Positions 1 to 64,000 of a DNA stretch of 64,000 nucleotides are shown here, in pieces. The notes below the pieces were generated by a model. The model had not been told where the DNA came from and ran no database searches. It saw only the letters and a program-made list of their open reading frames with translations. Position 1 is the stretch's first letter. Each line of letters begins with the position of its first letter. This DNA is from Branchiostoma floridae. Lineage: Eukaryota > Chordata > Leptocardii > Amphioxiformes > Branchiostomatidae. The stretch lies in the NCBI RefSeq assembly GCF_000003815.2, contig NC_049979.1, positions 22,292,210 through 22,356,209 on the forward strand, in the 5' to 3' direction. The translations under genes and the position numbers were made by a program.

Positions 1-612
1 AGCACACATCACAAATTGGCCCCATCCATTTTGTTTTCACTAACAAGGAGGGGCAAGACATGCACCAACAAACACAGGCCCCTGGTTCTAGGCCCAATGC
101 TCTTAAAGTACCCTACAGCACATAAGCAAACACTATTTGTTTACTATAAAAAAGCCATGGCATGCCCTCATCCACTTGGTTGACTTTCAAAGGGAATGAT
201 TCAAGCTTGTAATGCACCATCACAGGATTTACCATGATTGCAAAAAAACGTTCACAAGTCTTCTCTCCCACACTCAGGTATGAAGAGAATGACTCATCAT
301 TGCAAACAGTGATTGTTGGTGAGCATGTTGAAGCTTTGAAAACTAGTCTCCATTCGTAAGACAAAAATTATAGGTCTATGGTTGACACGTAAAAGGTATC
401 CAACGTAAATGCTGACAGCAATCAAGTAAATTTCATGCTTCATCAGACCTGTGTCCATGACAACCAGTATCAACAACATGTATGGATGGGACGAACAGAA
501 AGAGGATGGTCTTGCAGTCCCGAAACGTGTATTCTTTTGAGTGAAAATGAAACATTATCCTCCGGAATTTTTCTAATTGAATAACTAAGAATACATATTA
601 CAAAACGCCTAC
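1..612 (-). other. Jagged intron after exon 5 (partial)
   Basis: AT-rich non-coding sequence. On the minus strand I looked for the next EGF exon (regular cysteines flanked by AG and GT) and did not see one, so the intron continues past base 1. Confidence 0.6.
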
Positions 613-673
613 CTGCACTGTCCTGGAACGGAGCAATGTCCATGGGCTGTGTTACAACCAACTCTGCAGACAG
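613..673 (-). CDS. Jag: Jagged exon 5: start of EGF repeat 1
   Basis: A 61-bp exon between the acceptor TTGTATTTCCAG and the donor TGCAG|GTAGGC. In the phase set by exon 4 it reads VCRVGCNTAHGHCSVPGQC, matching the first EGF half of JAG1 (ICRQGCSPKHGSCKLPGDC). Read in the longest open frame it looks like unrelated sequence, so only the spliced phase reveals the homology. It ends in phase 2; the next exon is not in the window. Confidence 0.9.
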
Positions 674-3600
674 CTGGAAATACAAGAAGGAAGTGTTAAA
701 ATGATAATGATTGATAGAAATCAGTGTAATATAATTTTTGTAGATACCTGCAAATAGCATGCAAGCCCATGTAATGTACAAATGTAGTGCAACAGTAAAG
801 CACACTGAACTTACATCCAAAATGTAATGACAGTACCATGACACATACAAAAAAAGGGAATTACTTTACAGAAGTTTGTTAGCTACTAACTATATTTCAT
901 ATAATTATATTTCTTTATGTAATTATTGTGTTGTATTACACACTGCAACATTTTTTCTTGAAAAAAATGGTTTCATTGTGGATTGAAATTCAAACATGTC
1001 AATGATAATGTTTACTGAAAAAACTCCCTTCGTACCTTCATGCTATTTTTCCTTTCACTAAATATTATAGTTTTCAGTCTATCACTAATGTTATTTCTAG
1101 GAGCTAAGTTTACTTTCAAGAGTTAACAGAAAGGTATAACCTATCATAGCATAAGGGAGTGATAAAGCCCATTTGATACTTTCTTCTGCTTGTGAAGGAC
1201 TCTACTAACGTTAGTACCAATAGGATAAGACACTACAAGGTGATAACAGGTCTGGAATGCCAGGAATTATCCTTCTCACTGCACTTACACAGTATCTGCC
1301 AGATAGGGTTGAACTGTTTCAAATACATAAGTTATAGACAACATTCCTTTCCAAGAAAAGAATAAACTAAGATAAACCCTCATTCTTTCAGTTGAGTGTG
1401 CCATGACAAGATGGCAGTTGAACTAACCAGGGTTACAGGACGGACATAAGCTTTAACTTCCACGTTTCTCAGTGGTGGTCCTTAGTTTTTTTAAGACAAT
1501 GAATAAATGCTTGTATCTTCAAATTTGCCGATGTTGATCTGAAAGATTTTCTTACAGTTGGGTGGTATTTGTAATCTGCAGCTAAGTTCCAAAGAATGAT
1601 ATTGTCACATTTCTTTAAATCAGATAAGTTAGGAATTAAGCTGAAGTATGTTCTGTTCAAGCAGTCTCCAAGCAGTTATGATCATCAGACTCTTTCACTG
1701 TGTTTCATACCTGTTCTTGCAACATTTTGTCCCTTTTCTAGTGTTGTTATTTTTTTTAAACTAACAAAGTCCTTGTTCAGTTGGAAATTTGAAGTTTTTT
1801 TATCAATGGTCCAGTATCAAAAATGTACAGAATCATCAAAGAAACAACCCAGACAGTGAAAGAATATAACTAAGCCTGTATTCCAGACCCCCATGCCAGT
1901 ATAAATATCTGGTGTGCAGGGCCTAACTCTTTAGCCTGTGAAGGCCCTGAAAACAGTCTGGCATCCAGGCTAGAAGAAGGAATTCTCAAGGTTGGCAAAG
2001 AAGTGTTTTCTAACATGATAAAGTACTCACGTGTTTTGCAGTCAGCTCCCATCCATCCTTCTCTGCAAACTTTATTCCCATTCTGATCACAGGTAAAATG
2101 TCCTACAAAGTCATCTTTGGGGCGACACAACCGACTACAGTTGGATCCATAGTAGTGCTCGTCACACAGTACCCTGATCTTGTAATCAATAACTGCTGTT
2201 GGTCCATTGTACTGAAAATTCTGCCAGGTATTTCCAGGGTGAATCATGCCAGAGACAGAGTAGCTGTCAATGAGGCCATCTGCAAAAGAGACAACCATGC
2301 GTGTTAATTCGACAAATCATGATGTAATGAACTGTAATTCTTTTTATCGATTATATGATTATCTAAATGTATTACGACAACTTCACATCATACACGTCTG
2401 ATCATTAACTGTCAATAACTTCATATGATCTACTGATATTGATATTGATATTAATATTTTTTACCATAAGCTTTTATGTTGACATTTTGTTCCATGGATT
2501 TACCAATGTATTCTATGTTTGTTGAAAGCACTAGAGTCTATCACAGAAAGACTGTTTTCATTTCTACTTCTTTTCTTATTTCACCTGCCTTCACAAATCA
2601 TCATCATCATCATCATCAACCTGATGCAAAATAGTCCACTTTTAAATCTTCAAGATGAGACTTAAAATTTTGCATTTGATTGGAATTGAAATCTTAGGAA
2701 GGAATGGTAAAAGTGACAGTAGGTGATAAGAGTTCACCAGATAGCAGCTCCCATTTCAGTTGTCACTGCTTTATTTGATGTTCAGAATTCAGCTGGTATT
2801 GGTTGTTTTGAAACTGAGCAGACTAGAATTCCAGCCTGAAGAGTCTGCTGGTCTGTGTAGGTTCAGATAGACTAACGGTCTGCCTAGAATTAATGACCTG
2901 TTTTGAACCAACCCTTTCTGTGTGCTCTTCGCCATGACAGTGATGGTACACAACAACTGACGGTAGCATACCTGTCCTGCTAGAGTTGTCCCGATCCCAA
3001 GCCTCAAGTATCAATGTGTAGCCACTCTGTAAGGTAAGCAGATGAAAGGATGACATTAGAACACGACAAAGCACTTACAATGTCAAACATAGCTTTCCAG
3101 GTACATGCGGATGGCATCAACCTATTTGGTGGAACACAATACCTTACCTATTGACCCATTACAATTCTAAACCAAAAGGAACAACTGGTAAAGCTCCCAC
3201 CAGTATCACATATCCCACACAGTCCCATACCAAGTGGCTGATGTAAGTGCGGTGTACAGTCAGGCTACTTGAACTTCCTCTTAAAAAGACGTAGTAATAG
3301 TTCCCATGGTTTTCATTTACACATGCTTCTGTACCTTGAAAAAATCAAAGCCATGTTTATCACAGCGTTCTGAATTTTTTGCATTTGTACTATTTTATAG
3401 GTTGAATTGAGAAAGAAAACTGTTCAGAAAGTTTAGTTGACAATGATGAATACATAACTAGTCAGGTGCTATAGCTCTTCTGTATACCTCCAAAATGTAT
3501 TTGCACACTTAAATACATTCTTCTTCTAGTATTTATCCAATGCTACGTGATGTATCTGTATATATATTTATAAGCAATAAGTCAAGTACTTTCAGAATAC

Positions 3601-6600
3601 CAACTAAATTTGAAAATACCTAGAGATAGAGGGAGAGCACTGTCTCTAGACTTGTCTCATTTGAAAATAGTGTAAACTATAATGGGAATTTTTCATATTT
3701 CTAGAACTCCCCCCCAAAACAAATTTTTTACAAATCAAGAAATAAGAAATCCAAAAAACAATTTGCCTACTGATTTGATTCTATCAAAAGTCTATCTTCA
3801 AAGTAATGGTTTTATAAAGAACATGGATGATTTATGTTTTCAATGATTGAATTACATCTTCTTTGCATCAGTTACAATCAAAAACATTCTACAATCCAGG
3901 TCATTGGAGAATGATGACCTGGATTGGAGAATGATGACTTACAAATGATTCAGTGAATGCTCAGAAAAAGGACAATCCTCATAGGAAGATGGAGAATGCT
4001 TAAAAATGTCATATATGGGTCACATGATTGTGAGTCGGAGTTTGTCATTAATAGAACTTTGGAAATCTGTAAACTTGGATATTATTTCCTCTGGCTTGAT
4101 AATATTCCCACAACAGGCAGTTGTCATTTCAATGCGGACTTGAATTACATCCCTGCCTGTTGAAGAGCCAGAGCAGCTGTCCCAGAGGACAACTTGTACT
4201 ACAAGAGTCACAAGTTCATTGACCTTTCCAGTCCATCACTACAAACAGCAGCCCCTCTTTTTCTAAGTAAACAGCCCCAATAATCCGAACACAAAGGAAC
4301 TCAAGGACATCATCTAAGACTGATTATCTTGAAAAGTATTCAAACTAAGCTGCTTTGTTAACTTGCTTCCCCCACTAATAAGTAATGATGAATGAATATT
4401 ACACCTGTCTTGCACCCCTACAAATGCAATGGGCTAAACCTTCTTGACTTGTCCTGAAAATATTAACCACACAGGTGCTTAGTGGGGACTCCTTCCTAAT
4501 CCAGAATTGCGGTCTGAACAAAGTTAGGGATCTCTAGAAACTGTCAAGATAAGAGCAATAAATGTGGTATTAAAAGTTCCAATCGAAAATGAACAAGATG
4601 GAGGACAATAAAGTGCTACTGATTTAGGGCCAGTTTATCGCTGCCATCTAACAGTTACAACAGTTTACTTTTCCCACGGTTGTGTTTGAAACGTAACAAT
4701 GTTCAACCAGGTCGTGGTGGAACATGGGGGTGAGTTTCAAAGCCCACTGCAGGACATTACACAAATATGCAAACAGCCACATTAATAGGTGGGTTGCTTG
4801 ACAGTTAAACATACACACCACTGAAGGCAAACACTCTTAGTGTGCATTGTTACGTCAATGACAACAAGTTGGGGCAGCGGCAGTCATGGGAAGACTGTCT
4901 GACAAAACCTGTGCCATGCTATGGTCTCCTTGGTATCACACTCGGCTTTCAAGTGCTCCAAAATCACCTGGCAATCATAGGAACTAAAATCAAGACACTT
5001 GTGCTGCATAGAATACCCGACAAATAAAAATAGTTGGCGCTCCTGAAGAGCCCAGCACCACAGAAGTAGAGAATGGGTGCACTAGAGCATTTACAGGCCA
5101 GCAACCTGAAAGTAGACAACTCAGTAGCAATATATACACAGGCTGCAGCAAGGCAATAGAAACAGAATTGCTTGACTTGCTTTGAATACTGACAGATTCA
5201 CCATTGAGCCCTTGATTTACACATTTTAGATCACTAATTTCTATCATCCAAGCTAAATAAAAATTGTCTTTGCCTTACATAGTAATTAGTATAAACAGAG
5301 AGAAGTGAATGGTGGACCACTAGATCTAGTAAAATTGACCATTTATGCCCATTCAAGGATGGGAGTAGCTAGGTAAAGTTTATTGGTCCTATTCCTGTTT
5401 GCTTCCATTGTCTATATACAACTCAAGGTTTCTGTTTACATAATATGGACAAGATCCCTCCCCTTTTTATTTGTTTATTTCTCTTTGAAACTTTAGGGTT
5501 TGATGGCCGTAAAACACAAAAAAAGGAAGCCAGAGCTGATTTTTATGAAGATGTCACGCTGTGGTACTACACACTGAGAAATCCAGAAACCATCATCCTT
5601 TCTGTGTGTCTGTAACAATCTGGATTATCTCATTGGCCTATGGGCCCAGTTTAGTGCCTCTGATAATAGTCCACTGTTAATCCTCAGAAATGGTGCTGCA
5701 TCTGATAAAACCAAACCTGATGCTGAAGTAGAGCCCTAAGTCAAGGTAACAAAACCAAATCCCTGAGAGAGTTTGCAAAGTTGACATAGTTCAGTAGCCT
5801 GGTGTTATTCCATGCAATTAGAAGCCCAGTGTCTGGGATGGACAGGCAGAGATGGTTGGATAAACACTCTCAGGTGACAGTGTTTTTCAACAGTTGGGCA
5901 GCAGAAGCAGCTCGTTTTACCCATTAAAACTTCCCTTGTTTCCACAACTCCTGGGTTCATTAAGCAGGCAAGAGACCACTGCCTGTATCAGTGGTGGGAA
6001 ACACAGAGAAGAAAGCAGCCCTGGCATCAGCTAAACAGTGCCCGACTGTTGAACTGTGGGTTTTCCCCCTACCATTACATCCATGGTAAAGTTGAATGTT
6101 GTTTAGAATTTCAACACACAGAGCTTTAGCATGTCATATTCTATAGATATAGACATTGATTAGGCAAAAGCAATGCTCAATCACTTTTATGAACCAGCTA
6201 GCCTATACCTGAACAACACCTGTTGCTACTACCGGTAAATGGCTAAATGATTCCATTGGAGTATATATGTAGGGTAATCACAAACTATGGACATTTTCTC
6301 AAACTGTTGTAAGAGGGTCTGCATGGGGACGTCATGGCAACGATTCATGTAAAATATTGACAACAATAAATGGCAAATTCAGGAGGGCTGACGATGAATT
6401 TAGGATAAAAAATATCATAATATTAAAGGAACCAATTACAGTTTGCAAATAATTCACTGAAAACATTTAACATAAACAGAAGCGAACCATAAACTTTGTA
6501 TCAGAACTCCCTTTGCCCATGGAAAAAGGCATGCAAATTTAACTTCAATTTTGATCCTGCTAGATGAACCTTGAATTTAGCAATGGTGTTATAAGCCTAA

Positions 6601-9600
6601 TAGCACAAGTTTTGATGTACTTCTTTACTCTAGATTTTATTGAAGCAATCATAAATTCAGCTCAAATGAAGGACAACAATGTTTACCGCATATATGCCTG
6701 CCTTGCGTACATTCACTATCTATAATGCTTCCTACTGTGGCTAGACCCACAACATTTGCTGTGCTCCATACCAAGCAGAATGTGGAATGCTATGCAGACC
6801 CATCATGTTACCAACATGACATCCATGGGCTACATTATCATAGAGACAGACGCAGAGGACTTGGCAACAATCACTCAATCAGTCATCCATTGAGACCTCT
6901 GCCTGTTCCTCTATATGAAATTTGAGGAGCCATTTTTATTTGATGACCCAGGGACACATTGTATCTCATGTCAAAAGCATGCCAACTGTTCAACCACTGA
7001 TTCTGAGAAAGGGGAGTTGTATCTGATGCAGAAACTTCTGACGTCAACATTTCCTGTCACCATGTGGAACATGACATACTGCCCACTGTAATATACAACC
7101 CTTTTTCATGCCTGTTAGCAGAGGCGTTCTCTTTACTTTTTCAACAGGCCAATATAGAAGTGTCTTATATGTTTCCAAGTATATCACTTGTTGATAGAAA
7201 TTGTTAAAGTTTTGATTTTACAAGATTTTCAGTGAGGACTAAATGTTGGACCTGCTACAAATTCATATTTCTATTCTCAGTAAGTCTGTTTCCTGGCTAT
7301 TGTCCAAGACAAAAGCTGTCCCTGATAAGTAAAAAATAAGGTTCTGTTTGTACAAATGTCTTAAATTCTTAGTCATCAATGTACATTTAACTTAATCAGT
7401 CCTCCCAAAACAGTGGCAGAAGAGGATATTCAGCCAGCCACTGGTGTAAACAGAGACAAGTCCAGACCAGGATGTACCAACTTAACCCAGATAACCTCTA
7501 GTTCCTTTTTCCTCTGTTGGCAAAAACAAACAAAAATCTACTCTCCTGGAACTTAATCAAGATTACTAACAGCAGGTATGCCCTGACAATGTGCAGATAT
7601 ATGAAAGGACATGGTTTGAGTCTCAATCTGCGTGACAAATTCTTACTTTGATGGTGGTTCGTGATATTATTGGCATAAAAAGTAATTGCAAGGGGAAGTG
7701 TGGAACACTTTTTTTAGTCCCTCTGGGTCTGAGTTCCAGATGAGCTGTATTACACCAAGGGCCAAATGTTGACCCAACCTATCCACAGAGGTGGTCAAGT
7801 GGCTGACAGACACACAAGCCAGGTTTGCTGACAGATGGGGATCAGCGAACAGCACACCTTGGCATGAATAATAAATCTAAAACAGAAGAAGCTATTTAAT
7901 GGCAATCAAGGCATACTTGGAATGTGTTATTCTGACAAACTTACAATGGGCAAACAGTTCTCTTCCAGGCCCCTGCTGATTGACAATAGACGGAAAAACA
8001 AACAAACACTGTGACCCTGTCAGCCATATATTGCCCTCAAAGCATCAGATTTTTAACAATTGATCAAGCACCCTCAGGATATAACCCTTTGACCCCTTGA
8101 ATGATGGTTGTAGTGCCAATCCTGCCTGACACAACTTTTCCCACGCTTAGAGACACACTACTACGTGCCAAGAAATAATTACACGCCCTGTGGATGAGCA
8201 TTTTATGATGTCACTGTGCCACTGCGGGGGCAATTCTTGGATCGTATTGTACGAGCTGTTCTCATTGTTGTACAGTATACACTCGAAGAATCCCTGTTTT
8301 ATACAACTTTTTGATTTGTCTTCAGTGATCATGATGGCAAAAATGAAACCTGTGTGTATTGCCTAATGTTAGCTCTAAAAGAGGCATTTCAATAAGATCC
8401 TTTTCAACATAACCTTCAGTGCCCCCTATCTGTAACTTACTAATATCTACATTTCTTCAGGTTCAACTCTCACTTTTAAATGACAATGACAAAGCACTGC
8501 TGGAAGGAAAGTTGACTGACGGATGCCCACAGGACTAGAATGTATTTGTTCCTGTTGGTTGGTAGCGGTGCACACAAGATTGTAATGGAGTTTGCATGAA
8601 TCTCAGTGACAGCTATTTAAAGCAGCTCTAAATATAAACCTCTAGTGGCCTGATCTTCTGGGTTGCCATTTGCCATGCAGGAAATTGTGGAGAAAAAGAT
8701 TGACTGGCAAGATGGATGGACAGTGATAACAATCACAGCATCTGTCTGGCCAAATATGGAATAGCAGCAAGCACCACCGCTCACTTTCTCTTGGCTACTA
8801 CAAGTCTTGTTGGAAACTTAACACTGATATGTGCAGATACTGATCTTTAGTGGTCAACAGGGTTTGGGGCTGAGCTTTCTCCCTCATTCATACACATAAC
8901 CAGCACCACATATCACTTGAAACGCTACATGGCAGTTATTTCCAACCACCAAGTAACACCATAGTACTGCCAAGGACATTATATAATGTTCTTGATAGTA
9001 CATATATAATGTCCTTGATAGTACAATATTGCTACGCTCATTTCTTGACACTTGACAATGTTCCTGGGCCCTTTTGGAGTGAGGAGAGTTATCCACATGA
9101 CTACCAAGTTGAAGGATATGATCCTCCAAGCCCAGATATGGAGCTTCAGGATGGACTTATGCTACTGAGACTGAATAAATAATCCTTTCATATGCCAGAA
9201 CGGCTCCAACATTTTTTTTTCACTATTTTGCCATCACCGCGTGCTGTAATCTTCATTAATATTTCATAACCAACTGAATAGAAGCCTCTTTGTCACACCT
9301 ACGTGCGACTTACTCTTTTGTCAATGAGCTAGAGTCCATTCCAAGACACCATGAGGGTTTTTAGGCGATATTTATAATTAGTCTGAATTATTTTGAATAA
9401 AAGAATATCTGAGCCACAATAATTAAATTATTTTCAAAAAATTGACTACGAAAATACTCATTTATTTGAATTTCTTTGAATATTTTAGAAACATTTTGAA
9501 AGTAACTGTACAAAAATATCTTTATTTAGAACAATTGTGAAACCTCTCTGTGATTATTTCACATTTACAAATATTTACAAAAAATGGTAAACCTGGCCAA

Positions 9601-12600
9601 ATGGTAAAATTAGTTTATTGCCCCCATAAAAGTAAGCCCTATTGTTGCATCTGTATATTTTTAGATTTCACTGCTGGGTACTGGTGGATCCTTTGTGGTG
9701 GGCCATTGTTGCATGGCACCCAACCATACTTTGCAAGGATGTGTGAATTGCTATCTTCCCAGCCCACCGAACCATTTACAAAAAATGGTAAAAAATGGTA
9801 GAAAATGGTAAATAATGGTAGAATGCTGTTATCATTATTTAGAAACCATTAGAAGTATCCAATTCCACACCATGAATATTTCCAAAGTTTTACAGGATCC
9901 TCTCATGTGCCAGAACGGCTCCAACATTTTTTTCACTATTTTGCCATCACCGCGTGCTGTAATCTTCATTAATATTTCATAACCAACTGAATAGAAGCCT
10001 CTTTGTCACACCTACGTGCGACTTACTCTTTTGTCAATGAGCTAAACCCTTTTCAACTGAATGGACTATGAAAACCTCAAACAAAAACATGACCATATCT
10101 ATTTCTACAACTTCTACGCTCTTCCTCATTATTTTATATTCAATAAGTACAGATTCAAACATATACATGGATAATGTTGATAACAGCAGTATGACCTTTG
10201 AAACAAGGACAGTAGCTACTGAAATATTCAAATTGCGTAGCTTTAAAACTGTTGCTCATGAATTATCGATGACATACTATAATTTCTCTCCTTACATGTT
10301 TATTGGAGTAAAAATATAATCCTCATCTTTTTAATAGCTTCTTCTCATAAAATATAATGCCCCATTCTAATACCTGTAATCAACTGTAGATAAAAGGTTT
10401 CATTTCTGGGTAGGTGAAATGTAAGTTACTTCAATAATTTGTGATCATTTTGGGGACCATCCTTATGTTTTTTCATGAACTATCACCATGGGACACTTTA
10501 CTAAAATTGCCCATTTGTGTAATTTCTCTGCAAACCACTCACTGTATTTAGAATGAAGCAGGCAAAAAAAGTTTGATTGATTTGACTATTCATCTAAAAT
10601 AGGATAAAGAAAAATCAACACACACACAATGATGTTGGGGCCTCCAGGAGAAGGTTTCAATGTGCTAGTCAAATAGAAGCTGTAGTAAAAGCTTTGTTTC
10701 AAAAGATAACGTCATCAAGAAAATAGATGATTTTTACACTATTCTACCAAAATGCTGATTCCAAAACAAGTGATTAAATCAATTGGTCTGTGGAAAACAA
10801 ATATTCCTAACATTTTCAAACAGACAAAGAAATCACACATTGTATGTAATCGCTTTGAGGTCTTAGAACAGTTATTGATGGTATCATCAGGACAAGGCCG
10901 CAAGCCCATAATTTGCTCCATTACATGTTTGACTTGCTCTAAAAGGCTTGTACAAATGAGTGGAAGACATGCGAATGGACAAAGTGTTGTCCAGGAGCAC
11001 CTGTCCTTGCTTTGGGAAACATTGTTCGACCAGAAGCAGGAAGCCCAAGGACTGCAAACAGTTGTAACAGGTCTCTCTGTGTTCCAGACACCTGCTCTGC
11101 ATACTGATGCTTTGGGCTTCATGAATTTCAAATTTTTCCTCAGGACCTGTTACCCACTGGTCTTGGCGTCTGTTTGCTAACTGGGAAGAAAGAGACACGG
11201 GGGACCTATACTTACAGTTCAGGGACCCTGTATTCTTCTAACATGAAACTACAGGATATTACTTCACAATACCAATCCACAGATTCAACTATTTATCACG
11301 GTAGTTTCTCAATCAGGACAGTGAACATATTTGACAGGACAAGCTGAATCAATCAGAATTGAATAAAAGATTATCTTCTGATCTTCTTAACTACTCTAAA
11401 CTTTATCCCATCACAAAAATGATTGAATTTTGGGACCAAGGGTGGACAAAAAGCTTAGCAGAAAGAATTAATGACAATCTACAGTATGACATGTGTGTCT
11501 CTATGGATTGAAGTTTATGTTGGTCTGACAAATTCTGCTACAAGAGCGATGTGATACACACAGAGAGTTAGGTTATACTGTATTGTATTTATGTGGTAGC
11601 AATTAAGGAATGCCTCTTTCAAGATTGGATTCAAAATAGATAAAAAAGAAGAACTTGAACAATTTTTAACAGCAATCGCATTCTAACAAATATGGTGAGA
11701 AAATGCAGGAGAGAAATGTTCTCAGCAATGCACCAACTTATTGACAAAAGGATTTGTAACAAAAATTCATGTCTGGGTCTAACAATGGAACTAATTGATC
11801 AAATGTCCTGAAAGCATTGTCCAAGAAAAACAAAGACAACCCCCTCCCCTTGACATTTGGACATGGCTCTTTGTCCTGCTACTATCATGAATAATAGAAT
11901 AGGAAATTCACTATTCTTCAGATCACTATCTTTCAAGTGGTAATCATATCACCATTGTCTTTTTGTCAAAATATCCAGATAAGTCATGTCGAGGACTTTA
12001 TGTTGGTTCAAGTTGGTTCTACCGGCTTAGTATTGATCAGGTAGTCTTGAAATATTGATGCAACAAATCGACTATTTATTTCGAGAGCAGCTCTGACTAA
12101 AGAGGTATTAACAGCTGGAGTTAACTATGTCCCACAGAAGTGGTACAAGTTCCGCTAATGGCAACAGCTGGTAACAATTGGCTGTATTTGTTTCATGCCA
12201 AATTAGATAGTATGATTGCTGTAGGTGAGAAAGTCTATGTCCAGGTTTCTCAAGGTAGAGGGATGGACAGGATATGGCAATGTTTTCTCAAACTAGGGGC
12301 AACCCTTTTCGACAGACATCATGTGACTTTTTTTTTAAATCTTCCCTGCATTATACAAGACTTGGCAGAAAAAATTATGTTAATGTTGTTTTTCAGTTTG
12401 TGCCTGTACTAGAGCGCACCGGGACTCAAAACCTGTTGTAATGAGTCTGGGTAGCTTTGCTTACTGAAATATTCATATGCCATATCATTTGACTCAAAAC
12501 ACAAACAACGGTCTCTGGAAAATTGTATGACTAACTCTTCTCACTTACAAAGAAAAGAAAAAAATACAATTGCCTTTTTGCTTATGGTCATTTTCATTTC

Positions 12601-14147
12601 ATTTTTTTTAAAATGAAAGCTATCATGCGACTTAGAATTAATATGACCTGTAACGTTACCCAGTGGCTAGGGCCACGCTCTCACTAAAAACATTGGGACT
12701 AGAAACCTAAAAAAATGTCCTTAGAAATAACAAAAACAAACTAACATGCACAATGGCTTTGTCCCTCACACTTTCCTTTTGTCCCGCGAAATTCTAATAC
12801 TTTTGTATTTTGAAGAGGTACGTAATTGTACGACCACGTGCAATATTTTGCTTGTAGTGCGCTCAAGTAAACAGCCACTTCGACTTGTAGTAACCTCCGA
12901 ACCTTTTCTAGTCAAGGCAAAATACGGTCAGGACCAGTGCAGTCAGTCAGGTCATCGATCCCTTTATACAAAAGCGAACATTCCCATTCATTCACTATCG
13001 TGTGTACTGCTCACAAATTTTCAGTAGTACACACAGCGCCTAATACGGCGATATCCCTTAGCGGAAAGCCCAGCGCCACGTACGTACAACCACGAGACGA
13101 CAGAGGGCCGACCGGGTTCCTGCAGGATTTGCGCGGTACACAGTAGTAACAAGGTGCCAACAACGTGACACGCTCCCACCAAGCACGCTAGCGGCCCAAC
13201 GTGAGAATCACCGCACACTTGGTAAACATACTGTACCATTCACAGTTAGCACACAACAGCAGTAAATCCACGACAACTGGGGAGTATCATACGAACCCAC
13301 TGGTGCCTACAAGACTATACCCATTGCCCGTCAGATTTTATTTTACCGAGACTGCACACGCACACACACATGCAGGGGATAGAGTCTACTACTACCGGGG
13401 TTTCACCCTCGCCCTACCGCACCGCCAACCCATGACGGCACGCACGAACCTGTTACTCTGGGACAGTGCAGATTAGCATGTTCTCATGTGCCCATAAAAG
13501 GCTTTTTCAGAAACTTCTGTCGTTTTCCACGACTCTGTGCAAAGCAAGCAACAGCCTGAACCGAACCGTCGTGTGCTCGTATAAATTCCCAATCTAAACC
13601 ATGTAACACGCCTGTGGACGGACCCCTCTCTGACATGCCCGCCCGTCACTCACCCCGTTTACACTTACCGTCCAACTAACGAATGAAAGCCGGAGTCGTC
13701 CCGCATTGTTTCCATTGTTTGACAGGGAAAAGGAATTTCCTCCCAACACGGGACTGGTGTATCTCCCAAACGTACAGGTTCCACTTGCCGATGGTTTCCT
13801 TGGTACTCCTTGAGGCAAACTCTGAAGTAAGTATCACACGCATCCTGTGTACAAGACCCGTCATAATCTTTAACTCCATCGCAGCAGTTTCCACTGCTGA
13901 GCTGACCCGCGATATTCTGTATCGAGTTAATTTGCAGCTCGAAATATCCAGAAGCATTGGAGAGCTGAAAAACAAGTTCACAACACACGGTATAAGAAAC
14001 ATGAGAAACTCCTATCAGTGTAATGAAAAATGCAATGTGAAATAGCACGCGTACCGCTCATTATAAAACTGAAAATAGTACCTGTATCGTGGAAGTTAGC
14101 AGCAGTATTCCAACAGCTTTAAGTAGGAAAGCCCCTCTATGAACCAT
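613..14147 (-). CDS. Jag: Jagged-type Notch ligand, N-terminal half (five exons; 3' part outside window)
   Basis: Type I membrane ligand that binds Notch on neighbouring cells. Coding pieces, in order: 14147-14082, 13964-13669, 3026-2972, 2279-2031, 673-613, all with GT-AG borders and matching phases. Exon 1 encodes a signal peptide, exon 2 the MNNL (C2-like) domain, exon 3 its last strand (YTLILEAWDRDNSS), exon 4 the DSL domain with six cysteines (motifs CRPKDDFVGHFTC and CDQNGNKVCREGWMG), and exon 5 the start of EGF1. The CDQNGNK and CRPKDD signatures are Jagged/Serrate rather than Delta. Exon 5 is 61 bp, the length I recall for vertebrate JAG1 exon 5; exons 3 and 4 (55 and 249 bp) keep the same phases as the vertebrate ones (52 and 255 bp). 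The remaining EGF repeats, cysteine-rich region, membrane segment and tail lie beyond base 1. Exon 2 is one base short, so the frame breaks there. Family identity is very secure; completeness cannot be judged. Confidence 0.95.
674..2030 (-). other. Jagged intron 4
   Basis: AT-rich intron between the EGF1 and DSL exons, with only short random open frames. No repeat or RNA gene was recognised. Confidence 0.75.
2031..2279 (-). CDS. Jag: Jagged exon 4: DSL domain
   Basis: A 249-bp exon between the acceptor CTCTTTTGCAG and the donor ACAC|GTGAGT, phase 1 at both ends. It encodes the linker (GMIHPGNTWQNFQYNG) and then the DSL domain from IRVLCDEHYYGSNC through CRPKDDFVGHFTC to CDQNGNKVCREGWMGADC. 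All six DSL cysteines are present. This is the domain that contacts Notch EGF11-12 in characterised ligands. Confidence 0.95.
2280..2971 (-). other. Jagged intron 3
   Basis: Intron between the exon 4 acceptor and the exon 3 donor. Besides a short (ATC)n run at 2597-2618 nothing stands out. Confidence 0.75.
2597..2618. repeat. (ATC)n microsatellite
   Basis: About seven uninterrupted ATC units inside Jagged intron 3. Confidence 0.9.
2972..3026 (-). CDS. Jag: Jagged exon 3: end of MNNL domain
   Basis: A 55-bp exon between the acceptor CTTACAG and the donor ACAG|GTATGC. It encodes SGYTLILEAWDRDNSSRT plus the first base of an Asp codon, matching the RSYTLLVEAWDSSNDT strand of JAG1. It starts in phase 0 and ends in phase 1, which fits its neighbours. 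Confidence 0.9.
4671..4678 (-). promoter_or_regulatory. CSL/Su(H) consensus site
   Basis: TTCCCACG on plus, which is CGTGGGAA on the Jagged sense strand. This is the high-affinity binding sequence of CSL (RBPJ/Su(H)), the Notch pathway transcription factor. Occupancy is not shown by sequence alone. Confidence 0.4.
8138..8145 (-). promoter_or_regulatory. CSL/Su(H) consensus site
   Basis: Second exact CGTGGGAA on the Jagged sense strand within the same intron. Confidence 0.4.
9182..9331. repeat. Direct repeat copy A (150 bp)
   Basis: From ATCCTTTCATATGCC to TTTTGTCAATGAGCTA. Nearly identical to 9897-10044; differences are limited to a few bases at the 5' end and the length of a T run. Confidence 0.9.
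9897..10044. repeat. Direct repeat copy B (148 bp)
   Basis: Same sequence and orientation as 9182-9331. The 565 bp between the copies contain imperfect AAAATGGTA-type units around 9575-9600 and 9776-9825. The layout suggests either a very short element with terminal direct repeats or a local duplication. No primer-binding site or coding sequence was recognised between them. Confidence 0.85.
13669..13964 (-). CDS. Jag: Jagged exon 2: MNNL domain, with a one-base frameshift
   Basis: The acceptor CTTGTTTTTCAG precedes 13964 and the donor ACG|GTAAGT follows 13669; both ends are phase 0. The first part reads ASGYFELQINSIQN, then GNCCDG, then DTYFRVCLKEYQ. The second part is in another frame and reads GTCTFGRYTSPVLGGNSFSL, ending LSFVSWT. 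Both halves align with the Jagged MNNL domain. The exon is 296 bp, one short of a multiple of three, and the shift falls between the CAA codon at 13802-13800 and the TGT codon at 13776-13774. Those codons are separated by 23 nt, whereas JAG1 has eight codons (24 nt) there. This is either a sequencing or assembly error or a real null allele. Confidence 0.92.
14082..14147 (-). CDS. Jag: Jagged exon 1: start codon and signal peptide
   Basis: Twenty-two codons from ATG at 14147 reading MVHRGAFLLKAVGILLL then TSTIQ, ending at the donor CAG|GTACTA (14082/14081) in phase 0. It has a basic N-terminus, a hydrophobic core and small residues at the end, as expected of a signal peptide. Exon 2 continues LSNASGYFELQ, matching the known ASG-FEL start of mature Jagged. 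The open frame extends upstream to another ATG at 14372, but that would bury the signal peptide behind 75 residues, so 14147 is preferred. Intron 1 is only 117 bp. Confidence 0.82.
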
Positions 14148-14430
14148 GCCTACTTCGTGCCAATTTCCCAACAGCCTTCCTGAGTGATTGTGGGGGAAAC
14201 GGGAGCCGCTGAACGGCGCTGGAATCGCTTGAGTTGGGCATGCACGACGACGGTATTCCTTGCCGATCGAAAAAATAATTACACAGCAGCCTGGTCTCGA
14301 GCTGTGGGAACCGCAGCGGCCGACAGATGCATTATTTTGGAGGCGCTGCCACAGGCCGCATGCGCAGATCAATTATGTATTCCGTGCCGACAAGTTGACG
14401 TTTCTTTCTATTGGCTATTGTCCTATTTTA
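14148..14430 (-). promoter_or_regulatory. Probable Jagged promoter and 5' UTR
   Basis: CpG-rich stretch immediately upstream of the Jagged start codon, contrasting with the AT-rich flanks. It contains TGTGGGAA at 14303-14310 (CSL-type), a GCATGCGCA core at 14358-14366 resembling an NRF1 half-site, and an inverted CCAAT box (ATTGG on plus) at 14410-14414. No clear TATA box. The transcription start is inferred to lie within about 300 bp of the ATG. Confidence 0.45.
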
Positions 14431-17400
14431 ATGAGATGTTGTGTAAACATTGTCTATTATAGGCGAAAGTTGATAGGCGTGTGACTAATTTGACCTAAAA
14501 TTTTCCCAGGGTATGCTGTACGCACCGTACGTCGCCCAAGAAGTGAAGAAAGTGGCTGAAATGTTGGGGAAAGGGGAAGGAAGACCATGCCCGACTGCTG
14601 CCGTGTGCCTGAGAGGGTCTGGCTGCGGGCTACAGGCGGGTACAGCGGCGGGGAGACAGCCCGGTCGATAGGCTGCGGTTGGTAGGGGAACATGAGAAGC
14701 CTCCTCTGGATCGCCCCTCGCACTCTTTGCCAACAGCCGTGGGGGCGATCGCTTTACTTCGTCTAACTCTCCGACGTTCTACTTTTACTCTGGTTACTCA
14801 TCGACACGAGGACCCTTGTTTCCAGATACTATTAGGAAACCAGAGATCTGCAACAAAATACGCGGAAGGGCAGATCAGATTATCCGTAGATTGAGGGTAA
14901 ACATGTATCTTTTATCCCTAACAACATATGTATGCTTTGTAGTGTCTTTGAAGAGTTGGGACTAGGTGTCGGGGTGGCCTGGTCGATCAACAAGCACTTT
15001 GGCTACGGTTTCTTTGACGATTCGAACTTTGCGAACCTTGGAATGTACTTTGCCCTGCAAACACGGAACGTGCCTTAAAACTATTAAGCATTCATATCGG
15101 CATAATGAAGACGAAAATTTCGTTCCCATTCTCCTGTGCAGTTATTTTACTGTTTTACAGGGCTCAGGCAATTGTGGATTGAATGTACAGTTGAAATATT
15201 TTCTTGGTCTTGTTCCAACTATTGATCAACAACAGATCATGCCCTCTCTTGTTTGTCACCTGAACTGCAGGTGTGCGCCCTTCCATTACTGATGCACTAC
15301 CGTTGGACAGGTGACGTGCACCGAACCACACGGCAACTCGCAAATGCGATAACGGCCGGTAACTCTTGTAATCTTTGGGTTATTGTCAGCATGGACTCAA
15401 ATGTAAAGCACATTTACGTTTTTTTTTACTCAAATGGCGTCACATATTGAAACCACGTTTTACTTACCTCAGTGTTTCGTTGTCCTTCAGGCTTTTAAAA
15501 TCAGTTTGATATCTAGAATACAGGATAATAGATGCATGGTTCTCTAGCTGCTTGCCTGGGTGGCTACCATACCCCCATATCAACTCGAATGAGGATTTTT
15601 GTATTTGAAACTTGTTTTGCCTATCTTTTGTTGCGTTTTGTAAGTGCAAAGTTATATTGTACATTTTTCTCTGTTACTCTCACCTTTCCATCTACTGTAA
15701 GTGCTGTCATATCTGTTTTAATGCGCTATTTATTATAAGATCACTAAGAATTTACATTTTCCTAGTTACTAACCCAATCTAAATCGACTGTTTAGTGTTA
15801 AATTAATTTCTGTACCTCTGATGTCACTGATATATTAAAATAATAGCTTTCATAAAGCTTTGATGAAAGCTGCTTGATCGAAAGTAACGTTTTTTTAATC
15901 ATATTCAACATTGAAATATCTAAAATGTATTTCTATCTCTTCGATCGTTTTGACCAAGAAATTTGCCAATAAACACAAAAACATTGAACATGTATAGTAT
16001 CTGATTTCATTTTGTGTGGATAAATAAAGGATATCGTAAATTCTTAGGAAAATGTAACTGCCAGTTTATACGTCCATAAACGGCTTTCCCAGAAAGCACG
16101 TGGTCTGTGGTTGAAACCAGAATCTGTGTCACCTCAGTATAATTAAATCTGATGAAGACATTTGAGCTGAAGTTCAGCAACGCTCATCAAGAGGTTGTCG
16201 CGATTGACGGAATACCGCTCGAATATCGCCTCCGAGGTACCGAGGCGTATTCCAACAATGTGTACTCTTCGTTTTGGCAAATGTCATGGGCAGACCATCA
16301 TCGGTGGTCCGGAAACACGATGTGATCGTAAAGCAGGTCTACAGTGGGCGCAGAGTCTGGTCGGGCAATCAAACCTGAAGAAAAGTGGCGGGCCTGCTCG
16401 CCATACTTCAGCTAGGGGACGCCAAGTCAACCATCTGCCTCTGAGGTATTGCACAAAATCGCTACGTCTGCTTTTCTCCCCCATTAAAACTGTTCTTCTG
16501 TGAAACAGAAAGAAGGTCTATACTCTAGAGTACATCCCCCACAAAGGTAGAAGCCAATGCTTTTTCTCATCAAGTTCTTGGAAGTTGCATACGCCCACAG
16601 AAAGGGTCCTACTTGCTCTGTCGATGGCTAGCGTATTGTCTCCAAGTGAGACACAGACACACAGAGTAAAGTACAGACAGTTACTAGGAAATGAATGCCA
16701 CTACAACCGACTGACTAGATCTACAAACTTTACACAAGGAACTTCCTTGCTTTACAACAGTATTTCGCGGCCGTCCTAACAAATCAACCTATAAACGATT
16801 CGGACATCCTGTGGTGATCTCCTCATGACCAGAGATGCGTCACGTCTGGCTTTCCAAATAAAAGCTTTCCTGTCGTGAAACAAAAACGACCACCAACACA
16901 ATAGCCACACAATGCCTCTCCTTCGTGCACATTTCGTTGGCTTGACTACGTGACTACTGAGTTTATCCAGCGGCTTCTGCTATCTGTTGTTCTTCACCCT
17001 AAATCATCGCAAGTGCGACAATGACATGTGCCGCTGATAACAGCCAGAGGCGCCCGCGACAGAAGATAAAACAGAGATATCCTCACAGCCATTGGACAAG
17101 GTCTTTTGTCACGTTTTGTTGGTGTGGTCGTGGATGACGCAGATCATGAGAAATACGGCTGTACAATTGGAATGACATCATGTCGGGAACTGTGACTGGT
17201 GCTGAGAAAATGCACGAGCCTTGTAGGACGAGGAAACAGCATGTTAACAATAACAACTGTGCAAACAGGATTAATGAGCTTGAACAGTTCCAGTCGATAC
17301 GACCACTGTATTCATGATTAGTGTATTTGCTGTACAGGATTTAAACTAGCTTAGCACTGCAATGGCAAGAGACAAAGGGTTATCAATCAAGTAATTAGCT

Positions 17401-18222
17401 AACTGGACTAGATGTCGACACAACAAAAACTACCTGCTGTTTTATGAAATATCTGATTCATACGCTCCAAATAATCTTATGTTCGACGTTTCCCCTGACA
17501 AACACAGGGGATTGTAAGGGTTATAATGCGAATAAAAACATACCCGGTTACTGTTACAGTCACCGATAAAAGAGAAACTTGAAATGAAAAGGCTATGATT
17601 TCGAATGTTGTACTTTTATGCAATGGTCAGACAGTTTTGTATTCTATTTCTTTGCTCTTGTTTACTGTCTGTATAATATTAATCTTGGAGAACCTAATAT
17701 TCCATATAGCTACTCCGTCAAAGTCTAAGACCATAGGCCCTAGCATATCTCAACAAAACTTGTGTTCAATATTGAATTATGAGGTGACAGGTTTCTTGTT
17801 GTCAACAACACTGAAAGACAGACACAGTGAAATTATCAGATTAAGAATAGGCAAAGCCCATATGGAGAAGGCGTGAAGTCCTGTTTATTCCTGTTTAAAT
17901 CATGTCCAGAAACAGGTGATAAGCTCACAGGAACATGATCGCCGTCCGAGCGTCATAGTTTTGACTACGTCCAGCCACTGGTCTCCTCCCGTTCTGACCA
18001 CCAGCCCAGCCTCCAGCCTACACAACCCAGACCACCTGCCCCTGTCCTTCTCGCTGCTGCCGCAGAGTCCGTAAGGACTTGGTGGGGCTTAAGTTTCGCT
18101 CAACTCCATAAAAAGGCATCCTTACACGGCCAGTCAAAATGTTGTTCTTACTCGCAGCGCATCAGCACTACCGACCAGCGTGAGCCGTTGGCCATCTGTC
18201 TGTAAACAGTGTCAGTGCAATG

Positions 18223-18274
18223 GCTAGCCGTATTATAGCTCCCGAGTATATATACCGTATTATAGCTTTCCTCT
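18223..18274. mobile_element. Fragment of foldback (MITE-like) element
   Basis: CTAGCCGTATTATAGCTCCC followed by GAGT, then a second partial copy (ACCGTATTATAGCTTTCC). The same sequence forms an arm of the intact foldback at 51595-51694, so this appears to be a degraded relative. Confidence 0.55.
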
Positions 18275-21200
18275 CTTGCAACATCCATATCATTTTCACC
18301 ACTTGATATTCAATCAGATCAATGTCAGAACGGTACGGGGGTCATAGGGGCGCCTCAACAAAGGAACATGTTTTTGTTGACTTACACACTGAGAAAACTC
18401 ATAATAAAAATAAAACGTGCTACAAGGGTGTCATTCACGTTACATAGTGGGAAAATGACTAGAATATGCCAGAAGTAGTGAAATTACTCCAACTACTGAA
18501 ATACAAGAGTCCTGCGCATCAAAAGCATAGTATCGTTACACACAGCCTTCCATGTATCGCGGTAACAGCATCAATTAAGATCAACTTTTGCCTCAGGTGT
18601 ACGTCTGAAGTGGGTAAAGGCAAAATACGATAACTAGCTTTTCATGAATAAAACAAAGAATTGGGACATTTTGTACATTAGAGTTGCTCTCGTGCCCACG
18701 AGATTAAGTATGAATAAAGATGGTGTTCTACATACCCACTGGGATGATTAGTGACAAGGGACAGCACTAAATTGACTGTCGTCCTAACGAGAACAACATA
18801 TCGCATTTTTAATCAGGACCCAGGAGCCCATGTGCATTCGCTATAGTTAAGGCAGTAAATTCCATCTACATGAGAAACAAGATATCGAGGATCTCTGTGA
18901 AATATGAGAGTTTCTGTGAATTTCTCAATACCATAGCCCTAGCCATCATAGATGTCAGTGATGCGCCCTTTCCCTTCTTCATTCCCAGCTACATGACTAC
19001 ATTTATTCGTCGGGGACGGTTGAGCAGCTGTACATGGACTATACCACACTACTTCCAGGGAAAGGGTGCCTTTCTGTAATGCTACAGTACTTGAAAGTGC
19101 TGACATCAACATGTTTCTTCAGAATCTCAATAACTACCGACACGCCAACATTCATAAACTTCTTATGATCTTGCGTTATCACACAATCATAATTAAAAAT
19201 CTCATGATCAATGAAAAATCAGTCAAGAGCCTGAAGAGGGCATTCAGGATCACAATGGTTGGTCTATCTATTTACACCGCAGATCAATTATCCGTCAATT
19301 GCTCAAATCTAGAGTAGTCATCAGATATGATATAATAGCAACTTCGGCATAACGAGTGGGAAGCACTAAATTTGAGAAAAGGAACAATATTTATATTGCA
19401 AGGTCAGCCTGAAGAAATTGTGTAATAAGCTGAAGAATACTTGGCAATATTTTTCTACAATGAAATAAGTATTTCTGAAAACCTTGTCCTGCGGCTACGC
19501 TAAAACAACGATCGAGAACACGTGCTTATACGCGTTAGTTATGTAACAAGGTTCATTTCAGGGTTATTCGGGTTTTCAATATATGCATGCACTGTACGGA
19601 AGGTTGCTTATTTCTGCCCCAAAAGAAGAAGTCAAAATTAGCTCCGTGTTTCTTTCAGAGTGTAATCCTACATAGGAAGTAGTTCTAATATCATTGTACT
19701 TATCAATTATATATATGTTACGTGTACTTGAAATTAGCCCTTGGGCATGTATTTGCAATATACTTGATTCATTTATCAATTTAATCCCCACTCAGATTCC
19801 TTGATAGGTCAATACTTGATATACACATTAGCATGGACGCGTTAGGTTTTGGTTTTAACATTGCCATAGGTAATTAGTAACATCATTGTATATTTTTTGG
19901 CAAGGAAGATTTTTACCAATTATTTAGTCAATTTTTTTAATGAGAGGACATCATTTGAACACAAATTATGGAGCTTGATTCCCACCATAAAACAGTCTCC
20001 TGTTTTGTGAAAACATAGCAAGCTGGATCTGTATCCTTGATATAATAGACTGTAATCAGTCCGCTATGCTACATATACCGGAGTGCAGGCAGCATATGAG
20101 CAAGGTCTAACAAAAATGTAATTTTTTCTTGAACAACACAATTTAGATTGCTATGATATTCTAGAAGGTGCCATCTGGGTTCCCAGACAAATTACTATCC
20201 TAGACACAGGTGACGTCATCAAAACACGTAGCAGGGCAATTGCTATCATTTGTGCCGAAGCACACACAACAATAAACACAACAAAATTATGTTATTCATA
20301 TTTCTCCGTTAAATGTTCACATATCAAACACACATATGCATGGTATACATCAAAGAATCTATTCTGTCTATTATACAGCTGTGTACGATCAAAATGTAGG
20401 AGAATGCATAGGGTATTTACATGTATTACCAGTGCAATGAGTAACTAAAATAAACACACGAATTTCCACACGAGGTACATGGAAAATTGCATACAAATAT
20501 CTAGCACAAGAAGGATATGTAGTAAGCAAAATATGATATGGTACAGTTCACCAGAAAATCGTTCTTACCCGTCCCAGCTTTACCTTGCCATCCTCTACAC
20601 CTCATCTGCCCATATTGGATAGAAAAATCAATGGCTCTGTGGTGTGTGACTCATCGAGGAGACCTAGTAAGGGGACAACATCTGTAAGATCAATATACAT
20701 TGTGGTTAACCATCGGTACACAGGAAGGAGTGCCGTATCTTGTCTACGCAATGGCGTTGGGAGCACAGGCCTCTCCATCTATGAACAACTTCTACCATAT
20801 TTGGCATTATCATAATTGTATCAATACATAAATGTGTATATCAAGTTTGAAGCCGCCATGACTGTCATTTCGGTCCAAGTATTTAGCTTTTTTATTTTTA
20901 AAACCAAGATTCACCACATTTGTGGAAGGATTGATCATTGACTCACAAAGATATGACTATCGCCTTGTCAAGATGTCCACTCGCACCGGGACGGACCCTC
21001 GGTTTGAGAAGTGTGGTGTGTGGGGCACTCGAGATGTCACTCTCCTCAAACACGAGGCCTCTAGCAAAGTTTCAGCAGTGTCACATACAAGAGGATGTCC
21101 CTAACCGAAGCTAGGTACTCATTTTAGATCTACTCCCAAAGGCACAACATTGGAGACTGCTTGGGATTTGACCCCAGACCCTTCAGACATGCTCAAATTC

Positions 21201-22849
21201 AAAAAGCCCTGGCTACGGGGAGAATTTGCCATGGGAGTTTGGTCGCTAGATGGAATCATTTGCGTAATACTCGTTTGTGTAAAAAAAGTCCAGTTTTTAT
21301 CATTATAGAAGCAAGATGCATTTTCAAAAGTATGACAAAGTATCAATGTCGTTGGAAAGCTCGTGTATGTTATGTACCGTCTACATTCCCAATAACTTAA
21401 GAATCTCTTTAGATAGAGTTAAAAAGCCGCGAGAAACATTTACGCTAAATAGGAAGGACAATGAATCTGAAGTCAGAAAACTTCACAAATTTACATTGTT
21501 CAGTCTGACGTACTTCTAACATGTTTATGTGACTGACGGACTGGCTATCGAAGTTCGTACCAGACGATTCGCCATGCAAGAAGTCAGGTTGTTGCCACAA
21601 AAGCAGGACAGATCATGATATTGTCGGTTGTGTCGGTTGAATTCTTGCCAAACTATTTCCAGACAGGTACTGCATGACCGCAAACCGGGGCATTCTTTTG
21701 ATAGTTGTGCTTACGTCGTACAGAAATCACCTGTCTTGTTACAGAAAAGGCCATCTTATGCAATTGTCGGCGGTTAGTTCTAGCTTCGTCTGTGTAACGC
21801 AAACTCCGCTATCCGGAGCTTGTAGCCTCCTCCCCGCGGCAATGTACGACGGGCCTGAGAAGCGCGATTAAATCAGGCTAGTTCTAGCTGCTTGCTTCAA
21901 GATTCGAAATTCGACGGTGACAAAATCGATTGACGATCTACGACATATGCGACAGCAAAGATTGGCGGCCGATCGAATCACAGTGCCTCTAGGTGACATG
22001 CTCCAACAGAAGAAAGCAGAGCACTCTGTATATGTAATGTAAGTATCGCCAATTACGCTGTCAGAAGGATAAGACCACACGGCTTGATTGAGATGGATGA
22101 AGAAGAAAGCGATGTTCCCAATGGCCTCATCAAAGCCAAGAACCTCACTCCAGCAGCTAGGGTGGTAGAACTTACAGCTCCGGACCTTCCTCAGGAGATT
22201 AATCATAAAGTAATTTTCTAAGATTGATCTTCCATCATAATCATATCACTTACGGATATGATAACTTGAGACAGCTCTAATGGAATATTCAGATTACAAG
22301 AAAGGAGAGATGGTTTTTCTTTTAGCGACCCCAAGAGACCAATCAAATCGTCGTCAGCAATTAAAAAGCAATTCCCTCTTTGTGTTCTAGGCGTCGAATA
22401 ATCCATCATCTTTGTACATGAATGAGATGACACTTTTCATATGATATTTCACATTGTGAGGCGCTGCGTGGGATTACTATAATATCCGGAAAGTGATGCT
22501 TAATAGGCTTTAAAAGGGAATGAAGCAAGATCAAAAAGTTTCTCAAGTGAAGTACTTGAAAGATGGATTAAGTCGTAACGTTTTTATCAGCGGCTTCATA
22601 ATAAAAGTAGGTGTGACCTCTATATAATGATGCTGCATTAGGTGTTGGTGCATATTAGATATTTTCAATGCAACAGGGTGATAGGTAGGCAAAGGTAATG
22701 GTCCCATAGTCTTTGAAGTCGTTTTATGGGGCATGATATTGGAAGGCGGAGTCCATTCAAATCGTTTTGCCACTTTTTACCTCCCAAGCCGTCGTGGTCA
22801 GATGCCTGAGTAAAGTAAAGGAAGTCGTGTTAAGTGCCTTTTCCTAATA

Positions 22850-22963
22850 TCCAAGCAAATCCTACAGTAGCATAAGATAGTATCAAAAGCTGCCAGCCTA
22901 TGAGTGTGTATGCTACCTGGCAGTTTTTGATGCTATCTTATGCTACCGTAGGATCTGCTTGGA
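22850..22963. repeat. Long near-perfect hairpin (47-nt arms, 20-nt loop)
   Basis: Left arm 22850-22896 and right arm 22917-22963 are reverse complements at 43 of 47 positions; in RNA two of the four differences become G-U pairs in one orientation. The loop is 22897-22916. The size and shape suit either a small inverted-repeat transposon or a precursor-microRNA-like transcript. I do not recognise a known microRNA in it. Confidence 0.85.
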
Positions 22964-25900
22964 AATTACCTTTCCCGATGACACAACGGCTAGCCAGGAA
23001 TGCCCGGTATCCAACCCGTGGCCTTTCAATGATCTCGGGTCTGCCACCAGGTCATTCGATGTCAACAAAACTCCTGTACCTGGTCAATAGAAGGCGTTCC
23101 CTTGCATATTTCTGTTCGTCATAACTCGTGCTGATATCAGAGAGGGCGTAACGGAAGAAACTTCACAACAAACTTCTATATTTTGCCTTGATACACACGG
23201 AATTTCGGGTGATGTGATTTAGTTTCTTTATGTAAAATGCTTGCATACTCCATTTCATTTTTCTTATGTAAAAGCATCATTAGTCCATATAACGTCCTTG
23301 CTTAGTCCATGGCAGGCAACTGGAGTAAAAAGCGATAGTCATAGCCAATACTGGCCACACATGGCCTATCGTTACGCCGTCAATGACAACAAGACTGAAC
23401 CCAACATGCTCTTCCGAACATGAAAATAAAACTTCCAAACTATCATTTGTCGGCATTCTCACTACTACATTGGTGTCTGTGCGTAGTTACCTCCGTGAAA
23501 ACGGAAGTGTTTTTTGGTGTGTTTGTTTCTTTGCCTGGTGTGTGTTAGTAGATATTCGAATATTGTTGACCTGCAGGACATGAGGCCTGAAATTTACAAC
23601 GAAGGTAACTGTTATATATCTCGTTGATAGTCGTTTTCATTTCGTGAGCGCATCGGCTCCACAGCGTCCGGAGTGTAACATAGGAGGTGACTTATCTCCA
23701 GGCAGATTTACCGGTGGCATATATAAGATAATATCGAAGCTGGTCAATGAGTATAGCTGGCTAAAGGATAACAGGCGGTCACCAATCTGTCTGGAGATTA
23801 GGAGGTGACCACAGAGGAAACCTGTTTGCCGGATTGGATGTCCCTCTCCGTGGTGCTAAAGTGGCTATCCGCAAACCAAAAGGAACTTGACACTGGTGAC
23901 AGTCGAGTGCTATCCATAGCGAGTACAGATGAGGCCACATGGGCATCGGCGTCCGGAAAATGCCACTTGTCTCCTAATGACCAGGCCAGATGACACTTTT
24001 TTTCTATCAAATGCAAATACGACAGGACCTTGATTATAAATCTAATCACCAAAGAGCACCCCGATATTGGATATGTAACTATTTGTTCCAACACAGTACT
24101 GTATGCAGAGCTTCCACGCGGTCAGTACAAAAGAACACCAGGAGCACGATGCAGCAGACCTGTCGCCAGGTCAATCATACGTTAGACTTCAGCAGTGAGG
24201 AAGCAAGCATTCTACTGTGGAAGAGGCGATGTTCTGCTCGAGGGGAAACCTATAATCACCACCGTCGCACTCTGCTATTTAGCGGTCAAAAGGTCGAGCT
24301 TGGTAACATTACTACTCAGGGGGGACAATAGACCAGCACGGACCTTGCCCCAACACCAGACGGGGGTCGCTCGCCGATTTTACGGGGCGTTTTCTCCAAA
24401 GACCCGTTTACATGGTTCATTTCTGGCGATTGGGCCAGGGCGTCAGGTGGTGTCGGGTGTCCTTTGTGACCACTATAAACCGATGTTGTGCAACAATAGG
24501 GTTAATCAGGCGGAACTGCACCTAACTCGTGCTGGTAATGAAGTTTGCACTTCACATTTTGTTCTTCACAAAAGGACGTAATCACCACTTGCTGTAATGA
24601 AATAACATGGCTGTGGTTGTGCAAACTGTGGTTGTTGAATAGAAGAAAAAAACGACTGTATATTCAGCGTGTGTCTCTTCGATGTCATAGCTATTCCTTT
24701 GCCATTCAACGACATTTTAGTGAATGGTTTTGAACTGAATATTTCAGTACGGTATCCGGCTTGTGTTTGTCCATTGGAAATGACAAAGTCGGTTGTAACG
24801 TACTTGTGCGTCATCATGATGATGATATTGAGGAGTGAAGGCATCACAGATGGTTGTCGCACCACTCTGCAGCTGTTCTCATGACTACGTACTGTGCAAA
24901 TGAACATGCTTTCGATCCCCCCTCCTGAGAGACAATAACCTTCGAACAGGTCAGGCTGACGTCACAATTCCAAACCGGGGCCCGGCGGGGATGTTTGGGG
25001 ACACGAAAGATAGAAATGTATTCGTAAAAATATAATACCCACGACTATTCTCTTTACGTCTTGTGTACAGTCGTTTGGTGTCTTTAGCTTTTATATAATA
25101 CTTTTCGCTTCCGAAAGCTGCCCGGTCGGCGGCCGCGGTTTGGAAATGTAACGTATTGTCTCGTAGGCCTTACGAGTCGAGCCTGGCACCATTGTCATTG
25201 GCACAGGACGCAGCCCTCGTCATACTGTGGTTTCTTAACGTTACACTGAACTACGACATGGATAAATTTGTGGCTACAGAGCCGGAGGGGAGATCTCGTT
25301 TCTACCTAGCTGCTCCTTTCGCAGTCTATTGTCATAGAGGCGTGGTCACATTCGTCATAGGTCGTCCTACAATTCTGATCATGGCGTACAATTTTCAAGC
25401 GGACTGTGACAGAACCAAAAGCCTAACCAAACACCGGCAATGATCTAAGACAGCCTTTTCTGTGACAGTTTGATTTTAAACGACTCGTGCACTACTATCG
25501 CAAAATACGGAAAATGTGATCAGGCCCTTAGGCTAGACATCTGTGCACTCGATATGTGCTTGGACTTGAAGGTCATTGTGCTGAATGGACAATAGCTTGA
25601 GGCATAAAACGTTTCTGACAGTATTTCATTTCGCCTATTTCTGAACAAAGTCTGTTATCTAATTTACCGCATCATAGTTTTATTTCATGATAGTGCTGAG
25701 GGTGCAACTATCTTCAATGCCATAGTTTTTAACATGATTTCCCATGTCTATAGTATAACTTTTGATTTCAGTTTGTATACTTGTAATGCTGTTGTTTGCC
25801 CAGGGTTTCGTTTTAGTACGACACAACTGGGTTCAATTCTCCGTTCTTCTTCGAATAAAAACAACCTTGGCGCAGTGATTATTTCTTTATACATGTCTAT

Positions 25901-28330
25901 ATACACTGCATATAGTGGTGGAAAATCATTCAGAGAAAGACCACATTGCATCTGCTGTTGACGACACTACTATGCACTGGAATAAAACTTCTATCTAAAC
26001 AAAGGGTGGGGGATTTCTCTACAACATAGCAGGTGCCATACAGGGGGCACTAACGGATTTACTACTGGAGGGTACTCCAACAAAATTACATCCCACTTCC
26101 AGTCATTCATTATTTATTCTGATGCATTATGTATGTTGTTTGTTCCAGGGTATTTGTGATCTTAATGGGTCCCAGCGGGTGGCAAAATAAGGCACTCCTG
26201 TGCGCGACACGCCCAGCAATCCAAAGGCGTACAGACGGCTTCATTGGTTTGCGCTCTTCAGGCATCACAGATCACAAAGACTCGGTCATGTGGAAAAAAT
26301 AACAACGCTATTTCATATCCAGAAAGTGAAGGTGGTTTCCTCAAAACAGTAATCATTTCAGTATGACCAGTTCAGGTCAGTTGAATGAAATCGTAAGAGA
26401 TGTGTGTTGTGATTCTTGTTTATGACAGCTTGCAAACGTAATACTCAAGGGAAAAATATGCTGATATTGATAGTTCTCTTTTACGTTCCGGAGCTGTCAC
26501 TACGGGAGATATCATCCAATGAAAATGATGGGTGGAAAGATGGAGTGAAAATCATTTCGCAGAGATGCCATCTCCTATGGAGGCCTAATTTCATTTGGTG
26601 ATTATCTCATGAATAGAGGACAATTATGAGCCTCTCTGGCATAAATTCTGTAATGTAAGTAATCAACAAAATTGCACTGATTATAAATACGTAAAATATT
26701 TTTATGCATCCTGGGTTGTTGTAATATCTGTGACTGCTGAGAAATGTGTGGTAGCAGTAAACATGCTAGTAAATAGCTTGGGCAATTTTCTCTCGGCCCC
26801 TAATCCAAAAAGAGGCCTTATAAGCCTTGAAAGTACCTAATGGATAGCACACAGGCCTCTTTTGACATATCTGACCATCACAGCTAGAAGCTGTGGAAAA
26901 ACAACATAGATATGCATAGGTATCAAGAAAAGAGGTGACCAAGACAACTTTTTGTACCACTTTTCACCAGTTTTTAACCTTTTATAACATTCTAGATTGG
27001 GATTTCAGTTTGATAGTACAGAGAAGTGGACAGAGATAGCAAGAATGACCTTTTTAGGCAGCAATTTTCTGTTTGTCCTGAATCAGTGAGTAATGACAGA
27101 TAATGACACTTAATGCACATCAAAGATGTCCCTTTTATTCCAAGAACCGCATCAAATGAAGATGGCCTCATAGAATTGCAAATAGTCATTGAAAATTGCA
27201 TTCAATAATCCCACCCTTTTAATACCGATTTCAATCCTGCATTTTTTTCTCTCCTTACTTCCTGTCATTGATAACAACACAACTCTCTTCACAACAATGC
27301 AGGAATATTAGCCCAGATGTCACCGGTACTCTGCATAAAAATTGGCCTGCTTGAAGAAGAAGAGCGCTTCCTGTGTATTGAAGTGTCGGAGTGATGAAGA
27401 TGAATCATAAAGTGATGATGGAACCTCCCAGCATCATTGTCACTCTCTCAGCCCACCCGATGAGAGGGGCTGATTACTCCTGCTTCTACCCCCTCTTCTT
27501 GCTTCTCTCATTGACATGGCAGCATGTAATTACAGCGTTCTCTATAGTATTCAATATGCATAATGGAGAGTGTATCATTACCTACTAGAAATGCAAATTG
27601 AACGAATTTTAATGGTCTTAAAATAGTAAAACAACCACTTTTTTCTGGGCGAAAACAACTCTCCTAACCCTCCACGCCCTTAATGCAATGCCAATCAATT
27701 GACCCCACAAGGACAATATCCATACGGTACCTCTTATGCTGAGGGCTTATCCAGGCAATCTGCGCCATGCCCTCACATTTAGGTCAAGCCATAATAAGTA
27801 GCTGTGATTTTCAGGGGATCTGCATTTTGGTTCTGAAAAGATGGTGATTATCTTTTTTGCCAGGGCAACATCCTATGGCCAGAATTACTGAACAAGTCAT
27901 CAATATGTATATAGAGTGAATTAAATATAAACTAACAATGTTCACTATGTACATTGTTTTGATTTAAACTGGATGCTACATTTCTAAAAACTGACCGATC
28001 TCCTATCCTAACAACAATGTGCACTGCAATGAATATTTGGATAATGGTAAAATGCGATCCCAAAGTACTGGACAAAAAAAGAAATCAAATGTCTCGTACA
28101 ACAACACCTTCATGAAATATTTCTTGATGATTTTGTCTGATGCATTTTCCCACTGGCTTTCATAAGGCAACAGACATGCATAAAGCCGGAAGTTGAAGAC
28201 AAGGACCTTTCTGGGACCTTTGACCTAACTTCTTGTCCCCAACCTGACTACGTATGTTGAAACCTGCCACTCTACCGCATTCAAATATTTACAGACGCAC
28301 AAGCAAACAGATTGAGGGTTTAGTTCAGCC

Positions 28331-28336
28331 TTTATT
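28331..28336 (-). terminator. NUDT14 poly(A) signal (candidate)
   Basis: AATAAA on the minus strand about 520 bp after the NUDT14 stop codon. A second AATAAA lies nearer the stop at 28536-28541, so two 3' ends are possible. Confidence 0.5.
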
Positions 28337-28858
28337 TCAACAACATATAAAGACAGGACCAGTAATGATTTGTTGAGACCTGCTCAATCTAATAATACAG
28401 CATAATCTTTACATTAAATATGAGTGTGTGTTGCCAATTGTAAGCAAAATTTTAAAACTTTGAAATTTCGTCACTTTATCAATGTATCATATTGTACATC
28501 ATGATACTCTTTTTGTCGTGTCAATTTTTAAAAGATTTATTCAATGTTAACTCTAACAAAAGTTTAAAGATTTTAATGCAAATTTTGGTATTGTAGCATG
28601 ATTACAGATGACAGTATTGATCTGTGACCCTAGCTTGAAGCATATATGTAAAGATGGAAATGTACACTTGCTGCTAAAGAGTGAATGTTCCGACAACATT
28701 GTCATGAAATATCATACATGATAATCCATGTTATAGCAATACAACTTTTTAAAGAGAAGCAAATTTTTGTAGAATGTGTTGAACTACATGTGTTCCAAAT
28801 TGTGTTCTTTGAGGCTAACACGCACAATTGGTCAGACTTATCCAGCTATGCTGCTGGA

Positions 28859-29102
28859 CTAACTAGAGTTTCCCGACTGTGACATTTTTGTGTCGTAAAA
28901 CCACATGAATGCGAACAAGAGGAGTCCAGGTCTGTTGATGGAGGAGTCCATGATGAAGTTGCGGCTGTCCCCCAGTGGAAGCTCCACCACATCTATCATC
29001 TCCCCCTCCTCCTTCACCCCTCCTCCTGCAGAAACCCTCATGTCATCTGTCACCTCAGCATAGAACAGGGTCTGCAGCGATCCCGCCACGCCAACGTTAC
29101 CT
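28859..29102 (-). CDS. NUDT14: NUDT14 exon 5 (last exon, stop at 28859-28861)
   Basis: A 244-bp exon after the acceptor GTTTACACAG, encoding GNVGVAGSLQTLFYAEVTDD, GGGVKEEGEMIDVVELPL and the C-terminus LLLFAFMWFYDTKM. Matches human GLTGSRQTMFYTEVTD and GGGLVEEGELIEVVHLPL. Part of it is duplicated at 29220-29263. Confidence 0.93.
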
Positions 29103-32100
29103 CTGTGTAAACACCAGATACAACAGTTACTCTAAATCTTCAAATGTTCATGGAGGGAAACCCTCTGTGGAAACACCAGATACAACAATTACTCTAAATC
29201 TTCAAATGTTCATGGGGGGAAAACCTCATGTCATCCGTCACCTCAGCGTAGAACAGGGTCTGCTAGACTCCGTTGCAGTCTTCGAACGGGGCTGGTTTTT
29301 ATTGGGGGGGGCATTGGTTCNNNNNNNNNNNNNNNNNNNNNNNNNNNNNNNNNNNNNNNNNNNNNNNNNNNNNNNNNNNNNNNNNNNNNNNNNNNNNNNN
29401 NNNNNNNNNNNNNNNNNNNNNNNNNNNNNNNNNNNNNNNNNNNNNNNNNNNNNNNNNNNNNNNNNNNNNNNNNNNNNNNNNNNNNNNNNNNNNNNNNNNN
29501 NNNNNNNNNNNNNNNNNNNNNNNNNNNNNNNNNNNNNNNNNNNNNNNNNNNNNNNNNNNNNNNNNNNNNNNNNNNNNNNNNNNNNNNNNNNNNNNNNNNN
29601 NNNNNNNNNNNNNNNNNNNNNNNNNNNNNNNNNNNNNNNNNNNNNNNNNNNNNNNNNNNNNNNNNNNNNNNNNNNNNNNNNNNNNNNNNNNNNNNNNNNN
29701 NNNNNNNNNNNNNNNNNNNNNNNNAGGATCTCCTCTTCACTTGAATAACAAGGATCTGATCGCCTACTCCTACGCCTATTATGATACATTTGTTTGGCTT
29801 CTCGTTTCTTAGTAATGTTGAAAATTAAACTAATAGTACTTGTAGTAAATGCTGCTGGAATTAATACTTACAGTATTTGTATGTGATTTCTTCTAATTTG
29901 CTAGCATAGAATAGTACCAACATTAATGCAAGTCATCATTGGTCTAAAATAGCCGACACCCAGCCCATCGCCACGCACGACGACCAGGACACCACCGGGG
30001 AGAACGTCCAGGACACCACCGGGGAGAACGTCCAGCACACCATCGGGGAGAACGTCCAGCACACCACCGGGGAGAACGGCCAGGACACCACCGGGGAGAA
30101 CGGCCAGGACACCACCGGGGAGAACGGCCAGGACACCACCGGGGAGAACGTCCAGCAGGAGAACGTCCAGGACACCATCGGGGAGAACGTCCAGCACACC
30201 ACCGGGGAGAACGGCCAGGACACCACCGGGGAGAACGTCCAGCACACCACCGGGGAGAACGGCCAGGACACCACCGGGGAGAACGTCCAGCACACCACCG
30301 GGGAGAACGGCCAGGACACCACCGGGGAGAACGTCCAGCACACCACCGGGGAGAACGGCCAGGACACCACCGGGGAGAACGTCCAGCACACCACCGGGGA
30401 GAACGGCCAGGACACCACCGGAGATGTCACTTGCCCACCGCCGAAGGCAGCGTCCTCTAGGTCGGTGAAAAGAATCTTGAGACAGCCTGCAAGGTGTAGA
30501 AAACGAGTAGCTCGAGCTTCCCACTCAATTCCGCCGTCCATGCCCTCCGTCCCTCCCACAACAGCTCCAGCCGCAGAGACGTCGCCACGCCGAACATCGA
30601 GGACCAGAAAACGGACCAGGAAGTTGGACTTGTAGGACAATGATAATTGTTGAGTTGTAACATTAAGTTTATGTATTCCGTATTGTATATGAGTAAGATT
30701 TCATGTTTGTTAGATTTTAGAGAAATGTCTTTTTTTTAATCGGTTAATTGTCAACTGTTAATTGTTTGTGTAAAAAGGCATAATGAATAACTTTGTTCCA
30801 CTTGTTAACTATTTACTATAATGTTCTAACATTAAGTTTCTGTATTCTGTGCTGTATTCTGTATTCTGTGCTGTACATCAAGTTTATGAGTATTGTATGT
30901 AGTTTCCATTATCATCTAGTCTGTATGTATGTATGTAGTAGTAGAAGTAGCAGTAGTACTAGTAGTTCGTGGCTTTGTATATTTTCTACTATTGCGCCTG
31001 TGAAAGCAAAACTTCAATAAATGTTGATTTGTTTAGTATTGCATGTGTGCACGTTGAGTCTAGTGTGTATTGCAACGTTCTGCCGTTGAGTTTCCGTATA
31101 AGCGTCAAAGCGTGCAGGTCCGCACATGATAACGGCAGAGTATAACAAACGATAAAAAACTCTAAAGAAACTTGAAAATGTCTTATAGCAACATAATGAC
31201 AAGCAACAATAAGACAAATTTTCTATAATTCTATGATCACTAATTAAAGGACGAAACTTACCAATGAAAAATATATAGTAATTATTACAACGTTTTGCCG
31301 TTGAGTTTCCGTATAAGCGTCAAAGCGTGCGGGTCCGCACATGATAACGGCAGAGTATAACAAACGATAAAAAACTCTAAAGAAACTTGAAAATGTCTTA
31401 TAGCAACATAATGACAAGCAACAATAAGACAAATTTTCTATAATTCTATGATCACTAATTAAAGGACGAAACTTACCAATGAAAAATATATAGTAATTAT
31501 TACAACGTTTTGCCGCTGAGTTTCCGTATAAGCGTCAAAGCGTGCGGGTCCGCACATGATAACGGCAGAGTATAACAAACGATCAAAAACTCTAAAGAAA
31601 CTTGAAAATGTCTTTTAGCAACATAATGACAAGCAACAATAGGACAAATTTTCTATAATTCTATGATCGCTAATTAAAGGACGAAACTTACCAATGAAAA
31701 ATATATAGTAATTATTACAACGTTTTGCCGTTGAGTTTCCGTATAAGCGTCAAAGCGTGCGGGTCCGCACATGATAACGGCAGAGTATAACAAACGATAA
31801 AAAACTCTAAAGAAACTTGAAAATGTCTTTTAGCAACATAATGACAAGCAACAATAGGACAAATTTTCTATAATTCTATGATCGCTAATTAAAGGACGAA
31901 ACTTACCATTCAAAAATATATAGTAATTATTGCAACGTTTTGCATGCAGTTGAGTTTCCGTATAAGCGTCAAAGCGTGCGGGTCCGCACATGATAACGGC
32001 ATGATATAACAAACGATCAAAAACTCTTTAAAAACTTGAAAATGTCTTTTAGCAACAGAATGACTAGCAACAATAAAAAAAATTCTATCATTTTCTGGTC

Positions 32101-35100
32101 GCTAATCAAAGGACGAAATTTATCATTTCAAAAATATGATTGCAACCTGCTGCGGTGAGTTTCCGTGCAGCCGTTAAAGCGTGCGGGTCCGCGCATGATA
32201 ACGGCAGAGTATAACAAACGATAAAGAAATTTCAAAATGTACTTTTAGCAACATAACTAGCAACAAGAAAATAAAGTTCTAATTACTACAACATCGCAAA
32301 TCAAATCGATCGGCAGTCGCGCAACATATGAATGTGCAATAAAGGCTATTATTATCATATCATTATTGTACAACTACAGTACTTACCTGTATTTAATGGA
32401 TTTGTTCCGTGACTATATTGAAAATGCGGCCTGCAATGCGCTGTGACAATTTTGAGCCCTTACTTTAATGCCTCAAAACTGTAACAGGAAAGTCCATAGT
32501 CACTACACTTTCACCAAACTTCAGTCACAGCGTGCAGCTCAGCACGTCTTGACGTGCTGAGGGACACGTAGCGACGGCGTGTTTTAAGTTCCTCGTGCAT
32601 GCTTTTTAATACTTTATTGTGCGAAAACACGTCATTCATAAACATACTACTACTAAGCATAATCAATTGCGGACACTTCAAGCTTTATGTCCCAAAATCT
32701 CCTTGGTGACGGACTCAAAAAAGACCCTGAGCTTGGCGTATGCAGACAACTCACGCTGTGTCGCCGTATCGCCGTATCGTTTGTGTCGCAATAAGAGGCT
32801 AGCTTCTGTCCCACAAATCCATCATGGCGGCGGATTTTTCCGTGCCGAGCACCGAGCCGAGATCGGCGGTACCTGCAGGTTTTTCGCAGGTTTACTGGCA
32901 GATTCTGCGAAGCAAATCATAACTATGACATCTGAAGATTATAAGAAGTGGAAAAGTTTATAGTTTTGGTGCTGTTTTTATTTATTTTCAGGACGGGATA
33001 GTTGAACGATCTTCAAGATCCGCGCTCGCAAGTTCTGACAGGCGCTCCGTACGAACTTGGCAACTTCGGTATTTTCGTAAGCTTTGTCGTTCATAGGAAC
33101 CAAAAGATCGTAAAGTATGATTGTTAATCTATTTTGTGACCGAGTATAGTCCACTGTTTGTGCCCTTTGTCAATGTTGAGACCGTAAGAAACAGCCGTTG
33201 TGGGTACCCAATATGGCACCTTGGGACTGCCGTCATTGCGTGTTTCCTGTGCACTTTTGACGCCGTCGAAACGTGCTGTGTGGCACGCTTACATAGCTCT
33301 TATGTTATGCCATATGTACGTTAAGAACTTCCAAAACTGGATTCTAATGTCTGGTGTAGCACTTTAGTACCTGTCCTGTAAGAAAATAATGGTAGCAACA
33401 AAACTATAATTTCATTCATATTTTTTTTGGCAATCATTCATAACAGTTCTAACTTCTAAGGCCTATTGTGTCCAGCCATTTCAGTGGAAAAAGGAGAAGT
33501 CAATGTAAGACATGTAATAGTACTACTAGTAGTAGATTAGTTCCCTTTTGCCATTGATGCAACTTCATGCAAAATTTCAGTGCTAATCATCAAGATAACA
33601 CAGAAAAGGTGAGAGGCACTATGTCGTGACTGTCCTTCAATCTATGTCAGCACTTATTATGGAGGGGATCATGGTACTGACTACAGACATCCCAGCAGGA
33701 CTCCATGTACATTAAAGTAATTACCTGTAAATGTCCTCATGTCCCAAGAAGTGTCACAAAAGAAGATAATGATAGGTCTATCACATCAAGAGACCCTTTT
33801 TCTCATCAAAACACCATATTTAGAATAATTGTAAATCTAATATAAATCCTAGCCATCCAGGTATTTTTTATACGTTTTTCCTAGACAGAAGTCCCAGCCT
33901 ACGAACTATGCTAATTATCTGACCCAATGTGCATGCCTGATTGACTAGTATCGAAACAGTGGACATAACACTTACGGTTCTGTACACAAAAGTCGTCGTG
34001 GCCACTCAAACTTTACAGTAAGATAACAACGATATTCATGTAGATCTTAGTGTGTCAAAATTTTTAAGTAGTTTTTGGAATAGATGAACCCAACCTAAAA
34101 GTTCAGGAGCGCAGAAAAAAATTAAGTACATACAACATGAAATAAAGTAGACTGTCAGCAAAACCAAGTAATAACCATTAATACCTCTCTTCAGAACTTG
34201 ATACTACAATTCCATAGCTATTTTGATTTTTTTCTGACACTTAATTCCACATATACATAATAGTATACATGTACTAGTGTACAATACATTTTTGTATGTT
34301 GCACCTACAGGCAATAATTAGGTACACGGCTCTAATTTTTGCATTATGTGCACAAAAGTGCATAGTATTTCATAACCAATATCTTTGGCCCTGTATGTTT
34401 TTGATAGCCCAATATGTGTAAGCTACTGTATATGCTCCTTACTCACAGCTACATGTACCAATCACATGAGTCAACACTGCTGGAACAGACATCAAAGAAG
34501 AAAGATGTGCTGTATAAGGTTTGACTAAGGCGGATTATCTTAATCACCCATGCACATTGCTAATGAGATGGCTTTATTCCATTTGCTAAAGGATTTACTG
34601 TCAGAGAAGATCAACTAATAAATGGATCAATATATCCCCCAGCTGCTCCCGGGAAATTCCTTCTCATAATGACAGATTAGGGAAGGCAAATCGAGGAGAG
34701 CTAAATGTACATAAACATCAGTGCAGTTAGGAACTACACTTCCGCAGGTTTATCGTAGCCATGGTAACCAGCTAGAAACAAACTCCAGAAACAGTCACAA
34801 ACTGTGGCAGGGCATAAGGAAAAAACATTGTGTTTTTGGTTACCAACTCCAGCAAAAAGCTGCTGACCCAAGCCTTTTTTGTCAAGAGACATAAAATTTA
34901 CTACCTGACCTTTGTTTGAGTGATGAAAACATTGTGAAATGTTTTCCAAAATATTTTCCAAAAGACCCACCAAACTCAGCAGGCATGATTGTATAATGTA
35001 TACAGATTCTGTATAATCAAAATATGATATTGAAAATACCAGTGTCATGATGCATTTCTGTTTTGTTAAACTGTGTATACTGGATCGCTATGGCTGAAAT

Positions 35101-38100
35101 GTAAAAAAAAAAAGACAGACGAAAGAAGGGAAAAAAAGACAGAACTCTACAGTTTTTATTCCAAGGACTACTATTGTTTAATTTTGCTAGGCCCACAGGG
35201 AAAGTGTGGAACAAAGATAAGAACTGAGAGGGCCACTTCAGTGAGAAGTCACCCATGTCCCACCTCCTGCCCCTTGCCAACTCCTGTAAAAACAGTTTAG
35301 CTTCTACACCTGATCCCTGCTCCACTCCCCAAAACCCATTACTCCAACATGAACAAAGCCTGTTCACTCCCCCATCCAGTTATGTGAGCCGACCTTAAGT
35401 ACTGTATTATGGTCTGTTTGCAGTAGTAACATGCCTTCAGATCCTTCCAGGCCTTCCATGATTGGACTAAGATATGATGTATATACCCTGAGCAGACTAG
35501 AGGAAACTGATGCAGTCTTTTTTCAAGAGGGAGAAACTGATCAGATAGAGCAGGTGATGTATGATTATGATTATGAAATATGAAAGAGATAACAACAAAC
35601 AAAATAGAATGCCACACAATGAAATAAAAGGAAGATAATGAATGTGAAAACATTTTCCTCTTTGTCCATGTTGATAGGAATACTGACCAAAACACTAGTG
35701 TTGTTGCTATGGTGTGTGTTCGTACTAGTTGGCTGTGCTAAGGTTACAAAATGTAAGGTGTTGGGGACAGTTTATCAGTATGTGCACAGCATAATTTGAA
35801 GATCTGTGGAAGAATCCTTATGATATTTCGTAGGTGGGTAAAGATAGGGAAAATGAGGGTTCATATTCTATAATTGGTCCCCTAGAGGCTTTTTTGGAAC
35901 TGCAGCAGAATGTCAGGTTTCAATATCTTGTGCTGTAGATAAATCATGGTCATGATTCCATATGGTAGAATCTGATAGCTCTTGAGACAGAGGGTAGGTG
36001 GTGTACGTTTGGGTCTCAAGCAAGAAGCAATCATGATAGCCACTTCTTTTAGCCCAAGATATGTTTTACTCTTTTACAAGAACAACCTACCAAACAAAAA
36101 CAAAAAGAAAGGTCAACATTCCAACCTACCTGTAAACAATCTCAAGGCACTTCTCTGCAGACAATGAATAAATTTGATATTGATAACAACCAGTGGAAAG
36201 CAACGTGCGAAGTACTATCAACACTGTACGAATGTCAAGGAAACTTTTATCGGTGAAAGATTTGAAACAAGAAAATTTAGTAACAAGTAAATTTCAAAAT
36301 GAGGATGGGACTAGGTAATGGTAAAGGTATCTTTTGTGTTTTTGTACAGTATGAGAATATACATCCTAAGGTAAATTCACATTGGTGATAGTACACATTT
36401 GACTTAGCATAGATTCAAAAGATCTGGAATTTCTTGGAACACCAAAGTGGCCACTGTACTGCTTGGGGTGATAAACATTCTATTAGTCAACTATTCAATT
36501 GCATTGTGCTTACATTGCAAAATTTTGAATAGCACTTAATGATGCTATACTAATCTTGGCAGGAGCTTGTGTATAAGGACCTGCTATTATGGGAAGGACT
36601 TGATACAGGGCTTAAAATTCATTGCTGGGAAAAGGTGTGTAAAATCTTAACCAAACATTTAGGTGAACAAAAATCATGAAATTTAGTAGAATGACAGCAA
36701 AACCTGATTACAAACATCACTCCTTCCTGCAGAGCTTGAATCTGAAATTCTATAGCAAACTCCAAAAATTCTATCATTTTTTTCTTACACTTGAATGTGC
36801 TCTGTTCTGGCAATTGTGTATATAACTCTGCACATACAAATATCTTGGTGCACCAGCTTTATTATAGGTACACAGGAATGCATATACATTGTACCTAGTA
36901 TTTAGAGCCCTTAGATAGGTAACGGTAGTTCACCTTAATCCGTGGGGTAACCTATATCCGTTATTTAAAAAAAACTGGGTATTTACAGATTTCAGGTCAA
37001 TGACGTCGGTTTCAAATGTCAACATTTTAAAAATCTTACACTGTGAAACTACCTTCCATCGACTTAACGACCCCAAAATACCCTATTTGTATATACAACA
37101 GATATAGGTTACCCAACGGATAAAGGTGAACTAACATTACAGCCACCTTGTACATGTGAAGTGCCACCATCTTATCAGACCATAACATTTGTAAGTTTTA
37201 CAAATCCTGCCACACATTAGCTCTAAGAAGTCCCCTATCATGTGCACTCTGCTTTAAAGTGGAAACAGCAAGGTGGCACACTTCTTGGCATTTCCCATGC
37301 CCTAAGGTATGACATTTGGAGGTTCTTGTGACCATGTGCAAATGGCTCTCAGACAACACAGGCGCCACCGTCCCGGCCGGCACACCACGAGTACATAGCA
37401 GTCAGTGGGAAAAACAAACGACAGCGGTAGTACCTGTGCGAACATGTCATCCACAACTGGTCTGAAGGACCCACTATGGGGGGATGTCTCCCACATAACA
37501 ATATTGTCTGTGTTTGTCAGTGTAGATAACCTCTGTACCTAGAAACCACAATCGTGTAGTACTTTACTGTAAGGGTCGACCATGCTAACCTATGTGCTTG
37601 TTTACATTACACCTACAGTGTAAATGTATGTTCACACAGTTAACAAGAAAATAATTCATATCCCTTATAGCTTTTCATGATGAGAAGTGGTTTAACTTTT
37701 AGTTAGCTACATTGATGAAGATGATCAGACAAAGGAATTTGTAAAATTCGATGGTTCAGAGGTACTTTATTCATGCTTTTACCTAAGATCCCATTTTCGG
37801 AATTATCCATTCATGCCCTGTCTTGTTTCATTTCACAGTCATAGTTTTGCAAATGAAATCTAACCAATATTCTTGTTTTTTAACGACAAGTACATTATTT
37901 TTTTTCTCAAAAAGGTCCAAATTCCACTGTACATGTATGTGTATGATATTACATTCTTGAGAAAAACAAGAAATTTCCAAGGGTTATGAATGATTTGGGA
38001 GTATGAGTACTAAAAATAATTTTCTTGTTCACTGTTCAAAGGTTAGTAGTAATAATGAAAGTACAGTGGTGAGTGAATAAATACATCTGGGACTTCTGCT

Positions 38101-41100
38101 CAATAAGAAGACATATCAAAGGCCAGCCACTCTCCCATTCTGATTCTTTGAAAAGGAATTTTTTTCCAAGTGTTTCTCCCTTAACAATTATAGACATTTT
38201 CTGCTCACAAATAGAGGCCTCTTTTTATTTGGTAGAAAAATTAAAATTGCCTGGTCAATCAACAATATTGCATAGCCTAGAATCTATTGTTACAGTATTA
38301 CTAGTTACTATATAGCTAGTTGCCTTATACAATATACTTGACTTTGCCTTACATTGTACCCGTCACAATTGTTGTGCAATAAACTTTGACTTGACTTGAA
38401 AAAATTAACTAAAACATTAAAATCTATAGTAATAAGTTGGACAGCTGGCCACAGAAATGTTGACACAACCTCCAGTGAACAAATTAGGACAATTTCATCA
38501 GAAAAAAGACAAGGTGCACACTACGTATTTTCTTATCCATTCTTCTTCTTTCTTATCTTTCTTTTGACTGAGGCTAATCCAAATCTAATACTGCATACTA
38601 AGTACATTACCGTTGCTATTTTCTTAGTGTACTTGCAAAGGCAGAATCCGGTTCCTGGATAGATTGCAAACAAATTACGCTCGAGTACACAATCATTAAG
38701 TCACTCCATCACCGAGGAGATCATAAAAGGAGCAACAGGTGCTGGGTAGATGACATGAACAGCGCACTGGAGAACAACTTGTAAAAGCCTGCAATTACGA
38801 GTTTGATTGACCCTGGCAACAGCTTGTCACTTCATTCAATGACCATGTGTTATTGGCTGAGTCTATAGGGGATTCTCAGATCTCTTCAGAGACAGCTACC
38901 CAACCACTCCATGCATCTGCACATCTGCCAGAACATTGGGTACCACCTCCCACTGCAATCATCATTTTCAATATCTTCCAATCAAGAAGATTACAAAATT
39001 CTAATTTATGCTAATGCGATACATCGCTAGCTTTCATCAGCATGTTTGTGGAAAAGCCAGGGGAACTAGAATAATTACTCGAATAATTACTCCAACTATT
39101 TGATCTGTCAGTTAAAATCCTTTCATCACATCTACAAATGTCAGCATTTTACCAGAGAGGGGATGTTTCCTCTCATATTTAATGACTAGCATTTGCATTT
39201 TGAATAAAATTAATAATGAATGGTTTCATGTCATCAACTATTTCAGTAATCATCTTAATAAGAGAAGATTAATGTTTCTGTCAAGCAAAAAAAGTACAAC
39301 ACTAAATGAATTATGCAGATCTGGTACTGGCTTTGTTATTTCTAGAGAAATATATCATCAGGGATGATCCCTCCGTCCCAGGTCAGAGATCTGCTCCCCC
39401 AAAAAATTTCTTCAAAAATCTGATTGTTGTGACAGACGAAATTCTACCTTGTCCATCTGAACTTCATGACATGAAACTGATGAAAGTATATTTTCACATA
39501 AGTTTATATTGTCTACTTAAGAAAAGTAAATCAACAACATGGACTCCGATACAAGGAGTTGGATAGAAAAAAATTTAAAAGCTGGAGACAACCCTGTACA
39601 TAATGAATTTACAGACACGTGGGTCTCAACATATTCACATGTGACTGTCAGAGAAAAGGTACATGTAGCATGCTGTCACTTCTTTTCGTCTAGGAGACAT
39701 TCAACCAAGCAACCAAATAACAAAACCTAAAAGATGAACATTTTTTATGACTGACAAATTTTACTCAGTGACAAACGGCATATCATGCTGTTAGTGCATT
39801 GCTCTTTGGATGTTTTACTCAAGAGCAATTTAGAGGCCTGAGGGCAGAAAAACATTTGCATTTACTTTCAGCCAAAATACGTACCTTTTACATGTCAATT
39901 ATCGTCATAAAAGCATCACCCTGAATTTGAGATTGAGCTCACCTTATCAACTGCTTAACCAACTTTTCAGAATTTACTTTGTGGTACAGAAACATTTGCA
40001 CAAAATATAATACGGTGATGATTTTACTTTTATTGAATTAGGGCTCAAATAATGGGCGCATATGTACTTTTTTCACCCCAAATCAAAGCTGTGCACCTAA
40101 AATTTGACTGTTGGTGCACCTAGATATTTGTGTTGAGTAAAATACATTTAAGTACTATAAGTTTATGGCATATTCTTGACATTTCAGTGTCATAAGAAAT
40201 TTTTTAAAAATTCATTGTGTCACTTGTTTAGAATTTTGAGGATAGCTATATAGTTCATTATGTCTTCCCCAGTTTATACTGTTTTTGCTAGTGTGTTTTT
40301 CTTCTTTCTCCATCTGGCAGTAGAAAATACCAGCAATTTTTACTGGTTTGTGATAGCAATGTTTTTCTTGTACACAATATTACAGAGTGGGCCTAATGGT
40401 TTTTTTATAATTAAGTTTGATTACAAGGTCCGAAAACCAAACAGATGAAGGTTTCTTCTTACTCACATACTACATTATAGGGCGAGTCTAATGGCATTAT
40501 ATTGTGTGTGAGTAGCTTGACAAAAGACTATCTTAAAAATGTTGACTTTCTATTTCATTTCATATTACCCAAATTCTTAGGTTAGGTGTGCCAGAGTAGG
40601 CACAGCTGTCAGGAACCTCTGCACCTTGCTAATCAGGTGGGCTTCCAAAAATCTGCAGAGACATGGAGATCTGTACATTCCTGAGGGTCTGCATGAGGGG
40701 ATCCTGGCAACACTTAACAGTATATTTAGGAGTGCCAGCAATGCTTAATGGATGGTGAACAGACTTGTTTTTCGTGCTGCGGTTTTGGGAATGAGTCATT
40801 CATGATAAAAATAATTTGCAATAACATCTAATGATGAAATCAGGAATTTCAAGAAATAGTGCGCAACTTGGTACTAACCGATTATGGTTCAAGAAGAATT
40901 TACCGACAATGTTTGGAGTTGGACTAGTGAATGGCTGAGCTAGGATTGGCAGTGAATTAAAATAGCTTGCTACGCCTCACAGAGGAAGGCATGCAGATCC
41001 TCATTCCTGGCCGGATCTGGAGATGAGGTTAATTATTGTGTGAATGCCCCGAAGGTCTGGGGTCCTGAAGGTGGGCTTAATCAACCTGAGGCAATAAAGA

Positions 41101-44100
41101 CATGCAAATCCTCAGAAACTATTAAGTGACGTGGAGTAACAAGCCAGCCAGGTGGGCTTGGAAGAAACTTGAATAGATGATCATACCAGTTTACAAAGTT
41201 TGAAGGAAGCATCGGTCAGCAAACTTTTGAATCCTAAATACTCTGAAGGAAAGTCTCTCTCAAAGCAAAAAGCACTGTTTCAAGATGATCTTGTGTTTAG
41301 TGTTGTTGACCTAAAATCTACAGGTTTTGGGTTAAAATGCCTGGAAGCCCAATGTTATGTCCTTGGTAAAGCAACTTTATACCTTATTGAAAAATGTTGA
41401 AACTTTGTTCCAACACTAAAAGAAACTCACCATAAATTTTCGGCCGAACACTCCGACCTTCTTCAGATGAAATGACTCGCTGCACTAATCCGGAAGTCGT
41501 CGGATGACTTCAGGTAGCAGCGAATCATAAATGGCGGGAAGGCGAAACCTGCCACCATCACGGTTCAACGAGGGTTGCTGTGCCCTTATTTTATACAACT
41601 TCATACCTTATTTTCCTCACTACCTACCTACCTACCTAGTCCCTTGACCTCCAGGTCGTTTCCACAGTTCCTCACTCAACTCAGGTAAAAAATGAGTATC
41701 AACAACTTAAGTTAGGGACATCCTCTTGGGACATGCTTCAGGAAAACCAAGTCATCTTGTTCAGCTTGTGCAAACAGTACAAAGATTGGTGGGCTCTACC
41801 TAAAGACAGTTTACCTGGTTATGCGACACAAACAAAACAATCTGTTTTGCTGCTTTCTCATATTTGTTTCAGAGCTAACCAGTAAATCAGATTAGCTGGG
41901 AAAGCTGGAAGCACCTGTGCCATCATCAATAGAGGACCTGATTCACACAAAGAATTCACACATCACAAATATAAGTAAGGACCCTGATAGGCCTTGCCAC
42001 TGCTACTGCTGCTACAAAGCCACTTTGTAGATTTGGTCCCTTATCACAGTGGAATGTGGCAATAATAGCACTTCAGAAGAGTTGTCAGTCTCAGTTTAAT
42101 CAAGCAGATAACGGTCTTGCCACACAATGTAGTCTCATGATAAGCACTCGGTAACAATGATGCCAGCTGACAGCTTTCACAAGAGTTCATGTTGTAAAAA
42201 AAAGTCATGTACAATGTGATAAAACTCGTTAAACAATCTCACGGCCTAAGTCAACGCCAGTTTAAGCAGATATCTAAAGCCTGTACGTGATAGAAGTCAA
42301 GCCCGGCAGCTTGTCACTGATTATGTGTAAGCCTGGCAGTTTTCTCACAATGCATGTCAAGCTTGTTACCTTAGAGAAGGAGGTCCTGATGATATCATTT
42401 GGTTGCGTTTGTGACTTTGTGTGTCTGCACCTCAAAATCAGTTCGAAGGATTTGTATGAATTTGCATTTAGGTAGTTTTTGAGGTACAATACCCTTGTGC
42501 GTGCTGTGCCAATGTGCCTATAGGCAACATAGGGCCTAACAAAGGCAAGCTAATTTTTGAGGTCCAAAAGAAACATGGCGAGTTGGGGCCTCCTAGATTA
42601 AAACAACACTAACAGTTAGATGTGCAAAGTTTAAGTGCAACAGGTGTAATATAACCAGCATGCCTGCTACCCTAGTGTGTTATGAAGAAAGGCAGTTATA
42701 CTGGCTATACAGATACAGATGGTACATGTACGGACTGTAGGTGCATCATTGGATGCAGATAATGAAGACAATCAGGAACAGCACCCGAAAGTGTTCACAA
42801 GAGATCTAACAATGACTCATGACCTCTATGCATTATATACCCATTCTTTTGCTCCGCAGGTGGCCCATAACAGGTGTCCTACTTGCGTTTATCATGATCA
42901 ACATGCAAGAGTTCAAATTGGATGACTCAACAGTACATTAGATGACTAAAGGAACATGAATAACAGTTCAAAGCACAACAATATGTATGAGCTTGTGACA
43001 TCTTATCACGATAAACAGAGAAATTGGTCTAGTCATTAAAGTGCGTTTCCCTTAAGTTTACTATAGTAACGATGGTTACTGAAAGTTATAATCATGGTTA
43101 AGATCTGTAGTGACAATGAAAAACAAAAGGATTGCTATCAAAGTCTGCAAAACTGTGAAATCAGACACAATAGAGAGCTACATCAGGTACCTGCCCATCA
43201 TCTATCACCTGTCATACACACCCAACATACACAAAGTCTGTCTTTATCCATTACATCACCAAATTACACATTTGGGTGGAATTGAACTCAAAATGTCACT
43301 AAATGTCCTAAAGAGGTAGTCCTATCTCTTTGTTAATTCTGCCAAGGAGGTTATGTTTTTGGTTTTATCATCATGACTCTAGAAGCTTTAGATGGATTGA
43401 TATAAAATCAGCTCTTCATATGAAATGAAAGAAATTATTATATTTTTAGCCCCTTGGCATCTTTCCTTTAGTTCTACAGTAGAACATCTGATTTTCATAT
43501 GTTACAAATGTATGTCCAGAACAAGCTATGGCCATGTCATGATTTTAAGCTTTTTGACAGCTCCTGAGCCTGGGAAGAAGTGACATAAGTTTGAGACCTC
43601 CAGTTATTCTCACTTTTTAACTTTCCTAGCATACAAATGTTTGCCAGAATTAGATCATTCTACTTATGCTGGGAACCATGTTTGGCTCGAGGACTTTGTA
43701 AAGTGAAACTATTCACATTCCCAAAGTTACAGCCAGGATTCTAGCCAGTTCGAATTTTTTTGGGAGGTCACTGAAAGCTAATGTTTGCTCAACCTTTGCT
43801 GCTTCTAGTTCTGTGGAACAAGGGTGTTACAGATGGCCAAAATTGATTTTGCTTACCTGTATGAAGTAACTTCTTCTATCTTCTCCAGGGGTACTTGAAA
43901 CCCAACTTCTTCCAGGATTTCGGACTGAGCTATCTCCTTCAGACTGACATCCTTATCCACGATTCCCGCACACAGCTCGTAGGTGACACCCTCGCTACCT
44001 GGAAGGGTCTGCACACCGTCCTTTTCTTCTGGGTTACCATGAAGCCTATGGTAGGTATTCATGTAAATAGCTGCAGGGAGTGGAAAAACACTTAGATTTC

Positions 44101-47100
44101 ATTTTCTTCTTGCAAAGCCTATAAAATGGTGTTTGTAATTGTACTTCTGACAATGATAATAGTCTTAGTAATAATCTTAACACATGAGTTTCATATATAG
44201 TTTTAAGTTTTTAATTCTTTCAGCTTAGACAGTGAGGGTGTAGTTCCAGTATACAAGGAAAACAAATAACGCATACACATGGCTAGGAAAAAGGTTAATG
44301 TACACAACTTGTAGGTGACGCCCTCCTTGATTAATAGTCATTGTTGCCTAAAATAGATAGTATGTGACTATTCTGGAAACTTATCCTATACACGTACAGC
44401 TACATGTATTTCATGCATTTAAAGCACTTAATTTAGCTAATGTGAAGCCATTATGCACATCAAGAACATAACTTATGGAGATGCTCACAGATGACTAGGC
44501 TGCTTATCAGAGTGATTAATTCATAAATGTATGGTTTGTGTGCAGCATATGCATTAAGACCATTACTGCTATTTATCATCATAAGGCAAAGTGACACAAC
44601 AGTTTCGTATCAAATTGACTCATCTAGAGGTCAAAATGCAGGTTCAAGTAAAAGGTAATATATGAAAGACTATACATTGGACTTTTAAAGAGCAATAAAA
44701 TCTCTTGAAAATTTGCATGTTTGCATGTTTGTGAATAGCAAAGCATGAGAAGCCATACCTAGATAGTAGATCTTAGTAGCTCTTCATGATAGTGATGTAT
44801 GCAGGTAATTCTTGAGATATGTCAAAGGAACAATTAAATCCTGAACCCCCTGGCAACTTTCCAAGGTACTGCAGCAGGGCATCCAGTTTTAATATTTTAT
44901 GTTCTGAACATCCTGAAGCCATGATTTTTAGGTGACATTTAGCTCATTGGCTTGTGATGAAGACTTCAAGTGGTATTTGTTTGGACCCCCCTAGCACTAT
45001 TCTGGAAACTGCAGTGGGCTTTTTGCTCTCAGTTTTGGATGAGATAATTCAGAAAGGGATTTGTTGATGTTGTGTATGTTGTTCGATGTCTTGTTGGTGG
45101 ATTTTTAGTCATAAGGGTTGGGAGCGTCTGTTACACTTCACTGCTAGATATAAAGCACCTGAGGGGCTAACAAAGGGTCCAATCTACCAATATCACTGCA
45201 GCTGCCATAGATCAGGAGTAGGCAGGTAGGCTGAGTGACTCCATTAGCACTGCAACATGTCAGATAACAAGTTGGTGAAAATACTATCCAGACTGCTGGG
45301 GACCCACATTTTTCATCATTCCTCACACCGCTTCAAGTACACAAAGCTGAGTTCCGCCAAGGCCAAGTGGAGAGGTGTTCCCAAACACAATGTCAGAGGG
45401 CTCAGAAACAGGGCTGTGTCCTCTGGGAAAGTGTGCTGCAGGAAAGTGATTTGTTGTCAGCACTTCCTGCTCATTACCTTCACCAAGAGGGAGAAGAGAA
45501 TATCTTGAGAGGTTGTGGATGAATCTTCATCATATTCGGTTTATTGGTAGGTATTGGCAAAATGAAGAAATGGCTAGATTATGGGCCTTCTGGAAGTTTT
45601 CCATGGTACTGCAACAGGGGTTCTGGTTTTGATATGTCGAGTGTTCTGGATATGCTATATTTTATTTTCAAAGGTAGGCAGCTCTTGGGCTTGTGAAGAA
45701 GTGGCATAGGTTTGGGCCACCTAGGAACTTTTTTTGGAACAATTTTCTCAAATTTTCACTCTGAAAGATTTGTTATTTCACTTTGCATCTAGTAGATAAA
45801 AAAATAAGTTAAAAGACTACCTTAAGGTCACAGAGTATGATGTCATTGTTTTTGTATGTGATGCCGTGTTGCCAGGAATATTTTCAAATCAAAGATAGCA
45901 TGAGAGTCAGTATACAAAACAAGCTGCATACATAGATGAAAGATGTCTGGCTGCTGGTTGCCCCAGGCAGATGAATCAAGAATAAAGTGCTGTCAATTTG
46001 ATTTTATTTTTGAAGGGACCTGAACTTTGCAGTAGAAGGGGAAAGGGTTTTGCAGCTGAAACTTTTACTTTTACTTTTACTTTTCTTTTACTTCTGCTCT
46101 ACTGTGAAAATAAAACCATAGCAAACATTTCAAAATTCACGGTATGTTCAGAAGCCCCCTATCCTCACTCCACAGCTGCCCTGTCCACTGAACCATGCAC
46201 TTTAAAACATAAAAAGACCAGGACCTGACGATCAATCAACCCACCTGGCCGGAACTGCTTGACAAGATAGAACACCTGCCGCTTGGGGTTGTAAATGAGA
46301 ATCACCACGCTGGAAAGACAAAGTTCCAATGTTAGAAGATTTCACTGAAGTACCTTTGCATTTCAAATGACTATCTTAAATGATACCCAAACTTTTCGAA
46401 ATCATCCAGCATACTAATAAGTGATACCTGACCTTCTTGTACCAACACACAGGGGTTCGTGTTACATGCACAGTGTCTGGGTAAACACAGATCAAAGCAC
46501 AGGGGAAAGTGTTGTGAAGCTTGCTAATCAGCAGTTAACATTGTTATGTCTAAAGCAGGATTTCAAGTCATGTATGGCAATGTTGGGGTCATGCTGACAG
46601 AGCCTACAGATGCCTCCATCAGCATTAGTAAGGGCTCTTGTTTGTAAATGTTGAAGTTCTTATCTCTACAGGTGACTTGTGTTATCAGAAGTACAAATAG
46701 AAACAATTAGGCAAAAACGCACAAAATCATGTGGAAACTTGCATTGGATAGCCACCTGTAATTAGGTGGGACTAAAGCATTTACCCGAAACATAACGTTA
46801 CTAAATTTCATCCATAGGAGCGTGTGTGTTCCACATTCCACGATTGGTCAGCAGGAAATTACAGGCACAGGCCTGGCATGCCTCCATTGGCCGATACAAA
46901 CAAACTCTGTATGCTAACAAGGCCTCCTTCCTCCAGAAGGGACCCTCTACATTCTGTGCAATATCAACAGGAAGCAGAGGATAAGCTAAATACACTCCTC
47001 TTGGAGCTGCTGCATGTGAATGGGCCATTAATCTCCAAGTAGATGTATGGATATGCCATATTACTAAGTATTAGCTTCACCGAGAAGGTTACATTTATGT

Positions 47101-50100
47101 TAGTTTTTGTATGTTTGTGAATAAACGACATAACTTGAGAAGACCTACATGTGTAGATGGATTGTCTTAATATTTGTGTTGAGACCTCGACATGTGTAGA
47201 TGGATTGTCTTAATATTTGTGTTGAGACCTCGAAATGATTAGATTATGGGCCCTCTAGTAGGTTGTTGTGGTACTGCAGCACAGCTTCCAGTTTTGATAC
47301 CTCACATTCTGCCCATGATTTTTGAGTGCTAGACAGCTCTTGGGGAAGGGGGTAAGTGGGATATGATTGACTAACATCTTTTTCTTTGTTGGAGACTTTA
47401 AAAGACAAACTCAAGAAGGGGTTAAACTAAAGGATTGTAACGATTTCTGGTATGTGGGTAGCTTCAGTGATGATTGACATAATCAGATGCTAATTATGCA
47501 AATCAGAATGAATTTGCACAATTGTTGAGGAAATTCTATAGAGCCGCCCATTATAGGGCTATTCAAACATGTGATGTGACAGAGAAAGATAGAGGAATAT
47601 TGATAAACAAAAATTATGCACATGATTACTAAATTTGCATAATAATTAAGAAAATACTATAGTTCCACAGTGGTAAACGATAGTACTTTCATACTTGTTC
47701 CACATGTTTTCCTCCTGTTTTGCAAGTCAGTACTATTTTCAGTTAGCCTTCTCCTACCATTACAATAGAAAAGAGTGTAAATGTTGCAGCAAAATCAAGG
47801 GCATAGAGAATGAGCCAGATACTTACATCTGCTTGGAGATAAAGGACTCTACCTAAGCACTTCAAACACTACTTTGCAAACATAACAAATACTAGAGTTC
47901 CACGAACACATACCTTTGCCAAATAAACCAGGTTTGTTATGCAGAATGATGTCTGTAGACAAATGCGTTACTCATTTCATTTTCTTTATAATTATATGCT
48001 TGGAGTTGGTTTATAAAATTTCGGCATTGATTATGAAATTAGATCCCAAGTTACAATTAATTGATATCAAATTGTAGCAAGCATTACTTAAGCTATTAGC
48101 ATACCAAAAATCATGATGATCCTTTGATCCATTCTTGACTTATTCTTTTTCAAAGTCTTTAAATACACCTCTTACTCTCTTCCCTCTTTCTCAGTTACAT
48201 ATGTGACAACTAAGAAGCAAAAAGGAGAAGTAATGATGAAAGTACTATAATGGAATACAGTGGATTCATGAACATTTCCTAATCAATTATGCAAATTAGC
48301 TGTTAATTTGCATAATAAGTATCACATTATATTACATGCCAAAAATCATGACGATCCGTCAACACGTTCATATTTTCTCATTAATTATGCAAATGAGATC
48401 ATCATTTGCATGGTAAATATGTATTGACATTTCTCTCTTTCTCAGCTACATATGTGACAAGTCCTATCATGGAATGTAGTGAATTTATAAATATCCTCAT
48501 TAATTATGTAAATTAGCTGTTGATTAGCATAATTGGTATCTCATTATGTAGGTCTTCACTTACGCTACCTACATACCAAAAAGCATGACGATCCGCCAAC
48601 ATGTTCATATTTTCTCATTAATTATGCAAATGAGGCCATCATTTGCATAATTGATATCTATCGACATTTCTCTCCTTCCCAGCTACATATGGGACAAGTT
48701 TTAAAGTCCTATCATGGAATGCAGTGGTTTTGTAAATTTTCCTCATTAATTATGCAAATTAGCTGTTGATTTGCATAATTAGTATACCATTATGTAAGTC
48801 ATCACTCATTCTATCTACATACCAAAAATCATGACGATTCGTCAACAAGTTGTATAGAGTTATTCTCGTCCAAAGTTTGAAAGGAAACCGGCGCCTGCAG
48901 TTCCAAAAAAGCCGCTAGGGGGCCCAAACTCCCAGCACTTACTCTCTGCCTCGAGGGCTATCTACCACTCGAAAATCATGATCACCGCATGTCCAGAACA
49001 GGAGATATCAAAAATTGAGGTTCTGCTGCAGTACCTTAGCAAGCCGCTAGGGGGCCCATTATCGAACTTGACCTTCGTTTTCCCGACCCCTACCCACCTA
49101 CCAAATATAATCGGGATACATCAAAGGCTTCTCGAGTTATGCTGTTAACACACACACACAGAGACACACACACAGACTCACAAGCCTAAAACATAACCTT
49201 AGCCATTCTGGCAAAGGTAATAAAAGGTCACAAAATCTGATGTCATTGACTGATGAAAGTGAGAAATCGAACAGTTGATAGAATGCTTTGTTCACTTTTA
49301 CAGTAAGCATCAGAAACTTCAGAAAGTCAAGAAGGAATTTGATCGTTGACGTTATAATGCAAACTTTCCATCTTTGCGGTTACCCAGACTTTTAAAAATA
49401 AAACCTTCGTGTTTATTCAAAGAATTGACAGGCATGTTGGGAAGTTTGTTATGCTTGTGTTGTTATTTTCAACCAAGAAATTACATGGGTTTGGTCTATC
49501 ATCATACTTTCCATGTCCTTAATCATTTCTTGGACTTTTGGTTACAAACCCTTTCCATTTTAGGTAAACCCTCCCTTTCTTTAGGATCTCAAGATGAAGA
49601 TACTAATTTTCAAAGTTCTTATCTTTTTCCAATGCCAAATTAATCTTTGTGGTAGGAATAACACATTTCAGTAAGAAAGTAAGTAAAAGAAATTAGTACT
49701 ATGAAAGTATATTCAGGTACAGTATAGGTACATTATTTTGTTTGAGCATTATAAACCATTACCTGAAATGACTCCCATGGTTGTGTACAGTACTAGATAT
49801 ATACAGGCAGCATTAGGCAGTGCTAATGTACATGCCTGCAACATGTGGTCATAATGGTTTCTGACTGGAAACCCTCAGGTGTAATGATGTCAAGATGAAC
49901 AATCTTTCAGGTTGCCATCAGGGAATAATACAACTGCCTGTTCTGAACATCCATCAGTCCTGTATTGACTATGAGATTTCCCATATACTCTAACTTGTGT
50001 ACTCTTCTGAAAGCTAGGAAAGAAGGTACATATACTTCAATATAAAATACATCTGCCCAGTTCACCCACAAAGCATAATTGCGTGCCAATTTGAAGGTTA

Positions 50101-52290
50101 TGCCAATACACGTATTTGCGTGACACGAAAAAACGACACTATCAGACGTTGTGACGTCAGCTTGGGATTTTCATGCCTAATGAAGCCTTGTCTGGTTATT
50201 GCTTGGAACACCTGTGCAGACAATCATATCCACCAGGTGACACACCAAAGGGCACCTCTCACAAATGACTCATGTGGGAAAGGTCTCCGGGGTGGCTGCT
50301 GAATACCTCCCTATCCAGACTACCTTGTTATGTGGATAGAGTAGATGGCGCCCCTTTGTGTCTCTGTGTGAACAAATGTCCGCTTTTCACTTCATACAAG
50401 GAAAGTGTCTGACATGTCTTAAAAGTGTTTGTCACAGCTTCGCAATATCTCACCGAAACCTTCCTCCGGCTGCCACAGCAGACCTCCGCATCAAAAGATT
50501 TAATTAAGTTGCCACATTAGAAATCACCATTGCTCACAGGTTTCTCTTGCTAATTAAAGTTGATCTGTACATGGAAGTACCCGGGCAGGTGTGTGACAGG
50601 CAGGTTCACAGTGGGCCACCTCCTGGGACACTTCATCAAACTCTGATTAAAGCTGCCTCCTCACGTCAACCTTGACAAAGTGCAAGGTCACGACAACAAG
50701 GAGGCATTGCTAACCTTACAAGTCCTCCATCTTGTGAACAACCTTGATTCCTGTTCTTTTCTCAACTGAAGTGTGAACCATCAAAGTGGCTTTCCTTCAA
50801 CTTAAGAAGATAAAGTACAGATGCCTTTTAAGTCTCCAAATAATTACTGCTTACAGAAGAAGTGGACACAATCAAGGAAGGCATGGTCAGTTGTGAGACT
50901 GAGCAGGTTAATCTGTGGCATTGTGTGCAACACTCAGGCACAAGTCAAATTTGATGAAAACAAGTTTGTAGTCAGCTATTCTCCCCACAGGTGTTACATA
51001 CCACCTGGGTAATGTTAAAGCTTCAACTAAGGCACTTAATGGCACAAGTAGAACTGCTTTAATCGGTCTTCGACAAACAGCAGTATCTCCTGCTAATTCA
51101 AAGGTGCACACTCTTAGGTAGCAACTTGTTGCTAACTTGGTTGGCATCATGTTAGACTCCCAATAATTAGAGGGTCTGTGAACCATTTTCCCTGAGCTAC
51201 TGTAATTCAATCTTAGCCAGCCCCCCTATTCAACAATACTTGTGAAGCGTCACTTTAATGTTACATAGCACGGTTATCCTGGATTCCATGTTCGGCATTA
51301 TTGACCGATTCTTCAAAACACACAGTTAATATGCTACATGTAGACTGCTAAAAAGTCATAACGGATTATCTTGTTGTGTTGGTGTTCGTAGGCCAGTTCT
51401 ACCAACAGACATACACAAATCTAGACAGTGTAACTTTGCTTGCATATTATTGGAACATTCATCAATTGACCTTCTTGAATGTACTGCTAACTTAAGCATT
51501 ACTGGCACTTCTATATTTATGTTTAAGCCTTTCCAGAACCCAAAACAAGTCACGATATATCCTGGACCCTCAATAAAGTAGGCTAAGTATAGCCCTAGCC
51601 TGGTATCCAGCCGTATTATAGCTCCCGAGTCTCTTCTTTCCTCTCCGCAAAGGAGAGACTTGGGAGCTATAAATATGGCTGGATACCTGGCTAGTGTAGC
51701 TCATGTCGGCAGTACCACTCACCTGTCATGTACATGCATGTAGTCCCACGTTTTCTGCACACCATTCTACATTGAACAAAAGAAGAAATTAGTGGTATTA
51801 AATAAAACTTTAATATGTCATCTCAATGAGCAAAGTCAAATTCACAAAGTTTGCAGACAATAATGGGGGTCTGCTCGCCATTATATGTTAAGCGTAATCA
51901 GCTGTTCTATAACTACCATGTTAATTCATACATGGACAGCTCTAACTCCACACAGCATGCAGTAGTTTCTGGGAATTTCTCTCGGAACCTGATAAATTAT
52001 GCGTAAAACACAATCACAAACTTGTCCTGACTTATCGGATTATCGAATATTGTCCAAAGTCACACACAGTGCACGTCAGACAGAGGTAAGGCTCAGACTG
52101 GTGTGACACAGGCATTTTTGTCAGGCTTTCTATTTTGTCTGGTTTCCAAAAATCTAACCAGAAATCGTGACCATAGCAACAATGTCCAAAACACAAGATA
52201 TCAAAACTGGAAGTTCTAGAGCAGTACCAAAGAAACCTGCTAGGGGACCCAAAATCATTTATTATCAACATCTACTCCCATACCAAATAT

Positions 52291-52324
<34 letters not shown>

Positions 52325-55300
52325 CAAACACTGTCTAAAGCATTTACCTTCTTGGCGAAGGTAAAAACTGTGACAACTACACATCTCTGGTTCTTTCTTC
52401 TTAGTCTTCCTAAGTCATCATCAAATATGTTTCAGCAGATGCAGGGCAAAGATAAGAAGCCACGTCATGTACATGTGCTGTATGAACTAGTCAAAGAAGC
52501 TACTGAATTTAAAAATACACACACATAAAAAGACGTCAACAGATACTAAGTGCTGGGAACAACAGCTTGTTGACAGCAGATGGCGCACTGTATGGGTCAA
52601 ATCATTGTGACTTTTATATCTTACTGTTATTAAATAAAAGACAATGAGTGCATGACACCTGTTTTTGCTTTTATTTGATAAAAAGAAAATGCTACGGCCA
52701 TTTTACACATTGAAAGTTGCAAATTGTGGCACAGAGGCCACAGTCACAATGTTGTATGTTAGAACATTGATAAACCTTGATAGATATGTATTACATAAAC
52801 ATACATGTATTACAACCCTTTAATCTTATCAGGTGTGATAGATTTTATGGAACCAGATGAGCAGGCTCAGATGAGGCTTTAAAGAAAGCTGATAAATAAT
52901 TCTTGTTTTTTTTTTTCCTTTCTAAAAACTTTTTATCCAAAGAATAAGGGAGTTAAGCTTTTATAATTAGCAACATTTGCAAAATAGACACACAAAGAGC
53001 AAGATACGGTCTAACTGTCTCAATAGAAATTCAATGTAGCAATTGTGAAGATTTAGCATCTATGACAGTACAACGATTTGGAGACCATGAGACCCTCTTA
53101 ATTGCCAGCAACAGATGGCAAGAACACCTGATGGGTACTATCAGAGGAATCAGGAGAAGTCATTTGATCCACCTCCTGTGAAGCCCTCCTGATAGATATC
53201 TTCCTATGGAATAGATCCCTTCCTATAGCCACAATTTCAGACAATTATGGCAACAATCATGGATTGGTCCTGGTGGCAGCAGACCATGAAAGGGCACAGT
53301 ACCACCTGATTCCTTAATAGCCAGCAGCTTGGAACTGATGGAGCAGAAAATAGCTCCTTACTGTTGGGAGGCAAAGTTGACACCTTCCACATTCATGATT
53401 CCCCTCAAGGTGTTAAGACATTTGGAAGTAGCAAATAGAGGTAACATTAAAATACCTGTTGTCCAGCAGAATGATAAGAACATTAATGATCTTCAGCTAT
53501 TTGTAAGGTAGAATTTATAGCTGTAAGGAATGGAAAAGATTTGTATACATTTAAGTTTATGCCAAAGAATTTTTCCCAGGCCAGTCATTGCTTCTTGTCT
53601 TTGTGTGGGCTAATCAGTACTGCCACAGGTGCGCACTGGGATTACGTATGGCAGTCACATCAAAGATAAATACTTCAGCTCTGTGCTGTACAGTATGGCC
53701 TGGCTTTCTTCAACTTAAGGAGAATGTCTCCTGATATGTTAGCTTTATAAGCTCCTAAACATGCAAACATTGCAACTTGAGCTGCACTGAAGTGTCTGTA
53801 GATGGGAGCCCAGGCTATGTTGTTCACAACCTGCCAGATGCCCCTTGTTATCTGCAGTCATCGCCCCATTTCCGCCAGCTCCTGACTGCTTCCTCCCCAT
53901 GTGAGGTCTCTTCATCTTCAATCAGTAGGGGGGAGGGGGGCTCATATGGTCCCCCACTGTCCACCATCTGTCACCATGCTCACTTAGCAGCACAGGGACA
54001 GGTCAGCCAGGGGTGAGTCCTCCACCCTGGTCATGTCAATCTCACCCCTCCATTCCTCCCGGCCAGGACCACCACAACAAGGATGTAGTCTACTCCACAC
54101 AATCAAAGGCAGTAGAAAACAAAACCTCCCAGCTTGCCTGCCCGGCTCTGCCCTGGGGCGACTTGCTGCTGTTTGGGAGCCTTGTGTTCCCACACACCTA
54201 CACAACCATATCAAATCGGGAGAAGACAAGAACACATGAAATCTCCAATCTGGACATTCCACATAGTCCCAGTAGTCAGCGCTGGTTTAGGTCTTGTTAC
54301 AGCACACAGCACTAGTCAAGACAGCCACATGGCTCCAATTTACTCCTTTACCCTCTTGACCTTTCTGTGTAGATAGGCTAATGGTCAACTGTTTCTGCTA
54401 AAAAGGGTGGTCTCATAATCTCTTTACAAGTGTTTTTTTCCTCCACAGTCATCTGTCCACATTTTCCAACATCAAACAGTGCCCTAGCTTTTCCTACTTG
54501 AAGTTGTCATCCTGCCATGATTGGTCAGACTGGGACAGGCCCAGGCAGGCCACAGTGCTTGTACAGTCTATGGTCAGGTGTACAAACTGTTTGGGGTGCC
54601 TGTTCCCCCTCAGCAGGAGAAAGCACACATTCCACTCCCAGCCCTGGGACCCATCAGCACCTCATCATTTCTTCTGTCTACTGCTTGTTGGCCTGAATCC
54701 AACTATAGCCTTCCTTTTTCTCTTACATCTCATTATCATAGATCACCTAGGTTCACACCACCTTACAAACCAAAAGGTATCCACACTGTTTATCTTTTAA
54801 CACATATTGTTTGTTGTTGTTTGGTTTATCAGGAACTACCTATATCCACCTATGATCCTGATAGTATGACAGATCTTTGCATTTCAATAACACCACTTTT
54901 AGTTTTACCATCTTGCCAGCAAATGCCAGCTCCCCTAAGGTCAGCTGCTAAAGCTGAAGTTTAGAGAGAAAAAAAACAAAAAGAGATTATCAGCATCAAC
55001 TTAAACCATAGACCTTGTCTTGTCAAATAATAGATACAAAGAAGAAGAACAACAACCCTCTTCTTGTCACATCTTAAAGTATCTCAAGTACTCAGTATCA
55101 TTGTGACACTGCCTTTGAACAGCTTAGTTTCAACCTTTGGTTCTGACTTTGAAGGAGAGTCTTTCTCTGCCATGTGAAATGGGGCATGCTGCAGTAGTGC
55201 AGGTGGTCAAGCCAGCAGTACTCAGACTCTCATCAATTACATGCCCAATGAGATCTAATGACCTGTCCTCACTTGTTGTATCCAGAGTACTGAGAACCCA

Positions 55301-58300
55301 AAATTTGCCCAAGCCACAGACTATATAACAATGGCTTTGGTTAACAGGTAACTCCATCCACGGCATATAGGATGTCCACTATCACTGCACAATGTACCAC
55401 ATTGTTCTATGTGGGCAGGTGGGTGTACATCCATGCTGAAAGAACCATTGTTTTCTCCCAAGCTTGTTTGTTGAAGAATTTGTAGAGCTTGTAGACTCTT
55501 GGCAGGTGCAGTCAACTATGGATAATCGTGGTTTTCCCAGTGTGAAGAGGTCAGACTCATATACCCAAACATCCCACCAGAGTATTTAGCACATCTAGGG
55601 TTCACTATCCCCTATTGGGGAAATGTCAGCTTTGGAATGGGGGGTGGGTCAGAAGGGCAGGGTGTAGTGCTAGGACAAGGACATACATAATTGGAAGGAA
55701 GGAATATTAAAGACCAACCAATAATCTCACCATGTCCCCCTGGGCTCTGCAGACTAACCTGACCTGCCACTGGTATCAAAGGACCACACAACAACAGATC
55801 CTGGATTTAATAATGCTACCTTGTCACGACCTATTATGGAGCAGGGCTAGTCCCATGCCTTACTACTGCTCAGGTGGATTTGGCATATACAAATGCAGTT
55901 TAGAAAAAAAGTCAGTAAATACACTATTAGTATGTGCTGCAGTATATACCCTGGCAAAGCTTTGGGAAAATATTGACCTCTAAATCAATCCTTCTGTTGA
56001 TAAGAAATAAATCAATCAGGATCGCAGACAGCAGTACAGGCCACCTACTGGTAATCCTGAGTCAATAAAAAAAGTACACCAAACATAGTAGCAGGGGAAA
56101 ACATGAGAAAATGTTGTACAAGCATCATATGAAAACTGAATCACAAAATTCTTGTATATACAAGTAATACTGCTATGATTCAGTGTCTAGTTTTTGCCAC
56201 TTTGGCACGCTCTCAGCTCACGCAGGTGTGTTTGCAACATACACCATAGCTTCCTTGTCCACAACTCTGGTACATGAGCGCTCCTAGCTACACAGACTGG
56301 TACTGCACAGAGCACAATGTGGTTTCAAATGTATGTTTGTGAATACAAGGAGCCTGAAGGAGGTGAATACCATAACTCGAAAACTTGTGGACAGATTTTT
56401 ATGATTATTCGTTTGTTGGTAAGGAGTGGAAAAAATTGAATTTTGGGATCACAGCAGCTTTCCATGGCACTGCAGCAGAACTTCCACTTTTGATATCTCA
56501 TGTTCTGGATATGCTACTGTCATCAATGGTAGGTACATGTTGCTCTCGTCCTGAGGTAGAGTAAATGGTGTAAGTTTGAGCCCACTGGCAGCTTTCTTTG
56601 GGACTGTAGTGGGTCTTTTTTTAACTTTGCAAAAGGACAACCCAAGCAAGGTTTTGTGGATTTTCATTGTTTTGGTAAGTAGGTACCTTGGATAATGATC
56701 AACATCATAAATGCATATTTATGCAAACATTTAGACTAGGACTTCCAAACATATGAAATGTCAACCGGACAGAGAGGATATGTTGACGAAGGTAAGACAT
56801 CCAGGTAATAAGATTTGCCAAAAAGCAGTTACTAAAGCAACTGGATATGACTTTGGAAAGTAGCTGTCTGAAATGTAGTAGAGACCATTTGTTTGCAAGT
56901 TGAGTATTTTTTCTGTACATCTTTTGTAAGGATTATTTATTTTTCTTTTGATCTGTAATCAGGTCTGTGTGTCACTGTGTGTATGTTTGTTCATTATTCA
57001 AACCTTGGAAGATTCACCTTATAAGGGGTTGCAATAAAGCAATCAAGTATGCAGCTGTTTGACTGCAGGGGGCATGAACTCGAGGTTAGTAGTTGGCTGT
57101 TGAAAACTTGAGCCGGATGGATTAGGTGCTCCCTCTATCAAATTTTGAAAATACTGCAATGTCTTATTGGATATTCAAATGGTACAGCAAGAAAACAAAA
57201 AGACAAAGGTGAAATGTCAGGGGAGGAGCTTTATGAAAAGATAGAAATGGAAAAGAAATATTTGGAAGATGTGTTGTTATCTCTTGATTATTCATGTTTT
57301 GGACATTTCCATTTCAAAAACAAGTGACCGTAGGTATTACCGTAACACCGTAACATACTAGATGTGACGTATTTATGGTTTCCACCATGCCTGTTGCAAC
57401 AATATATATCATGCCAATGATATGGACAGTCACAGACAGACAAACTAGAAAGGCAACATTTTTGAAAAAAATGCAGGATGTTTGCGATGGGAAAAGAAAG
57501 GAAAAATCGCAAGAAAAGAAACAGCTAGAAAGGCAAAATTTTCGTGAAAATGCAGCAAGTCTTTCCCCTGGCCTTTTGTCAAGCTTCTTACACACAACAG
57601 TATGCCATTAGGTGCCCCTATAGTAGTGCTGTGTGCCTATGTAAAGCTGAAACTCATGATTCAGGTTCAGGTCCAGACTCCAGTCTAGAGATTCAGGTTC
57701 AGGTAAACAATTCTTGTCTGTACCATATCTGATACAACTTACAAGTCCAAACATTTTTTTTAAATCATCGGGGGCCTTCAAGATCAACTCGCTATTACAC
57801 ACAATGCAGGATTGGACAGGTTTTAAAATTCACTTGCCCTTATTCGACTGGCTCAAACCAACTTCTTCATTGGCCCGAAATTTAAATGACATACAACACT
57901 GTATTTCTATGCATTTTTACTTGAAGCAAGAAAATACTTTTATTTTTCAGCAAAAGAACAACAACACTTGAAACCATATAACAATGTTATAACTACAAGA
58001 CCAAGGAGTAGAGACTCTTCCAGCTTCCTAAATCTATTCTGTGCACAAATATCATGAAGTTACACAGGCTTTTTATTGACATCATATTAATTATAACTTG
58101 AATCCGACGACGACCATGTTGGCAAGAAATTGAATTAAACAGTAGCATCTTCATGTGTTTTACAAATGTAACGCTGAAATCCAACATGGCATAGATGACG
58201 TCAAATGACAAGCCTGTATAGCAAGTGACAAGAAGCACCATCATCTTGCTTTACTGGTGTCTCGCATTATAATAGATTAATTCAAAGTACATAATGAATT

Positions 58301-58705
58301 TACAGTACACCATGCTTAAATTGCATTAAGTCTGGACTAGACAATCACTGGCTGTAAGAGAAATGGAAGAAAAACAAAAGAATTGCTCGAGTTCAGATTA
58401 GGGTGCCTTAATTCTTGAAGACTGTATAACTATTAGGTAATTTACCCACTCCCTTCTTGATCAAGGTTGCAAGTTTCAGTTCTGCCTGGTTCTTCACAAT
58501 TATTCAAAAGCAGAACTGAAACTGGCAGCTTGCATACGACGTTTGTGCACTATCTGTGACATCGCTGTTGAAACCGATGTTTTCATGCTGTGATGACTTG
58601 CTAACATTGCATATTAGTACCCACCTGAGTATATTTAACTCGTTTCGGCCGCAGAAACCTCGAATTTGTACATGGGACAATTTCTACACTGTGGATGTCT
58701 TCCAT
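28859..58705 (-). CDS. NUDT14: NUDT14, UDP-sugar diphosphatase (five coding exons, complete)
   Basis: Nudix hydrolase that splits UDP-glucose into UMP and glucose 1-phosphate, a cytosolic Mg2+-dependent reaction in characterised orthologues. Exons: 58705-58625, 51766-51723, 46309-46245, 44070-43857, 29102-28859. All have GT-AG borders and compatible phases and sum to 648 bp (215 residues plus stop; human about 222). Recognisable blocks: RFLRPKRVKYTQ (16-27), NGVQKTWDYMHVHDS (28-42), YLVKQFRPAIY (56-66), Nudix box 99-121 (GIVDKDVSLKEIAQSEILEE then VGF), and TLFYAEVTDDMR with GGGVKEEGEMIDVVELPL in the last exon. The metal-binding EE pair (117-118) is present; the usual Arg before the first box Glu is Ser113. 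The gene lies directly upstream of Jagged in the same orientation, as in human JAG2-NUDT14. The introns total about 29 kb, long for such a small enzyme. Confidence 0.95.
29101..29263. repeat. Tandem duplication with partial copy of NUDT14 exon 5
   Basis: A unit of about 62 bp covering the exon 5 acceptor and adjoining intron is present twice (29101-29160 and 29161-29223). It is followed by a 44-bp copy (29220-29263) of exon sequence 29032-29075. In the clearly matching coding part only two bases differ, both at silent third positions (Tyr TAT/TAC, Thr ACA/ACG). The copy then runs into an assembly gap. Confidence 0.85.
29321..29724. other. Assembly gap (404 N)
   Basis: Run of N. It is flanked on the left by a poly-G run and the duplicated NUDT14 exon fragment, which suggests the scaffold was joined across a difficult or heterozygous region. 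Confidence 0.99.
29915..30635 (+). CDS. Putative terminal exon of an unrecognised plus-strand gene with octapeptide repeats
   Basis: An open frame from just after the stop at 29907-29909 to the TAG at 30633-30635. It has no ATG near its start, so if coding it is a 3' exon; the AG at 29913-29914 is a possible acceptor after a pyrimidine-rich stretch. It reads a short lead (ADTQPIATHDDQDTTG), then 17 octapeptides of the type ENVQ(D/H)TTG or ENGQDTTG plus one five-residue unit ENVQQ. The tail is basic, with VKRILRQPARCRKRVARA, a Pro/Thr-rich stretch, and a Lys/Arg-rich end (RRTSRTRKRTRKLDL). AATAAA follows at 31016. All length changes keep the frame. The minus strand is also open through the repeat, so openness is weak evidence. 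The family is not recognised. It could instead be a non-coding minisatellite. Upstream exons may lie in the gap. Confidence 0.4.
30000..30422. repeat. 24-bp minisatellite, 17 full units plus one 15-bp unit
   Basis: Units are GAGAACGTCCAGCACACC or GAGAACGGCCAGGACACC, each followed by ACCGGG. From about unit 9 on, the two types alternate strictly, giving five 48-bp dimers (a higher-order repeat). The array is GC-rich inside an AT-rich intron. Confidence 0.97.
31016..31021 (+). terminator. Poly(A) signal AATAAA
   Basis: AATAAA followed by a GT-rich stretch (TGTTGATTTGTTTAG), about 380 bp after the stop of the repeat-containing open frame. It supports a plus-strand transcript ending near 31040. 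Confidence 0.5.
31068..32340. repeat. 215-bp satellite, six tandem copies
   Basis: A fixed landmark (TTGAG before TTTCCGT) recurs at 31086, 31301, 31516, 31731, 31950 and (degenerate) about 32155, giving spacings of 215, 215, 215, 219 and 205. Copies 2-4 are nearly identical; the outer ones diverge. Every full copy carries the short hairpin GTGCGG-GT-CCGCAC (A for one G in the first copy). On the minus strand each unit also shows an acceptor-like TTTCTTTAG and a donor-like ATTG|GTAAGT about 115 bp apart. Confidence 0.95.
32824..32920 (+). promoter_or_regulatory. ATGGCGGC start-like/YY1-type site, possible first exon
   Basis: CCATCATGGCGGCGG at 32819-32833 fits the YY1 consensus (ATGGCGGC) often found at the 5' ends of metazoan genes and has a good start-codon context. 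From ATG 32824 the frame reads MAADFSVPSTEPRSAVPAG and stops 14 codons later unless spliced at one of two weak GT donors following GCAG. The surroundings are CpG-rich for this intron. A downstream partner exon was not found, so this could be only a regulatory site. Confidence 0.3.
34500..34700. promoter_or_regulatory. Candidate intronic enhancer
   Basis: Low-repeat sequence with dense motif-like words: CAGCTG (E-box) at 34640-34645 immediately followed by a perfect kappaB-type GGGAAATTCC at 34651-34660, with TAAT- and ATCA-type words upstream. Proposed from appearance only; no alignment is available. Confidence 0.25.
35800..36020 (+). repeat. Dispersed repeat family, copy 1
   Basis: Contains the family core: CCCCTAGAGGCTTTTTTGGA then ACTGCAGCAGAATGTCAGG, followed by a TTTCAATATCTTGTGCTG block. 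Eight copies of this family lie in NUDT14 introns, six in this orientation. Confidence 0.6.
36926..37133. mobile_element. MITE with 37-bp terminal inverted repeats
   Basis: The left end TAGTTCACCTTAATCCGTGG and the reverse complement of the right end TAGTTCACCTTTATCCGTTG continue alike through GGTAACCTATAT, matching over about 37 bp with roughly three to four differences. It is 208 bp long without coding sequence, as expected of a non-autonomous DNA transposon. A flanking target-site duplication is not clear beyond TA. Confidence 0.8.
38341..38400 (+). mobile_element. Retroposon-like 3' tail
   Basis: GTTGTGCAATAAACTTTGAC followed by TTGACTTGAA: an AATAAA embedded in a short TTGAC-type tandem tail, the usual look of a 3'-truncated LINE or SINE end in invertebrate deuterostomes. 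The body of the element is not recognisable. Confidence 0.4.
41400..41600 (-). mobile_element. Retroelement fragment with CTGAAGAAGG...GGCCGAAA signature
   Basis: On the minus strand 41466-41438 reads CTGAAGAAGG, then TCGGAGTGTTCGGCCGAAA. This word recurs in untranslated parts of metazoan retroelements, among them Penelope-like elements that carry hammerhead ribozymes. An adjacent palindrome GAAGTC-n7-GACTTC lies near 41510. No reverse transcriptase frame is nearby, so this is a remnant. Confidence 0.4.
43337..43780 (+). repeat. Dispersed repeat family, copy 2 (diverged)
   Basis: Begins GCCAAGGAGGTTATGTTTTT, the head sequence of the family, and continues with the CATGATTTTAAGC and GACAGCTCCTGAGCCTGGG blocks. 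Confidence 0.55.
43857..44070 (-). CDS. NUDT14: NUDT14 exon 4, Nudix box
   Basis: A 214-bp exon between the acceptor CTCCCTGCAG and the donor TACAG|GTAAGC. It encodes IYMNTYHRLHGNPEEKDG, then PGSEGVTYELCAG, then the Nudix box with catalytic EE. Phase 1 in, phase 2 out. Confidence 0.95.
44800..45120 (+). repeat. Dispersed repeat family, copy 3
   Basis: Core CCTGGCAACTTTCCAAGGTA then CTGCAGCAGGGCATCCAG, followed by TTTTATGTTCTGAACATCC. Confidence 0.6.
45479..45790 (+). repeat. Dispersed repeat family, copy 4
   Basis: Core GGGCCTTCTGGAAGTTTTCC then ATGGTACTGCAACAGGGG, followed by GGCAGCTCTTGGGCTTGTGA. Confidence 0.6.
46245..46309 (-). CDS. NUDT14: NUDT14 exon 3
   Basis: A 65-bp exon between the acceptor TGTCTTTCCAG and the donor CCAG|GTGGGT, encoding VVILIYNPKRQVFYLVKQFR and P. 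The LVKQFRP block is a NUDT14 hallmark. Confidence 0.92.
47071..47410 (+). repeat. Dispersed repeat family, copy 5, with internal 53-bp tandem duplication
   Basis: Starts TCACCGAGAAGGTTACATTT. A block ATGTGTAGATGGATTGTC...GAGACCTCGA occurs twice in a row (about 47138-47242). Core GGGCCCTCTAGTAGG and GTACTGCAGCACAGCTTCC are present. Confidence 0.65.
47488..48860. repeat. Array of diverged ~220-bp units rich in inverted octamer motifs
   Basis: Successive units share CATGACGATCCGTCAAC, CTCATTAATTATGCAAAT, CAGCTACATATG-GACAAGT and TATCATGGAATG blocks; roughly three and a half units lie between 47980 and 48860, with a more distant relative from 47488. Each unit holds ATTATGCAAAT and its inverse ATTTGCATAAT 8-10 bp apart, for example at 48387-48394 and 48404-48411. 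At least ten ATGCAAAT octamers (POU/Oct consensus) occur in total. Confidence 0.75.
48860..49230 (-). repeat. Dispersed repeat family, copy 6, ending in a CA-rich microsatellite
   Basis: Same family inverted: AAAGCCGCTAGGGGGCCCA appears twice (near 48908 and 49042), followed by ACCTACCAAATATAATCGGG, a CA-rich run (about 49149-49175) and CATTCTGGCAAAGGTAAT. Confidence 0.7.
51595..51694. mobile_element. Foldback (MITE-like) element, 40-bp arms
   Basis: Left arm 51595-51633 (CTAGCCTGGTATCCAGCCGT...) and right arm 51655-51694 are reverse complements with only a few differences. The 21-nt centre can itself pair (CTCTCC/GGAGAG). It lies 29 bp below the NUDT14 exon 2 donor. A related fragment is at 18223-18274. 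Confidence 0.85.
51723..51766 (-). CDS. NUDT14: NUDT14 exon 2
   Basis: A 44-bp micro-exon after the acceptor CAATGTAG, encoding NGVQKTWDYMHVHD plus two bases of a Ser codon, ending at the donor ACAG|GTGAGT. Matches human NGAQKSWDFMKTHDS. Confidence 0.92.
52140..52375 (-). repeat. Dispersed repeat family, copy 7, with (CA)n at 52291-52330
   Basis: Core AAACCTGCTAGGGGACCCAA, ATACCAAATATCACACAC and the end block CTTCTTGGCGAAGGTAA. The microsatellite sits at the same place in the element as in copy 6, so it is part of the repeat. Confidence 0.7.
56340..56690 (+). repeat. Dispersed repeat family, copy 8
   Basis: Core CAGCTTTCCATGGCACTGCA then GCAGAACTTCCACTTTTGAT, followed by ATCTCATGTTCTGGATATGC and the TGTAGTGGGTCTTTTT block. 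Confidence 0.65.
58625..58705 (-). CDS. NUDT14: NUDT14 exon 1 (start codon)
   Basis: Twenty-seven codons from ATG at 58705: MEDIHSVEIVPCTNSRFLRP then KRVKYTQ, ending at the donor CAG|GTGGGT. It aligns with the human start (IEGASVGRC...YLRPLTLHYRQ). It is too short and too far from the other exons to show up as an open frame; found by searching for the LRP-x-YTQ block. Confidence 0.9.
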
Positions 58706-59861
58706 TTTCTCTTTCCCGGGTCGGCAAGTAATTAGAACGCAACAAAACGTTTCCTACCACCATTTCCTTTTTATCCACACATATCTAATAGTTACCCAGC
58801 ACAATGTACGCTACGATAAAAAAGTACATAACTGGTTTGAAAAAGATCAACATTTATGGCATCAATAAATCTTATGAACGGCTCAAGCTGACGACATTTT
58901 ATCCTATCTTACTGATGCGGTTTTTAGGCCAAAGTTCAATCGTGCTGGTCAAAGTTCAATCATGCAGGGGTCAGTGGAGTTCATCTTGGTGAAAAGTTGT
59001 TTTGCAAGTTTCGTCGTATCTACACGGTAAGATATTTCTGGAATTTTTAAAAACCATACCTGAACACTGTCTTGAATTGCCCTTGTTCTACCTGAAGGAT
59101 AAAGACCAGCATATGCATTGTGCTTCCTCTGTTTGTATTTATAGATTATTCTTTTGAAACTGGGTGGACCGTTGGGCATGGGAGGGGTGGGCTGGGCCGT
59201 GTGTGGGCATATGCAACCGGAAAAGAAAGCTAGGGCGTTGGGTTTAGAGTCTCATTCATGAGCTTTTTTATTACATTGTGAGTACTGTAAAAAGGCTCAG
59301 GTGAGCTCATTCATAATGAACATTAACTGGAAATGCGCCAAGGTCATTCATTCTACAGACAGCTACAAATTATGTAACTAGCCCTGACCACTCTTAAATT
59401 CATTATATGGGGATGTATTTGCTTGTACATGTATATATATATAGTGGCCCCAATAGAGTCGTGGAGGGCTGCATTAGAAAATGGTTTCTGGGTTTCCGGT
59501 GCTTGAAGATCTCCCATTCCTCAGTGATTTTTTTGCATGTCCCAGGCTTCCCTGCAGTCTTACCTACTGGGCAGGGGCTTTCGTGATCTTCGGTTCCTAA
59601 AGCAGTCTGCAATACAACCACTGTCAACCTTTGCTGATAGAGCAGAATATGCAAAACTGTTCCGGGTTGCCATCTTGCTTAACTCTGTTTGGGACCACCT
59701 CCAGGCAACTTTTTGTAGCCTTTCCGGTTATCGTTGTTTTTGGCGATTTAAACTAGGTCTTAAGTTTAAAATACGGTGGATTCCTGGGTATTTTCACACT
59801 ATAGATAGTTGGACTGATGACAACAGCTGCAGTGCTAATCAGAGATATCCCTCTCTTCCAG
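58706..59861. promoter_or_regulatory. Divergent intergenic region between NUDT14 and C6orf120
   Basis: The two start codons face away from each other about 1.2 kb apart, so this interval must hold both 5' ends. It contains an ETS-type CCGGAA at 59217-59222 next to a GGGGTGGGCTGGG (GC/Sp1-like) stretch. The C6orf120 acceptor CTCTCTTCCAG at 59851-59861 implies a non-coding first exon upstream that I could not place. Confidence 0.45.
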
Positions 59862-59900
59862 TTAGCTTCATGTTTAGCTAAAGTCTCATCATCACTCATC

Positions 59901-60431
59901 ATGAAAATCTTGACGTTGAGTTTCGTGTGGTCACACATGAGATGGCTCAAGATCCTCATGTATGCCGTCACCTTCCTGGCCACCCTGGTCCTGGCCTCCA
60001 AGCGGGACTACGTTTTACAGTCATTCAACGGAAACGTTGGGGCTGGGAACTACACCTACTACCAGATGTACCGGGAAGGGGAGGTCACCCTTTTGGTGGA
60101 AACGCTAGAGGGCGATGCAGACATCTACGTGTCATCCACTAGCCTGTCCCCTGACTTTGATAACTATGACATGAACTCGGTGACTTGTGGGGAGGACAAA
60201 GTGGAGATACCCAGTGACATGAAGAGACCCGTGGGTATAGGTATCTACGGACACCCCTCTCACGACTCCACCAGGTATCGCTTCACTGTGCTGGTGGACT
60301 ACTTTTCAGGTAGCGAGTCATTTGTTCAAGGAAACAACAGAGAAGAAAGCGATGAGGATGTAGAAGAGGAGTCCATATTATGGACCATATTTGTAAGCAT
60401 ATTGAAGATATTGCTAGATATCTTGGTTTAA
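59901..60431 (+). CDS. C6orf120: C6orf120 homologue (UPF0669 secreted protein)
   Basis: Intact 176-residue protein in one coding exon (human about 191). A basic and hydrophobic leader (residues 1-33, MRWLKILMYAVTFLATLVLA) fits a signal peptide. The family core follows: VGAGNYTYYQMYREGEVTLL (47-66) with an N-glycosylation sequon at Asn50, GDADIYVSSTSLSP (71-84), TCGEDKVEIP (95-104), RPVGIGIYGHPSH (109-121). After an acidic stretch (148-158) comes the conserved C-terminus SILWTIFVSILKILLDIL. All these blocks match human C6orf120, a secreted glycoprotein reported to affect T-cell apoptosis; its biochemical role is unknown. Start choice: ATG 59901 follows a likely 3' splice site at 59861 and a three-codon upstream ORF; upstream in-frame codons back to 59817 would lie in the intron. 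Met13 is an alternative start. Confidence 0.95.
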   Translation: MKILTLSFVWSHMRWLKILMYAVTFLATLVLASKRDYVLQSFNGNVGAGNYTYYQMYREGEVTLLVETLEGDADIYVSSTSLSPDFDNYDMNSVTCGEDKVEIPSDMKRPVGIGIYGHPSHDSTRYRFTVLVDYFSGSESFVQGNNREESDEDVEEESILWTIFVSILKILLDILV

Positions 60432-60858
60432 GGCATCATGTGACAGTGTCTCTTTGTTAAGAACACGAAGTGTGTATTTCTGTCAAAGTGCAGATATGCT
60501 ACTTAAACAATGCAGAATTTAAGATCAGTTACTAGTAAGACTTCAGGATTGTTATGAGAAGGGAAGTGGAACTGTTCATTTGATTAGATGTGGAGAATAT
60601 ACAGAGTTGATGCTGATCACACTCTTCAAAGACATCATATACTGTGATGCAGTTATCCTGGCCAGGAGAAGGAATAGATGCCATTGCAAGAGACAGAATA
60701 TTTGGAATACCATGATGTACTCTGCCAAAGCTGCTACAATATCAAAGTTGTCAAATGTGACTTGCCTTGATGATGTCTTGAACTGTCTTCATACAAAGAT
60801 TAGACAGGGAACATGTTATCAAAAATGTCCTCAGCATTTTACTGGTACAGTTTTCCAT

Positions 60859-60864
60859 AATAAA
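60859..60864 (+). terminator. Poly(A) signal for C6orf120 (candidate)
   Basis: AATAAA about 430 bp after the stop codon. Further AATAAA words at about 61507 and 62753 could serve longer transcripts. Confidence 0.45.
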
Positions 60865-63800
60865 AGATAACAGAGCAGACCAAGTATGTTAGTCCATACA
60901 GATTGGGGTTTTGCATGGGTGAAAATTTTGTATGTGAAAAATCTGTGTGAAAATATGCAAATTAGCTGATTCACCTTTTGCTGTTTTGGACTTGGAATTA
61001 GAATTAAGAAGTCTGAAAAAGATGACATGAAATGGAATTGCGTATCACATATATAGTTGCAGTCTAGACTACAAAATCTTGTTCTGTCATTTTTTTCAGT
61101 AATTTTAGAGTGAATTTCTAATGTAAAGCTTTCACATACCAAAAAAAGTTCAAAATTTGCACATGAAAGAAACTGCTTAAGAAAATTTGATATGATTTTT
61201 CTGCCTAAGAGCACTAATTTTGAACTTCTTGTAAATATTTCCCAACATGTTTAGGAACTTTTATTTTTCTACGTGCAAATCTTAGACATGCACATTTTTT
61301 GAGCAAGTTTTTCTATGCCCAGAAAACCTGTTCCATGCCAAGATTTGTGGGTAGACTATAATAAGGTGGCCAATGAACACTCCTAGGCTGGCTACACTCC
61401 TTAGACTAGACCACAAGTCTATCAAGTGTGACTATTAACTGGAGATTGTGAAGTGTACTTTCTTCTCTCCATGTCATTGTGGGTGGGTATCAAATGTGCT
61501 AGTAGGAATAAAGTTTTGTATAATAATGAGTGTGGCTACTAGGCTGTGATGATGACAGTGATGATGATGGCTGTGTATTGTTGGCTGGAAACATGACTGA
61601 TGTTATTTTTGCAAGAAAACCCATGTAACTTCTTGTGAGGTATAGGATTCAAGAGATACCTTCTTGATTATAATCTCCCACAGTACAGATGGAAAAGAGG
61701 ACAGTATTTGAAGTGGTGTTGAATGGTCCCACACAGTTACAGATACAATGTATAATGGGTAAGCCTGATGTAATGGAAATTGATTATCACTTGGACTTAA
61801 TTTTGCAGAATGGGAAAGGAGACAGTGATTTTTATTTACAGTTCAATTCAAATAATTATGATAAATTGCAAATCTATATTCACAGTGCCACAAAGTCATG
61901 GTAGACAGATCACCACACCAAAAAAACCCACTGTGGACATTTCAAGATTTGCCTCAGTGGAACACAGTAACTTGTAGACACAGTATACCTGGACTCCACT
62001 AGTTGCTGGCATCTGTGGTAGATGCAAAATACCCTTATGATTGTGGTTTCTAATATCTATGCTTTCTACTACAATGTACATTATCCATGTTGAAGGATGA
62101 TATTTACATGTGTCAGATGGTTGAAAAAAGATATATAGAATATATATTTCTTATTTGATGTGGTGATTTGGGCCAATGGACCTGGAGGGCAAGTTTATGT
62201 GTGTGTAAGGTCATTGTTTGCTGATGGTAGTTTGTACAAAGGTCTTTTGACTGCCAGTAACATCGAAGGCACATAGAAGTGATGCATGTTCTGTGTAGAA
62301 CTAAGAAAAGGTAGTCTTTTGGTGAAAATGACCATCAAAGAAAATAAGAAAGATGGTCCATAGAATTTTGTATCCTGTTCAATATTACTGGTAAATCATA
62401 TTTTATGCCTAGTTCTGGTTCATATTGTTTGTCATTCATGTTGTATATGTTATAATTTAATCATAAAATAGCTAGTATCTGTAACTGTAAATGTGATTGA
62501 AGAGAATGTGGTCAACATGTATGGTAATAAGATAACTTCTCAAGGGTTGTTGGAATATTTGAATATTGAGGCTAACATAATTGTAAAATGATGATTCCCA
62601 TCCTTATTGGTGTCATAGATTGTACTGTAAATTCATATACGTCTGCAGTGGTTTGATTATGGTGATAGGGAAAGGAGATTTTAAAGTACTGACGTATGTT
62701 ACACCGCAAATGTCATTGATTTGCAATGGCGAGGTCACCCTAAAACTGAGAAAATAAACTCACTGTAAACGTTTAAAGATTTACAGTATGTACAGGTGGA
62801 CTAAGATATTCAGAGCACAATGTACTGCCGATTGTTCACCTTTCCTTTTCTGTGGAAAGAGAATTCTTGCACTCCCTTTGTACAAAATCCAAGTTTATTA
62901 AAATTTGCCAAAGTTTCCTAGAGCAGCTTTACAAAGTATCTCTTAACTCTTGGTTATACACAACAAAGCCCTGATAGTTGTAGACCAGTCTACATTATGT
63001 TTTACAACACACATCTTCATCAGAAACCAACTACAATGTCTTGATATCTTATGTTCAAGAATTGTCACAAAGCACTCCTTTGTTTTCATTACACTTGATA
63101 CTTAAAAAAAGTTGATATCCGTGAGAAGATGTAATACTAAGTGCCTTCATGATACAGGGGTGCCTAAGCATTCAAAACAATTTTATGAAGCATGAATTTT
63201 ATAGAACATACATGAAGCACTATGTAAAATTGTGTGAATCTTATGAAAAATGCACTAAGCACTGAGAAATGTCCTAATCTTATGGAAAACACAGTTTTTG
63301 ATGGTATACACTCGTTTGATGCTTTTAGGTAAAAATAAACACAACGAAACATACCTTCTCCTAATGCAGCGGTTGACCGGTTTGAATTCTTGAAAATACC
63401 TTTTCCATAAGATTTGCATAGTATACTTGATGCATTGTTTATAAAATTTGTATGTTTTTGTACAGTGTTTTTTGTGTGTTTCATGCTTTCATGTCTTTTT
63501 CATAAAATTTGTACAAATGCTTACGCACTCTTGTGATCTGTGGTAAATAATATGGACTAATAAGTGTTCTCAGCACTGCATGTCTTATAATAGGTTTTCA
63601 TTAGACACACAATAAGATAATTATATGTCCAATTGTCCACATATTGCAAGTGCTTATAAATTTGTCATCAATGAGTAAGTTGTAAGACTCTATAGATAAC
63701 CCCAGGAAAATGGGATTGTCCTTTGTAGAATAATAAATTGTTCTGCTATTTCTGTACATGCTTGCTGTTTCTTACATGTATGACAACACATGGAAGACAT

Positions 63801-64000
63801 GAAAGTTCTTAATTAACAAGAACAACATCATCCTTAAAGATCTAGAAACTGGCTCCCATGTCTGCTACAAGCTAACTACGCTTGTACGTTCAGAATACAA
63901 AAAATATATACAAGTATTTCTAATCAATAAGTTGCATATGTCCCACAGTTAAATGTCCTTTATCTTTAATTGTTAATGAGGGAACCAACAATCTACTTTA
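60865..64000. other. Region downstream of C6orf120, no gene recognised
   Basis: AT-rich. Open frames at 61689-61904 (plus) and 63164-63484 (minus) resemble nothing I know and lack convincing splice context. The part from 62700 to 62830 looks repeat-like. It may include extended C6orf120 3' UTR. Confidence 0.5.

What the first reader, a model, noticed from the sequence alone, without database searches (positions are those of the whole stretch)
613..60431. Ancient chordate microsynteny: Jagged and NUDT14 adjacent and collinear, with C6orf120 beyond
NUDT14 lies directly upstream of Jagged on the same strand, exactly the order and orientation of human NUDT14 and JAG2 at 14q32.33. The third neighbour, C6orf120, is in human at 6q27, the same band as the Notch ligand DLL1. 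A single pre-duplication block (Notch ligand, NUDT14, C6orf120) that was later split between paralogous regions would explain both. Linkage to a developmental gene may be kept because regulatory DNA of Jagged sits inside NUDT14 (a genomic regulatory block).
Basis: partly seen in the sequence, partly recalled or inferred. Interest (0 to 1): 0.8.

Follow-up and report, generated by a model that had tools for sequence, protein, structure and literature searches.

The report
Jagged–NUDT14 gene neighbours kept in amphioxus
In what is almost certainly an amphioxus chromosome, the Notch-ligand gene Jagged still sits directly behind the metabolic gene NUDT14, as in humans, probably because the pair was never separated in half a billion years; the third gene, C6orf120, is better explained by belonging to the same ancient chromosome.

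Summary
The minus strand holds the first five Jagged exons (14147–613) and, upstream, a complete five-exon NUDT14 (58705–28859, 215 aa, 93 of 205 aligned residues identical to human). C6orf120 (59817/59901–60431) is on the plus strand, head-to-head with NUDT14, about 1.1 kb away. No other gene was detected between them. NUDT14 bridges the only assembly gap with exons in order. Published passages place human NUDT14 and JAG2 adjacent on one strand.

In the window's genome NUDT14 and C6orf120 have one locus each. Two DSL genes were found, Jagged and Delta, both on C1 (35.3 Mb, 6.9% of the assembly). BRF1, a BTBD3/6-type gene, TBP, PDCD2 and PACS also lie on C1, BTBD3/6 and BRF1 again as a divergent pair. 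The mammalian run JAG2–NUDT14–BRF1–BTBD6 is thus two amphioxus pairs 18 Mb apart.

Jagged–NUDT14 is best read as an ancient chordate pair. The proposed three-gene block is not needed: C6orf120 and DLL1 can share 6q27 because both descend from this chromosome; here C6orf120 is 13 Mb from Delta. The regulatory-block mechanism is plausible but untested. No outgroup genome was available.

The parts
14082..14147 (-). Jagged exon 1, coding part: signal peptide, 22 codons from ATG
   Evidence: Open frame joining in phase 0 to exon 2; donor GT
13669..13964 (-). Jagged exon 2, MNNL domain; 296 nt, frame changes inside the exon in this assembly
   Evidence: Pfam MNNL E=2.2e-19; frame change seen
2972..3026 (-). 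Jagged exon 3 (part of MNNL)
   Evidence: AG/GT borders and reading
2031..2279 (-). Jagged exon 4, end of MNNL and DSL domain
   Evidence: Pfam DSL E=3.5e-20; JAG1 109 bits vs DLL1 69 bits; end base counted by hand
613..673 (-). Jagged exon 5, start of EGF1 (61 nt); gene continues beyond the window
   Evidence: AG/GT borders and reading frame
28859..29102 (-). NUDT14 exon 5 with stop codon
43857..44070 (-). NUDT14 exon 4, Nudix box region
   Evidence: human NUDT14 E=2.7e-7 from this exon's ORF alone
46245..46309 (-). NUDT14 exon 3
51723..51766 (-). NUDT14 exon 2
58625..58705 (-). NUDT14 exon 1 with start codon
59817..60431 (+). C6orf120 (UPF0669), single-exon ORF with stop; first in-frame ATG 59817, next 59901
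   Evidence: Pfam UPF0669 E=2e-42; start codons
14148..28858 (.). 14.7-kb Jagged–NUDT14 intergenic segment, no gap, no gene detected; candidate regulatory DNA (inference)
   Evidence: Pfam on ORFs of at least 66 aa (of limited sensitivity), no tRNA, no Rfam match; length
58706..59816 (.). Divergent NUDT14–C6orf120 intergenic segment, possible shared promoter region (inference)
29321..29724 (.). Assembly gap (404 N) inside NUDT14 intron 4

Best explanation
Jagged and NUDT14 are an ancient tandem gene pair that the chordate ancestor already had and that both the amphioxus and vertebrate lines kept (adjacency shown for this genome, and in print for human and cow; common descent is inferred). They sit on a chromosome that descends from one ancestral chordate linkage group carrying Delta, Jagged, NUDT14, C6orf120, BRF1, BTBD3/6, TBP, PDCD2 and PACS; gene order within it has been shuffled. 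After the vertebrate genome duplications, copies of that chromosome gave 14q32.33 (JAG2, NUDT14, BRF1, BTBD6, PACS2) and 6q27 (DLL1, C6orf120, TBP, PDCD2). C6orf120 lies beside NUDT14 here as a local arrangement that one inversion can make from the mammalian order, or the reverse. The likeliest reason that the pair survived is regulatory: Jagged control elements upstream, in the 14.7-kb spacer and perhaps NUDT14's 29 kb of introns, make breaks there harmful. This last step is inferred, at about 0.45; neutral survival is nearly as likely.
For: Gene models and identities. Human NUDT14–JAG2 adjacent and on one strand: PMC4450057 passages, chr14 coordinates in a PMC5834868 passage; cow genes listed as JAG2, NUDT14, BRF1, BTBD6, PACS2 in a PMC11108207 passage. 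Human 6q27 content with C6orf120, DLL1, TBP and PDCD2 in PMC3924830 passages. In the window's genome, 6 of the 6 further families that were asked for and answered have a member on C1 that reads as the expected one: Delta, BRF1 (77), BTBD3/6-type (90, 93), TBP (86, 87), PDCD2 (102, 103), PACS (115). C1 is 6.9% of the assembly. Other members of these families fall on C2 (TBP family), C13 (PDCD2 family), C2 and C7 (PHR family). BTBD3/6 (−) and the 3' half of BRF1 (+) are neighbours at C1:3.99–4.01 Mb. [quoted passage not shown]
Against: No other amphioxus, hemichordate, echinoderm, lamprey or gar genome could be searched, so conservation rests on one amphioxus and published mammalian order. TBP, PDCD2 and BTBD3/6 were told from their paralogues by reading translations against recalled human proteins, without trees; for the PDCD2 family the best-scoring hit is on C13, not C1. 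Two further requests did not complete: PF13910 and the off-target control PF00870, so no formal control exists. I chose the families, knowing their human places. The DSL search scored 150 of 504 candidates. That C1 equals BFL1 or CLGA is inferred. There is no chromatin, expression or conserved non-coding evidence for the regulatory step.
Confidence: 0.75

Rival explanations
1. Neutral survival: the pair is one of the adjacent pairs that shuffling happened not to break; no regulatory interlock.
For: Another pair on the same chromosome also survives: BTBD3/6–BRF1 at C1:3.99–4.01 Mb. The 14.7-kb spacer is a small target.
Against: Gene order within amphioxus chromosomes is described as largely scrambled (PMC7269912), and one partner is a developmental gene, the class for which bystander pairs are described (PMC8851819 passages).
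Confidence: 0.4
2. One reading: a compact pre-duplication block of a Notch ligand, NUDT14 and C6orf120 that was later split between 14q32.33 and 6q27.
For: The three genes are consecutive here, and C6orf120 and DLL1 share 6q27.
Against: C6orf120 is beside Jagged here but with DLL1 (Delta class) in human; Delta is 13 Mb away. Bovine NUDT14 has BRF1 on that side. Six 14q32.33/6q27 genes tested besides those of the window are on C1 too, most of them far apart, so a shared chromosome suffices.
Confidence: 0.2
3. Transcriptional coupling: NUDT14 and Jagged stay together because read-through from NUDT14 into Jagged is used.
For: Human NUDT14-JAG2 cis-spliced RNA exists (PMC4450057; also in a list in PMC5834868).
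Against: The human fusion is labelled frame-shift in PMC5834868; in amphioxus 14.7 kb separate the genes; no transcript data here.
Confidence: 0.07
4. Independent coming together of the two genes in the two lineages, by chance.
For: Both genes were on one shuffled chromosome, so random re-adjacency is possible.
Against: Needs the same neighbour, the same order and the same strand twice; roughly one in a thousand or less for given genes on a chromosome of over a thousand genes (rough estimate, gene number assumed).
Confidence: 0.05
5. Assembly artefact: the neighbours were joined wrongly.
For: There is one 404-base gap in the window and repeats beside it.
Against: The gap is inside NUDT14 intron 4; exons 1–4 lie on one side and exon 5 on the other in order, strand and phase, and no second NUDT14 locus was found. 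Jagged–NUDT14 and NUDT14–C6orf120 segments hold no N.
Confidence: 0.02

Closest known systems
Mammalian 14q32.33 run JAG2–NUDT14–BRF1–BTBD6
   Same: Jagged directly downstream of NUDT14 on one strand; BRF1 and BTBD3/6 neighbours in both, divergent here and in human (human strands of BRF1/BTBD6 recalled)
   Different: In amphioxus the run is two pairs 18 Mb apart on C1; NUDT14's upstream neighbour is C6orf120
Genomic regulatory blocks / bystander pairs such as wnt7–atxn10 (PMC8851819 passage; Irimia 2012 seen only as a reference)
   Same: Developmental gene beside an unrelated household gene with large introns
   Different: No enhancer, chromatin or conserved non-coding evidence obtained for Jagged–NUDT14
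Ancestral chordate linkage groups (Simakov et al. 2020, PMC7269912)
   Same: Genes of 14q32.33 and 6q27 on one amphioxus chromosome with scrambled order
   Different: The parts of the paper that I saw treat whole-chromosome linkage, not this pair
Human NUDT14-JAG2 cis-spliced read-through RNA (PMC4450057)
   Same: Same two genes, same order and strand
   Different: A human transcript; no amphioxus transcript data seen here

Membership tests
Jagged (Notch ligand) | MNNL and DSL domains closer to Jagged than to Delta | tested here: met
   Both domains; closeness tested on the DSL exon; the genome's other DSL hit is Delta
Jagged (Notch ligand) | EGF array, cysteine-rich domain, transmembrane segment, tail | tested here: inconclusive
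   Start of EGF1 in window; EGF-like ORFs and a TM-plus-tail ORF beyond the left edge read by eye; the tail ORF had no informative Pfam match
NUDT14 | Full-length similarity to human NUDT14 above other Nudix proteins | tested here: met
   171 bits vs 50 for the best other protein; 93 of 205 aligned residues identical
C6orf120 (UPF0669) | UPF0669 model above its cut-off | tested here: met
   145.5 bits vs 27; one locus found in the genome
Conserved microsyntenic pair | Adjacent with same order and orientation in amphioxus and vertebrates | tested here: met
   This window; human and cow from passages of PMC4450057, PMC5834868, PMC11108207
Conserved microsyntenic pair | Present in outgroups (hemichordate, echinoderm, mollusc) and other lancelets | not testable with these tools
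   No animal genome other than the window's own was offered by the tools
Single block of Notch ligand, NUDT14 and C6orf120 | C6orf120 kept close to the same ligand or to NUDT14 in vertebrates | tested here: not met
   Bovine NUDT14 has BRF1 on that side; C6orf120 is with DLL1 in human but 13 Mb from Delta here
Genomic regulatory block | Target-gene enhancers inside the bystander gene | not testable with these tools
   No chromatin, reporter or cross-species non-coding data
Ancestral chordate linkage group | 14q32.33 and 6q27 genes share one amphioxus chromosome | tested here: met
   6 of 6 further families answered have the expected member on C1; two requests unanswered (PF13910, control PF00870)

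The most novel reading that the evidence does not exclude
The chordate, perhaps bilaterian, ancestor had a Jagged–NUDT14–BRF1–BTBD3/6 neighbourhood on the same chromosome as Delta, and amphioxus split it by one inversion whose other break lies beside C6orf120. Jagged–NUDT14 resisted such breaks because Jagged enhancers conserved for over 500 million years lie between the genes or in NUDT14 introns, making NUDT14 a bystander of a core signalling ligand.
Probability: 0.2. Interest if true: 0.6.

Novelty: new member of a known kind. Interest (0 to 1): 0.42.

Why it matters
If the pair was kept by selection, the 14.7-kb spacer and the NUDT14 introns become a short list of places to look for ancient Jagged enhancers, testable in amphioxus and zebrafish. 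Delta and Jagged on one chromosome, with JAG2/NUDT14/BRF1/BTBD6/PACS2 and DLL1/TBP/PDCD2 orthologues along it, gives a simple account of why the human Notch ligands lie in paralogous regions, and shows which part of the mammalian gene order is micro-scale inheritance and which is only shared chromosome.

Tried and rejected
Considered and rejected: a misjoin (NUDT14 bridges the only gap); the DSL gene being Delta. Further genes between the three were looked for: Pfam was run on 147 of the 200 ORFs of at least 66 aa listed, a list that had already left out ORFs starting in two repeat stretches and those rich in N. The 53 not submitted were 46 left of 14.18 kb and 7 others, one of them the known NUDT14 exon 4. 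Only UPF0669 was significant, the rest at E 0.0011 or worse. This test is weak: the ORF with NUDT14 exon 5 was among the 147 and Pfam did not recognise it, and NUDT14 exon 4 alone scored only E=0.056 for NUDIX, so single exons of another gene could be missed. A CpG-rich shared promoter between NUDT14 and C6orf120 was looked for: CpG observed/expected is 0.52 there against 0.48 window-wide, so no island. Rfam and tRNA scans gave nothing. Outputs were cut in the middle, so some flank ORFs right of the window were not seen.

Paper searches that bear on the pair: NUDT14+JAG2+synteny 0 papers; amphioxus+Jagged+microsynteny 1, not opened; NUDT14+amphioxus 1, not opened, unrelated by title; six-term gene-order search 3, of which 2 opened in passages; C6orf120+DLL1+synten 1, passages; NUDT14+JAG2 4, of which 3 in passages; Notch-ligand synteny 9, one in passages, PMC11594159, which added nothing; linkage groups 7, PMC7269912 section 6 and passages; microsynteny/bystander 10, PMC6292497 and PMC8851819 in passages (the term Jag has 0 occurrences in PMC6292497, and its single match in the PMC8851819 passages is an author name); Branchiostoma/Jagged/Delta/ohnolog 0. 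In these searches of an open-licence library I saw no paper that describes the amphioxus Jagged–NUDT14 pair; most subscription papers and all supplements were out of reach. Irimia 2012 is not held.
Full report
What is in the window. The minus strand holds the 5' part of a Jagged gene. Exon 1 (14147–14082) encodes a signal peptide, exon 2 (13964–13669) most of the MNNL domain (Pfam E=2.2e-19), exon 3 is 3026–2972, exon 4 (2279–2031) carries the DSL domain (E=3.5e-20), and exon 5 (673–613) the start of the first EGF repeat. The DSL exon matches JAG1 at 109 bits, JAG2 at 99 and DLL1 at 69, so it is Jagged, not Delta. Beyond the left edge, EGF-like ORFs and a transmembrane-plus-tail ORF near C1:22.268 Mb continue on the same strand (read by eye).

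Upstream on the same strand is a complete NUDT14: five exons at 58705–58625, 51766–51723, 46309–46245, 44070–43857 and 29102–28859, AG/GT at all four introns, a 648-nt reading frame of 215 codons plus stop. It aligns to human NUDT14 over residues 1–205 at 171 bits, with other Nudix proteins at 50 bits or less; 93 of 205 aligned residues are identical. The gene spans 29.8 kb because of introns of 6.9, 5.4, 2.2 and 14.8 kb. C6orf120 is a single-exon ORF on the plus strand ending at 60431 (UPF0669, E=2e-42), with in-frame starts at 59817 and 59901. NUDT14 and C6orf120 are head-to-head, 1.1–1.2 kb apart; Jagged's ATG and NUDT14's stop are 14.7 kb apart. Among 147 ORFs of at least 66 aa from 14.2 to 64 kb Pfam recognised only C6orf120; since it also missed the NUDT14 exon 5 ORF among them, this excludes a well-marked gene, not every exon.

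Is the scaffold sound? The only gap, 404 N at 29321–29724, lies inside NUDT14 intron 4. The exons lie on both sides in order, strand and phase, and all four hits of a genome-wide NUDT14 search are at this locus, so the gene itself bridges the gap.

The genome. The window is C1:22,292,210–22,356,209 of a 513.4-Mb assembly of 431 contigs; C1 is 35.3 Mb. From size and content I take it for Branchiostoma floridae (recalled; no tool named the organism). UPF0669 has one locus. DSL has two among 150 scored of 504 candidates: Jagged, and one at C1:9.04 Mb that scores 123 bits to DLL1 and 64 to JAG1, hence Delta. Both Notch ligands found are thus on the same chromosome, 13 Mb apart.

Mammalian neighbours. 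A PMC11108207 passage lists cow genes in the order CDCA4, GPR132, JAG2, NUDT14, BRF1, BTBD6, PACS2. PMC4450057 passages report a NUDT14-JAG2 cis-spliced RNA between adjacent human genes, which fixes order and strand. PMC3924830 passages list 6q27 genes WDR27, C6orf120, PHF10, TCTE3, DLL1, FAM120B, PSMB1, TBP and PDCD2 (printed PCD2 in one place) in a region of about 900 kb. I asked for families of such genes in the window's genome; six were answered. Delta is at C1:9.04 Mb, BRF1 at 4.01, a BTBD3/6-type gene at 3.99, TBP at 13.35, PDCD2 at 1.31 and PACS at 19.04. That is 6 of 6 on a chromosome that makes up 6.9% of the assembly; as independent draws the chance is about 1e-7, a rough figure because I chose the families for their human places, because BTBD and BRF1 are neighbours, and because three families have other members elsewhere: TBP family on C2, PDCD2 family on C13 (the best-scoring hit of that search), PHR family on C2 and C7. 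I read those as TBPL1-like, PDCD2L-like and other PHR proteins from translations and recalled human proteins, without trees. A seventh family (PF13910) and a formal off-target control (PF00870) were asked for and never answered.

Two pairs, one inversion. The BTBD3/6-type gene (−, 3.993–3.996 Mb) and BRF1 (+) are neighbours. BRF1's model hits lie at 4.0056 and 4.0098 Mb, so its 5' part must lie towards BTBD; I did not identify those exons, and 5 kb between the two genes is N, the rest repeats and unassigned ORFs that I did not scan for domains. The pair is thus divergent, as BTBD6 and BRF1 are in human (strands recalled). So the mammalian run JAG2–NUDT14–BRF1–BTBD6 exists in amphioxus as two pairs 18 Mb apart. 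Writing C1 as BTBD(−) BRF1(+) … Jagged(−) NUDT14(−) C6orf120(+), one inversion with breaks to the right of BRF1 and to the right of NUDT14 gives BTBD(−) BRF1(+) NUDT14(+) Jagged(+) …, which is the mammalian order and orientation. The polarity is open without an outgroup, but in either case the NUDT14–C6orf120 contact coincides with a break and is not shared with cow. This is inference from order; I recall, without a call, that BTBD3 lies near JAG1 at 20p12, which fits.

Reading. The Jagged–NUDT14 pair is best read as an old chordate microsynteny, and the C6orf120–DLL1 coincidence as macrosynteny of one ancestral linkage group. PMC7269912 (section 6 read in full, other passages) says that amphioxus chromosomes keep ancestral linkage while gene order is largely scrambled, that BFL1 corresponds one-to-one to a linkage group, and that the left arm of chicken chromosome 3 and right arm of 5 hold blocks of pure CLGA ancestry. 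A title in the reference list of PMC521070 places JAG2 on distal chicken chromosome 5. That C1 is BFL1 and CLGA is inferred.

Mechanism. The regulatory-block idea (enhancers of a developmental gene lodged in a bystander; background in PMC8851819 passages) fits a household gene with 29 kb of introns beside Jagged, and I give it about 0.45. Neutral survival is about 0.4: a second pair, BTBD3/6–BRF1, survives on the same chromosome. Read-through coupling exists in human but is unlikely to be the reason. None of these was tested, because no chromatin, expression or second animal genome was available.

Noticed in passing
13669-13964 (-): Jagged exon 2 is 296 nt and its MNNL reading changes frame inside the exon; probably an assembly error or an allele, described only.
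   Followed up: partly
29099-29290 and 29321-29724: A partial, frame-disrupted copy of the NUDT14 last exon and a 62-bp tandem repeat lie beside the assembly gap; possibly a local duplication or haplotype leftover.
   Followed up: partly
29980-30421 and 31068-32225: A G+C-rich 24/48-bp minisatellite and 5.4 copies of a 215-bp unit lie in NUDT14 intron 4.
   Followed up: no
58706-59816: NUDT14 and C6orf120 are divergent with about 1.1 kb between start codons; a shared promoter is possible, though no CpG enrichment is seen.
   Followed up: partly
L003, C1:9036290-9036409: Delta lies on the same chromosome as Jagged; these are the two DSL loci found, with 150 of 504 candidates scored.
   Followed up: yes
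L032-L034, C1:3992711-4010048: BTBD3/6-type gene and BRF1 are neighbours as in mammals; an uninterrupted 617-aa ORF that looks RING/B-box-like (by eye) sits between two BRF1 exons.
   Followed up: partly
L015, L017, L018 (left flank): Left of Jagged: a partial C4 zinc finger (L017, E=1.6e-8), another just under its cut-off (L018, 20.8 vs 21.1 bits), and an ORF that looks like a nuclear-receptor ligand domain by eye but has no Pfam match (L015).
   Followed up: partly
L008, L009, L012, L019 (right flank): Beyond C6orf120: TB- and EGF-domain exons (fibrillin/LTBP-like), a kinesin motor exon and a LanC-like gene; one ORF that looked RBR-like by eye (L020) had no Pfam match.
   Followed up: partly
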